Of a stretch of DNA of 64,000 bases, positions 1 to 64,000 are shown in pieces; within the stretch, counting starts at the first letter, position 1, and every line of letters starts with the position of its first letter. Under the pieces are notes generated by a model. That model saw only the letters and a list, made by a program, of their open reading frames with translations. It made no database searches and had not been told where the DNA came from. A program made the position numbers and the translations under genes. Source of the DNA: Asterochloris sp. CNOR1 (Eukaryota > Chlorophyta > Trebouxiophyceae > Trebouxiales > Trebouxiaceae); the NCBI GenBank assembly GCA_963969365.1, contig OZ017762.1:558001-622000 (forward strand), read 5' to 3'.

Positions 1-623
1 CTTGAAGTGGTGCAATCAGACTCAGCAGCAGGCCTGAACTGAGTGCCAGCTCAGTCCAGATCTCTTCGCAAGCCTGGCATCCGCAGCTGAGTCGCGTGTG
101 AGCACACAGAGGTATTGACTGGTGCCAGCTACCTTTTGGCACACAAGCATGTTGCTGCTGCGCAGGTCAGGCTTGCAGAACATGAGAGGATCGAAGGAGA
201 GGCAGCCTTGACAGGAATGGTGCACGCTCACAACAGCAGCATGTCTCTCTACCTCTATGTATCCTGCTCTGGCTCTGTGAACGTGCCAGCAGACGAGCTC
301 AGGGCCTGCACTGTGTCTGTACAGGCCACCCCTGTTGCATGATGCACTGCAGGCACTGCTGATGCGATCCCACAAGCTTTGGGTGATCTGCGGCCGCAGT
401 TCAGGTTCCCATGGTTGAGCTCTGCTTGCAGGGCAGAGGTCACCTATGAAAAAGAAAGGCAAGGGGAATGCATGCGCTCAACTTTGAAGCGCCTCTGTCG
501 TATTCCAAGCCGGTCCACACTGAATCTCGTGTAGCCTGCTGGGGAAGTGTATCAGGCCTGTAGTCTTGTTGCAGTTCTGGCAGCCCTCTGAAGGCATCGA
601 GCGGCAGCAAACGGGTACCCCAT
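1..623. other. Left edge, no supported gene
   Basis: No convincing exon is visible. A minus-strand reading near 160-240 contains a short stretch faintly like a kinase catalytic loop, but the key His and Arg are absent and no other kinase motif is near. The last 100-150 bases presumably hold the promoter of the MYND gene that starts at 624; I see no recognisable box. Confidence 0.4.
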
Positions 624-2081
624 ATGGTGGCCAGCCAGCCCTCTCTCAGAGCGAGGCGTGAGATTGATCTCTTGGTGAGGTTGGTCAGCACAAGGCCTGA
701 TGCTGAGGTCTGCAGCCCTGCAAGCCTCGCTCACATGATTCCTGACGGACTTGCAGACTCTGGTGTACCCACAAGGTTATCCCCCAGAGCAGTTTCCGCC
801 GGTGCAACCTGGCACCAGCTTGGGCGAAGTATGTGAGCTGATCACAACACAGGGAGCCCGCGTGTTTGTGAGGTGTGCACTGCTCCTTGGGCACCCAGTG
901 CAGGCCTTTGTTTGGCAGGAAGCTCATCCCATACACAATGGTACGCTGTGGCTTTGAGTGACCCATCAGCTGGACCTGGATGACTGCAGGGGCTACTGGG
1001 GTAGGAGTCTGGTGTTGTGTTTTGAGTGCTTCTACTTCAGAGATCACTGGGTAGTCCGCCAGCTTCAGGTCAGTCCCTCACAATCACCTTGGACTCCCAG
1101 GGCCACCCAGCAGGGACAATTAAAGATGGTGTCAGCGCCAGCACCTCTGGCATCCACACCTCTCGCCATGTTCTGGTCTGCTGCAGTGTCATGCTGAGAC
1201 CCTGCACTATTGCATTGACCCATCAATGCAGCACCTGCACTGTGTTGGTCACTGCATGTGCTTCAGCTGACATGACATGCTCCCAGCTGGCCCTGCTGTG
1301 CTGCAAGTTTGCAAGGCGGGCTGGTGCATCCTCCAGGCTCCACTGGGCCCTGTAAATGCAAAGATTACCAGGATCATGTGCAGCCTGTGCTGCTGTAGCT
1401 CATGGCTGCCAGCCTGCTTTGCACCCTGCTGCTGCCAGCGTGCTGACAGAGAAGCGTATTCGCGCTTTGCAGACTAGATGTCATCCTGGTCTGCTGCAGG
1501 CGCGCAAGCTGACAAAGACCAGGCTCACTGCCGAGCTTGGCAACCCCTTGCTGCTGCTGCCCCGCCAGATCCACCTGTACACCAACATCAAGGAGCTCAT
1601 AGAGAGCATTGAGGGCAGCTTTGAGGCAGCACCTGCGGCCCTGCAGTGGTCTGTATGCAGCTTGGGGCCCAACCACATCCAACTGCCACGGCAGGTTCCC
1701 CATCTGCTGGCTGCAAGAGCCACAGCAGCCTCCCTGGGAATCCAATGCCCGGAGCAGCTGAATCCCGCCAGCCAGCCTGAGGGCCCCGGCTTTGAGCTGG
1801 TACTGGTGCACGAGGATGGAGGGGGCAGCGGCCACGATCAGTGGGTGCTTGAGGGGCGGAAACTGATGGTCAAGTCCCTGATCGGGCTGCAGCAGCTGTG
1901 CAAGACGCCCATGTTCCGCTGCTGGGTGTGCAGCAAGCCGGCACTCCAGATCTGCGGCAAGTGCCACCGCGTGGCCTTCTGCAGCCAGGAATGCGGGCAG
2001 CGGGGGCTGCAGGCACACCTGCAGGAGTGCAAACCCCCTGCTGCCCAGGCAGCCCTTTCAGCTGGGGCCTCCAACAGCTAG
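624..2081 (+). CDS. MYND-type zinc-finger protein
   Basis: Four exons fit: 624-674, 757-872, 1041-1068 and 1500-2081, giving 258 residues with phases that agree. The C-terminus carries a MYND zinc finger, with Cys pairs in CWVC and CGKC followed by FCSQEC, a final His and Cys, and then a short Ala-rich tail. MYND fingers bind proline-rich partners or act in chromatin and methyltransferase proteins; here there is no SET domain, so a scaffold role is an inference. The middle (about 90-190) is an unassigned globular region without a known motif. The ATG at 624 is chosen because the first exon joins cleanly to the second; an upstream non-coding exon cannot be excluded. Sequence at 1430-1465 looks like a weak copy of the start of the last exon. 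Confidence 0.7.
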
Positions 2082-2522
2082 CAGACTGGCATGTAGACAC
2101 ACCTGTGCTTAGATGAAGACGCTGCTGCATGGTTGTGTGCACTGCAAGCAGTGGCTATGAACTTTGGCTGCTTGCCCCCCCTTCCCTCACTTCCTCTGCC
2201 CTCTCTGATCACCTCTTGAGACCTCACATGTCCAGCACTGCGCATGAAGGTCCCTGCATGACATATCTGGGCGGAGCATGACTGCCTGGAGTGGTCCCCA
2301 AGGGGCCTCATCATGCTCTGGTTGAGCGTTGCCCTGCTTCTAATCGAACGAGCTGTCTTGTTGACACGCTACAGCATTCAAATCACTCATCAGCTGAAAA
2401 CCGACTCAAGTGTAATACTTCATGTTGGCGACATCCTGCTCCCCAGAGGTCCGCCCAAGGTACCAAGGCAAGCATGACTGATGCCTGGACTTGTCTGATC
2501 TGAGTTCGGGCGGAGCACGAGC
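2082..2522. other. Intergenic, head-to-tail
   Basis: Separates the MYND gene from the ankyrin/RING gene on the same strand. It should hold the 3' UTR of the first and promoter of the second. A pyrimidine-rich run lies near 2175-2215; nothing else stands out. Confidence 0.4.
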
Positions 2523-5500
2523 ATGCCGCGAGCAAGGAGCAGCAAGCTGGGAGCTTCAACCCTCAGGGACATTGGCAAGCTTATAGGCAGGCCAGAGGGC
2601 CTCAACACCTTGGCCTCTGCTCTGAACACAACACCATCAGCATTGGACGGCTCTCTGCCTGCCGATGGAGGTTCAGGCACAGCTACCAGCAGCAGCAGTC
2701 GTGCGGCAGTGGACCCGGGCTTTGGCGCTGCAGAGGGCATCTGCTCCTGTGCACGCTGCCTGCGCAAGAACGGGCCTGTCACCACTGACATGACGTGAGT
2801 GCTTAGATGCATCATGCAACGTCCCTGGTGCCAGCCTTGGCATCCAAGTTGGCAGCAGCCGCTGACAGTGCTGCAGCAGCACAGGAGCAGCAGGTCGACA
2901 AGAAGCGAAATGGCACAGCTGCTTGAGAGTGGCAAGGCGCTGCGGTTGCACTGCTGCCCTGGCTTGCTTCATGTGCTGCTGCACTCTTGATCACCAGGGC
3001 TCTTGCTCTGGCAGTGCAGCTGCTGGTTCAGGCGGGCTCCTCTGTGGTCAAGCACTGGCGCCTCTGTTTGCACTGCCCTTTCACATTTGCAGATAGGCTG
3101 CGTCTCTGCTGTGGCACGCAAGCTGCAGCGGCACAGGTGCAACAAGGTGCTCCATGCCCTATGGCCTGGTGCCCTCCAGATTGCATCACCTCCAATGGTC
3201 CAGAGCCTGGCCTGCAGGGAGACCATCGAGGAAATCGCAGAATACCTGGAGGACTGTGCCAGCGAGCTGGACTATGAGCTTCAGCAGCAGCAGCAGGCAG
3301 TGCAGGTGAGGAGCCTGTTTTATGACATGCAATCTTCCGTCCAATGACTGGCAGCTGGCTTGTGAGTGACTGGCATGTAGCCTCACAGGCGGAGGCATGG
3401 GTGCAGGCAGGCGCCTGGTGTGTCCGAAGAGCTGCGGCAAGCAGACATTGGTCCAGTGCAAGCAGACACCAGAACTACGTGGCCTGCTGCGTGGCCTCCT
3501 GCAGGAGTGCAGGCAGACCCCTTTTCATGAGGAGCTGCAGGCCCGAGGCGACCTCCCAGTGTGATCACTGTGTGGATCGTTGCAGGCCCTGGAGGCACGT
3601 GTGGACCTCGCAGCCACTGCAGCGCGAGCAGCAGACTGCAAGGCGAAGGGGCCTCAGCGGCCTGCAGTGGACGAAGCTGCGGTCAGTGAGGGAGGCAAGG
3701 CAGAGAGTCCTCAGCGGGAAACAGCTCAAATGCTGTGCAAGGCTCTGGAGCAGGGAGACCAGGCCAAGCTGCGGCGGGAGCTGTGCGCACTGCAGGCCAT
3801 GCCTGACTGCGATCAAGGTGAACTCAAGGGCAGTGGCGTCAATGTGCGTTGTTGGCACGGGGTCATGCTTCGCCAACATGCAGCATTGCCGCTGAGGCTG
3901 TGTGGAGCAGCCTGCAGAGCGATAACAGCTCCAAACCAGCCCAATGTGTTGGCTCCGAGATGGCCAGGATGGGCTCAGTAGCAGCAACATGCTCCTTGCA
4001 TAAGGGTTGGCCACTCGGTCCCAGCACACTTTGCGCTTCTGCAGTCGTCAACTTGCACGTCAGGCTTTGCCTTAGCAAAGCCCATATAACTAGTCTGTTT
4101 TCTCCTCTTGCAATGTGCTGCACATACTGCACCCTGCTGTTCTACGATCCTCGCCCTGCATCCTCAGCTCCATCAAGCCTAGCTTGATGGAGCAGCCCAG
4201 CTCGCTGGAGTCTGCCACCTGCACCGCCAGCTGGCTCACAGCACTCTCAACAACACTGCCCCTCAGTGGCATGCTCATGGAGCAGGCCCACTGCAAAGGA
4301 GGATCGCATTGCAGCTGGGTCCAGCCCCATGGTGCACCAAAACCCTGCCTGATCATACCACCTGACAGCTCATGCTGCACCCTGCCCACTGCCGCCAAGA
4401 CAGCCGCCTCAGCCCCTTGCTCATGGTGCAGCCTACGATGCAGAGGAAGGGGGCGCTGCAGCTGGCATTGCCACTCTGCTGGCGCTTCCAGCTGCCCAGC
4501 GCGGCCTGGCCTCTGTCATCTACCTGCTGCATGAGTTTGGGGGTACAATGGAGAAGGTCGACTTGGACAGAGGGGGCCCGCCGCTGATGCATGCAGCCAA
4601 CAATGGCCACGCGTCCACGGTCACTGCCCTGCTCAAGGTGCGCTTCACAGCTTGGTTCCGGCAAAATTGCAGCATTTGTGCTCTCTGTGCAGTAGCCTGT
4701 TCTGGCGGCCAGCAGAGGCTGTCTCGTTTGCTGACGTCAAGTTGTGCTTGGCAGAGTCCATTGTCGGTAATGCTGTGCCTGATGTGATGCAGTGCGACGC
4801 CGACCCTGACGCTGTGGACTACAACAAACAAACTGCTTTGATGGTGGCAGTCTTCTCAGGTGAGCTGCTTGACCTGAATCATTTGGCTGAAGCCTACAGC
4901 ACCTGCAGTTATGGTATCCCTGAGTGGCCTCCACTTCCAGAAGCAAGGCTGTGAGACTGCAGCCCACCAGCTGAGGCAGGGCAATGCATGCTGCATCAGG
5001 GGCCTCTGGCTCTGAGCCCACGCCATGCTCTGTCCTGGCACCTGGAGCCTGCTGCAGCAGTGCACCAGGTGATGCAGCATGCAGCTTCTAGATGTTCAAG
5101 CCCTCCTGATGCAAGCCGCTCAATGCTGCAGACCGTGCGAAAGCAGCAGAAGCGCTGATTGCAAATGGTGCCACAGTCGACAAGGTGGATGACAAAGGGC
5201 GCACCGCCCTGTGCCACGCAGCCAAGTATGGCAGCATTGACTGCATACACATCCTGGGGCACCACAACGCCAACGCCTTCCATGAGGACAATGAGGGCAA
5301 CAACCCTCTGCAGATTGCTGAGGATGCCAGCCGATTTGAGGCCACCAACCACATCCGGAAGCTGCAGCAGGTGGGGTCTCACTTGTCAGTGCATGCAGGG
5401 CAGCACGGCATGCAGGCCTGCCGCCATCTGGCATGCACCAGTGCAACCTGGCCACAGCTGGCAGCACTGTCCTGCACAGCCTGCCCCCACAGGGCTTTCT

Positions 5501-8500
5501 GATGCACCTGCAACATGGCAATGTGATGATGTTGCCCACCCTTCGTCCTGCTCACACTGTCTGCAGCGGCAGCGCTTGCGGGAGATGCGGCAGCAGCGCA
5601 AGGCTGAGGCCAGGGCTGTCGCTGCTGTGGTCGACGCTGATGCGCTGGCTGAGCAGGAAGCAAAGGCACTGGAGCTGCAGGTGAGAGACACGACTGCCTG
5701 GGGGTGCACAGGGTCCCCCTACCAGAGCGCCTCAGCATAAGCTTTTGCTGTGATGCTACCAGCACTCCACTGCCCTTGTGTGGACTGTTGTGAGGGCCAG
5801 CCTGAGCTTGCGAAGTCTATGCTGGCCCTCACAGCAGTCCCTGTATGGGGCAAACCCCATGCATGCGAACCTGCCCCGGATCCAAAGATCATGGCTGCTA
5901 TCTGCAGGGGCCGTCGTCTGGCTGCAGCCTGTGAGCAGGCCTTGACACCCACTGCACCGTGTGCCGTTGGGCTGCTTGGCTCAGGCGGTTGCTGCAGAGG
6001 TTGCCTAAGCACGGTCACGTCAGCACTGATGAAGCCGTACTGGACGCGCCGTAAGAGTGATGGCAGGGGGCTTGGCATTACTTTCCACCTTGTGCCCTGC
6101 TGGGTGGGCAGATGTCAGGCTTGAGAGTTTGGGCTGCTCCTGTTGAGGCGGGCTGCCTGAGCAGGGCTCAAGTGCAGCCTGCAGAAACGCCGCATCATCT
6201 TCTGCAACATGTGCGCTCTGTGGAATGTGTGCAGGCAGAATTGTTAGCTGAGGAGGCTGCAGAGCGGAACAAGGCTGAGGCCAAGGCAGCAGAAAAGGCT
6301 GCCAAGAAACAGGCCAAAGCTGCAAAAGGTGACTGACAGGAGTGGCTTGTGCATCTGGATGTCAGCTGGTGCTTATTGGCTGCTGAAGGGGGTGGCCGCA
6401 CGCTTGCTTTAGTGCCAGCACCCGCAGGACTGCTGTGAGTGGCATGGTGCCTGCTGAGACAGGTCTGCCGAGCACCAAAATCACTGGCCACTGGGCTGCT
6501 GCATGGAGGGCTTAATACCCAATGGTGCCTGACCTGCAGCCAAAAAGGGGAAAAGCAACCCCACAGAGGTGATCCTGGCAGGTGCTGCAGCTGAAAGCAA
6601 GGATGCAGCAGCAGCGGTTGACTCAGAGACAGCACAGCCCGCCCAGCTGGAGGACCCTGCCTTGCCTCAGGATTTGCACGAGGCTCAAGTGCAGGAACCA
6701 GACCTGGCAGAGACCCCGGTGCAGGTGATCATCTGCTTGACCCATACACATGTCGCTTTCTGCAGCTGCCCTGGTACTGACTGCATGGGATGGCGGTGCA
6801 TGCAGTCAGTGAAGACTCCTGGTGGATGGCCCTGCCTCACATCTGTGTTGGCCCCCACCATGGTCTGCTGCAACTCGCTCATATTGCTGCATAGCCTTAT
6901 GTATAGCCATATATATATGGCTACCCCTGCAGTTGGAGGCAAAGCCCCGCAAGGGGCGGCGGCGACCTGGCCGGCAGCCCCAGCCTGTAGAGATGCCAGC
7001 AGGCAGAGCATCCCAGCACAGCAGCCAGTCAGATCAGCAGCAGGAGCAGCAGCATCGCCCAGCACTGGTGCGGGAGCACCAACCTGCTGCTGATCTGAAC
7101 ATGAATGGCAGTGGGCCTGGAAGGCACCACACAAGGCAGGAAGAGGATGACAGGGTAAGGCAGATGTTTTTATATACTACTGCCAGGCGAGGAAGGGTGC
7201 GAAACTTCCGGCAGGACATGGTATTATCAGCAAAGATGTGCACAGCCCACGGAGGGATAGCAGGCTGCCGGGCTGTCTGCATGGACTCCCTTGATCCTCC
7301 AAGCTGTAACGAGGCTTGGGGCTGCTTTGCAGGGGTTCTTCAGCTTTGTGGGCATCCACCAGGCAACAAGCTGGAGGGCCGCCGCTTTGTTGCTGCACAC
7401 TTGTCACAGAGAAGCATCTTGAAACACTGCGCCGCCTGTTAACCAGCTGCATTGCTTGCACTTGCCAGCTTGTCTGTGACAGCTCACCGATTCATGATAG
7501 CTGCTACCACTGCAGGAGGTGGAGGAGCTGCGCAAGCTCTACTCCCTGGAAGAGCAGCGCCAGCTCGAGGAGCACTTCGCTGCGCAGCAGGCTGAGCGGC
7601 GGCGGCAGGCGCAGCAGCCGCGGCAGCCTGCACCAGCACCGGTGCAGGGCGCGCCCCCAGGGGCTCGCCCAGATGCTGTCCTCCCAGCGCGGCGGGGGAC
7701 TGCTGCGGCGGTCCCCGTCGTACGGCCTGTGGGGCACAGGCCGGCTGGTGGTGAGGCCTTGAATGGCGTGCAGGGGCCTCCTGCGGTGCAGCCAGCTCCC
7801 GTGCGCAACACTCCGGCTTCGCCTGCGCAGCAGCAGCATGCTGCAAGGGCGCCTCAGGCCGTGCAGTACCACCCCCAGCAGCAGCAGCAGCTGCTGCTGC
7901 GAGAGGGTGGGGCCCAGCAGCCGCTGGCGCCCGGTCAGGGGCTGCAGGGGCAGCAGCGGCCAACCCAGACGGCGCAGCAGCCTGTACCTGCACCACAGGT
8001 GTGCATGGTTTGCAGCATCCAGCTTTGCCTGTCTGCAAGTAGGCACAAGGGAGCAGAGCAGACCAGCCGCCTGCCTGCACTGCCTGTGCAGCTGGTCACT
8101 AAGTCACGGCTGTGGGTATGGTGCAGCAGCACGTTGCGTCATTGGCTCAACAGCAAGCTCTAATGCACATCTTCCTCCCGGCACATGCCCTGCAACAGGA
8201 ATTTGCTGCCACATTTCAGCTGCCTTGGGTGGTGACAGGCACCTGGTGGCCTGTGCAGGCGCCCGTGCAGCAGGCATCTCCCCAGCAGTTCCCAGGACTG
8301 GCGGCCCAGGGCGCAGACGGCCTGCGGCGGCAGTGGGAGGCCCTGCTGAATGAGGCTGCCCTGTGCAAGGAGGAGCTGCGGCAGCTCAAGCTGGCCCACG
8401 CCATCAAGCAGCTGCTTCCCCAGGTCAGGGCCTGCTGGTGGCTGCTGAGTAGTGGTGATGCATGTCTGGGATGTCCTCTGCCAGTGCTGCCTGCTGCCTG

Positions 8501-11500
8501 GGTCCTTTTGTGGAGAGTTGACCAAGCTGGAGAATTTGCAGAAGCATGGCCCAGAAAGCTTTGCAGGCCAGAGCAGCTGTGGACAGCACTACCTGGTCGA
8601 GCACTGCAGGCATTCTGGAGGGTGCTGTCTGTGTTCCCTTACCTTTCCTCAAGACGATCGGTCCAGAACAACCCCATGCCGCCCATGTGGGTCTCAGCTG
8701 CAAAGCTGCCCTCTGCCACACCACTCTGCAGGCGCATCAGGCGGGCATCTACAAAGCAAAGAGGGGCACTGCCTGATGGCCTCGCTGCTCAGGAGGGCTG
8801 GTGTCAGCAAAGTCACTATGCACATGGGTGGGAGCATGCTCTGACTTACACTTCTTCTTTGAAGGACTTCTGGCCCCTGCCTGCAGGTGCACCAGGTGGG
8901 CATCTCCACCAAGTATGGGCGCAAGGTGTTAACGCGCCTGGAGAAGGTGCAGGCCGTGAGGGACGAGCTGTATGCAGCCAAGTTTGAGCAACCTGCCAAC
9001 ATGGGGCGCTTGCGAAAGGCTCTTGATGACGCTGCTGCCTATTCGACACTCATCGACGCCAGCTTGCTGGCCAGCATCCAGGTAGGAGTCAATGTGGATT
9101 TGGTACGGTTTGATGAAGGTCTGAGTACATAGCAAGCAACAAAAAGCCCCCAACCCCACTGAAATTTGACCTTGACTTGGCTGAGCTGCTGCGATCTCAT
9201 TTCTGTTTATGTCAAAATTCCTGCAGGACAGTACATCGCACTGCCTCTCAGCATGAGCCAGCATGCCTTTATTTCAACTCTCAGTGTGGCCACCATCTTG
9301 CTTGACCTCTCATACCAGCCTGTCCATGTGGTATGGTCCAAGCCGCTATGTTGTCTGCTGCCCGCCAGACAGCATGTCAGGCGCCCCCCAAGGCCTCCTG
9401 CTTTGCGCTCTGCACTTAGTTGTGTTGTCCAGCACTGCGCTTCCATCGTCTTGGCGACAGACTTGACTGTACGTGCTGGGTCAGTCACATCGTGCACGAC
9501 CTACAGGCCAGTGAGGCAGTGGCTAGACGGGGGTGCCACAGGGTTGGACGCTTGCCAGTATGCTTGAAGCCACTCAAACAGTTTGTACCCTGCAAGACCT
9601 ACTGGCCAGCTAGGAAGTTGCTGCTGTGCCAGAGTTGAGGCTGCTGCCATGACTTGTCAGCAACTGATGACCTGGCAGCAACTGACTGCCCCCCGAGGCA
9701 GATGCTTGACAGGAGACCTGGGGTCCCATCTCTGCTTGACAGGCCACCTGAGCAGGGGCAGGACACTGCAGGACCTGGTGGCCAGCGAGACAGCAGCGAG
9801 AGGAGGGGACCTGGGCGCCACCATGTCAGGCGAACCCTGGGGAGCGCCATTGTCGTCAGGGAACGGCTTCAGGCTGCAGGCCAATGGGACCAGCTCGACA
9901 GTGTTCAGGGATCACGGGCTGGGAAATGGCGCTCTGCCGGTCGAAGGACAGCAGCAGCAGGGCGCCTTTGGCGGCCACCAGCTGCTGTCGCTGGGCAACA
10001 ATGGTGGCTATGACTGGCACTCCCAGCTGGGCCTCTTGCGCACCTCCTCTGCGCTGGGTGTCAGGTACACTACACCATTTGGCTGGGCTACTCCACTGGA
10101 CTGTCCAGGCTTGAGTGTTTGCTGCCGAGGGCAGCCTGCGAAGACTTGCTGAGTGCAGCCTGTGAAGCCTCGCTGAGTGCAGCAACTGCATGTGGGCACC
10201 CACGGCTGCATTGTTGAGGCTGGGCCAGCTGCGCACCTCCGCGCAGAGCATCAGGCTGGGTAGCTAGACTTGGCTGGACATTCATGCAGCAGGCTGCTTT
10301 GGTTGTGGCTGGCCAGTGCCCTGCACAGACTACGGCCTTCTCATCACGAGGAGACATGCATGGCCAGCTGCAATCAGACGCAGGCGGATGCATCTTGCTG
10401 ACATGTTTTCTGATGCCTGGCTGCAGTGCCAGTCCCAATGGCTTTGCGGACCGCCTGGGGCAGGGTGCTGTGCAGCCCAGCTCGAGTGCTGCCTTCAAGG
10501 CTGGGTTTACGCAGGACCCGGCCGTGCTTGCAGCCTCATATGAGCAGGTGGGTGCTGCGCAGGTGGTGCTTTGCTGGCAGCGTGGCTGTTTGACATGCGC
10601 TTATGCGTGGCGCACAAGCCTGGCTGTGCTTGCAGTCTGGTATGAGTAGGAGGAGGTGTGCATCTGACCACCCTTTGGCACACAGGCTGTGACAAGCGCT
10701 GTGACTGGCGCAGTCAGACCTGCACAGGCGCCTGCCACGTCTGCCAGCGTGCTTCAGCACAGCGCTGCCAGGACCTCACCCACTTACCGGCTGACATGCT
10801 GCATGTTGCTGCAGGCGCAAGTTGGCCCCACTGGCAGCAGCACGCAGGCGTTCTACAGCCCCCAGCCCCACTGGGAGCGCAGCCAAGCCGAGGTGGGGGC
10901 TGCACTGTGGCTTACTGCTGTTCTGCGCAGGGCTGCGTGGCAATGATCCTGCCGGAACAGCTGGGTCCTCGGGACCTGCTCTTCAGCATGTTGCGCTTGG
11001 GCGTTGATGCCTGCCGCCTGGCACATCACTCCTTGGCATGTCTGACATGTATCTGACAGTGTGCAAGTCCCGAGCTGTGGCAATGGTGCCTGGGCGTGGC
11101 CCACATCTGCCCTGACAGGAAACTCTCAGGGAAAGAGTCTGGCCACAGTGTTTGAGGAGGCAGCTGCATCTGCTGGGAGACGCCAATGCGTGCTACAGTC
11201 TGACCAAGTGCCAAGGACTCGGCCTGACCTAGCTAAAGCAGCCTCCCTCTGTACCTCCAGGGTGCAGCAAAGTTTGCAGGGTGGGGATTGGCACACATGC
11301 ATGCTGCAGTCTGCCGCAGCCATGGCAGCTAGGGCTGGCTTGGCAAGGGCTGAAGCCTCCCGCTGCGCTTGCAGGCCGCAGCTGAGCTTGCAGAGTGGGA
11401 GGATGGCGACCATGACCAGGAGTGCGTGGTGTGTTGGGCGCAGCGCAAGACCGCACTGTGCATGCCCTGCGGCCACATTGCCATGTGCAATGCCTGCAGC

Positions 11501-11740
11501 CAGACTGTCAAGGGGCAGTCAGGGCTGTGTCCCATCTGCCGAGACCCGATCGACTCGGTGAGACGTCTGCAACAAAAACGAACAGTTCAGAACTGCATTC
11601 TTGGCTGCCACAAAGTACTGCCTAGCTTGAAGTGCCTTGGCTTTGTCTGAATGCCATCATGCTTGTTGTGGAAGTGCAGCGCTCTCTGATGTGGCTTGTC
11701 CCTGTTGCAGATCTTTGACCTTGCCGGTCATCAGCAGTAG
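2523..11740 (+). CDS. Ankyrin-repeat, RING-finger protein (probable E3 ubiquitin ligase)
   Basis: Coding exons that join in phase: 2523-2794, about 3032-3305, 3586-3817, 4432-4637, 4793-4859, 5132-5370, 5567-5680, 6235-6328, 6540-6724, 6933-7154, 7516-7998, 8259-8423, 8887-9081, 9772-10064, 10427-10547, 10686-10892, 11119 to about 11220, 11375-11557 and 11711-11740. One junction near 11220-11374 is unresolved. The protein is about 1,200 residues. Order: a Ser/Ala-rich head with a CSCARC cluster, three to four ankyrin repeats (exons at 4432-5370), an Ala/Glu/Lys-rich coiled coil, a basic and Gln/Pro-rich disordered part, a helical region, and a C-terminal C3HC4 RING (CVVC, CGH, CNAC, CPIC). 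Ankyrin plus RING is the layout of XBAT/MIB-type ligases, where ankyrins choose substrate and RING recruits E2. That this is one gene rather than two tandem genes is inferred from continuous phase and lack of an internal stop or start. Confidence 0.65.
6904..6923. repeat. Perfect 20-bp palindrome in an intron
   Basis: An AT-rich perfect inverted repeat with flanks TAGCCA and TGGCTA around a TA core lies about 9 bases before the acceptor of the exon at 6933. It could fold into a hairpin over the polypyrimidine tract in pre-mRNA. Confidence 0.8.
8726..8768 (+). repeat. Decayed copy of the exon start at 8887
   Basis: This intronic stretch begins CTGCAGG, like the true acceptor, and continues with a close match to the first 30 or so bases of the exon at 8887, sharing the run GGGCATCT. 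It lies about 160 bases upstream of the original. Confidence 0.75.
9492..9615 (+). repeat. Two decayed copies of the exon start at 9772
   Basis: Copies at about 9492-9545 and 9589-9615 repeat the acceptor and first codons of the exon at 9772 (a TGCA, GACCT, TGGCCAGC, GAG pattern). The copies are further from each other than from the exon, as expected for independent decay. Confidence 0.65.
10218..10261 (+). repeat. Decayed copy of the exon end at 10064
   Basis: Repeats the last codons and donor of the exon ending at 10064, sharing GCGCACCTCC and a following TCAGG. It lies downstream in the intron. Confidence 0.7.
10597..10656 (+). repeat. Decayed copy of the exon end at 10547
   Basis: Repeats the last 45 bases of the exon ending at 10547, with the exact shared run GTGCTTGCAG and a following TATGAG. 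In the copy the final codon is TAG and the donor is destroyed. Confidence 0.75.
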
Positions 11741-12092
11741 GCGTCCCCCCGACCATTTTTTTGTGTAACTTTGCTGAGAGCCAACATCTCCACTTTGGGG
11801 GACCTGACCCCTCGCCTCCTGCCTGAAACCATTTCTCACTGCCCCCCACCCTGATGGTGCTGCAGCAGAAGGCGTGTAAGATGTGCCTGTCCCTGGCAAT
11901 AATGTCCAGTCTCACAATGCAAAGGTGCAAACGTCTGGCATCTCTTGCTTGGATTGCGGACAGCTCAATCAGACAACTCCTCACCATTGCCAGTCTTTAG
12001 AGTGGCGGGTCCCCAAAAAAAACCAACCATGGTTAGTAATGAGAGCGTTGGGATTGCCATCCACCGATTGTTCGCTCATCGCCTGATCCACC
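11741..12092. other. Intergenic, head-to-tail
   Basis: Follows the TAG of the ankyrin/RING gene and precedes the ATG of the esterase-like gene. No exon or regulatory motif is recognised. Confidence 0.4.
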
Positions 12093-13735
12093 ATGCACTC
12101 AGGCGCATGGAGGATCGCTGTGACAACTCTGGTGCTGGCTGGAGCAGGTGGGGCCCACAACCGCACCAGCACTTCGCCAGTGGAGAAGCCTCTGTCCCAC
12201 CTGGAACCATTCTGTCTCCTGCAGGCCTCACGGCAGTGGCTGGAGCTGTCTGCCCAGCAACAGATTTCCTCATAGGCTGCTGGGAGGACAAAGCGCCTGG
12301 CACCTTTGTGTGGCGTCCCACCAGTGCCCCCTGCCAGCGCAGTGCCCTGCCATGCTTCAAGGAGCAGAAGCAGCCCGTCGGCATTCTGATGGTAGGGGAC
12401 TCTGTGGATCTGAAGATGTTGGAGGCGCTCTGCACCCAGGCCAAGGGCAACTTCAAGGCAGACATCGGCGGTCCCCAGCACTACGACACCTTCCACGTCT
12501 GCGAACTGCCCAACCTCTACATCATGCACGTTTTTGTGCCGGGGGTAAGAAGCTTTTCCAGGCAGGCACCAGGTTTTGCCCCTGAGGAGTAAGACTGAAA
12601 CATTGCTGCCTGTCATGGCTGGAGCAGCACAGTGACTAGGCGCCTGCAGCTGCAAGGCTGCAAAGCTATGCAGACAGCAGTGTTGCACATCTGCCCTTGC
12701 TCCCCGCCTGTACTGGGCTACAGGTGCTCTTATGAGGGCGGCGCCTAGCCCACTGCCCGGTGCCTGCCTGGCTCTCACCTGAAGGCTTTAGGCTGCACAA
12801 AGGAGCTTTCCACGCTAAACACCCAACCACCTTGTCATGCCTGCTCAATTTGCCACAGGTTGTGTTGTAGGTGCACAGAAAGGGTGGCACTCAGCACAGT
12901 GCGGATTGCCTGCACCCAAAATGCTCTGACCGTAACCTTGTGTACTCACCTGGGAACTGCCGCAGGTTCACGTGGGCCCCTGCTGCCTGCCCTGTGCGCC
13001 ACAACAATGAGAGCTGCATGACTGGCTGACAGGTGCCTCTGCATGGGCTGTGCAGGTGCACACAGTTGACCCCTGCTGGCTCTCCTTGCACCTCACGAAA
13101 GTGCTTGCAGAGTGTTCCTCAGACGCCAAGTCTTGGCCCGTGTCAATGCCTGCTGAATCGCCAGCTGCTGGGAGTGGCTGACAGACACCCTCTGCACTGT
13201 GCTGCAGGTGCACCCAGTGGGCCCCTATTGGCTCCCTGAGCGCCACAACAACAAGAACTGCATCACCAAGTTTGGGGAGGCAGCCACCGAGTTCAAGAAG
13301 AAGATGCAGCCCAGCGTGGTGATGGTGGCTTCAAACCTGTGGGACATTGTCAGGCTTCAGTATAAGGTCAAGAGCCCAGATGATCCTAAGCTGACCTTCC
13401 TGCCTTCAGCTGAGATCGTAGAGTGGCAGGGGCAGCTGGAGGACCTCCTGGTAGCAGTGGAGGGCACCTTCCCCAATGCCAAGTGGATATTCAAGACCAC
13501 CCCCCTCCCCAACCCCGAGTGGACTGCCTGCTCGCGACATCCTGTGCAGGCCCTGAATGTGGCTGGCGCTGCAGTGGCCTCTGGCAGGGGATGGCGGCTT
13601 TCTGATGCAGCTGCTCTCACTGCATCCTTTGGCAATGCCTCTGACTACCTGCAGGATATGCAGCATCCTCAGGCATACATTTCTCTGACAGTGATCAAGA
13701 TGATTTTGCATGACGCCTGCTCAACGTTGTCATGA
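12093..13735 (+). CDS. SGNH/PC-esterase-like secreted protein
   Basis: Three exons, 12093-12147, 12225-12544 and 13208-13735, give 300 residues. The first 20 or so residues form a plausible signal peptide with a hydrophobic core ending in Ala/Gly. A GDS motif sits at about 76-78 after a hydrophobic strand, and a D-x-x-H followed by Pro at about 275-278, the spacing expected of a Ser/Asp/His SGNH triad as in PC-esterase and Cas1p/TBL-like acyl esterases. A hydrophobic strand ending in Asn-Leu-Trp-Asp in the middle could be the block carrying the oxyanion Asn. Substrate is unknown; glycan O-acetyl groups are typical for the wider clan. Several Cys in the N-terminal half suggest disulfides. The second intron (12545-13207) holds decayed copies of the third exon's start. 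Confidence 0.65.
12959..13090 (+). repeat. Two decayed copies of the exon start at 13208
   Basis: The copy at about 13024-13090 repeats intron sequence before the acceptor (TGGCTGACAG), then GTGCAGGTGCAC and CCCC. The copy at 12961-13020 repeats GTGGGCCCC, GCGCCACAACAA and AGCTGCAT. Both have lost the reading frame. Confidence 0.8.
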
Positions 13736-14079
13736 AGTGCCCTTCCCTTGCTTGCAGTGCTAGTTGCAGCTCATATGTCAGCTTCCCATTGAAGTCCGCT
13801 CAGTACTGCTATGATACTCTAGCCTTTCATTCAAATCCATGATGTGGTGCTCAAGTCATCAGAAAGTGCATCAGACTAGGAACTAAATGACATGCTTCAA
13901 AGATGGCGTTTCACGGCGGAGCCATTCACGAGCATGAAACTAGATGGACTGCAGAGGTGTGGGCAGCGACAGTTCCCGCAGCGGCATCGTAGCAAATTGG
14001 GCACACAGTGAAACAATGGCTGGGCAGGCGCGCTGACTGCTCAGAGGGGCACAGCGCGGCGCAGGCTGAGCTAAACGAA
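13736..14079. other. Convergent intergenic spacer
   Basis: Lies between the stops of the esterase-like gene (+) and HSP70 (-). It is more AT-rich than its surroundings, as expected of two facing 3' UTRs. No other feature is seen. Confidence 0.5.
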
Positions 14080-21083
<7,004 letters not shown>

Positions 21084-21648
21084 CTTGGCTCGCTCTGGAT
21101 GTTTTTGCGTGATTTGGCGAAAAAGTGGTGGCTGTCTGTTCTTTTCTATTTCCTGTTCCCTTCTATTCAGCCTGATGCTCTTCGATGCTCCAGTTGGATC
21201 CAATGCAGCACATGGAGGTATGAGCTTGACCAGCACGCTGCTGCTGCGTCTGATTTTGCTCAGAACTCAGCAGGCTAGCAGTACCAGTCAGGGCTCTGAC
21301 TGACGGAAACGGTTCAATCCTTGACATTGTACTCACAGCAGTATGTCAGATGCATAACCTGTTTTCAGTGGGCACTACGAGAGTGCCATTTGCTGCAAAG
21401 TTGCACAACAAAGGTGCAGCAGACACTGCCAGCCCTCACTGCTCGAGGTCCCACATTGTGCTACATCAGGCAATGTTACATGTATCAAGCCGTTCAATAT
21501 CATCCTCACCATCATTGTCAAGCATGTCACACCAGACAGTCTGCTGTTCATTGCGGCTGCATTAGTCATACCAGGCAGCAGGTACGCCAAGCGGGATAGA
21601 GTTTCAACGAGTTGCAGTCGATGTACACGAGCCAGGACCAGGATGAGC
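21084..21648. other. HSP70 upstream region / MinE 3' end
   Basis: Contains the promoter and leader of HSP70 (minus strand) and the 3' UTR of MinE. Read in the HSP70 direction the leader is purine-rich with several GAA units at about 21130-21165, but they lie head-to-tail, and I find no alternating nGAAnnTTCn heat-shock element. Confidence 0.4.
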
Positions 21649-23448
21649 CTAGCAGCCAAAGGGAAAGCGGTCTGAGGGGTCTGCGTCGGGATCGCTGGTG
21701 TCCCACTGCATGACAATGCCATCTGCCTCAGCATCCTCGCCCTCTGTCAGGGGGACTCGTGCCTGCAGCAGGGAGCCTGAGATGTGGGCAGCAGCTGTGT
21801 TCACTAGGACGCGGCAGCCTGTGCATGTCAGCAGGAGGATGGCAGCCGGCCGGCAAGACGTTGGCAGAGACCCAGCAGGCAGCGCACCTGGGGCTTAACA
21901 CGCCGCACAGGGACGTTGACGGTGTAGATGGTGCCCACATCTTGGTCAGCGCTGATGTTCACGTCCACCAGCTCCTCCCCTTCGATCTCAACAAATTCGG
22001 AGACAACCTGCAGTTTGATGAAACGTGTGACATGCTGGCGAACACAAGGGGTTGTGATGTTGCTGCTGTCCAGCCTGCTGCTGAGGGCACGGACAGCAAA
22101 TGTGGAAACACCTGAAAATGACCTTCATTTCAGATGGGTATGATTGTGTCTGGCAGGCCTGATTGCTATGGTGCTTCATGCAGCCAGGAGTCAGGGCCGG
22201 CTGTAGTTGAGAGAGTGCTGCTGTGCAGCCAAGAGCCTGACATGGTCTCAGCTGCTGATGTTGTTGTTCTGCGGCATTGTACCTCCGGTTGTGTGAAGCG
22301 CTGCAGCAACCTGTCAACGTAGTCCATCACAGTGCCACTGTGACCTTCATGGAACACTGAGCTGCATGTAGGCAACCAGGAGCAGCAAACTTGTAAGCCA
22401 ATCTGCACTTTATGGCAGGACACCAGGCAGGCCTAAGTGCGCATGACAAGCTGGCCGCAGGGGCAATACAACCTGCACAATGGAGTGCCTCAACCCAGGC
22501 TGGCAGGCAGGGAGGTAGACACACAGGCGACATTCACCTGCACGATAGAGTGTTTCATCTCAAAGAGGGAGGCCTGGTTCATGCCGCAGCGGTCGGCCAC
22601 CAGGATCATGCGCAGACGCTTCTTGCCAGCGTCCTTGGGCGTCATATCAGCCACCCTGCAGCCAGGGGTGGGCACGGTCCAACATGCTGCACTTGCTGAC
22701 ACGGCGTGTGGAGGGAAAGCGGTGCTCTCTGCAAGCGCGGTCCGCACTCTGCAGGCAATGCAGCAGGCACTGTTTTGACCGCTGAGAGCAGCGTCACGTC
22801 AGCAGCAAAGCCTGCAGGGCACATGATGTGCAGAGGAGAGCATACCAAACTGACGCCTTGGGCTGAGCAGTCTCAGCCACCCTCGGGTGATGAGTGGTAT
22901 GCAACAGCCATTCAGGGCGGCAGATGGAGGCACCTGGTGCACTCCCGCACAGGGCAAAGCTGAACCAGAAGCACACCTTGGTGGGAAGAAGATCCGCCAG
23001 GCTGCCTTGACCTTCATCATGAAGTCGCTGACGGTGCCTGAAGCTGGCTGCAGGCGGGCAGGATGCCTGAGTCAGACGTGATGGTCTGTGACTGCGAGTC
23101 GCATGTCAGCCAGACAGTTCAGGCTGGCATACGGCAGTTGCATTTGCCCAAGGGGAGCAGTGCAGCTGGTTGCAGGCAGGAGAAGTATGCCTGAGCAAGA
23201 CATCAAGGTCTGTGAATGCATGGCACAGAGTGCACAGGACGCCACCGGTCCTGGGGGTCTACAGTCATTCAGGACCTCACCGCCTTAGTGGTGGCAGGCA
23301 GTCCTGCAGACTTGGAGTGCTGCCTGGCCAGCGAGACGACGTCTGGCGCTGCCTGCTGCTCCTCATCTTCCTGCACTGGTGCGCTGGTCTCTGCCGCCTT
23401 GAATGCTGTGGATGCCAGGACACAGGCTGGGCCCCGCGACTGCCTCAG
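21649..23448 (-). CDS. minE: Plastid-division site factor MinE (5' end open)
   Basis: Exons (descending): about 23448-23281, 23047-22977, 22655-22538, 22007-21888, 21762-21649, all in phase. The second to fourth encode the MinE core: a helix ending in AAWRIFFPP, the conserved KKRLRMILVADRCG strand, and the topological-specificity domain ending VPVRRVKPQ. In plastids MinE drives MinD off the membrane so that the FtsZ ring forms mid-plastid. An acidic tail of 38 residues ending FPFGC exceeds the bacterial form. The first listed exon is Ala/Ser-rich and could be part of a transit peptide, but it lacks an in-frame ATG, so at least one upstream exon in 23449-23960 is missing. Confidence 0.9.
23043..23222 (-). 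repeat. minE: Intronic duplicate spanning a MinE exon start
   Basis: Bases 23043-23107, including the acceptor of the exon at 23047, are repeated at 23158-23222. Shared runs include ATGCCTGAG and GGTCTGTGA. In the second copy the acceptor is weakened. Confidence 0.7.
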
Positions 23449-24140
23449 CTGCAATCGCACAATCAAAGTCCCGTGCCATTTGTTTCACACCTAGGACAAG
23501 GTTCCAATGCAGGCCCAGCTGGCCACATGCTCACCCTTGCTGCAGGCTTCCACTGCTGTGCCTGGCCCGGGGGTGTGCACTGAAGACTCAACATGCGCCC
23601 AGTCATTGCCATGGCAGCCGGACTAGTCTCTTGATCCGGAGTGCCCCAGTGATCAGAAGTATCGGCAAAGGCCGCACCACCTTGGTTGAAGGCGCAACAA
23701 TCCCTTTGACTATGAGAGAAAGAAAACGCGAAATTGACTGCTGCTGCAGTGCTGCCGGCTGCAGGGAGCTCTGCTCCTGGTGAGATGGTTCTGCTGCAAA
23801 AACTGAGCATGGGACCATATTTTGGGAGCTGCCAACAAAGGGCCAGCGTCTGGGTAGACGCAGGCTTGCCGAACATGTAGGAACAAGACTGCGAGTCCCC
23901 TCAAGCTCTGCTGTTGGTGTTGGCTGTGGTTTGCTGGACGGCAATGGCATGCGCTGCACATGCGCCCCTCAAAAGTCAGCTTAGACAGAGAATTAGCTCT
24001 GGACCCTGCCTGAGGGACCCCTCTCCTGTTGCAAGCTCCACTGCTCCAGTTTTTCTCATGACATGCTCAGATGGGCTCCATGATCGACCTAAGCTCCAAC
24101 AGACTTGTTGGTCCCCCTCAATTCCGGCGTCCGTGATAAT
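23449..24140. other. Divergent 5' region of MinE and the sugar transporter
   Basis: Shared by the MinE 5' end (-) and transporter start (+). It probably hides the first MinE exon; a minus-strand reading from about 23876 has a transit-peptide-like composition but cannot be joined with confidence. Confidence 0.4.
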
Positions 24141-27100
24141 ATGGCACAGGCGGGCAGGAGCATGCTGCTGGCCCCTACCTCAGCCGTTGCCTATGGTTAG
24201 TTATGCTACAATAACTGACTCTTAAGACGGGGTTGTGACAATCAGATGCATACTGTCGACGCGTGGCCATGCCAGCCTGAGATCAAAGCTGATCGTGGCT
24301 GCTTTCAATGGACATCTGGCATGAATATCAGCAGTGAAATTGCACCCACCCCTGCTGGCTATGCCATGCAGGTTTTGCAGCCGTTTCAATGAATGTGGCC
24401 AACAAGGCTGCTTTGCAGAGGTGAAGCCCATTTCCCTTCATCTGCCCTGCCATGATGGCGGCCCATCAAGGCCAGCAAGCTGGGTTTGAGCTGCTGCAGG
24501 TACCCTTGCGCCAACATTATTCTCTTCATACAGATGGCAGCCACCATGGTCATCCTACTGCCGCTGCAGGCAAGCCATCTGATGTCTGGGCGTGTGAACA
24601 AGATTGATGAAGCTATCTGTCAATGGGAACAGCAGCCCGTGAAGGACCTTGCATTCAAAAGCTCTGGTCCTAATATGCGTCTCCTGGTCCCAGACTTGAC
24701 GACATGGGCGTTTGCTGGCACAGTGCTTGAATGCAGCACTGCATTGTCCTCACTACACCCCCTCTCAATGCAGGCTGCCAGCTCTGCCACCATCCCTCCC
24801 CTAACCCTCCAAAAAGCACGCCAGCTCATACCTGTGGCGGGTGAGAGGTTCTCCAGACTTGTGCTTGCTGCTGTCTACTTACTGGAGCGTACAGCCTTGC
24901 GGCGGCTGGCTGTGTGTGTCCACGGCTGTTGCTCCTTGGTGCAGGTCTCTACTGTTCCAATGTAGCCTTTGCTCTGCTGGGCCTGCAGTCCCTCAACATC
25001 CCCATGTAAGCAAGTTCAGATGGCAGTTCAGACCTGCTGTCTCTGTTCATATACTTACCTGCCGCCTGGGTCATGGCCTGCAGGTACAACACACTGAAAA
25101 GGTTGACTCCCATGCTGGTCCTGGGGGCCAAGGTCTGTATTGCACACGCTCTGCTGCACTTGCCTGCTGATGATGCTCTTGCTTCTGTGACAGCTGTCTG
25201 CTTCACCCCAGTCGTAAAATGCCTGCTGACTGCTGTGATGTGGCCTGGCAGGCAATCTTCATCACAAAGAAGGTGCCTGCCGTAAACATCATGAGCTCTG
25301 TGGCACTGGTTGTGGGCGGCTGTGTCATCGCTGGCATTGGCGACTTCTCCTTTGATCCCAGGGGGTGAGTTGAGTCTTGTGGGCTGGGTGCTGGAAGGCC
25401 CCCAAGGGCGCATACCTCTGCAAACTATGACTTGCAGCCAGTAGTTTTTAGGACCGCCACCTTGCATGTTGTCACGTTTGCCCCAAACAACTGGTGATAT
25501 GCAGCTGTGAGCAGCGCTGCTGCACCCTGATGCCCACTCATGCTGCGGCGCTGCATTGTGTGGCAGCCAGGGCCGGCCTTGCTGTGGAGAGTTCGGTTGC
25601 AGTCTGCAGTGCTGCATGACTGGTTGCTTCAGCCTGCAGCGCTCCCTATCCTGTGGCTGAGCCAGCCACCTGCATGCAGGTATGCATTTGCCCTGACCAG
25701 CTGTGTACTCCAAGCCTCCTACCTGCTGCTGGTGGAGCGCAGCGGGGCAGACAAAGGCCTCGGGCCTCTCGAGCTCATGCTGTATGTCAGCCTTCTATCG
25801 TTGCCATTCCTCATCATAGTGAGTCTTGCATCATGAAGGGCTTGGTCCCTGCTGGACCTGCACCGTGCTTCATTTGCAGTTTGTGTCCAGGCAGTTTCTG
25901 ACTTGAAAGTGGCCCCGTATGATGCCCAAGCCCTCTCGTGGGCTGCACAGAGCAGCTCATGCCCTCTCAGGCAATCACGGCGCCGCTTGAGAGGCACTCA
26001 AGGGGCACAAAACATGCATGATCTGCCCCTGCTGGTCCCTTAAGCTGCTCCCCTGGGAAAGGCTCAGCCGGTGCCCTCTCTGGTGTCTGACATGTCGCCA
26101 GAGGCCAACAGGCTGCTGCCAGCTCTTGCTAGTCTATCCTCCTACACCTCCAGAGAGCCTGCAAGCTTCTTGCACATGATTTTTTCTCAGGATTGGACCC
26201 ATGCTGTGGCTGCAGGTTGTCTTTGTCACAGGAGAGGCTGCTCAGGCACCTGAAATCTTCTCGAGCGCCTTCACCCAGTATGGCATGAGCAGCTCCGTTT
26301 TGGTGCTGGCTTCGTGTGCCGGCATGGGCATCCTGCTCAACTACTCCATTTTCCTAGCTACACTGGTTTGTGCAGGCTTCGTTTCCAATCTGATAGTGCT
26401 GCATCGTGGTGCCCCTCCAAAACTCAAAACTCCTTGTTCCTGCAGCACAACAGCGCGCTCACCACCACCATTGTGGGCGTTCTCAAGGTGAGCATGGTCG
26501 TCTGCTGAAGTGACAACCTGCAGCAGGAAAGGAGGGCAACCATCACTGATTGATGCGCATCTGTCCTGCCGATAGCCATGGGTGCTTGCAATCGCTCTTA
26601 TATCAGCCCAACACACCTTGTCCCTGCCCCTCTGCTGCCACTTGTCAGATTGCTGCCATCCCAGGCTGCATGTGGTGGGCTCACCTGGCAAATGACATGC
26701 ACTGACAGTCCTGTGTAGGCAGGCTGAAGACTTGTATGGAGTGCTTCTGGTGCCCTTGCCTGACAACCACCTTGTCCCCTTCTTGCTGTGCCAAAAGGCC
26801 TGTTGGGTTGCTGGAATTTCCAAAAAGCCGACAGCCAATCTGTCGTCATCAAACACCTGGCTTCTTGCCAGTTTGTGCCATAAATAGCATTTGGGTCCTG
26901 CCATCAGTGTTTTTTTGTTCGACCAGCTAGCGTTCACAACAGCTCACAGCCGCTTCTAGGCTGCCTATCCTTCCCTGCTGTGCAGGGCGTGGTGGCAACC
27001 CTGCTAGGTTTCTTTGTTCTGGGTGGCGTGGAGCCACATATTGTCAATGTGCTCGGCATTCTGCTCAACACAGCAGGTGGTGTCTGGTACACAGTCATCA

Positions 27101-27270
27101 AGTACAGGCGGAAAGCCATCAACCAGACACAGCACGACAGAGAGGGAGCAGAGCAGGAGTTGTTGCAGAAACCACCGGGTAGCAGGGTAGAACACCAGCC
27201 CCTGCTAAGCGGCGGGTCCGTCGCAGCCTTACATAGTCTGATTGAGAGACGGCCAAGTGGCGTGGTGTAA
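24141..27270 (+). CDS. Nucleotide-sugar transporter (DMT/NST family)
   Basis: Eleven exons: 24141-24195, 24381-24420, 24500-24569, 24774-24840, 24945-25005, 25084-25132, 25252-25364, 25680-25818, 26216-26365, 26446-26487, 26986-27270; 356 residues. Eight to ten hydrophobic segments are present. Family marks include VNVANK-like text in helix 1, NIPMYNTLKRLTP after helix 4, GILLNYSIFLAT, and NSALTTTIVGVLK before the last helix, as in SLC35D and plant UDP-sugar/GDP-mannose transporters of the Golgi. They exchange a nucleotide sugar for the nucleotide monophosphate; substrate cannot be read from sequence. The tail after the last helix is about 50 residues and charged. The third intron must start with GC (CAG followed by GCAAGC); its removal restores normal loop length. 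A GT14 glycosyltransferase lies 26 kb away and may use its product, which is only an idea. Confidence 0.9.
24570..24773 (+). other. GC-AG intron in the sugar transporter
   Basis: Donor CAG/GCAAGC, acceptor ATGCAG. It is 204 bases, a multiple of three, and open in frame, so retention would insert 68 residues in a loop where family members have none. Confidence 0.75.
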
Positions 27271-27444
27271 CAGCTTGCGGACGTGGCTCAATTGAACTCA
27301 CATGTACTTCACACAGTGGACGCACATGAAAATGTGTTTTACTGCAGGCAGGCATCACTCCTCTAAAAAATGTGTATGTTCGCTGCATCAACTGAACTGA
27401 TATGAATTGGTTGAGATGTTGGGGTTCATGTGCTGCCTCAGCTG

Positions 27445-30400
27445 TCATACGGATGAAATTCTTGCTGCCTCAGACCTGAAGAATTCGGGGAGGAATTTGC
27501 GTTGGAATGCAAGGAGCTTATCCTCCTTCTCCCAGTCAAATGCTATGTAGTTGGCATCCTCATCATAGAGGTGCAACTCAGTGAATATGGTCTTCATCAT
27601 GCGCCAGTTGAAGCGCCCCTCGGTCATGTACTGCAGGCGCACAGATGACGTGCTGTCAGCCATGGGAGAGGGGAGCTGTGGCAGAACTGGTGCTGCAGGT
27701 GGAGACAGCTGCAGTGCAACAGCTGTCATGCCATGCCTGCACAGGTGAGCATGCAGATGAGATGCATTCAGCAAGGGCAGGAGGAGATGTGGCAGCAGTA
27801 GTGCCGCAGGTCCAAGACGGCTGCAGTGCAGCAGCACTGCCATGCAATGCCAGCAGGGCAAGCGACTTCCAGCCAGAAGCAGAAGGCTTCTGACAACAGC
27901 TGTCAAGAGGTGCTTGCCAGGTGCAAGGGGGAGCCTGTAGGCAACGACTTAAACCTGCCGCAAAGAGTGCAGCAGCCTGGTCATGAGGTGCTGGCACAGG
28001 CATACTGCAACCAGCCGCTGGGACGGATGACAGCTGACTCGGCGAGGCGACGAATATCACCAGTGCCAAGCCTTGGCCTGAGCACGGCTGCATCATGTCA
28101 TCTCACTCTGTGGCTCAGGCAGCTCACAGTTGGAGTGCAGCAGCAGAACCTGGCTCAGCCAGAGGGCACATGTGGCAGCAGCTCACCTGGCCCCAGTTTT
28201 TGCGCAGGGACTCATTTGCCATTCTCAGGTTGTACCAGGGGATTTTGGAGCTGACATGGTGGGGGACGTGGACACTGATGTCGTGGCACAGCACCTCCAC
28301 CCTGCAGGCAGCAAGTGAAAAGAGCCTAGAGGAAACACACATGTGCTTGATGCACAGCCAGGCTTCCATGCACAAGGCTGCACGCAGCCTGCAGATGGGA
28401 GAAAAAACAGCACTGCACGTGAGTTGGATGGAGGGTGCAGTGGCACGCCTGCGCATCGCTTGAAGAGCGTTTGAAGCCAGAGGAATGGTGCAGACAGCGC
28501 ATCCACCCAAGGGAGCACCCCCGGCCTACACGGCCCGCTCAAGCGACACCGAGTCAGCAAGAGGTCTGCATACCTGCACATGCATGCCATCATGGTTGCG
28601 CAGCATCACCGGGGGCTCACCATCTGGGGAAGTCGCAGTGCACTGTGCCAGAAAGCTGAGCCTTGGCTGCATTCCACTGGTCAGCCGGCTTGAAGGGGAT
28701 GTGGGGGGCAGTGTGGTGGATGACCGTGAAGGTGCTCATCCAGAAGTGGTACCTGCGGCAGCACAGGTTGCAGAGCTCAGTGGAAGTTGTTCTCCGAAGG
28801 TTAGCCACAAGTGCAGTATGTCTATGTCAGGAGCTTTGCTGAACAATCAACAGCTTGCCAGAGTCCGATATGGCCCTCCGAAGACAACCAATCCGTGGCC
28901 CTGTGCTACTGAAGCAATGCATTGCCAGGGCAGTGCAGCTTAGCCAGCAGCGAGAGCACCGCTAGTACGAGCCCAGCAGCGAGCACCACTTGTACGAGCC
29001 CAGCAGCGAGCACCGCTTGAACGAGCCCAGCGAGCGCCGCTTGGACAAGTCCAGCAGGGGGAATGATCGACCATGACAAGATGCTGCTGGGCTGCTCATG
29101 TCCCTGGGTTTTCCACCCGCCCTGGGGCCATAGAACAGCAGGCCAGGGCCACACAGCCAAGGCTCAGGAGCCCGCGAACGCAGCAAACTGCAAACCTCAG
29201 CAGTGTGTGCAGTGCTCACCCCAACCAGGGCATCAGCCAGAACTTGACGAAGCCCAGGGGGCCTGTGAAGTAGAGCAGGGCGGGGAAGACCAACGCCATG
29301 AAACCGTAGACAGCAGCCAGACTGACCTTGACCTGCAGAGGGGGAAGTAACATGTCAGTGGGAGCACAAATGATCAGCTGACCAGCCGACAGGCACCAGA
29401 ATACCCATGCTACGCTTGTGCATGGCAAAGTTGTTGTGGGGCATCAGGCCAGCCGCTAGCATTCAATCTGAGCCAGGATTAAACTCATTGGGGGGAGCAA
29501 CATGTCAGTGGGAGCACCAATAATCGACTGACAGGCGACAGAAGACCCAACACCCGGCATGATGTTGTGTGGCGCTTGGTGCGCAGGCTGCCTGACATGT
29601 GGTGACCACATCAGCATTGGACTGACACGTCAAGCCATGCCAATGCTGGTTGCGGGACCAGGCGCACAGCACGAAGTGCACAGCTGGCGCTGCAGCCGTG
29701 AGAGCAGCACAAATTCACACGCCAGCAGACCAACCCCCAGCAGCAGGTGCCAGATCAAACCCTGCTGCAGCTGTGCACTTGTCCCTGGCCTCAGAAGCTT
29801 TGTTTGCCCAGGGCACAGGTCAGGGCACAAGGCCAGGTGTACCTTACACGTGCGCCATGCCCCAGCCTGGGCGCCAGGTGCCAGGATCATCTGCTAAAAT
29901 GCCAGATGCCCCAAGCTGGTAACACGCCCACAGCCAAGAAGGCACTGCAGCTCTCTCACCTTGGGCTTCTGGATCTAGCCTCAGATGCCTGGGATCCTGT
30001 GCCAGTGACGCTCACAAATGCACAGCCACTGCAGCTCACCGGTTGAGGCTTCTGATCTGCGCAGCTTACGGTGCCAAAGGCCGTCACACTACATGCCTGA
30101 CAAACCGACAACGAGGCAGCCACTACAGCCCACCCAGGAACATAACACCCCCTACTTGCAGCTGGGGTCAAGCCGAGCAGCTCAACGGAGTAGCAGGAGC
30201 CCCGCAGCTCTCACCCGGGGCTTCTGGTTTTCTGAGAACTTGCCCAGGTCAAAGTGCCAGATGAGCCAGTGGCCCACACTGGCCCACAGCTTCAGAGGGG
30301 ACCCCAGGAAGGTCTTGAACAGGAAGGCCTTAGCCCCTGTCCACTCATCCACCTCTGTCTTCATCACGGGGTGCCAGGCAGTGTCCTCCACCAGCCTGCA

Positions 30401-32609
30401 CCATGTTGGGAGCACAGTGGGGGATTGCTTCCTCACATTGGTGTACAGGGGGACGGCTGCACCAAGACTGGCGAACAACACGCTTGCTGTTGTGCTGCGA
30501 GCCCCTCACTGGTGGCAGGCAATGCCCTGCACTCCGCCGCAACACACAGGGGAGTACACTTGTCAGGCTGCAGACATGTCTGGCTGCCTCCACCCTGCAG
30601 CACATGAATATGTGCAGACATGTCTGGGTGCTGCATCTTCCTTGAGCAAGAAGGTGAATTGACTGAGCAACCTTTGACAAACAGTGCCAGCACAGCTTGA
30701 CACTGGCAGACTGCACACAAGAGCTGCCAGTGTAGCTTTACAAGCTGCACTGAGAAGCAGATGCACTGGAGTTGCTTGCATAAATATCAGGCTCCAAGGC
30801 AAGGCAGTGCCAAGCCAAAAGGCTTCACGGCAGCGTGGTGCGCCATCAGTTTGTAGCCATGTCAATCCCAGGCCCATAAGAGGAAAAGCAGGTGGACCAT
30901 TGGGCCATGCGCATGAAGCAGCGATCATGGCAACGCGATTCAGGCCGCCGCCACACCAAACCACACCCTGAGCAGAGCTGCTCAAGCGCCAATGTAGCTC
31001 GTGCTCACAAGCGTGACATCAGGCATGTTGATGGAGCAGATCTGCAGCCAGTGCAGGATCATGCAGCTCGATGCAGCAGCCCTACGCACTTGTTGGTGTG
31101 GGCGTGGTGGTGGTTGTGCTTGATCCTCCAGGGCTCAAAGGGGTAGATGAGGGGCGCAAAGGCAAGGGTGCCCACAATGTCCTCCAAGAGCTTATTTTTG
31201 GAGAAGCTGCGGTGCCCACAGTCGTGCCCGACCACAAAGAACTGCAGGAGGAGGGGAATCGCGGTGTTAGTGAGGCTGCTTGCTGCCTTGACTGGCAGGT
31301 GGTGTGAACACTCATTGGGTTGATACAGGTGGCGCCAGATGCAATGCCTGCTTGCAGTGTGTAGACAGCAGCCATCCCAGGGCCTGCCACACCAGACCAT
31401 GCTGCTGACATAAGGACATTCTGCAGCCATGACCTGCTCCTGGAGCTCTGTGAAGCCTGTAATGCGTGATCAGGCCACACACAGGAATTTCTGGAGGCCC
31501 AGCCATGTCCTGGAGCAAGGCACCCGCTCAGCTGTAAAGGCTGTAACAAGAAACGCTACACCATAGCGCAGCCTTGCTTCCCAGCTTGGAGGCAGCTTGC
31601 TGCCCAGCCAGCTCTGAGGCCAGCCTGGTGTGAGCCAGAGCAGCATAATCCTGGAGGGTCACCCACATCTTTTACCAAATGCATGCCGGCATGAAGCCGG
31701 CTTGCTGCCAGGCCGCCTGCGAGGCACCATCTGTGGGGCATCTGCCACCGCAAGCCTGCAGGATGCACTCCTCACCCCACGTGAAGGCGCTGCCATCAGG
31801 GGCAGGCAAGGATCATGCCAGGCAAGGGGCAGCATGGACCCAAAGCACAAGTGTCCCAGCAGGCAGGCAGCTTGGGCCTGTCCCCTGGGCTGCAGCCAAT
31901 CGTCTGGCAGCTCACCCCCGTGAAGGCGGGTACCGGCAAAGGCCCAGGCCAGGGGCAGCATGTACCAGGGGCTGATGCTGATGAGGTACAGGCTGACAGC
32001 CACCGAGGCCAGCGTAATGCCCACTGCGCTCCAGGCCTTCAGGGGCTTGACTTCGAACACCTGCAGGGCAGGGTGGAACATGGCATAAGCCTGGGTGAGC
32101 TTGGCGTGAGGTGTAGACAGCACTGCGCCATGCTCAGGTGGCTGGGGCTGACAAGTCGTGACAGCTGTGCACTGACTGCTGCACTGCAAGACGAGCTGGA
32201 GACCTTTGAAGGGGCGGGGCACAGCTTGGCCCCAGCACCTTATGAAAAGCCAGTGGCTCTGCAGCAGTGTGCCTGGCCAAGCAGCAGCCTTTGCCAAGCA
32301 GCAACCTATCGAAGAAACTGAAACGTGGCCCGTGCATGACTGCGCCCTGTCCAGATGCTTGGCTGTTCTCATAAACGCCATCCTGACCTCCTGTGGCATG
32401 GATTTGATAATCTGCCCCAAGGTGACATCGTCTGGCAGCTCCTTGCCAATCTGGCGGTAGCCCAGCCTATGCGCTAGCTCTGTGCGGTCCTCGTCATTCA
32501 ATTTCTGAATGTCTGTGGTCTGAGGCAGCGATAGCGCTGCATGTACGATGTGCCGGGCTGTCAACCGGTGGCGCCGGAGGCCCTGATGTCTGAGAGTGGC
32601 CTGCACCAA
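27445..32609 (-). CDS. FAD6: Plastid omega-6 fatty acid desaturase
   Basis: Exons (descending): about 32607-32388, 32060-31917, 31241-31090, 30395-30215, 29332-29220, 28752-28621, 28301-28187, 27630-27445. The protein matches FAD6, which puts the delta-12 double bond into 18:1 on plastid glycerolipids using ferredoxin. Histidine boxes are HDCGH, HNHHH and HVPHH, and there is the FAD6-specific [11 protein letters not shown] and the [11 protein letters not shown] stretch. The start of the first listed exon is rich in Arg, His and Ala, fitting a transit peptide; the initiator ATG is not resolved. At the end of the exon at 31917 the sequence has five G in a row (coding strand); the only GT leaves one extra base and breaks the frame to HDCGH, while every other junction is exact. 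It is a sequence error or a real frameshift. Confidence 0.93.
27685..27850 (-). repeat. FAD6: Intronic duplicate pair in FAD6
   Basis: About 60 bases at 27690-27745 are repeated at 27795-27850, sharing GCTGCAGTGCA and CATGC runs. The pair lies wholly inside the last intron. Confidence 0.6.
28942..29056. repeat. 27-28-bp minisatellite, about four copies
   Basis: Tandem units of about 27 bases, each with AGCCCAGCAGCGAGCACC and a variable end, lie in the FAD6 intron between exons 29220 and 28752. The last unit is shortened by three bases. It is not coding. Confidence 0.9.
29338..29540 (-). repeat. FAD6: Duplicate next to the FAD6 exon at 29332
   Basis: Sequence at about 29340-29395, directly upstream of the exon in transcript sense, recurs at about 29489-29540 with the exact run ACATGTCAGTGGGAGCAC. 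Spacing is about 149 bases. Confidence 0.8.
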
Positions 32610-33146
32610 GTGATGGGCGTAAGAGGCGCTGCAGAGAGCAGCACGGCGATTTGCCGCCGCACAACACTAGTGGAAAACTCCAGGCTTACCGACCGGCTTA
32701 GCTGTGGCAAGCAGGTGGGCAGCTGTCCACCTGCAAGTGAAGAGACACAATGAGGCCAGCAGGACCCATATGGACAGCAGGCTGTTTGCAAAAAGCACTC
32801 ACCAAGGTGCGCTTTGCAGATCGACCTTCGGTGCATGCATCCTGCCGCCTGCAGCAATAGGCAGAGGCTTTTTAGGTCTCTATCCCTCTCATGCCAGCCA
32901 CTCGCAGGCCACGCCACACCAATATGGCTCTTACCTGCTGCTGCAGCGCCATGGCCATACTTACTCAGTGCTGCAGAGGGGCTGCAATCTAGCAACACAA
33001 GTCGCAGGAATCAGTCCGAGTAAAACGTGGGGCTGGCAGACTCCTGGCCACAGCTGCCACCGCTGAGGCAGGATCTGCATTTCAGTCAAAGCCCTACAAT
33101 CGGGTAGTGGCCCACCAGTCCTGGTTGTTCCAGAACTGAATTCTGA
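32610..33146. other. Divergent 5' region of FAD6 and DDX51
   Basis: Shared upstream region. It must contain the first FAD6 exon or leader and the DDX51 promoter. No motif is recognised. Confidence 0.4.
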
Positions 33147-36066
33147 ATGGTAGGCACTGGCTCAGATGCCCCTGCAGGCCAGGGCCCAAGCACCTCTGCA
33201 CTGGTGCTGCCCTGGATGCGCATGCCACAAGCAGTCCATGCCGAGGCCCATGCAGCTTTGCACTCTGTCAAAGGACTGGATCACCGCCTGGCAGGGGCCC
33301 TGCAGCAAGGTGGGAACCACGCCCGAGATGGCTGCTTTGCAGGGATGGCTGCTGTGCGGAGGCCGCGATGTCTGTGATCCCATCATACAGCTCTAGATAA
33401 CTGTAGCTTCTGTGCCCAGGCCTGGTTGTGCGTCACACATCTGCCCTTGGCTTACATGGTGTACAAGGCAGCTGCGGCTGCTGCTGCTGAGGTGTCACCA
33501 TGATGCAGGCGGCTACAGCGAGCTCCTGCCTGTTGCTGCTGAGGCGTCACCATGATGCAGGCGGCTACAGCGAACTCCTGCCCGTTCAGACTGCAGCCTG
33601 GTCCATGCTGGCTGGGGGTCACAGCCAGGCGCACGACCTCTGCCTGTGCGCCCCCACGGGCAGCGGCAAGACGCTGGCGTATGCCCTGCCCATCGCGCAG
33701 GCGCTGGCCAGGTATGCTGCACGCTGTTATGTTGCTACGCTGCCAAGCTGTTTTGTTAGGTGGGCCTAGAAGCCGAAGGTGACGTGGCCACTGCCCCTCA
33801 CTGGGTGCCCCTCTTTGGTGCCCCTGCTGCTCTGATTAACGCCAAGCCTCCGGCTTTTGATGCCCAGTTTAGCTCACCCATGACTGCTGCCAGTGCAGGC
33901 ATCAGGAACGTGGCCCCAGGGCTCTGCTGGTGCTCCCAACCCAGGACCTGGCCCAACAGGTGAGCCTGCATCGTGTTGTGCAAGAGTAAGCCTCCCATAT
34001 GTTGGTGGAGCAGCCAGCTCCCAACTTCAGGGATGAAGTGTCAAGCTCAAGCCCCGTAAGGGTCCTGTCTGCAAGACACTGCTTGCTCTGCCGTTCCTGT
34101 TGTCCTCTTTCGCTGCCGCTGCACAGGCATGCTGCTCACCAATACGGCAGACACCACGATGTATGGTCAGCCAGAGCTCGCATGGCAGCGCAGGTGTTCC
34201 ACGTCTTTGCCGCACTGTGCCCAGCAATGGACCTGACTGTGGGCCTGGCGTCTGGGCGACACTCCCTGGCTGCAGAGGCAAGCGCCCTGGCGGGCCTGCA
34301 GACCCGAGATGCAGGGCCTGGCAGCCAGCTGGATGCGCCGGCCTGGCTGCAGCCACCCGCAGTCGACATCCTGGTGGCCACACCTGGCAGGCTCATGCAC
34401 CACCTGCAGGCCCTGGGCAGCCCTCTCTTGGGCGCACTGCGCTTTCTGGTGAGCCGCGTCCACTTACAATGTGTGTGCTTCTGATCCCACATCCCACTCC
34501 ACACCTGCGGGCTTGCCTATGAACTTATCCTGCACATCCCGGCTCCAGTGCTTGTCCCTCTGCATACACTGCCCTCTCCTTGCATTGCATCAGCCAAGCT
34601 CAGATATTCAATGATGTTGGGGGGCCTTATGTGGAGAAGCTCATATGGTGCAGGTCGTGGACGAGGCGGACCGCCTCCTGCGCCAGAGCTACCATAACTG
34701 GCTGCCCCATGTCATGGCAGCCATCGCCACCCCGCCAGACAGCCCAAAGCCCAGGGTCCTCAAGATTCTGGTGTCAGCCACGCTCACGCGCAACCCCCTC
34801 AGCATCGAACGCCTGGGCCTGCACTGCCCGCGCTATGTGGTCTTCAGCAGGGGCAACCAGCGGTGAGCAAGGCGCTGTGTGTGTGTGTGTCACACCTGAC
34901 GGCAGAGCCCGTATGGGTGGCCTGCCTGCACACTGCTGACGACCAGCTGACAACTGGTTGCCAGCAGCATGCTGCACTGACGCCCACCCCCTAGGTGGCA
35001 CAATGAGTGTGGTCGTGCCTGCAGCGGATGTGCGTGCCCAGCTGCTGTCGATGCACTATGGACAGGTAGGGGATCTCCATCAGACTATTCATCTTGCACG
35101 CAAACATGGCCCACTTGCCTGCAGGCACCGCGTGCCCAAAGAGCTGAAGGAGTTCAAGCTTATCTGCGACCCTGCCAAGAAGCCTGCGACCCTGCTGGCG
35201 CTGCTGCAAACCCTGCAGGGCCAGAAGACAATCATCTTCCTGGCCTCCCTGCAAGCTGCCCACCGGTAGGAGCTTGTTTGCAGTCATTGCCAGTTGCAGC
35301 AGTGTGTGGTCAGCACTGTTGAGGCAATGATTCAGGTGCCAGCTTGTTGACTACTTGGGCAAGCCGCTGATAGCTTGGCAGGTGCTTTGGCCATGCCTTG
35401 ATGGTCCTTGCAGCATCTGCGCCATTGAGAGGGCATTGTGGCTGCACCATGGGTGCGATCTGGCTCTCCCCATGCTGAAACAGCTGGCCCTCTTCTGTTT
35501 GTCATGTCAAGTGGCACTGCTTGCGGCACCATCAGTTGGGGCACCAGTCCTTGTGCTAATTGTGCAGGCTGGCCCTGTTACTTGTGGCCACGTTCGCGGC
35601 GACAAGATTTGTCAATGCCTGCACCTGCAGGCTGGCGCTGTTCCTGATGGCATGCAAGCACACCCTCCCAGACACAGTGGTGGAGTACAGCAGCCTGGTG
35701 CCCCCCAAGGAGCGCAGAAAGCACCTGCAAGCCTTTCAGGAAGGCGCTGCCAGAGTCCTGGTGGCATCGGATGCCATGACTCGAGGCATGGACGTGCCTG
35801 GCGTTGAGAATGTCGTCAACTATGATGTGCCAGCCCATGCTACAACCTATCTGCACCGCATTGGCCGCACAGCCCGGGCTGGCAAAGCTGGACGTGCCAT
35901 CACGCTGCTGAAGCCAGAGGATCTGCACCACTTCAAGGCTTTGCTTCACAAGCTTGACAATGCCTTTGTCAGGCAGTGGCATGTGAACAGGGGGAGCATC
36001 CACAGCTTGGAAACGACCTGTGAACAGGCGCTGGCTGCTATGCAGAAGCAGCTGTCTGTAATGTGA
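33147..36066 (+). CDS. DDX51: DEAD-box RNA helicase, DDX51/Dbp6 type
   Basis: Seven exons: 33147-33309, 33561-33711, 33899-33959, 34194-34448, 34654-34862, 35125-35265, 35631-36066; 471 residues, at the short end for the family because the N-terminal extension is brief. Motifs in order: Q-like LLPVQ at 60-64, APTGSGKT at 85-92, PTQDL, TPGR, VDEAD at 212-216, SAT at 251-253, SDAMTRGMDVPG at 373-384 and HRIGRTARAG at 402-411. All catalytic residues are present. The family acts on pre-60S ribosomal particles in the nucleolus. The start ATG is at 33147; LPWMRMP soon after it resembles the family's N-terminal block. The second and last exons are preceded by copies of their own starts. Confidence 0.9.
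33489..33592 (+). repeat. DDX51: 52-bp tandem duplication of a 3' splice site
   Basis: Units 33489-33540 and 33541-33592 differ at about three of the first 46 positions. Each holds the acceptor GATGCAG and the codons for GGYSELLPV. Only the second keeps the frame: use of the first acceptor reads a stop after about 14 codons. Confidence 0.92.
35481..35600 (+). repeat. DDX51: Two decayed copies of the last DDX51 exon start
   Basis: Copies at 35481-35511 and 35563-35600 repeat CAG, CTGGC and the following codons of the exon at 35631. Translated they read QLALF and RLALL against RLALF in the true exon. Confidence 0.8.
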
Positions 36067-36305
36067 GTTCAGATTTGTTGTACACTGATGAATCCTTTGA
36101 ATGACATGAATCAGATGGATTCCTGTGGTTGAGATGCCTGATTCTCGGACTGGCAGCACTGAAAGGTGTATGTCAGATTCAGAGAGCTGCCTCATGACCC
36201 TGACCACTTTCCCCCTGCCCACCCCCACCGGCCCCTTATTGGCTTTGAATTTCTGTGACTACGCGTTCAGCAGCTGACGTTGATCTGGACCTTTTTCATT
36301 GACCT
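36067..36305. other. Convergent spacer of DDX51 and MT-A70
   Basis: AT-richer spacer between facing stops. A TGTAA pentamer, the common green-algal poly(A) signal, overlaps the last DDX51 codons at about 36057, too near the stop to be a safe call. Confidence 0.35.
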
Positions 36306-38235
36306 TCAGAGTGATTGCTGGTTGGCAGCTATGGGGCAAGTGCCTGGCCTCTGTGCTCTGAGCTCCCCCAGCCTTGTCTTGAACTCAGCTGGTGAAGTGG
36401 TGCTGCCGGACACCTCATTGCCCACGGTGACCCAGTAGTTCCGCAGGTTGTTCTGCCTGCCAAACACCTCCAGGTAGCACCCTGCAGGAGGCAGAGGCTA
36501 CTCTGTGGCATTGCTGCTGGTTTGACTACCTGCAGACTGTGCCCACAGATTGCTGCAGTGGGGCAGCATCCTTGCTTGCACACATGGTGTCAGTACCACC
36601 TGCACATGATCTCGTGTAAAGGGCCGCAAGCCGCTTACCATTTGGCACGAGGTCCTCGATGAGCTCATATATCTCCTCTGGCTTCTGGCTTTGACCACGC
36701 CTCTGGCTGCATATCAGATCATTGCGCAGCCCACAGCGAGTGCCGGGGGCAGTCGGTCCATCCTTCCTGGCCACCAAGCACACTTCCTGCATGCAAGAGC
36801 AATGGCAAGGTGCTGTGGGCAGCGTGGAATGCAACAGCACTGTGCAGCACCATGTCAAAGCGCCAAGCAGCTGTACTGCTGCACCTTGGCATGCTGCAGG
36901 TAGTAGCCATGCGACTTGGCCATGCGGCGATTCACAGTCAGCTTGACCCAGGCAATCTCGTCCACCAGCCTGCATGCCACAGCAGTGTTGCTTCACAGCA
37001 AGCACCACAAGGCATGCCGTTGCCAGGGGCAGCCAGCACAAGGGCGTATATCAGGCAGTCTGAGGCATCTCAGCACAGGCAAAGGTACTGCAATGGCTGC
37101 TGCAACACATGCATGGTGTTTGGCACACTCTCATGCTTGTGTGATCCTATCACATTCAGCTCCAGGGCTGCAAAGCATGCACCTTGCCCAGTGCACTCAC
37201 ATGGCACACCTGTGCAGCTGCTGAGGCATGCAAGCTTGCTTGGCCTGGCGCACTCACGTGTAGCCCCACTGAGCAAACAGCTGGAGAGCAAATCGGAAGC
37301 TGGCATTGATGACCCACACAAAGAGGTAGCCATGGTGCTGCAGCTGTGGCACTGGCAAATTCAAGATGTCCTGATTCGTCAGCTGATTGTACCCCAAAGC
37401 CACCCCTGCAGCAGGCGCGCAGAGTCTTGAACAGCGCTTCCTGGAATTTGGCAGACATAACAGCGCCTGCAGCATGTTGGCCGGGCCTGCGAACCCTGCC
37501 TGGGCAATGCCCTGCCTGCAGAGACATGTGTCGGCTTGGCCAGGCGCCTCCTGCTTGATTGTCTGTGCTAAGCTGCACAATGCCTGCCTCTCTGGGCTAT
37601 GTGAGTCCGGATTCTTATGCAGCAGCAGCCAGCCCACAAGGGTTTACAGCATGCGCCAAATTCACCTCGTGTGGGGTTGGATGTTGCCAGCTGCCAGGGA
37701 GGGTCCATCATGATGACATCAAAGCAGGAGGCCTGTATGAGTGGCTGCCAGTTGTAGCTGCGCACATCTGCCTGGACGGGTATGCTGAGTGGGGGCACCT
37801 GGCAAAAGCACAACCAGGAGATGAGAGGGCATTGATGGTCATGGAGCGATGGACAACCACAAAGTAACTCTGGAGGCTGTGGGGCACGCGCAGGGGGACA
37901 GCTGGTAGGCATGCTGGTAGGCACACTGTGCGCTTTTGCACAGAACTGAGCACGTCTGCCCGGAAGAGGAGGCTGCCTGGGGCCACCTGGCACAGGCAGC
38001 CAGACAGACAACAGACATGCTGTCCTGAGGCCCAAGCACACACATGGGAGAGTCCAGTGCTCACTTGTGGCTGGTATGCAGGGTCCAGCTGTGTTGCTGC
38101 AGCAGCTGGGGGTGCTCGATCCATGTGGTCATGCCCATCTTGCAGGCAGCCTGCCTGCTTAGCCTCATTTGCAAGGTTTTTCAGCTGCACACGCAGCCGT
38201 GCAATTTCTTGATCCAGTTCAAGTGAGCTTGGCAT
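36306..38235 (-). CDS. MT-A70 family adenine-N6 methyltransferase (AMT1/MTA1-like?)
   Basis: Six exons (descending): 38235-38065, 37771-37666, 37405-37258, 36969-36885, 36786-36639, 36481-36306; 277 residues. After a short N-terminal helix with heptad-like spacing comes the Rossmann core with catalytic DPPW at 80-83, followed by NPTRG, then GYLFVWVIN, KSHGYYLQHAKEVCLVARK and a C-terminal VFGRQNNLRNYWVTVGNE. The intact DPPW argues for an active enzyme rather than a METTL14-like partner. It lacks the long N-terminus and CCCH fingers of METTL3. From memory of the family, the NPTRG after DPPW and the NNLRNYW ending resemble the protist AMT1/MTA1 clade that methylates DNA at ApT, known in ciliates and some green algae; this placement needs a tree. 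Start ATG at 38235 is the first of a clean exon. Confidence 0.88.
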
Positions 38236-38498
38236 TGCCAGCCTCCCTTGAAGCTGCCCAGCACATGGCTTGATGAGGCACTTGTCTCAGGGATAGTCAG
38301 AACATATTGAGCACAAGGATGGGCGCATGTGGAATCTTGCGGCAGGTCCTTTCCAGTTGATCTCACGAAAATATAATTGTCGTCGCCTGCCAGGCCACAG
38401 CTGGGGGTCCTGCGACTCTTTCTCCTGCATGTTTGACAGGGTGATGCACTGATGCACATTGACAGGCCCACAACATAAAGCGCAGGGGTGAACGGCGA

Positions 38499-38855
38499 GG
38501 TTGACCAACTTCGGTTTTGGAGTCGGTGCCCCCGTAGCCATCGGTACTGCTGTCAGTGGTGCACAAGACGATGACCAGGTGTGTTGCAGCTGTAAACATG
38601 TCATTCATGAGAATCCTGACACTTAGCCCACCAACTCCCACCCTGCAGATAAGCGATGCAGAACAAGGGGGTGCCCCTGCTGCTGGGCAACCAGTTGACA
38701 TCCTTAACAGCACAGCAGCAGCAGGGCTGAAGGCCTCAGACCATACCTCAGCCCAAGCAGGGCTGAATGTGCAGGTGAAGGGCTGGAGGAATAGGCCGTC
38801 TAGGGCAGAGAGGAAGCGCCGGGTAAGAGAAGCATTGGGAAAGGATGTAGAGTAG
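38499..38855 (+). CDS. Unidentified protein, C-terminal part
   Basis: Two plus-strand exons join in phase: about 38499-38578 and 38647-38855. The second follows a good CCCTGCAG acceptor, is Ala/Gly-rich, and ends with a basic helix RAERKRRVREALGKDVE before a stop. I do not recognise the family. The 5' end would lie in 38250-38500, divergent from the MT-A70 gene. A minus-strand reading of the same bases is also open, so the strand is not certain. Confidence 0.35.
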
Positions 38856-39609
38856 AGCACTCGCCAGTTTGTGTGTCTATGTAGAGGAAAGCCAGGGAGA
38901 TGCTTTGCCTCAACAACATGGTCAAACAAGAAGAAGGAGCCCCAGCAGAGACCAGGGAGGAAGTGTTGTACACGCAGCCAGGCCTTACCTATGCCAATCC
39001 AGTATGCCTACACGTCATGACCATGGAGTTGTTGACACACCTGCTTACCTGATTGTCGCAAAGCGACACGTTCTCCTGTGCATTTGCAGAACCAGCATAG
39101 GCTAGACCATGTCCAGCAGCGAGCCCCTACATATACTAAGCCGGTTCGCATGCAAACATGTACATTTCAGTTGTGATACACTTGCTCACCAATACTTTTA
39201 ATGGTCAAGTTCTCCTCCGCCTGCAGCAACCGTACAGCCTGCATCATGTCGAGCAGCACCTGGCCACTCACCAGCAATGCCACCAGTCCACAGGCCTTGT
39301 GCCGCCTGTAAGCAGCCTGACATACGAGCCCCCATACCAAGCGATGATGCCGGGCCCCACCATGACCTACTACCACAGTTGCACAGTCCACATCTATCTT
39401 TGAGACCAGAGTCGCTTGACTAGCCTACACTAGGCTAGTTTTGTCAAAGGACACCACAGGATGACAGCACATACACAACAGGGATAGGAAAAGACACTGC
39501 AGCACCTGCCACGCTTGTGCCACAAACCTCATATCTTGGCGGTCATTTGCCCGGGTATTGCTCAGGTTTTTTTGGTGACCTAGATCGAGCCTCTGTCCCC
39601 CAGTGCGCC
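38856..39609. other. Unresolved stretch, possible minus-strand exons
   Basis: Minus-strand readings look exon-like in two places: about 38975-38860 (with SFFLFDHVVEAKHLPGF) and 39280-39190 (with VLLDMMQAVRLLQ, then a good GTGAGC donor). They could belong to a short minus-strand gene, but I could not join them. The last 200 bases should hold the MTR4 promoter. Confidence 0.3.
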
Positions 39610-42600
39610 ATGACAGGAGCTGTGCTGGATGGGAGCGAGGAGGGTCAGAAGTTGACTGCACAGACAAGGGAGGCTCTGAAGCGGAAGAGGCAGGCGCTCG
39701 AGGATGGCAAAGTTGAAGATGGCGAGGGCAAGGCAGGCTACTGGGGATGCCTTGCTCAGTGGTCACCCAATGGCATCAGGCACAGAGCATGCTCTTGCTC
39801 TCTACGCTCGCCAACACCATGAGACTGGCTTTGCTTGCATCCAGTGCACGGCTGTCAAATGATGAGCAACGGTCTTTGCCACTGAGCATCTGCCAGGCTT
39901 GTTGCTGGTGCCAGACCTGGGAACGCATTGTGCAGGCTGATGCCAAGAAGGCCAAGACGCCACAGCCCGCGCCTCAAGTCATCTCGCATGAGGTGCAGAC
40001 TCCCCCAGGCTGGCAAAGCTCAGACAAGCTGGATCCCAGCTTGTATGGTGAGCATGCCCTGAAGGCTGCGAATCTTGCAGGCCATTAATTTGAGCCTCAG
40101 TTGATTCACGCTGAGAAGCTGAAGCCTGCTGGGACAACAGGGAAGCTCGCTGCAGGCTGTGTGGGTGCCCCAGGCAACAAGCCTGCACACTGGCAACTCC
40201 TCGGCTGCATAAGTAGCTGCCAGAGACTCCAGAATGCAGTGGGTTCACTTGTTTTGAGAGGTGCAGGCCAGGATGTGTGCACGCTGTAGTGCAAGTGTCC
40301 AAGCGCTGCAGAGATTGCTAGGCAACAGCATCCCCCGGTCGGCCTCTGAGAGCTGGTGGCATGCCTACTTGCAGGCACCATGGAGGACCCGGCGTGGCAT
40401 GGCGACATGGCGAAGCAGTACCCGTTCACCCTTGACCCCTTCCAGAGCACTGCTGTGGCCTGCCTGGTGTGCTTTCAAGCTCTGAGTTTGCAGCTTCGCG
40501 AGCCGTGGGGTGACCTGCCCACACAGCACACATGCTGGATGTTTGCCATGCACTGATGGTGTAGCTGTAGCTCGATTCTTTGTGGCTCTGCAATCAGTCT
40601 GACCTGCAGTGTGCTTCTACCCAGCTGGGGCTAGGAGCTCAGCAGATTCCTGCTCTGCCGCTCTGCTGCAGCATCTTCGATGAGAAGCCTGGCTCAGCCA
40701 TGCTGTGCCCTGCTGCAGGAGCGGAGAGAGTCTGTCCTGGTGTCTGCCCACACGTCTGCCGGGAAAACAGCTGTTGCAGAGTGGGTGCCATCAGCAATTG
40801 CGCTGCCGTCACACATTGTCTGACAGCTCCCTGGCCAACACCTTCCCTGCATGCCGTTAACGTGCTGCAGGTATGCCATCGCCATGGCATTTCGGGATAA
40901 GCAAAAGGTCATTTACACATCACCTTTGAAGGTGAGCTGCATAAGGAAGCTGCCTGGTGCAATGTGTCCAGGCTGCCCACTGCAGCAGCCAGCAGCCTGG
41001 TGGCTCTCTTCTAGTGTCTGCTGACCCTGGCTTACTGGCAACAGGGCTGCTGATTAGGGCAGCTTCACCTGCCATCGCACAGCTCTTCCAACCAAGCAAA
41101 CCCATTGCCAGCAGCCAGACTGCTCCTCAGGTCCTCATAGCATGGGGATACTGTAGCGCTGCCTGTGTGAAGTGGAGACTGATACCGAACCAGCACAGCC
41201 CCTCCCAGCCAGCATTCTGACTACAGGCGCTCAGCAACCAGAAGTTCAGGGAGCTCAGTGAGGAGTTCAATGAAGATGTTGGCCTGATGACTGGAGACGT
41301 GTCCATCAAGCCCAACTCCACTTGCATGGTCATGACCACAGAAATCCTGCGCAGCATGCTCTACAGGTCGGTCGCCCTCTGCCCACAGTGGGCTGTCTTC
41401 TGGTCGTAACCACGAGCATTATGCACCGCTCCACAAGACGGCTGTCCTCTGCACTCAATGGGCTGCCTTCCTGTGCGGCATGCTTCAAAGGTTGGATGTC
41501 CTCTGCTCACAACAAGCTGCATGCCTGCTGGCCTGCCTGTGATAGTGCAAACATTGGCAAGGCGGGGTGGCTTCTCTCCCTGAGGACAACCAACTAGTAT
41601 GGGCAAGCAGCGTCTGGCTCTGCCAGACTGTCAACAACTGCCAAGGCTTTGCTGGGAGTTGGCCTGGCAAGGTATGGCAAGATGTCCAAGCTGCTGCCTT
41701 CTGCACAAAGACGTCAAGCAAAGCATTTAGATGCGCTCAGTGCTGCACTGAGCAGGCGGGTTGGCTCCGCAAAAAGCATTTGGAATGCAGCATGATCTGT
41801 CTGACGCGCATGTGCCTGCCGGTGCATGCAGGGGGTCGGAGCTTCTGCGAGAGGTGGCCTGGGTCATTTTCGACGAGGTCCACTATATGCAGGTGGACAG
41901 CAGAGGTGCCTGTGACAGGCATGGGCAGAGAGGGTAGCCAGCTATTGTCGTGCTCTCACAACCTGTGGTGTCTGTCAGCATCACGTGTGCTGCTGATGGC
42001 CACCAGGTCCTGTTGCAACATCAGGCAGCCGCTGAAGGCCCACGCTGTACTGTTGTCTGTGTGGGAGCCTGCCAAGGGCTGCCACCTCAAGTTGAGCACT
42101 GTCACAGCCTCACAATCACCAACACGTGCTCATCCTGCGCAGCCAAGCTGCAACACAAGAGCCTGCTGACCCTCTCTGAGCATCTGCCTGCAGGACCGCG
42201 AGCGGGGCGTGGTCTGGGAGGAGACCATCATCTTCTTGCCCAAGGAGGTGCGTCTTCAGCACTGTCACCTGTGGTTCTTGTTGAGCAATTTGGTGTCCTC
42301 GGCCCAGCAGCCGGCATAGACTGCATACATGAGCACCTTGTGTGACGGCTGCCGACTCCAGGGGGCAGGGGTGGTTGCTGGCTGCACAACTTCCCCAGCC
42401 AGCAGCGTCCCTGCCTGCATGCCCTGCTGACAGCACCCTTGCTGGCACTGAGCACCCTGGCAGCACCTCTGCTGGTAATTATGCTTTCATATTGAAGTGC
42501 TGTCCCTGCGGCTGCCTCTGCTGTGGCCTCTGCTGCTGCCCTTGCTGTAGGCGGCCTGCACACACCTTCGCTGCTGCTATGGCCAGCAATCCCTTGAATG

Positions 42601-45600
42601 CCAGCACCTGGGTGCAGCTCATAATCTTCCTGTCCGCCACCTCGTCTGACTGTGTGTCTTGCATGCTCAGGTGCGCATGGTGTTCCTGTCGGCCACGCTG
42701 TCCAATGCGAGTCAGTTCGCGGGGTGGGTGGCCTCCCTGCACTTCCAGCCCTGCCACGTCGTCTACACTGACTACCGGCCCACGCCGCTGCAGCACTATG
42801 CCTTCCCCGTGGGAGGCAGCGGCATGTTCCTGGTGAGCGCCTGCTGCAGCAGAACTGACTGTCTGAGGGCAGTGATGGAACAGTGGTGTCACGCCTCAAG
42901 GCTCTGCAGCACTGCCAGGTTCCTGAAAGCCCTGCTGCAAGATGGCATGTCCATGTCCCGGCTGTCTGCGGCGCTGCGGCTTCCTTCCTTATGGGTGTGG
43001 CAATGGCATACTACTGGTGATCCATAGTCATTAGCAGTGCCAAATGCAGCCCCCATGGGGCAGGACACCCTTCAGCAATGAGCTACATTCTTACCTCCTA
43101 GCTGCGTTTCCGGTGAACGCAGCAAGTCTCATCTTGGATGCTGCAGTGCGGCCTACTGCCATCTGAGGTGGATGACAGCAGTGCTGGCAGTGCTCCTCTC
43201 CCCCACTACTTCATGCTGCATTATCAACTTGAAGCAGCCCCATGGGTTGCGTCTGTGGAGCTTGGCTGCTGCTGTTGCATGGTGGCCGTGCTGCACCCTG
43301 TCCGTGCGTGCTCTTTCTGCTCGTTGCTGGGGTGCTGGCAGACATCAGCATAAATCTGCTGCAGCGCAGCACTCCATGCTGGCCCTTGCTCTCATGTGGG
43401 CGGCCTGCCAGATGGGCTGCCCCAACAGACTTGCAGCAGAGCCTGTCCTGGTTCATCTCGTGCTGCTATGCTGCAGGTGAAGGACCAGTTTGGGAACTTC
43501 AAGACTGAGAACTTTGCCGAGCTGCGGATGAAAGCCTTTGGTGCAACAGACAGTGCAGAGTCCAAGGCTGCCAATGGCATCGAGCAGGCTCCAGCCAGGT
43601 GTGTGCATGTCCCTCTGAAGTGCTTGCAGCTGTCTCCTCAGGCAACAGTCATGCTGTGCCAGCTGGCTCTCACAGCCATGCTGCGTGGGACGTGAGAGCC
43701 CTGGCCTGCATGCTGTGCCTTTCTGATGCAGCAGGCCATGTTCCACACCTGGCTGACAGTGCTGCAAAGGGGCACTCCGCAGAGTCACTCATCAGGTCCT
43801 CCTGGTCATGGCAGCCGCAGGCTCAGGAAGCCACAGGCAGAGAGGAGAGGGCCTCCCCGTGCTACCACCTGAACCAAGTGCTCACCTTTTGTAGGGGTAC
43901 AGAGGGTGCAGGGGCCAGGGCAGCAGAGGAACAGGGCAAGGGGACTTTGAGTGCTTCAAGCAGCCTTGCTCAAGGTCCTTCTGCAAATATAGCAGCAGGA
44001 ACAATGCAGTCGCTGGCAGGCGTAGTTCACCTGATTACTTTCTGCAGGGATGATAGCAGAGGGGTCAAGGGTTGCGGAGCGGGCCCACAGGGTGCAGCTG
44101 TGCTGTGTATGGGCCTCACCATCACCCTTGCCTGCAGAAGCAGCAACAGAAGCAGCGCCTTTGCTTTCAGCAAATTTACACACCCACCACTCGCTCCCTG
44201 CAGGGATGGTGGCGGTGGCAGAGGGGCCAGGGGCCGCGGTGGCAGAGGGGACAGGGGCCACGGTGGAAGGGGTGGTGGTGGCCGCGGCAGTGGTGGCGAC
44301 AACACCATGGCAGCTGACATCTACAAGGTCCTGCGCGGCATCAAGGGCATGAAGGGGGAGCCTGTCATCATCTTCAGCTTCGCCCGCAGGTGGCTCAGAT
44401 GGTTGCTTGTGACAAGACTCAAAGGTGTTGATACCCCATATCACACGTTATGCAGGTTAGGGTGCTGCTTAGAAGCAGTTGGTAGCTCCTGCAGGCTGCG
44501 AGTCAGGTGTGCACCAAGGTGAGTGTGGCATCTGGCCGCCACTCAAGGCATTTTTGGGGCATCGCTGGCATATCAGGGAAGCTTATTGTTGTGCAGAGCT
44601 TTGGGGAGAGGTCAAGGTGGGCACATGTTCGATGACTTTGCAGTGTGTCATGGTGCCAGACAGCATCCGGGGCTTGAATGAGGGCCAGTAAGTGTGCCCA
44701 CATCTGCACACCGGTGACTGCCACAGCTGCACACTGCAGCTGAACATGTGCGCTGGCCCCATGCCAGGTGGACTTGTGCCGCGTCTGCAGGGAGGCTGGT
44801 CTGGTACATCGCCTGTCCTAGCGGGCCGCCTGCTGCTGCTCAGAGTGTGCGGGATACATGTCGGCATCTCGCTGTGCTATTGGCTCGCCCAGCCCTGCAT
44901 GCTGCCTGCTGTCTGCAGATCGGCCATACACCTGCCCCCAGGCACTCAGGACATGATGGCTGCCACTGCCAGTACTGTGAGCCTGGACGCTTTCAGTTGC
45001 ATGCTGAGGGCCTCACAGCAGTGTGCTCCCCCTTGCAGGGAGTGCGAGCAGTATGCTCTCTTCATGAAGGGCAAGCAGGACCTGGACTTCACCACTGATG
45101 AGGAGAAGGAGGCTGTCAGGGAGATATTTGAGGGCGCCCTTTCAGGTGACTTCTGCCTTGACGTGCCTGAACCCTGATGGAACTGCAGCCTGCCCGTGGT
45201 AGGCCGCAGCAGCATGCATTGCGAGGTCATGTTCATGCTCACCTGCGTGTGATGCCCTCTGAGGTGCTCATGGTTGCATTGTGCCTGGGCACACAGCTTG
45301 CCCCTTTTCGACTGCTGCAACGGCGCAGCTGGCATCAGAAAGCAGTTGCACCGCTTGCCCTTGAGCTGCTGTGGCCTGCATCATAGGGTGCCCTTCTGGT
45401 CAGCACAACTACAATGAACCTGCAGCACAGGAAGCCGTTTCAGCAGCTCAGGCCTTGGTTGGACCATGCTTTAGCTGCATGACCTGCTCGGGCAGGCAGG
45501 CTGCAGTGAGCAGAGGTTGAGGCTCAAGCTATTGTCAGCATCCAGGATGCTGCTGTAGAGCCCTGTGACACTCTCAAAAAGGTAGCAGCCCCTCATGCCT

Positions 45601-48600
45601 GCAATTGCAATGACAGAGGACCAATTTGGAGGTCAGCCTTCAAAAGCCAGAAGCAGGCTTTGCTGCCTTGCACTGCAGAACGTTTTCTTGCCGGATGGCA
45701 CAGCATTTGCCTGGCATCTTGGACCCACTCCTTAAGCTCCAACATCAGAAGACTCCCCTGCCCCAGACTTGCCTCACTCTTGCTCTGAATGCTCCACAGC
45801 CTCAACTGTCTGCACCGCGGAGCTTGTGCGTGCCCTGCAGTGCTGAAGGATGAAGACCGCGAGCTGCCCTTCCTGGGCAACATGCTGCCCCTCCTGGTGC
45901 GCGGCATCGGCGTGCACCACTCCGGGCTGCTGCCCATCCTGAAGGAGGTGGTTGAGCTGCTCTTTCAGGAGCAGCTGATCAAGGTGGGCCCCCTTGTTCA
46001 GGGAAGGGGTTCAAGGGCTCTGCTGGTATATTGGGGGTGTGCCAGTTGTACAGTTTCACTGTGATGGTTATTGAGCCGCCGCGTCAGGCAGCACGTCAAA
46101 CGGGAGCACTGCTGTTTAAGAGTGCCCTGCGCAGAAGCCAAGGCACTGCTGCTGCTGTCCATCAGGACAGGGGTGGTCAAAACTGCTTTGAGGAGCAGCC
46201 ACTCCAGGTGGGTGCCTGACATAAGGGGGCTTGGTGCTCATGCTGAGGGTGTGCATGGGGCACAAGCGTGCTCAGTGCAAGTAATTGCGGTGCTGCCTTA
46301 GGGGTAGCAAACCAAGTGGCGGCACTGCCATACTATTGCCCTGTGCAGCAGTCATGTCGACTGCTACTACGTCTGAAGGTGGTCAAGCTCTTGTTACAAC
46401 AACAGCTGGTCAAGGTGAGGGCACAGCAACAAGGGTCGCACACAAATGTTGCAGACGGCATTTGCTGAAGGTGCTGCCAAAGCGTTGGAAGGCACATATG
46501 AGGTGTTTGGGCGCAGGACTTCTGCCTGGGGCGCAAGCGACTGTCATCGCTTGTCCCAGGTTGCCTTACAGCTACCTACTGAATAATCCATGTGTTGCTC
46601 TGTCAAGCCTGCACCACAGCCCACATCTTTGGTTCCATGACTCTCTGGGCCCCTCCTCCCTGCAGTGCCTCTTTGCAACCGAAACCTTCGCCATGGGTCT
46701 CAACATGCCAGCCAAGACCTGCATCTTCACCAGCCTGCGCAAGTTTGATGGTGTGGCCACCCGCTGGATCGAGAGTGGGGAGTACATTCAGATGAGCGGG
46801 CGGGCGGGGCGCCGAGGGAAGGACCCCTTTGGCATGTGCATCATGATGGTTGATGAAGCAATGGACGAGGCCACCTGCAGGTGAGCATCTTTCAGCGTCT
46901 GGCGGCGGAGTCTGTGGTTACAAGGCGTTGTCAGGCAAGTACACCATGCCACTTTGATGAAGCAATGAAAATGGCCAGATGCAAGTGATTCTTTGGGCAG
47001 CTGGGTCGCTGGCAAGTGGCTTGCGCTGAGTTGTCCATGGTAGGGTCTTGGGTCCTGGCAGCAGCAATGACGCCGCCGCTTCCAATGGGCTTAGCATGTC
47101 TCCCAACGCACCGCTCCAGCTGCCTTGAGTCCGTCACCATGTGCTCTGCAGCTGCTTTCTCCACTCACCACGCAGGATTGGTCTGCAGGGCTGTCCCTCT
47201 CGCCCCCCCCCCTACAAGCTGACCTGTGTCTGCACCAATGCGTACCACTTAGCCTGACGCCTCCACTGATCATGCGCCTGCAGGCAGATTCTACAAGGCC
47301 TCTGTACTGCTTGAGCAGCTTGATTGATATGTTTGGCGCCTCCTTTTCACAAACCACCATGAGCCAACCCCTTCCCCATGCACTTGCAGGGAGATGACCA
47401 CCGGAAAGCCTTCCCCTCTAATCAGCTCCTTCAAGCTGACCTACTACACTCTGCTCAATGTGATGCGGCGCCTGGAGGGCAGCGGGCACGACATGGAGTA
47501 TGTCATCAAACGCTCCTTCTCCCAGTTCCAGCATGAGCAGCAGGCAGGCGAATCTAAGGCTTATTGGGGTGTGCCACTGCCAAGGAGGGGTTAGGGTTGT
47601 CATAGCATTGTATGATGGCTGCCATCTTGCTTGCTGATGATCTGGGGTACGCCGTCAAACACTGCTTTGACTAGCAGTGTTGTCATTGTGAAGCACAGTG
47701 CCAGCTGGCCCACCCAAGATAGCCTAGGGCACAAAGCATAGCTGACACTGGAGGGTCGATTGGGCACTCTGATCAGGTCTGCTGCGAGCCTGATCTGGGG
47801 TGGCATCACAGCTCAGCACCAAGCACTCAGAGTGTGCGGGACCAACAAGCAACAAATGCACTTGCCAGCCTCACGTCAGGTGGCACCCTCCTGCTCAGCA
47901 ACAGGCAACGGAAGGCATGGGTGAATTGACCCTTGGGCGACTTCCCAGTAACTGTTGCTGCAGGTGCCCAAGCTCCAAGAGGAGCTGGAGGGCCTGCAGA
48001 AGCAGGCGGACAACCTGGGCGCCGCCAGTGAGGCCGCCCTTCAGGAGTACCAGTCGCTCAAGCAGGTAACACGATATAGTCATGGCACAAGTGCTGCAGC
48101 CTCAGGATGCCCTTGGCCAGCTCCTCTGTCTTACAGCAACGCAGCCAGCACCAGCAAACGTGTCAGTAGAAAGCTACACGCCATGAGACAGAGGGTCAGC
48201 TTTGCATGATTGTATCTGCCGCTTTGACAGTCAGTCTGCCAGCTGCGCATTGGGACATGCCACCTGCATGCACAGCAAGTCAGTCCCACTGCTCTTAGAC
48301 AACAGCATCTCCTTAGCAGCAGCTGACACTGGCCCACTCCTGCATGCAGCCACCAGCAACAGATGCCCTCACACATGGCTCAGCCTGACATTGCTCAGTG
48401 CCAACAACCAGCCAGCCCACCATGCTGTACCCATCTTCATCAGCTCTCCATCTGCTGCAGGAGATTGCGCAGCACAGGCGAACCCTGTGTCGTGCAATCC
48501 AGCAGCCGGACAAGTGCCTGCACTTCCTGCGGCCGGGGCGCCTAGTGCAGATAGAGGAGGGGCAGCTATCCTGGGGGTGGGTGTGAAGGCACAGAAGCTG

Positions 48601-51600
48601 ATCAATTTTTGGGGAGTGGTGGCTGTGATAATGAGATTGACCACCTGGCAAGGGACATCGAAGCTGCTGCGGGCCGCTGCTGCGGTGCAACGCTGCTCAG
48701 CTTAGATTAGCTGCAAGGGGGTGTGGTGCACAGCAACAGAAGGCTGCTATCAATCGATTGCTGTGTGGCTGGGTGGATCTACTGAGCGGCACAGTATGTC
48801 GCCTCTGCACAGGCCGCGTGCCGTGCCTATGCATGACTACAAAACAAGGGGTCTTGCTGGTGAGACCTTGACCAGGCCAGCTTGTGAAAGGTCGGCTGGC
48901 GTCTTGACCCAGCTGCGGAGAGAGCTGCCTCCTGCTGAGGACTACTTAGGGGCTAGGCTCATATGATGCCATGACCTGCTCCCCTTTCACAGCAGGAAAC
49001 TGGCAAAGCGCCTCACCACAACCCCCAGAGTCAAGACTGACAGCCAAGCCCGCTTTGTGCAGGTGGGGGGTGGTGGTGTCTGTGATGCGGCGGGCGCTGG
49101 GGGCCAATGCAGGCGCACCCGCTGCTGAGGGTGGCGCGTCTCAGGGGGTGGCAGCCGAGTACCAGCTGGACCTGCTCCTGGGGTGCACCCCTGACAGCAT
49201 CAAGGGTGAGCCTGCCCGGCAGGTGCATGCAGCCCATCCAGCTCAGGGCATATGCTACTGGCATAAAAGACCACTAAGAGAGCTGCAGCTTGTCTGTCAT
49301 GTGCATCCTGAGACAGGTCACCCCACGGTCAGCCCTGCCTGCAGCCGCCCATACGGTCCTGCCTTGTTGCCCGCTGCCTGGCCTGGCTGGTCCAGCAGAG
49401 GAGCATTTGCCTCGTTGTGCTGCGACAGGCTGCCACAGGTGCTGGCTGCTCCCTGCCTGATGGCTCGCTGTGCGTCTGCCTGCTGCAGCTCAGAGACCCT
49501 CTGCCTGCACAAGGCTTTGTCTGCCTGCTCGACCCAAAGCTGACGCCCCTGCTGCTGAACCCTTCTATTTGCCTATTTGCTGCAGTGCAGAAGCCCTTCC
49601 CCAATGGCAAACACAGGGGCAGCCATGTTGAGTGTGCTCCCAGCCCAGCTCACCCCTCTCCCTGCCTGCCTGCCTGCAGCCCAGAAGCCGCTGCCCGCAG
49701 CAAAGACGGGTGCCGCTGAGATGCATGTGCTTCCTGCCAGGCTGACAGCGGTGACAGCCCTCTCCTCCCTGCGCATCTCCATCCCCACAGATTTGCGCAC
49801 GGCGGAGGCCCGAAGGGCCACCTGGCTGACCATCAAGGCAAGTCGCTGGCCTGAGCTTGAAGGGGGACCTGTTGCTGGTCCTGTCCAACTTAGCAGCTGA
49901 ACATGGGACCTGAGCACTGCGGAAGCTTGGAGACGCACGTGGCTGACCATCAAGTGGCACTGCTGGCAGAAGGCTGGTGTTCCATGCCGTCCTGGTCAAG
50001 TTGTTCGCTCTGCATATTGCTTCCTGCCATTTGGCAGAAGAGTTGCTGGCCTGACTGCATTCAAGTCAGTGCCTGGCCTGAGCTCAGGCTCCTGTTTTGC
50101 TGTGCATTGCAGCCAACAGATGCCCAGCTGTACGCTGGCTTGCAGTCATCTGACTGCCAGATGATTTGAAGGAAGGCTGCTGGCAACAGTTCCTGCACAG
50201 CAGGATTTAGCTCGCAATGTTCTGTGCTCTGGGAGAGTCAACCTGGCTGACCTGGAAGATGGGCGGCAGGTCATGCTATGCTGCCTGCTTCGTACAGGTG
50301 ACCTCTGAAGGTTGGCTGCTGTGCAGGACCTTGATCGGCAGTTCCCTGAGGGCATCCCTCGTCTGGACCCAGTCGAGGACATGCAGATCGAGGACGCAGG
50401 GATGGAGGCCGCAGTGCGGGCCATCGAGAAGCTGGAGGGCAGGCTGGCTGCCAACGAGGTGTTCAAGGTGGGCTGGTTGGGCAGCTGCCTTCAAGAGGCT
50501 GTTCTACCATGTCAATGAGCCCCACTCCAGGGTTCTTCACGCGCATCTGCTGAACAGCTTTTGCTCAGATGAATTCCCTATACAAGTTCTGTTGGGGGTT
50601 CAGCGCTCCCAAATCAGGGCCACTCCGCATAGTCCTCCCCCCAACTGTGCTACCTATCAAAGTCTGCTTGTACGGCCGTCAGTGTGGTCTTTCAAGGTGC
50701 GATCTATGCTCATGCATGGGAGCAGCACAGATGCTTGCCAGGACTCGTGCTGCAGGTCCCACAGACACTCCTGGAGGGTGCAACGGGGCTCCCTGCAGAT
50801 GCCCGCCATGCCGGGCTCATCTTGACGACGCTTTGGCTTGACGCTTTAGTTCAGGGCCACCTCACATTGTGCGCGACCGCAGGAATGCACCAGCCTCAAC
50901 AGGCTCCTTCTGGTGCATGGCCCAGCAAGGTCTTGGTGGCTGTGACCACTCAATGGGTCTGTCTTCTCAAAGCAACTTCAAGCAGAGGTGACAGTCCTCC
51001 CCTGCAGGCGCAGCGGGATTCTGCTCGCTACATCTCCTTTGAGCGCAAGGCCGCTCTGGCGGAGCAGGCGGAGGCCCTCAAGCGCCAGATCAAGGAGAGC
51101 CAGCTCTCCAGCTTCCGCACAGAAGCCAAGGCCAGGTGAGCCGCTGGCTGGCAGCTGTGGTAGGGCCAGCAGGCGCGTTCCATGCAATCCTTCCTTCTTA
51201 CAGTCCAAGGCCAGCTTGGTTGCCCGCTGGCAGCTTCTGCTGCATTGGACACATGCATTCTTTCATGTTGATGGACTGACTCAGCTTCCATACAGTCGGC
51301 AAGGGCCACACTGGGCGCTAGCTGCCTAGCTTGGGCCTTTCTCGTTGCTGTGGAATGGCCCTTCTGCTTCGGCACAGGCCAAGCCAGGTCGATTGCTGGC
51401 ATGCATCTGCTGCTGGCTGCAGCTAGGTCAGACAATAGCCATTGTTGATGTATGTGTGGTTGCGTGCGCATGCGCAAGGCAGCATCTGAGCTGCACAAGT
51501 CAGACCAGGTGAGTCACCTGATGTCAGTCTGTCCCTCGTAGGAGGATTCATGTCTAGGTGGACCTGCTGTTTCTGGCACAGGCCGTCATCATGTGGGCTG

Positions 51601-53399
51601 CCGGCTCATAGCTCTGACGGCACCAGGAAGTGTATGCCCATGCCGTGCGTGCATGCAAGACACACCTCTCTTTGTTTTGTCCACCCCCATTCTTTCCTGC
51701 CCCCGGAAAGGCAGCACTCATTGGAAGTCTGTTCTCATCTGTCGACTCAGCAACCCAGCCTAGCTTGGCTGCCAGCAGGTCCAGTCTATGCTGCTGGCAA
51801 AGCCAGTGTAATTTCAATAGACTGGTTTGGTGCAAGGATAGACAGTGGGTGATCAGCTGCTGCGCTGAGTGTGTCTTCTGCACACTCGATTGCCGCATCT
51901 GTCAGCCCGCTTGTCAGACACCAAGTCCTGTGCTGCTGCAGGGCAATCGTGCTGTGCAGGTGGGGTGTGGTTGATGAGAAGGGCATTGTGCAGATTTTAG
52001 GGCCACACAGCCTGTGAGACAGCTCTGAAGCCCAGCACTCAAGCCACCTGCCGTTGCTGCTGCAGGACAGCGGTGCTGCGCAAGCTTGGCATGATCGACG
52101 GCGAGGGCGTGGTGCAGATCAAGGGGAAGGCTGCCTGCGAGATCGACACTGCGGACGAGCTTCTGGCCACAGAGCTCATGCTGGACGGCACCTTCAGTGG
52201 GCTGGACAAGCACCAGCTGGTCGCCCTGGTGTCGTGTCTCGTTCCCGGCGAAAAGTCACAGGTGGGGCCTCAAGTGACCCCGAGATGTGATGACCACACC
52301 AGCTGCTTGCCCTCAGCTTTCATTGTCCTGTCAGACACTCATGAGGAGGAACTCTGAACATCTGCAGTGGCTGCTTCGGCAAGCTGGACAAGCACCAATG
52401 GGTGCCCTGCCTTGGTGTAAAATTCTGGATGACTCCCTGTTGTGCAGGAACTAATCCGCCTGACCACGACGCTGTCTGAGCTGCTGGCGAAGCTGCTGAC
52501 AAAGCTGCAGGAACCCCAGTCTGCCGTTGTGTTGTCTGGTGCCCTGCAGCAGCAGGGCACCATCATCTGACCTGGACTGACCCACGCCGACCTCTTATTA
52601 ATCTGCTGCCCTGCAGGAGCAAATTCATCTGACCACAACGCTGTCCAAGCCGCTGGCCAAGCTGCAGGAGACAGCGAGGATGATTGCAGAGGTCAGCACA
52701 GACTGCAGGCTGGACGTGGATGCGGACGAATATGTGGACACATTCAAGCCCTTCTCCATGGACATTGTATATCAGTGGTCCCAAGTGAGCTCATCTTATC
52801 GGCTTGAAATGCTGCGCATGCAATGACAGCAGCACTGGCCTTGGCAAGACCACTGAGGTCCACTAGGCCAGCTGTTCAGCAGGTACAGCATCTCCTGCGC
52901 AGCGTAGGTAAGTCATGCCTCTGGTGTCATTGTTACTGGTCCTGTGCCGTCTCACACACCATCCCAAACCCAGTCTTGCATGCTTGATTTGTCTGCTGCC
53001 CCGGTGGCGCTTGGCATCCCTTTGGAGGATTTCAACAGCTGTGCATTGCAGGGGGCCAAGTTTGGCGACATCTGCGCCAACACGGACAAGTTTGAGGGCA
53101 GCGTTGTGAGGGAGATGAGGAGGCTAGATGAGCTGATGCGCAACCTAGAGCTGGCAGCCAAGGTGAAGCATCTGCACAGCATGTTGCAGAGCGCCCTGAC
53201 ACAGCAAATCAGTTTGCCTATGGCATAGCCAGAATATGCTCCTTGTGTGATGTCACTCACAGAAGAAAGCTGGACAGCCTGCTTGACAATTGTTCTGATG
53301 CTGCAGGTCATTGGGGAGGAGGACCTTGCCTCAAAAATCGCAGAGAGCGCCGACACCATTCGACGGGACATCATTTTTGCAGCCAGCCTGTACATCTGA
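39610..53399 (+). CDS. MTR4: SKI2-like RNA helicase MTR4 (nuclear exosome cofactor)
   Basis: Twenty-five exons, summing to 3,150 bases and 1,049 residues: 39610-39732, 39936-40047, 40375-40466, 40719-40780, 40871-40931, 41227-41366, 41832-41892, 42194-42247, 42671-42832, 43477-43598, 44204-44389, 45039-45145, 45841-45983, 46666-46880, 47390-47543, 47964-48065, 48461-48576, 49063-49205, 49680-49837, 50327-50467, 51008-51135, 52066-52261, 52617-52784, 53052-53162, 53307-53399. Motifs: AHTSAGKT at 119-126, DEVH at 211-214, SAT at 242-244, [10 protein letters not shown] at 517-526, and a C-terminal DSHCT domain ending FAASLYI. It feeds RNA 3'-5' into the nuclear exosome within TRAMP-like complexes. 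Between the two RecA domains (about 331-357) sits an RGG-rich loop. Introns 1, 15 and 19 need GC donors. Many introns hold exon-edge copies. Confidence 0.95.
41350..41530 (+). repeat. MTR4: Exon-6 end of MTR4 in three tandem versions
   Basis: The true junction (41350-41402) is followed by copies at about 41416-41473 and 41475-41530. Each has an ATGC, a purine-rich donor-like part, then CCTCTGC and GCTG. Period is about 60 bases. Confidence 0.75.
46158..46428 (+). repeat. MTR4: Two decayed copies of the MTR4 exon-13 end
   Basis: Copies lie at about 46144-46213 and 46373-46428; the originals are the last 65 bases before 45983. The second reads [14 protein letters not shown] against [15 protein letters not shown] in the exon and keeps a GTGAGG donor. 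Confidence 0.85.
46955..46998 (+). repeat. MTR4: Decayed copy of the MTR4 exon-14 end
   Basis: Shares TTGATGAAGCAATG with the exon end at 46850-46880 and continues through a GCAAGTGA in place of the donor. Confidence 0.8.
49580..49641 (+). repeat. MTR4: Decayed copy of the MTR4 exon-19 start
   Basis: Begins TGCTGCAG, then CAGAAGCC and a GCAAA, repeating the exon start at 49680. About 95 bases separate copy and original. Confidence 0.7.
49910..50090 (+). repeat. MTR4: Two decayed copies of the MTR4 exon-19 end
   Basis: The copy at 49910-49958 shares the exact run TGGCTGACCATCAAG. A weaker one at 50044-50090 shares CTGACTGCATTCAAG-like text and TGGCCTGAGCT from the intron side. Confidence 0.8.
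52373..52420 (+). repeat. MTR4: Decayed copy of the MTR4 exon-22 end region
   Basis: Shares GCTGGACAAGCACCA exactly with 52200-52214 and continues with TGCCCTG and TGGTGT. Confidence 0.8.
52440..52520 (+). repeat. MTR4: Copy of the MTR4 exon-23 start
   Basis: From the acceptor-like TGTGCAG at 52441 it repeats about 65 bases of the exon at 52617, reading [12 protein letters not shown] against [12 protein letters not shown]. It stays in frame to a TGA at 52567 without a good donor. It could be a cryptic or dead duplicate exon. Confidence 0.85.
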
Positions 53400-53527
53400 C
53401 CAAATGCACTTGAGCATGCTGAATGATACGAATGAATCAATTGTCTGCTATTCAATGAAATTCCCCAAGCTGGATGAAATAGCAGCTGAAATCTCAAGCG
53501 GGCCAGACATGTGCAACGACAACTACT
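53400..53527. other. Convergent spacer of MTR4 and GT14
   Basis: AT-rich spacer of 128 bases between facing stops. Confidence 0.5.
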
Positions 53528-56500
53528 TCATTCAAATTCCAGCGTGGGTGCAGTGTGTCTTCTGCCAGTGCCTGCAAGAACCTGTGGTTCCATGTGCTGC
53601 ATAAACAAGTGCCGGGTTGGAATCTGCTGAGCAAGCGACATGCCAGCATCAGCCCCACTGGCTGACTGAGCCTCTAAGGATTGGGCAGCCTGAGAACCAG
53701 AGCCAGGCCCAGAATCTCCACATGTCCACACAGTGCTGTTCTGCGGGAAGGTGGGCCCCTGAAAAATGCTGATGTTGGCAGGGAGCCCACGCATGAGCTC
53801 CAGCATGGGCGCTGCCGCATCCTCTTTGAACTTCCTTGCAAAGATGGAGCAGAAGCTTGGCATGAAGGTGTAATTTCCTCCCTGCAGCTGACAGCCGCTG
53901 CTGCTGCCCCCCAACAGCAGCTGAGGCGTGGTGAACAGCTGTGCGGACATGCTGATCGCGTCGGGGAACATCCAGCACATGTTGTCATCGTGTGCCCTGA
54001 TCTTTTGCAAGAGCGCATCATTGACCTCTGCTGCCGGGTACGTCTTGGGGTGGGCAGGCGGCGCTGGCAGCCACCACTCCCACTCATCCCACGTCAGGGA
54101 TCCTGTGCAGTCCGTCTCGTTGGCCAGGCCCTTGAACGCCAGGAAGGTGGACAGCTGCAGGCAGGGGGTGCAGGGCAACGATGTTGGGTGTGCGCTGTGG
54201 CAGAACATGACATCGAGAGGCCAGGCAGGAGCAGGGCAGCAGGTGCCAGAAGCGAGCTGCAATGATGTGACCCAGGCATCCCAAGGCTGAGAAAGTGAGC
54301 ACAACCGACCAGCAAGGTAGACAGCTGCAGCGCAAGGGGTGTCAGGTAGGGGATGACTAAGCTGATGCAAGGTGGTGACCAACTGCAGGAAGGGGGAGAA
54401 GGCAATGTGAAAGGCTTTGCGCAGTCTCAACATGAGAAGTGAGCAGGCCAGGAGGGTGGGCAGCTGCAGGCAGAGGCAGATACAGGGCGTCAGGCAACAC
54501 CGCCAGTTGTGGAGATATGCGATGGCTGCAGAGGAAAATGGTGGCGGGTCAGGATCCTGCACTGAGTGCAGAATGCTGGTCAGCTGCAGGCAGGCAGCAA
54601 GACTGTCAGACAACTAGCTGCACCAGAAGGAAAGCTACGGTGTCAGACATAGGAATGTGCGCAGGCATGGGGGGGTAAATGATGGGTTGCTGCCGTATCG
54701 CAGTGCGAAGTGCAGGGCATGCACAAAGTGTCATGGCTGTGAAGACATGCAGCAGCAGAGCCCTCACATAGTGCTCGTCGCTGAGGCACCCCAGCCAGTG
54801 CCCGTCAGTCTCCAGGGTGCAGTGCTCCTCAAAGATGCTGCTGATGTAGTCATCAGCCGCCACCAGCTCGGCATGCTTCCGCTTGAGCCCAAACCTGTAG
54901 ATCATATACTCAGGAGCTGCAACCACAGCTCTGCAAAGCACATTGGGCACAGCTGCACCTGCGGCCCACAAGGCCTCCTCAGGACAGCCTGCCCTGTTCT
55001 TGCACATGGTGCCCGTCGTCCTGTGTAAGCAGATGAGGCAGAGGGAAGACGACGACTTGGTAAGTCCAGGTCAGCAAGCTATAGATGCGCAGTGGTCACG
55101 CACAAACGAGCTGCTGGCACAAGCTGTGCACAGCCTCAACAGCAGGCGCAGCAGGCGTGGGGATGCAGATCAAGGACAAGCCAGAGCAGGCCAACCAAGC
55201 CAGCGCGCTTAGCATCATCTTCTGTGCTAGTCCAAGTTTGTCTAAGCAGTGAATGAGCTGGACAGCCAGCCACGCACCATTGTGAGTTCTTTCGCCACAC
55301 GGACTGGTCGAAGTCCTCGCGCCACATCCTCCAATTCCACCTGCAAAGGACACCAAAGGAAGCATCAAGTTCATGCTGCTGCTTTCAAATAAGACAGGGC
55401 AGCTGTTGGCACGGCCCGACGTTGACAGCCTCATAAACACATCAAACGCCTGCAAGCTGCCTCATTTACAGTCCTGCTCAGCCCAAATAAAGGTGGCACA
55501 CCTGCGCTTTGTGCTGTTCAGCCTTTTCTGTGAGTGAGGCATTGCCATGTGAAGGTTTGACCAGGCAGCCCTGCTTGAGTACCCCATTGCGGCGCTCGTG
55601 GCACCATCTGCTGCCTCAGCCCTTGTGCAGCAACAGACCAGCATAGACAGAGGCCAGAAATGGCCTTCAGCACACATCAAGCCTGTGTCCACCCACCGTT
55701 GCCAGCAATCAGTCAGTCAAGTGTGCAGTCAGGTTGGCCACCTCCCATGCCTTACGCTGCTGACCCAATGGTCCAGCTGCAGCCTGTTGCTGAGCTGGGC
55801 AGATTGATGTCCAACTCGATGTGCAGTACAAGCCCACACCACACCTTGCCAGTTCCACAAACTGCTAGGCAGTGTGTGGTGCACGCTGCAGCTCCCGCAA
55901 ATGGCGGCCACATGCTGGGTCCTACCTGTAAGGGTTGGTGTCCAGACCGGTGTCGGGGCAGGCATTGATCCTGCTTCTGGTGTCCTGCAGCAGCTGCTGG
56001 TGCACCATGGCGGGCGGGTAGATGGGCACGCAGGACTCTGCAGGGGTGGGCATCAACTTGTGAGAGGGGACACCTACTGACCTGGTCTTGTGCTAGGCTG
56101 GGGCTCCAATGGGGTCATGCAACGTCACTGTCAAGCAGCTGGCTGGCACGGGGAGTGGCGAGGCAACAGGCCATGCAGGCAGCGTTCGGACAGGTTTACG
56201 GTTGCGGAGCGGTTGGCAGACACTGTAAGGGCAGCCCAGCTGCCTGACTGCCCTGCCCAGCAACGTGCAGACCGCAAGCAGCGCTGCAGGCCGAGCCCCA
56301 TGCCTGGCTTGCGATGCTTCATCCCACCTGAAAGCTGGATGAAGAACTGATTTAAGGGGTCCTGAAGCGCTGCCATGATCATCCTGCAGGCCACAAGGAG
56401 GACCTTGACTGGCGAAACACCTGCTGTGCGGAGTTGCAGGGTAGTCTGCAGTGTGCATTGTCACTGTCACTAAGGTGGTGTCCTACAGGAGTGGTAAGCC

Positions 56501-59336
56501 AGGGGCCATCTGCAGGCCTGTGGGCCTCTTTCAACACTGGAAGCATCAGGCCTTGGAGCATAGGTTTCCAGACCTGACAGCTACCAGCAAACACCACAAG
56601 CCATGCAATCGCCTGCAGATGGACACTCTTACCAGAGATGCATAGCTGGGCATGCCTAACATGGGAGCATATGCCTAAGGGTTGGACTGGCTCAAGCTGC
56701 CTGCACTGGGGCTGACCTGCGAGAGACTTCTGTGGTGGAGTGGTGGCCCCAGGAGGTCTCCATCCTGTCTGCAATCTCCCTGCACCAGTTCCCATCATCA
56801 CACACACAGACACAAACAAAGCCTTTGCAGGGCACCTGCTGTGCAGCAGCTGCCTGGCTGTCAGGACACAGGGTCGTTCAAAAGTGAATGTGAGTGTGCA
56901 CAACACCCTGCAACGCAGCAGCCTGCTGGCTGCCTTCCAAGTACAGTGGCACAAGCAGGAGGCTGGGAAGAGCAGGCCCTTACATCAGAGCATCATGTTG
57001 TCTTTCACCAAGGCCAGCAACCAGACACCAGTCCTTGCATGCTGATAGGGCTCAAAGAGCCCTACCTGGCTGGCAGCTCACTCCACTGTTCAATGCCACA
57101 GGGTGCTTCCAAGCCGGAGCTCATCCAGATGCTGCCATGCCGTGCATGTCTCCTCACCTGCCATGGAAGATGCTGCCATCCCGATAGCCCTCAAAGTCAG
57201 GGGCTGAGTGGACATAGATGCTGAACATGTGCTGCCCCGCATATGTTGAGGCAGCTGCATCTGGAGCGCATGCCCTCTGAATGGCCACAGCTGCAGCGTC
57301 TGCACAGCATAACGGGCAGGAACGATTGTCAGAGGCCGAGGTAGCCATGCTTTCTTCGTGCTGTCCCAGCATATAGCGGGCCATGTTGAACCACAAGCAC
57401 CCATGCATCCTAAAAGGTTTTGTGCAGTGAGCAAGGAAACCATGCATGCAGCCCGGCAACTACGCTGCAAGAGCAGCTGCCCTGGGTTGCAGCTGGAAAT
57501 GGGCAATGCATGGCCGTTTTGTATATGTACTTGCAAGTACAAAGAACTGGAGCAGGACCTTTAGCTCACCTGGATCCTGTGCATTGCACACGGCAGCAGC
57601 TGCGCACTCTGCCTGGATGTGTCCACGAGCGCCAGCAAGCCAGGCAGTCCAAAGAGCCTCGTGGGGCATGGGGCCCCTCGTGAGAAACAGCATGGCCACC
57701 CTCGGCATGCGCAGGGCTGCCCCGCAGCGGTCCGCAGCGCTCGCCAGCTGCCCCTCTAGAGCTGTGGCCCCGCCAGGGTTTTCTGCCTGCACGCAGTGTG
57801 GGAGGCTATCTGGGCTCTACCCATCCGCGCTGCCAGGACAAGACCCTGCCGGGCTACATTGTCTGCAACACTGTGCATTGTCTGTGCACAGTGCAGGGGG
57901 CTTGTGCAGCACGTGCAGGGCTGCACTACAATGGCCAGGTGCATGAGCCAGCCGTGGATCTGCCAAGCTGCCATGTCTCGACACAGTGCGGCACATTGTT
58001 GTGAAGTTCATTGCATGATGGGAGCGCCTTGACATCCAGAAGCAGGTGCTTGCCAGCTGTGCCGCCATAGCGTCAGCCCTGCCAGCCTGCTGGTGTTGCA
58101 CGCAAAACAGGCTTTGGAAAACCTTCCTGAGGGATTTGGAGTGGTGAGGTCTGATTGCCAGCTGCACTGCCAGAAGCAACGACAGCCCCATGTGGCACGC
58201 CATGCAGCAGGACTTAGTGTGACACGTGAGTGGTGATGGCAAGTCCCAGAAAGAGGCAAGACCTGGTCCCTCACAGGCAGCATGCACATCACGAAGCTCT
58301 CAGATGCTGTGGCTGATCTGCACAAGCTGTCTGCGCTCTTTACTGCACACTGCTTCCTGAAACGACCACAGAGTACCAGACAGTAAGTACACCACCACAA
58401 CAAGCATGGAGGCAACAGCAAACAGGTCTGAGAAGCCCACCTGATACAGAGGGGTGCACATGCTGGCCCCTGGAGTGCGGGAGCTGCACAGGGTGTTGAC
58501 TGCAGACAGATGCCCACCAATCGGCACCTGCTTGGTGCGCTGCAGAGGTGTGACTTGCTGTGTGAAGGGGGCTAGCGTCCCTGCAGGCGCAATGCAGAGA
58601 AGTGGGCAGCTGTGGGTGGCTACACAGGGTGGCCAGGCAATCCTTTGCTGCATAGTTCCTTAAAGCAGTTTCTAAGCGGGCTTCTTGCAACTCTGCTCCA
58701 CTGTGTGGTCGTCTTGCTCCCGTGCAGCCAGGCCTGTGATCAGGTAGGATGGTTGTGTTGCAGTGCATGCCAAGGTATTGCAGCTGACTGCTGCTGGTCA
58801 GTGGGCATCCAAGAGGGCCAACGCATTGCACTGCGTATTCTGAGAGCAGGTCAAGGGCATGTTGCCTCAAGCTATTACTGGGTCAAGCTCCCCTGAGCTC
58901 CCAGCATTGTTGAATGACTCAGCACAGGAGAAACAAATTCACACCTGCAGAGGGCGCCTCCCTTGCTTTGTCAACAGCGGCAGGTCTCTGCAACCTGGGA
59001 GGGTCGTTGCTCAGGCTTGCAGGGGTGGTGCGCGGCTGTGCACCGAACAGAGCCCCAAGCTGATCTGCCACAGACATGGTAGCCTGCCAGTCCCGTTCTC
59101 CAATGAGGCCCTGAGTGAGCAGACAGAGAGCTATCAAGCTTTCAGCAGCATCATAAGCAACTGTCGCTTGCTTTGTGCATTCCAAAGACCGCTACCTTGC
59201 AGTTCCCCACCTGGCTGATGATGAGTCCCAAAACCGCAATGATCACGAGGGCTAGGAAGCCATAGACTAGCAGGGCCCTCTTGACAGGGCTTCTGCCACC
59301 CTGCAAATGGCCTGGCAATCGAAATTTGGCATGCAT
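53528..59336 (-). CDS. GT14 (core-2/I-branching, BC10-like) glycosyltransferase
   Basis: Ten exons (descending): 59336-59196, 59110-58945, 57782-57627, 57254-57158, 56779-56717, 56383-56328, 56037-55926, 55340-55278, 54894-54768, 54154-53528; 535 residues. Residues 19-43 form one membrane span after a basic head, the type II topology of Golgi transferases. The catalytic domain shows the GT14 series: VAMLFLTRGPMP near 131-142, FSIYVHSAPDF, TSWGHHS, LQDPLNQFFIQLSESCVP near 216-231, KNSQW, LSDEHY and GSLTWDEWEWW near 346-355. The family moves a sugar, often GlcNAc, glucuronate or xylose, onto glycans; the substrate is not readable. The last exon adds about 150 residues past the usual end, with no known motif. 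The final intron holds five versions of the same acceptor. Confidence 0.9.
54144..54600 (-). repeat. Array of five acceptor/exon-start copies
   Basis: The true acceptor at about 54151-54160 recurs at about 54321, 54381, 54461 and 54581 (intron, upstream in transcript sense). Each has a pyrimidine tract, CTGCAG, then bases coding roughly L-x-T-x-L. The copy at 54321 is nearly identical over 25-30 bases. All share one open frame. Confidence 0.88.
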
Positions 59337-60790
59337 GTCGGCCAGCTTCTGGCCTCCTCATCCTTGATCTGCCTGCATCTGACAGAGCCAAACCTTGGAA
59401 GGAGGCGATGTTCAGAAGGGGACACTGGAGTACCAAGATGCCTTCTTTCTTCACAGCCTGCAGGGATTTGAGCTGAACACGACAATTCTAAAGCCAGGAG
59501 GGTCTGTCAGGAAGGAACTGTGTCTCAATGTCAGGACATGGGCAGGCATAAGGGCTGGTGGTGGGCCTGTGCATGTCATGGAGGTCCCTCTTGGCCAGTC
59601 TGCATCAACAGACAGCAATGCCCCAGAGCATATCTGTATGCAGTCAACCAGGTGGTTATCTGGACGATGATGGACATGCCCCAGCCAGTGCATGTGCTGC
59701 CAGGCAGATGTTGACGCGCTGAGGTGCCTGAGGCTTCTGTTGGGCACCTGGCCAGTACAATGAGCTGCATGTGCGGCTGAGGCAGCGCTTAGGGAATGTC
59801 TTCTGCCTCAGCTCATGCTCCTTAAGTGCCGGCCAGGTCCCGGCGCGGTGAAGTGCATGAGGATGTTCTACAGCATAGCCTGGGAGTGCCTCAGCTGATG
59901 TCTGGGAGTGTCCAGATGGGAGGCTTACAGATGCCAGTGCAGGAAATGCTGCATGATGCCGCCTGAAATGCTGTGGCCCTTCTCACCAGCTCTCAGCTGT
60001 AGTTGAAGAGGTATCCAAACTCAGGATGTCCACAGTCAGAGGCAAGCTGCCAAGCCAGGGGCCTTTCCTGATGTCACTTTGCACTTCATAACCCCCAGGT
60101 GCCTGAAGGGCCTCTGTCTGCCTAGCTATCACGCTGCATGCAATTTTGATGGGCTGGCTCCAAGCCACCCACTTACACTTACAGTGCTGTGCAGGAGCCT
60201 GTTCTGCTGCTGAATGGTTTGCACAGGTCAAGCTGCAAGAGTCAGGGTAGGCATAATCTCTGATGCAGCAGCCACCTGACAGCTCAGGCTAGCCCGTGAT
60301 AGTGCCTGACGTCCCTCTAATGTCACCCTCAGTACAACATGAATGTGCCTTGCCAATCTGACCTTCCTGCCGCCTCCTTGAGAGCACACATCAGCTTGAC
60401 ATGAAGCAATCTGTTGTGTACAGACTTGCACTGCAGCAACCAGCACATTCCCACTCAGCGTGTGTGTCACTCTGGCCCCCAGCAGGCAACAATGCACTGC
60501 TGTCTGACATGTGATGAATTTGACTTGAGATTGCTTTCACTCCAGACACAGTGTCAGTATGTACAGCAGAATGTCAGCAGGCAGCAAGGCTCTCAAGGCA
60601 ATATACGCATGCGTCAGCCAGTCAGCAGAGCTGCAGGCGATGGCATGGGCGTCATCTGGCAGAGACGCGCCCTGTTGCGCGAGCCACAGCAGGGTGCTGG
60701 GCTTGGCATCACTCAGATCGTCTTCACCTTCACAGTGAAGCTCATCAAGGCTCCACTATGGACAGGGGGGTTGCTGCTGCCGTGCACACT
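59337..60790. other. Intergenic, no supported gene
   Basis: Lies upstream of GT14 and downstream of the ankyrin gene. A plus-strand reading at about 59461-59670 follows a CCTGCAG and is open, but resembles nothing I know and has no partner exon. Confidence 0.35.
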
Positions 60791-61463
60791 TCAGGATGTC
60801 AAGGTGGTCGTTGCAGCAAAGGTTGTTGAACCTGACCAGGGGCAATTATTCTCATGGGCCCACTGTAGCACTGCCAGGTGGCCTCCTTCAGCGGCGTTGG
60901 CGCAGGTGTTCTCATCCCAGCTGCAGCCATTGTGCCGCGCCCACTGCAGGATTGCCAGGTGGCCCGTGCTGGCTGCGCTTGCACAGGTGTCTTCATTCCA
61001 TCGGCAGCCGCTCTGGCGAGCCCACTCTAGCACTGCCAGGTGGCCTCCTCCAGCGGCACAGGCGCAGGTATCCTCTCTCCAGCTGCAGCCATTCTATCGC
61101 GCCCACTGCAGGACTACCAGGTGGCCCCCACCGGCTGCGCATGAGCACGTGTTGGAATGACATCTGCAGCCGCTCTGGCGAGCCCACTGCAGGACTGCCA
61201 GGTTGCCCCCTCTGGCTGCAAACGAGCACGTGCGGCAATCCCAAGAGCAACCATTCTGGTGGAGCCATTGCAGCAATGCTAGTAGGAAGCCTCTGGCAGC
61301 TGCTGCAGCACACAATTTTCTTGTCCATCTCTGGGTCAGGGAGTCGAGATTTGTACTTCCCCACGCGTGGGCATGCCAGGCGTGACCAGCTTGCTCCCAG
61401 GCCGCTTGCAGCGTCTGCAGGTCTCCCTGTGCAGCGGCTTGGAGGTGCCTGCAGGAGACGTAC
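60791..61463 (-). pseudogene. Ankyrin-repeat protein gene with one in-frame TAG
   Basis: One exon, from a GTGCAG acceptor before 61463 to the TGA at 60791, encodes about 223 codons. It starts with an ankyrin-like LQAAAQGDLQTLQAAW and then has at least six 26-residue repeats of the type NGCSWD, TC, AA, GGHLAVLQWA, common in algal, oomycete and amoebal ankyrin families. In the third complete repeat the codon at 61096-61094 is TAG where the other units have CAG or CAC (Gln/His). Otherwise the frame is intact. Either the gene has just died, the base is a sequencing error, or the stop is read through. The other genes here end normally with TAG, TAA or TGA, so code reassignment is not supported. 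Upstream exons are not found. Confidence 0.7.
60840..61275 (-). repeat. 78-bp coding tandem repeats
   Basis: About five and a half units of 78 bases coding the 26-residue ankyrin repeat, about 75-85 percent alike by eye. Confidence 0.85.
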
Positions 61464-62123
61464 CTGCACTTTCAGGTTCTGTGACCAATCACCCTGCTAC
61501 ATCAAGCAACTCACTCATCCCGGGCTCCCATGGCTCTTTGCGTGTGATCCATGGAGCCATGTATAGGGGCTTGCCAGCCAGGTCTTGTCGTCCCCTCACT
61601 TTCTGCTTCAAATGTCATACATCGTCTTGAGACTTCAGCTCGTTGAGAAATAAGGAGGTTGGCTGCCAACAATATTTTTGACCTGGGCACGTCAGGTAGG
61701 ACGAGGTCAAAAGGCCGGATTGCTAAGCTTCTGAGAGAGCATCAGGTCCCCTGGCTCCAATGCAGCTCACCAGCAGGCTCACTTGCAATGTGGTTTTGCA
61801 TGCGAATTGCCTTCCCCGCCCAACAATTGCAAAATGTGCGATCAGCCCCACACCCGTGTTCAGGAGCAGAAGGCGTCTCCAGCCGAGTTTCACATCCTGG
61901 CGGATTGGATCACAGGCTCAAAGCGGCCAGGAAGCTGCACAGGCAGTAGCCGAGCAAGGTCAGGGCCCTTCCATTTTTCAGGGAATGGTGGTGCTACCCT
62001 GCGCCTGAGCCCTATAGCAGATCCGTGACAGCACATGGCTGCTGACATACTGTGCCGGTGGTGCTGCCATGCATACCACAGCAGATCAGCGCCAGCTCCC
62101 TGACTGCTGTTACAGAGGATGTC
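61464..62123. other. Divergent region of the ankyrin and HMA genes
   Basis: Should hold 5' exons of the ankyrin gene (-) and the promoter and leader of the HMA gene (+). No clear exon is seen. Confidence 0.35.
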
Positions 62124-63974
62124 ATGGAGCTGGAGATCAAGGTGCAGGGCATGACCTGCAATGGCTGCACCAGCAGAGTGCAGGACACCCTCCAGGTGAA
62201 GAAGCACATAAGCCTGTCTGCCAGCAGGCCACCATGCAGGGCTCTTGGGCAGGCCAACATGTGAGACATCAGCAAGCCCTGGTCAGCAAGCAGGGATCGC
62301 ACTGACATTGGCAATCCACAGAATTTTTGGCAAAGCTGCTCTTAAGCGGGCCCATCAGAACTTCTGGGGGCCCACCATGGGCACGTCAGAATTCCTGATG
62401 AGCTGTTACAGGGTCCAGCTCAAGCACAGCCCAGCTGTGTATCTGACCTGCTGCAGGGGGTTGAGCGAGAGCTGAGCTTTTCAATGCGCTTTATGCAGAA
62501 CAAGGCTTCCATGCTGGTTTGTCTCTGTACTGCAGGCCATGGTGTTGCCATGTCAGAGCAGCTCAGAGGCCATTTGACATGCCACAACAATTCAGCACTG
62601 CACCATGCTTGTCTGAGGACTGGATGGCAGCTCTGAAGCAACAAGGCATCATCTCAGCACCTGGTGGTGATGTGGCATGACGACCCAGCGAGATGCCCAG
62701 TATCTTATGGCAGGGCATGGGAGGTGTTGGCAAGGCAGTGCCGTAGCAGCAGACAACCGATTCTACATGAAGCCACACCCTGCTTGTGATGCTGCTGCAG
62801 GACAGGGTGGAAGCATTGGACTGAGCAGGCCCAAGCGTTCCCATGCCCTTTCAGCCAGGCAGCTCAATCAGATTTGACCAAATGGGTTCCTGGGCTGCTT
62901 CAGGGCATGGATGGTGTTGGCAAGGTGGAGGTCAGCCTCGCCACAGGCGTCGTTAGCCTGGAGGTCATTGCGGAGGACCCCATGGACGCTGCATTTGTGC
63001 AGGTGAGCCAGCGTGCAGCAGTGCTGTTGCTGGTCTCAGGCTCAGAGCTTTTGTATGAGCCTCAGGTGTGCTGTCAATGTGTGCAATGGCATGAGCGACA
63101 GGTCAGTGAGGGAGAGGGCTCTGCGCCTCGGCACACGCCTGTGTATCATTAGGGAAGCTGTCGGGCAGGGTCTTGTGCTGCATTTGTGCAGATCGGTTTG
63201 CAGCAGTGCTGGGGCTCCAATGGTTGAGGCTGCATCAGCCTGGATCACAAGGTGGTCGAAGGGGGGGGGCTTTAGGGAAATGCAGGGCACAGTAGGATGC
63301 TGCCTTGGCGCAGGGGAGCTTGCAGCACTGCTGCCGCTCGGATGCTCAGTGCATGTACTGATGTGAGGCCCCGGGTGGTGCTCAGTATTTACAATGGCTC
63401 GAGGTACAGGGTGCTGCAGGTAGGTCATTGCGCCTCTGCAGCTGTCTGTGTTACTAAGGTCCTGGAGGGCTGCAAGACATGCGACCCATACACTTCATGC
63501 CTGCAAGGGAGCTCATGCGGCTCACAGTGACCAGAGGAACTGCAGGTTGGTGTGGCCCTGAAACTCCTTGGTCCTGGATCTGTATCAGCCAAGTAGACAA
63601 AGCTGATGCTGCTGGTGCCATGTGCTGCCTTTCCCCTGGCAAGGAACGCTTCAGTGGAAAGGTAGCTTGAGAAGGAGATCACTTGGGCTGCTGAGTATGT
63701 GGGGCAGGGCAAGCTTCCTGTATATCGTGCTGCCGGTGCCCTCAAACAGCTGCATGGCCAGTCAGGGAAGCCCCTAAGCTGCTGGCATGCCACTGATGTT
63801 GCAGCAGACACTGGTTGAGCCCTGCAGGCACTCAACATTCCACTGTGCCGCTGTCCTCGATTCTTCTGCATTCACTGGCTGCAGATGCCTCGCCTGGTGG
63901 AAGCCATCAGGGGCCTGGGGTTTGATGCCAAGGCACACTTTGAGGATATGGGTTGGGAGGCAGCCAGCTTGTAG
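62124..63974 (+). CDS. Small HMA-domain metal-binding protein
   Basis: Three exons, 62124-62195, 62904-63002 and 63885-63974, give 86 residues. A single heavy-metal-associated domain fills the protein: a first strand, the metal loop GMTCNGC (CxxC), helix 1, a GVGKVEVSLATG turn, and helix 2 with LVEAIRGLGFDA. The fold binds Cu(I) through the two Cys and hands it to P-type ATPases or enzymes, as ATX1/CopZ chaperones do. It lacks the Lys-rich patch of ATX1, and a 12-residue acidic tail follows the domain, so a copper chaperone is likely but not proven. Coding makes up 261 of 1,851 bases; the introns hold copies of the second exon's edges. Confidence 0.88.
62529..62745 (+). repeat. Two decayed copies of the HMA exon-2 start
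   Basis: The copy at 62711-62745 shares CAGGGCATGG and GGTGTTGGCAAGG with the exon start at 62901. A shorter one at 62530-62560 has CTGCAGGCCATGGTGTTGCC. Confidence 0.85.
63174..63216 (+). repeat. Decayed copy of the HMA exon-2 end
   Basis: Shares GCTGCATTTGTGCAG exactly with the exon end at 62988-63002 and, past the lost donor, GCAGCAGTGCTG. Confidence 0.9.
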
Positions 63975-64000
63975 TTTGAGCAGGACATCTGTAAGCTTCT

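What the first reader, a model, noticed from the sequence alone, without database searches (positions are those of the whole stretch)
1..64000. Introns seeded with decayed copies of neighbouring exon edges, across at least seven genes
Some twenty intronic stretches in unrelated genes repeat the last or first 30-70 bases of the adjoining exon together with its splice site. They occur singly or in arrays of up to five, on the upstream or downstream side, and have lost the reading frame. Each matches its own exon only, so no mobile intron element explains them. Seen directly: the pairings. Known: intron gain by tandem duplication of an AG/GT-containing segment has been proposed. Inference: this lineage has a repair or replication habit that duplicates exon-intron junctions, lengthening introns and filling them with decoy splice sites. 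HSP70 seems exempt, which would fit selection against mis-splicing in a highly expressed gene.
Basis: partly seen in the sequence, partly recalled or inferred. Interest (0 to 1): 0.88.

Follow-up and report, generated by a model that had tools for sequence, protein, structure and literature searches.

The report
Introns lengthened by decayed local duplications
In this alga-like genome fragment many introns contain worn-out copies of the edge of the neighbouring exon, most simply explained as ordinary short DNA duplications that crossed a splice site, did little harm because splicing removed the extra copy, and then decayed.

Summary
Self-trained spliced gene models are supported by Pfam and by alignment of one gene to human MTR4. 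Local direct repeats are in great excess: 49 pairs at offsets 20-1000, against 0-2 in each of six far-offset scans and five shuffles. Exon edges match their own intron far more often than introns of other genes (score >=26: 12 of 126 against 0.5 expected; reverse complement 0 of 126). Exon centres (0 of 44) and far edges (0 of 83) do not. At score >=28 there are 25 junction pairs in 17 of 82 introns of seven genes. HSP70 is not exempt. Splice-like sites show no sense-strand excess in introns. Simulated untargeted tandem duplication with neutral decay can give the observed junction-to-intron ratio and identity, but the ratio depends strongly on the assumed divergence. Unexplained: acceptor AG kept in 11 of 12, few aligned exon bases, no young long copies, and patchy units. 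Junction-crossing tandem duplication is known; the density here is the notable part.

The parts
39610..53399 (+). MTR4/DOB1 RNA helicase gene; 25 of its modelled exons were used in the tests; carries 10 of the about 24 copies at score >=28
   Evidence: DSHCT, MTR4_beta-barrel and DEAD domains; alignment to human MTR4, E 2.1e-263; copies
46151..46212 (+). Copy of the last 58 exon bases plus 5 intron bases of the exon ending at 45983; a second copy lies at 46377-46417. With permissive extension the whole 225-base unit is covered
46954..46988 (+). Copy of exon end 46850-46880 plus 4 intron bases
41428..41511 (+). Two adjoining copies of the junction at 41366/41367 (9 exon plus 34 intron bases; 22 exon plus 21 intron bases)
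   Evidence: the second also
49911..49954 (+). Copy of exon end 49794-49837 (last 15 bases identical); a second copy at 50050-50084 includes 20 intron bases
49476..49512 (+). Copy of the acceptor and first 20-24 exon bases at 49680; a weaker copy (score 27) with 67 exon bases ends near 49653
51931..52019 (+). Copy of the acceptor and 54-77 exon bases at 52066
52443..52496 (+). Copy of the acceptor and first 49 exon bases at 52617, 81% identical; the gene finder took part of it for an exon, but human MTR4 aligns without a gap there when it is left out
52383..52409 (+). Copy of 52201-52228, near the end of exon 52066-52261
12972..13086 (+). Two abutting copies of the acceptor and exon start at 13208 (spacing 93 bases)
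54309..54594 (-). Four copies of the acceptor and exon start at 54154 (54309-54346, 54374-54405, 54447-54476, 54569-54594); all keep CTGCAG
8726..8753 (+). Copy of the acceptor and 22 exon bases at 8887 (ankyrin gene)
10219..10240 (+). Copy of 10026-10047, 17 bases inside the end of exon 9880-10064 (ankyrin gene), score 29
10619..10653 (+). Copy of exon end 10517-10547 plus 4 intron bases (ankyrin gene); unit covered 98 of 102 bases
31771..31840 (-). Copy of the last 51 exon bases plus 5 intron bases of exon 31916-32060 (desaturase gene), read as one copy with a 13-base insertion
   Evidence: two rows
29953..29972 (-). Copy of the donor junction of exon 30215-30395 (desaturase gene), 13 exon plus 7 intron bases
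35563..35588 (+). Copy of the acceptor and 21 exon bases at 35631 (DEAD-box gene)
62711..62735 (+). Copy of 3 intron plus 22 exon bases at 62904 (HMA-domain gene), 92% identical
15115..15150 (-). HSP70 gene: copy of the last 36 exon bases of exon 15299-15483, 75% identical (score 27), contradicting exemption
17234..17265 (-). HSP70 gene: copy of the junction of exon 17298-17426 (27 exon plus 8 intron bases, score 26)
23161..23219 (-). Copy of the acceptor region of exon 22977-23047 (9 exon bases plus intron), MinE-like gene; this intron is not among the 82 tested
27642..27855 (-). Wholly intronic direct repeat (offset 112-114 bases, 77%), covering 102 of 114 bases: the same kind of repeat without an exon
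29340..29541 (-). Wholly intronic direct repeat, 85%, offset about 150, next to the acceptor of exon 29220-29332; covers only 52 of 149 bases
33478..33586 (+). Tandem repeat, 52 bases x 2.1, 92-93% identical, just upstream of the DEAD-box exon modelled at 33590

Best explanation
The copies are fossils of ordinary short local duplications, probably mostly head-to-tail and roughly 60-250 bases, in the genome of a green-alga-like eukaryote. Shown: they are direct, local (under about 600 bases), match their own exon, and sit on both donor and acceptor sides. Shown for about half of the junction pairs: similarity runs on past the splice site into intron sequence, so genomic DNA was copied, not mRNA. 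Inferred: duplication can strike anywhere. Inside an exon it would damage the protein and is removed by selection. Inside an intron both copies decay and soon become unrecognisable. Across a splice site it is tolerated, because splicing from the outermost authentic sites restores the old mRNA and the extra exon edge becomes intron. The conserved exon then serves as a reference against which the decayed copy can still be recognised, which makes junctions look special. The result is intron lengthening.
For: Direct orientation and locality. Own exon: 12 of 126 non-HSP70 edges at >=26 against 0.5 expected, reverse complement 0 of 126; exon centres 0 of 44, far edges 0 of 83. Similarity continues past the junction: mean z 2.1, z>1.64 in 17 of 33 pairs (partly circular, because some starting alignments already reached into the intron). 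Nearly whole units in 5 of 30 pairs: 225/225, 98/102 and 117/124 at junctions, 132/145 and 102/114 essentially within introns (extensions counted at p<0.1, a loose criterion). The same repeats occur without exons: 20 intron-intron and 8 unassigned of 62. Exon-exon pairs are not enriched (3 against 4.4; at score >=34, 0 against 2.4, P 0.09). Copies decay as noncoding: mismatch rates 0.186, 0.152, 0.257 by codon position. Simulation with t = 0.22 and 0.25 and indel factor 0.12: ratio 1.1 and 2.3 (observed 24:14), identity 0.80 (observed exon part 0.79), edge touched 0.75 and 0.64 (observed 22 of 29).
Against: The simulated ratio is very sensitive to the divergence that I chose: 0.65-3.5 over the six settings and 0.62-24, so agreement is weak evidence. 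Many pairs are only patches, e.g. 54 of 169 bases at 81% identity with no detectable similarity beyond, which tandem duplication plus even decay does not give. Aligned exon bases are fewer than simulated: median 22 in the 29 exon-intron pairs against simulated medians of 34-47. Acceptor AG is kept in 11 of 12 copies against 0.46-0.58 in single-age runs, although four of the 12 come from one intron. No long junction copy (>=40 columns, score >=30) reaches 85% identity, 0 of 9, whereas steady accumulation in the simulation gives 64%. Unassigned DNA has fewer pairs than random placement gives (8 against 15), the 60.8 kb array being left out. Recognisable repeats cover only 2507 of 34922 intron bases (7.2%).
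Confidence: 0.68

Rival explanations
1. A junction-directed process: a repair, replication or transcription-linked mechanism of this lineage preferentially duplicates exon-intron junctions.
For: Junction pairs 29 against 15.4 by circular shift; 22 of the 29 exon-intron pairs reach the exon edge exactly (my count of the per-row list; the script's printed tally read the wrong column); few aligned exon bases; exon centres 0 of 44.
Against: Differential decay can give the observed junction:intron ratio (parameter-dependent). The same repeats occur wholly within introns and in unassigned DNA. Donor and acceptor sides are both hit (13 and 12 of 25 pairs).
Confidence: 0.14
2. Patchy templated insertion: repair synthesis copied 20-70 base patches from up to about 400 bases away (polymerase-theta-like end joining, recalled) rather than true tandem duplication.
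For: Many pairs are short patches in longer offsets, e.g. 25 of 190, 26 of 429, 54 of 169; offsets within one array are irregular (172, 228, 309, 429).
Against: Five of 30 units are covered nearly end to end; two copies at 12972-13086 abut; inverted patches, which such repair can also make, give no junction match (own reverse complement 0 of 126 at >=26).
Confidence: 0.13
3. Selected decoys: the copies, above all the acceptor copies, are kept because they regulate splicing.
For: AG kept in 11 of 12 acceptor copies; four decoys in intron 54155-54767 score 11.6-14.3 against 12.8 for the real site.
Against: Donor copies keep GT in only 6 of 13. No sense-strand excess of splice-like sites in introns. 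The exon-derived part has decayed at first and second codon positions.
Confidence: 0.04
4. The introns themselves arose by duplication of an AGGT-containing exon segment (Rogers model), and the copies are their two ends.
For: Tandem duplication is described as a source of introns (PMC3443670, PMC4974935, passages read).
Against: That model puts the upstream exon's tail at the very end of the intron and the downstream exon's head at its start. Here the upstream-exon copies lie inside the intron (e.g. 393-434 of 682), followed by GT and intron sequence, and the downstream-exon copies lie inside it behind their own acceptor.
Confidence: 0.01

Closest known systems
Tandem duplication crossing an intron-exon boundary in the potato RdRp gene (PMC4974935; abstract and passages read)
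   Same: A tandem duplication spans the 3' part of an intron and the 5' part of the next exon; part of the old exon becomes intron.
   Different: There one recent event created a new intron by using a cryptic donor; here many old events seem only to lengthen existing introns, on both donor and acceptor sides.
[quoted passage not shown] recalled, cited in PMC3443670 and PMC4974935; the paper itself was not held)
   Same: Frequent local duplication inside genes that changes intron structure.
   Different: I could not read it; the passages that cite it do not mention decayed exon-edge arrays inside existing introns.
Intron gain by duplicated AGGT segment (Rogers 1989; Hellsten 2011; seen only as cited in PMC4974935 and PMC3443670; Hellsten not held)
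   Same: Tandem duplication silenced by splicing.
   Different: The copies are not at the two ends of a new intron.
Drosophila novel introns from regional tandem duplication (PMC2891723; passages read)
   Same: Exonic duplications tolerated by splicing; the authors suggest that the footprint might have been lost with age.
   Different: Here footprints are visible in 17 of 82 modelled introns.

Membership tests
Local tandem duplication | Copies in direct orientation and close together | tested here: met
Local tandem duplication | The two copies abut, so similarity fills the whole offset | tested here: inconclusive
   Nearly filled in 5 of the 30 pairs tested (225/225, 98/102, 117/124, 132/145, 102/114); the other 25 less or only patches
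Local tandem duplication | Similarity crosses the splice junction into intron DNA | tested here: met
   17 of 33 pairs with z>1.64, mean z 2.1 (partly circular)
Intron gain by AGGT duplication (Rogers model) | Upstream exon tail repeated at the intron's 3' end and downstream exon head at its 5' end | tested here: not met
   Copies lie inside the intron with their own splice site
Intron gain by AGGT duplication (Rogers model) | Intron absent in relatives | not testable with these tools
   No relative found
Introner / mobile intron elements | One repeat family at many unrelated loci | tested here: not met
   No distant match in self-BLAST at E 0.01; far-offset scans 0-2 each. Tested within this window only
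Tandem exon duplication / alternative exons | Copies keep an open frame under selection | tested here: not met
   Mismatch rates 0.186, 0.152, 0.257 by codon position; indels in the aligned part of 8 of 25 pairs

The most novel reading that the evidence does not exclude
In this lineage junction-crossing duplication is a main way introns grow, and its tolerance reveals a splicing rule: the machinery takes the outermost authentic sites (exon definition) even past several acceptor decoys of equal strength, so that new junction copies are purged while young unless they can be ignored. This would account for the kept acceptor AGs, the few exon bases carried and the lack of young long copies. Against it: recognisable repeats cover only 7.2% of intron bases, so most growth would have to be too old to see.
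Probability: 0.2. Interest if true: 0.72.

Novelty: new variant of a known kind. Interest (0 to 1): 0.5.

Why it matters
Intron growth without transposons is poorly explained. Chlamydomonas and its relatives have conspicuously long introns, and the advantage of that length is called unknown (PMC8226300, passages read). If decayed junction copies are general in this lineage, conserved exons become a clock and a record for local duplication in introns that would otherwise be invisible, and rates, ages and the strength of selection against mis-splicing become measurable.

Tried and rejected
No whole genome is held for the window, so the genome-wide test could not be run. Scans with three window protein pieces confirmed no relative in viral contigs (two scans) or genome contigs (one scan); no sister species could be used to date copies. 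Chance or patchy composition was rejected by shuffles, far offsets, reverse complement and mismatched introns. A mobile family within the window was rejected. HSP70 exemption was rejected. Accumulation of decoy sites was rejected in bulk. The first two gene-finding runs over-split or joined genes and were replaced. The first traceback listing was wrong for most rows and one search failed; one search replaced them. Fifteen peaks inside the 60.8 kb array could not be traced and were dropped; pairs starting in 60.7-61.7 kb were dropped. In one search the printed 'gap 0: 0 of 29' tally read the wrong column; from the per-row list I count 22 of 29. Simulations left the splice signals unconstrained; one search constrained them. 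The eight paper searches found 4, 0, 24, 110, 2, 6, 4 and 0 papers (of the 24 and the 110 only 15 each were listed); I read passages of four papers and saw no description of dense decayed junction copies. That is not proof that nothing is in print.
Full report
What the window is. The window is eukaryotic DNA, 58% G+C; no genome is held for it. A self-trained spliced gene finder converged on a donor CAG|GTGAGY and an acceptor CTGCAG|G. Of ten predicted proteins given to Pfam, nine match: ankyrin repeat, MinE, TPT-family transporter, fatty acid desaturase, DEAD-box helicase, MT-A70, MTR4, core-2/I-branching (GT14) and HMA; the gene at 12107-13688 has no match. HSP70 was identified from motifs and its translated model. 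MinE and a plastid-type desaturase suggest the green lineage; that is inference. The MTR4 model aligns from residue 88 to its end with human MTR4, so most of its exons are well supported. Exceptions: exon 3's donor is set too early, since the Walker A residues follow it in frame, and two mini-exons that I kept (43147-43167, 44495-44518) fall in stretches where human MTR4 has a gap.

Noticed in passing
60858-61259: Array of an 81-base unit (with a 162-base higher-order period), about 4.5 copies, 71-82% matches, in a region without a confident gene model.
   Followed up: no
28944-29057: 27-base unit repeated 4.3 times inside a desaturase intron.
   Followed up: no
40719-40781: MTR4 exon 3 probably ends near 40781 rather than 40753: the reading frame continues through the Walker A motif to a GTGGGT donor.
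   Followed up: partly
46166-46207, 52448-52486, 54310-54324: An ab initio gene finder reads intronic copies as small exons; automatic annotation of this genome may contain false mini-exons for this reason.
   Followed up: partly
gene models, 82 introns: Four modelled introns begin with GC and one ends with AT; some are probably model errors (e.g. at 7609), others may be true GC donors (49838).
   Followed up: no
63177-63191: A 15-base exact copy of the end of exon 62904-63002 (HMA gene) lies downstream in sequence outside the tested introns.
   Followed up: no
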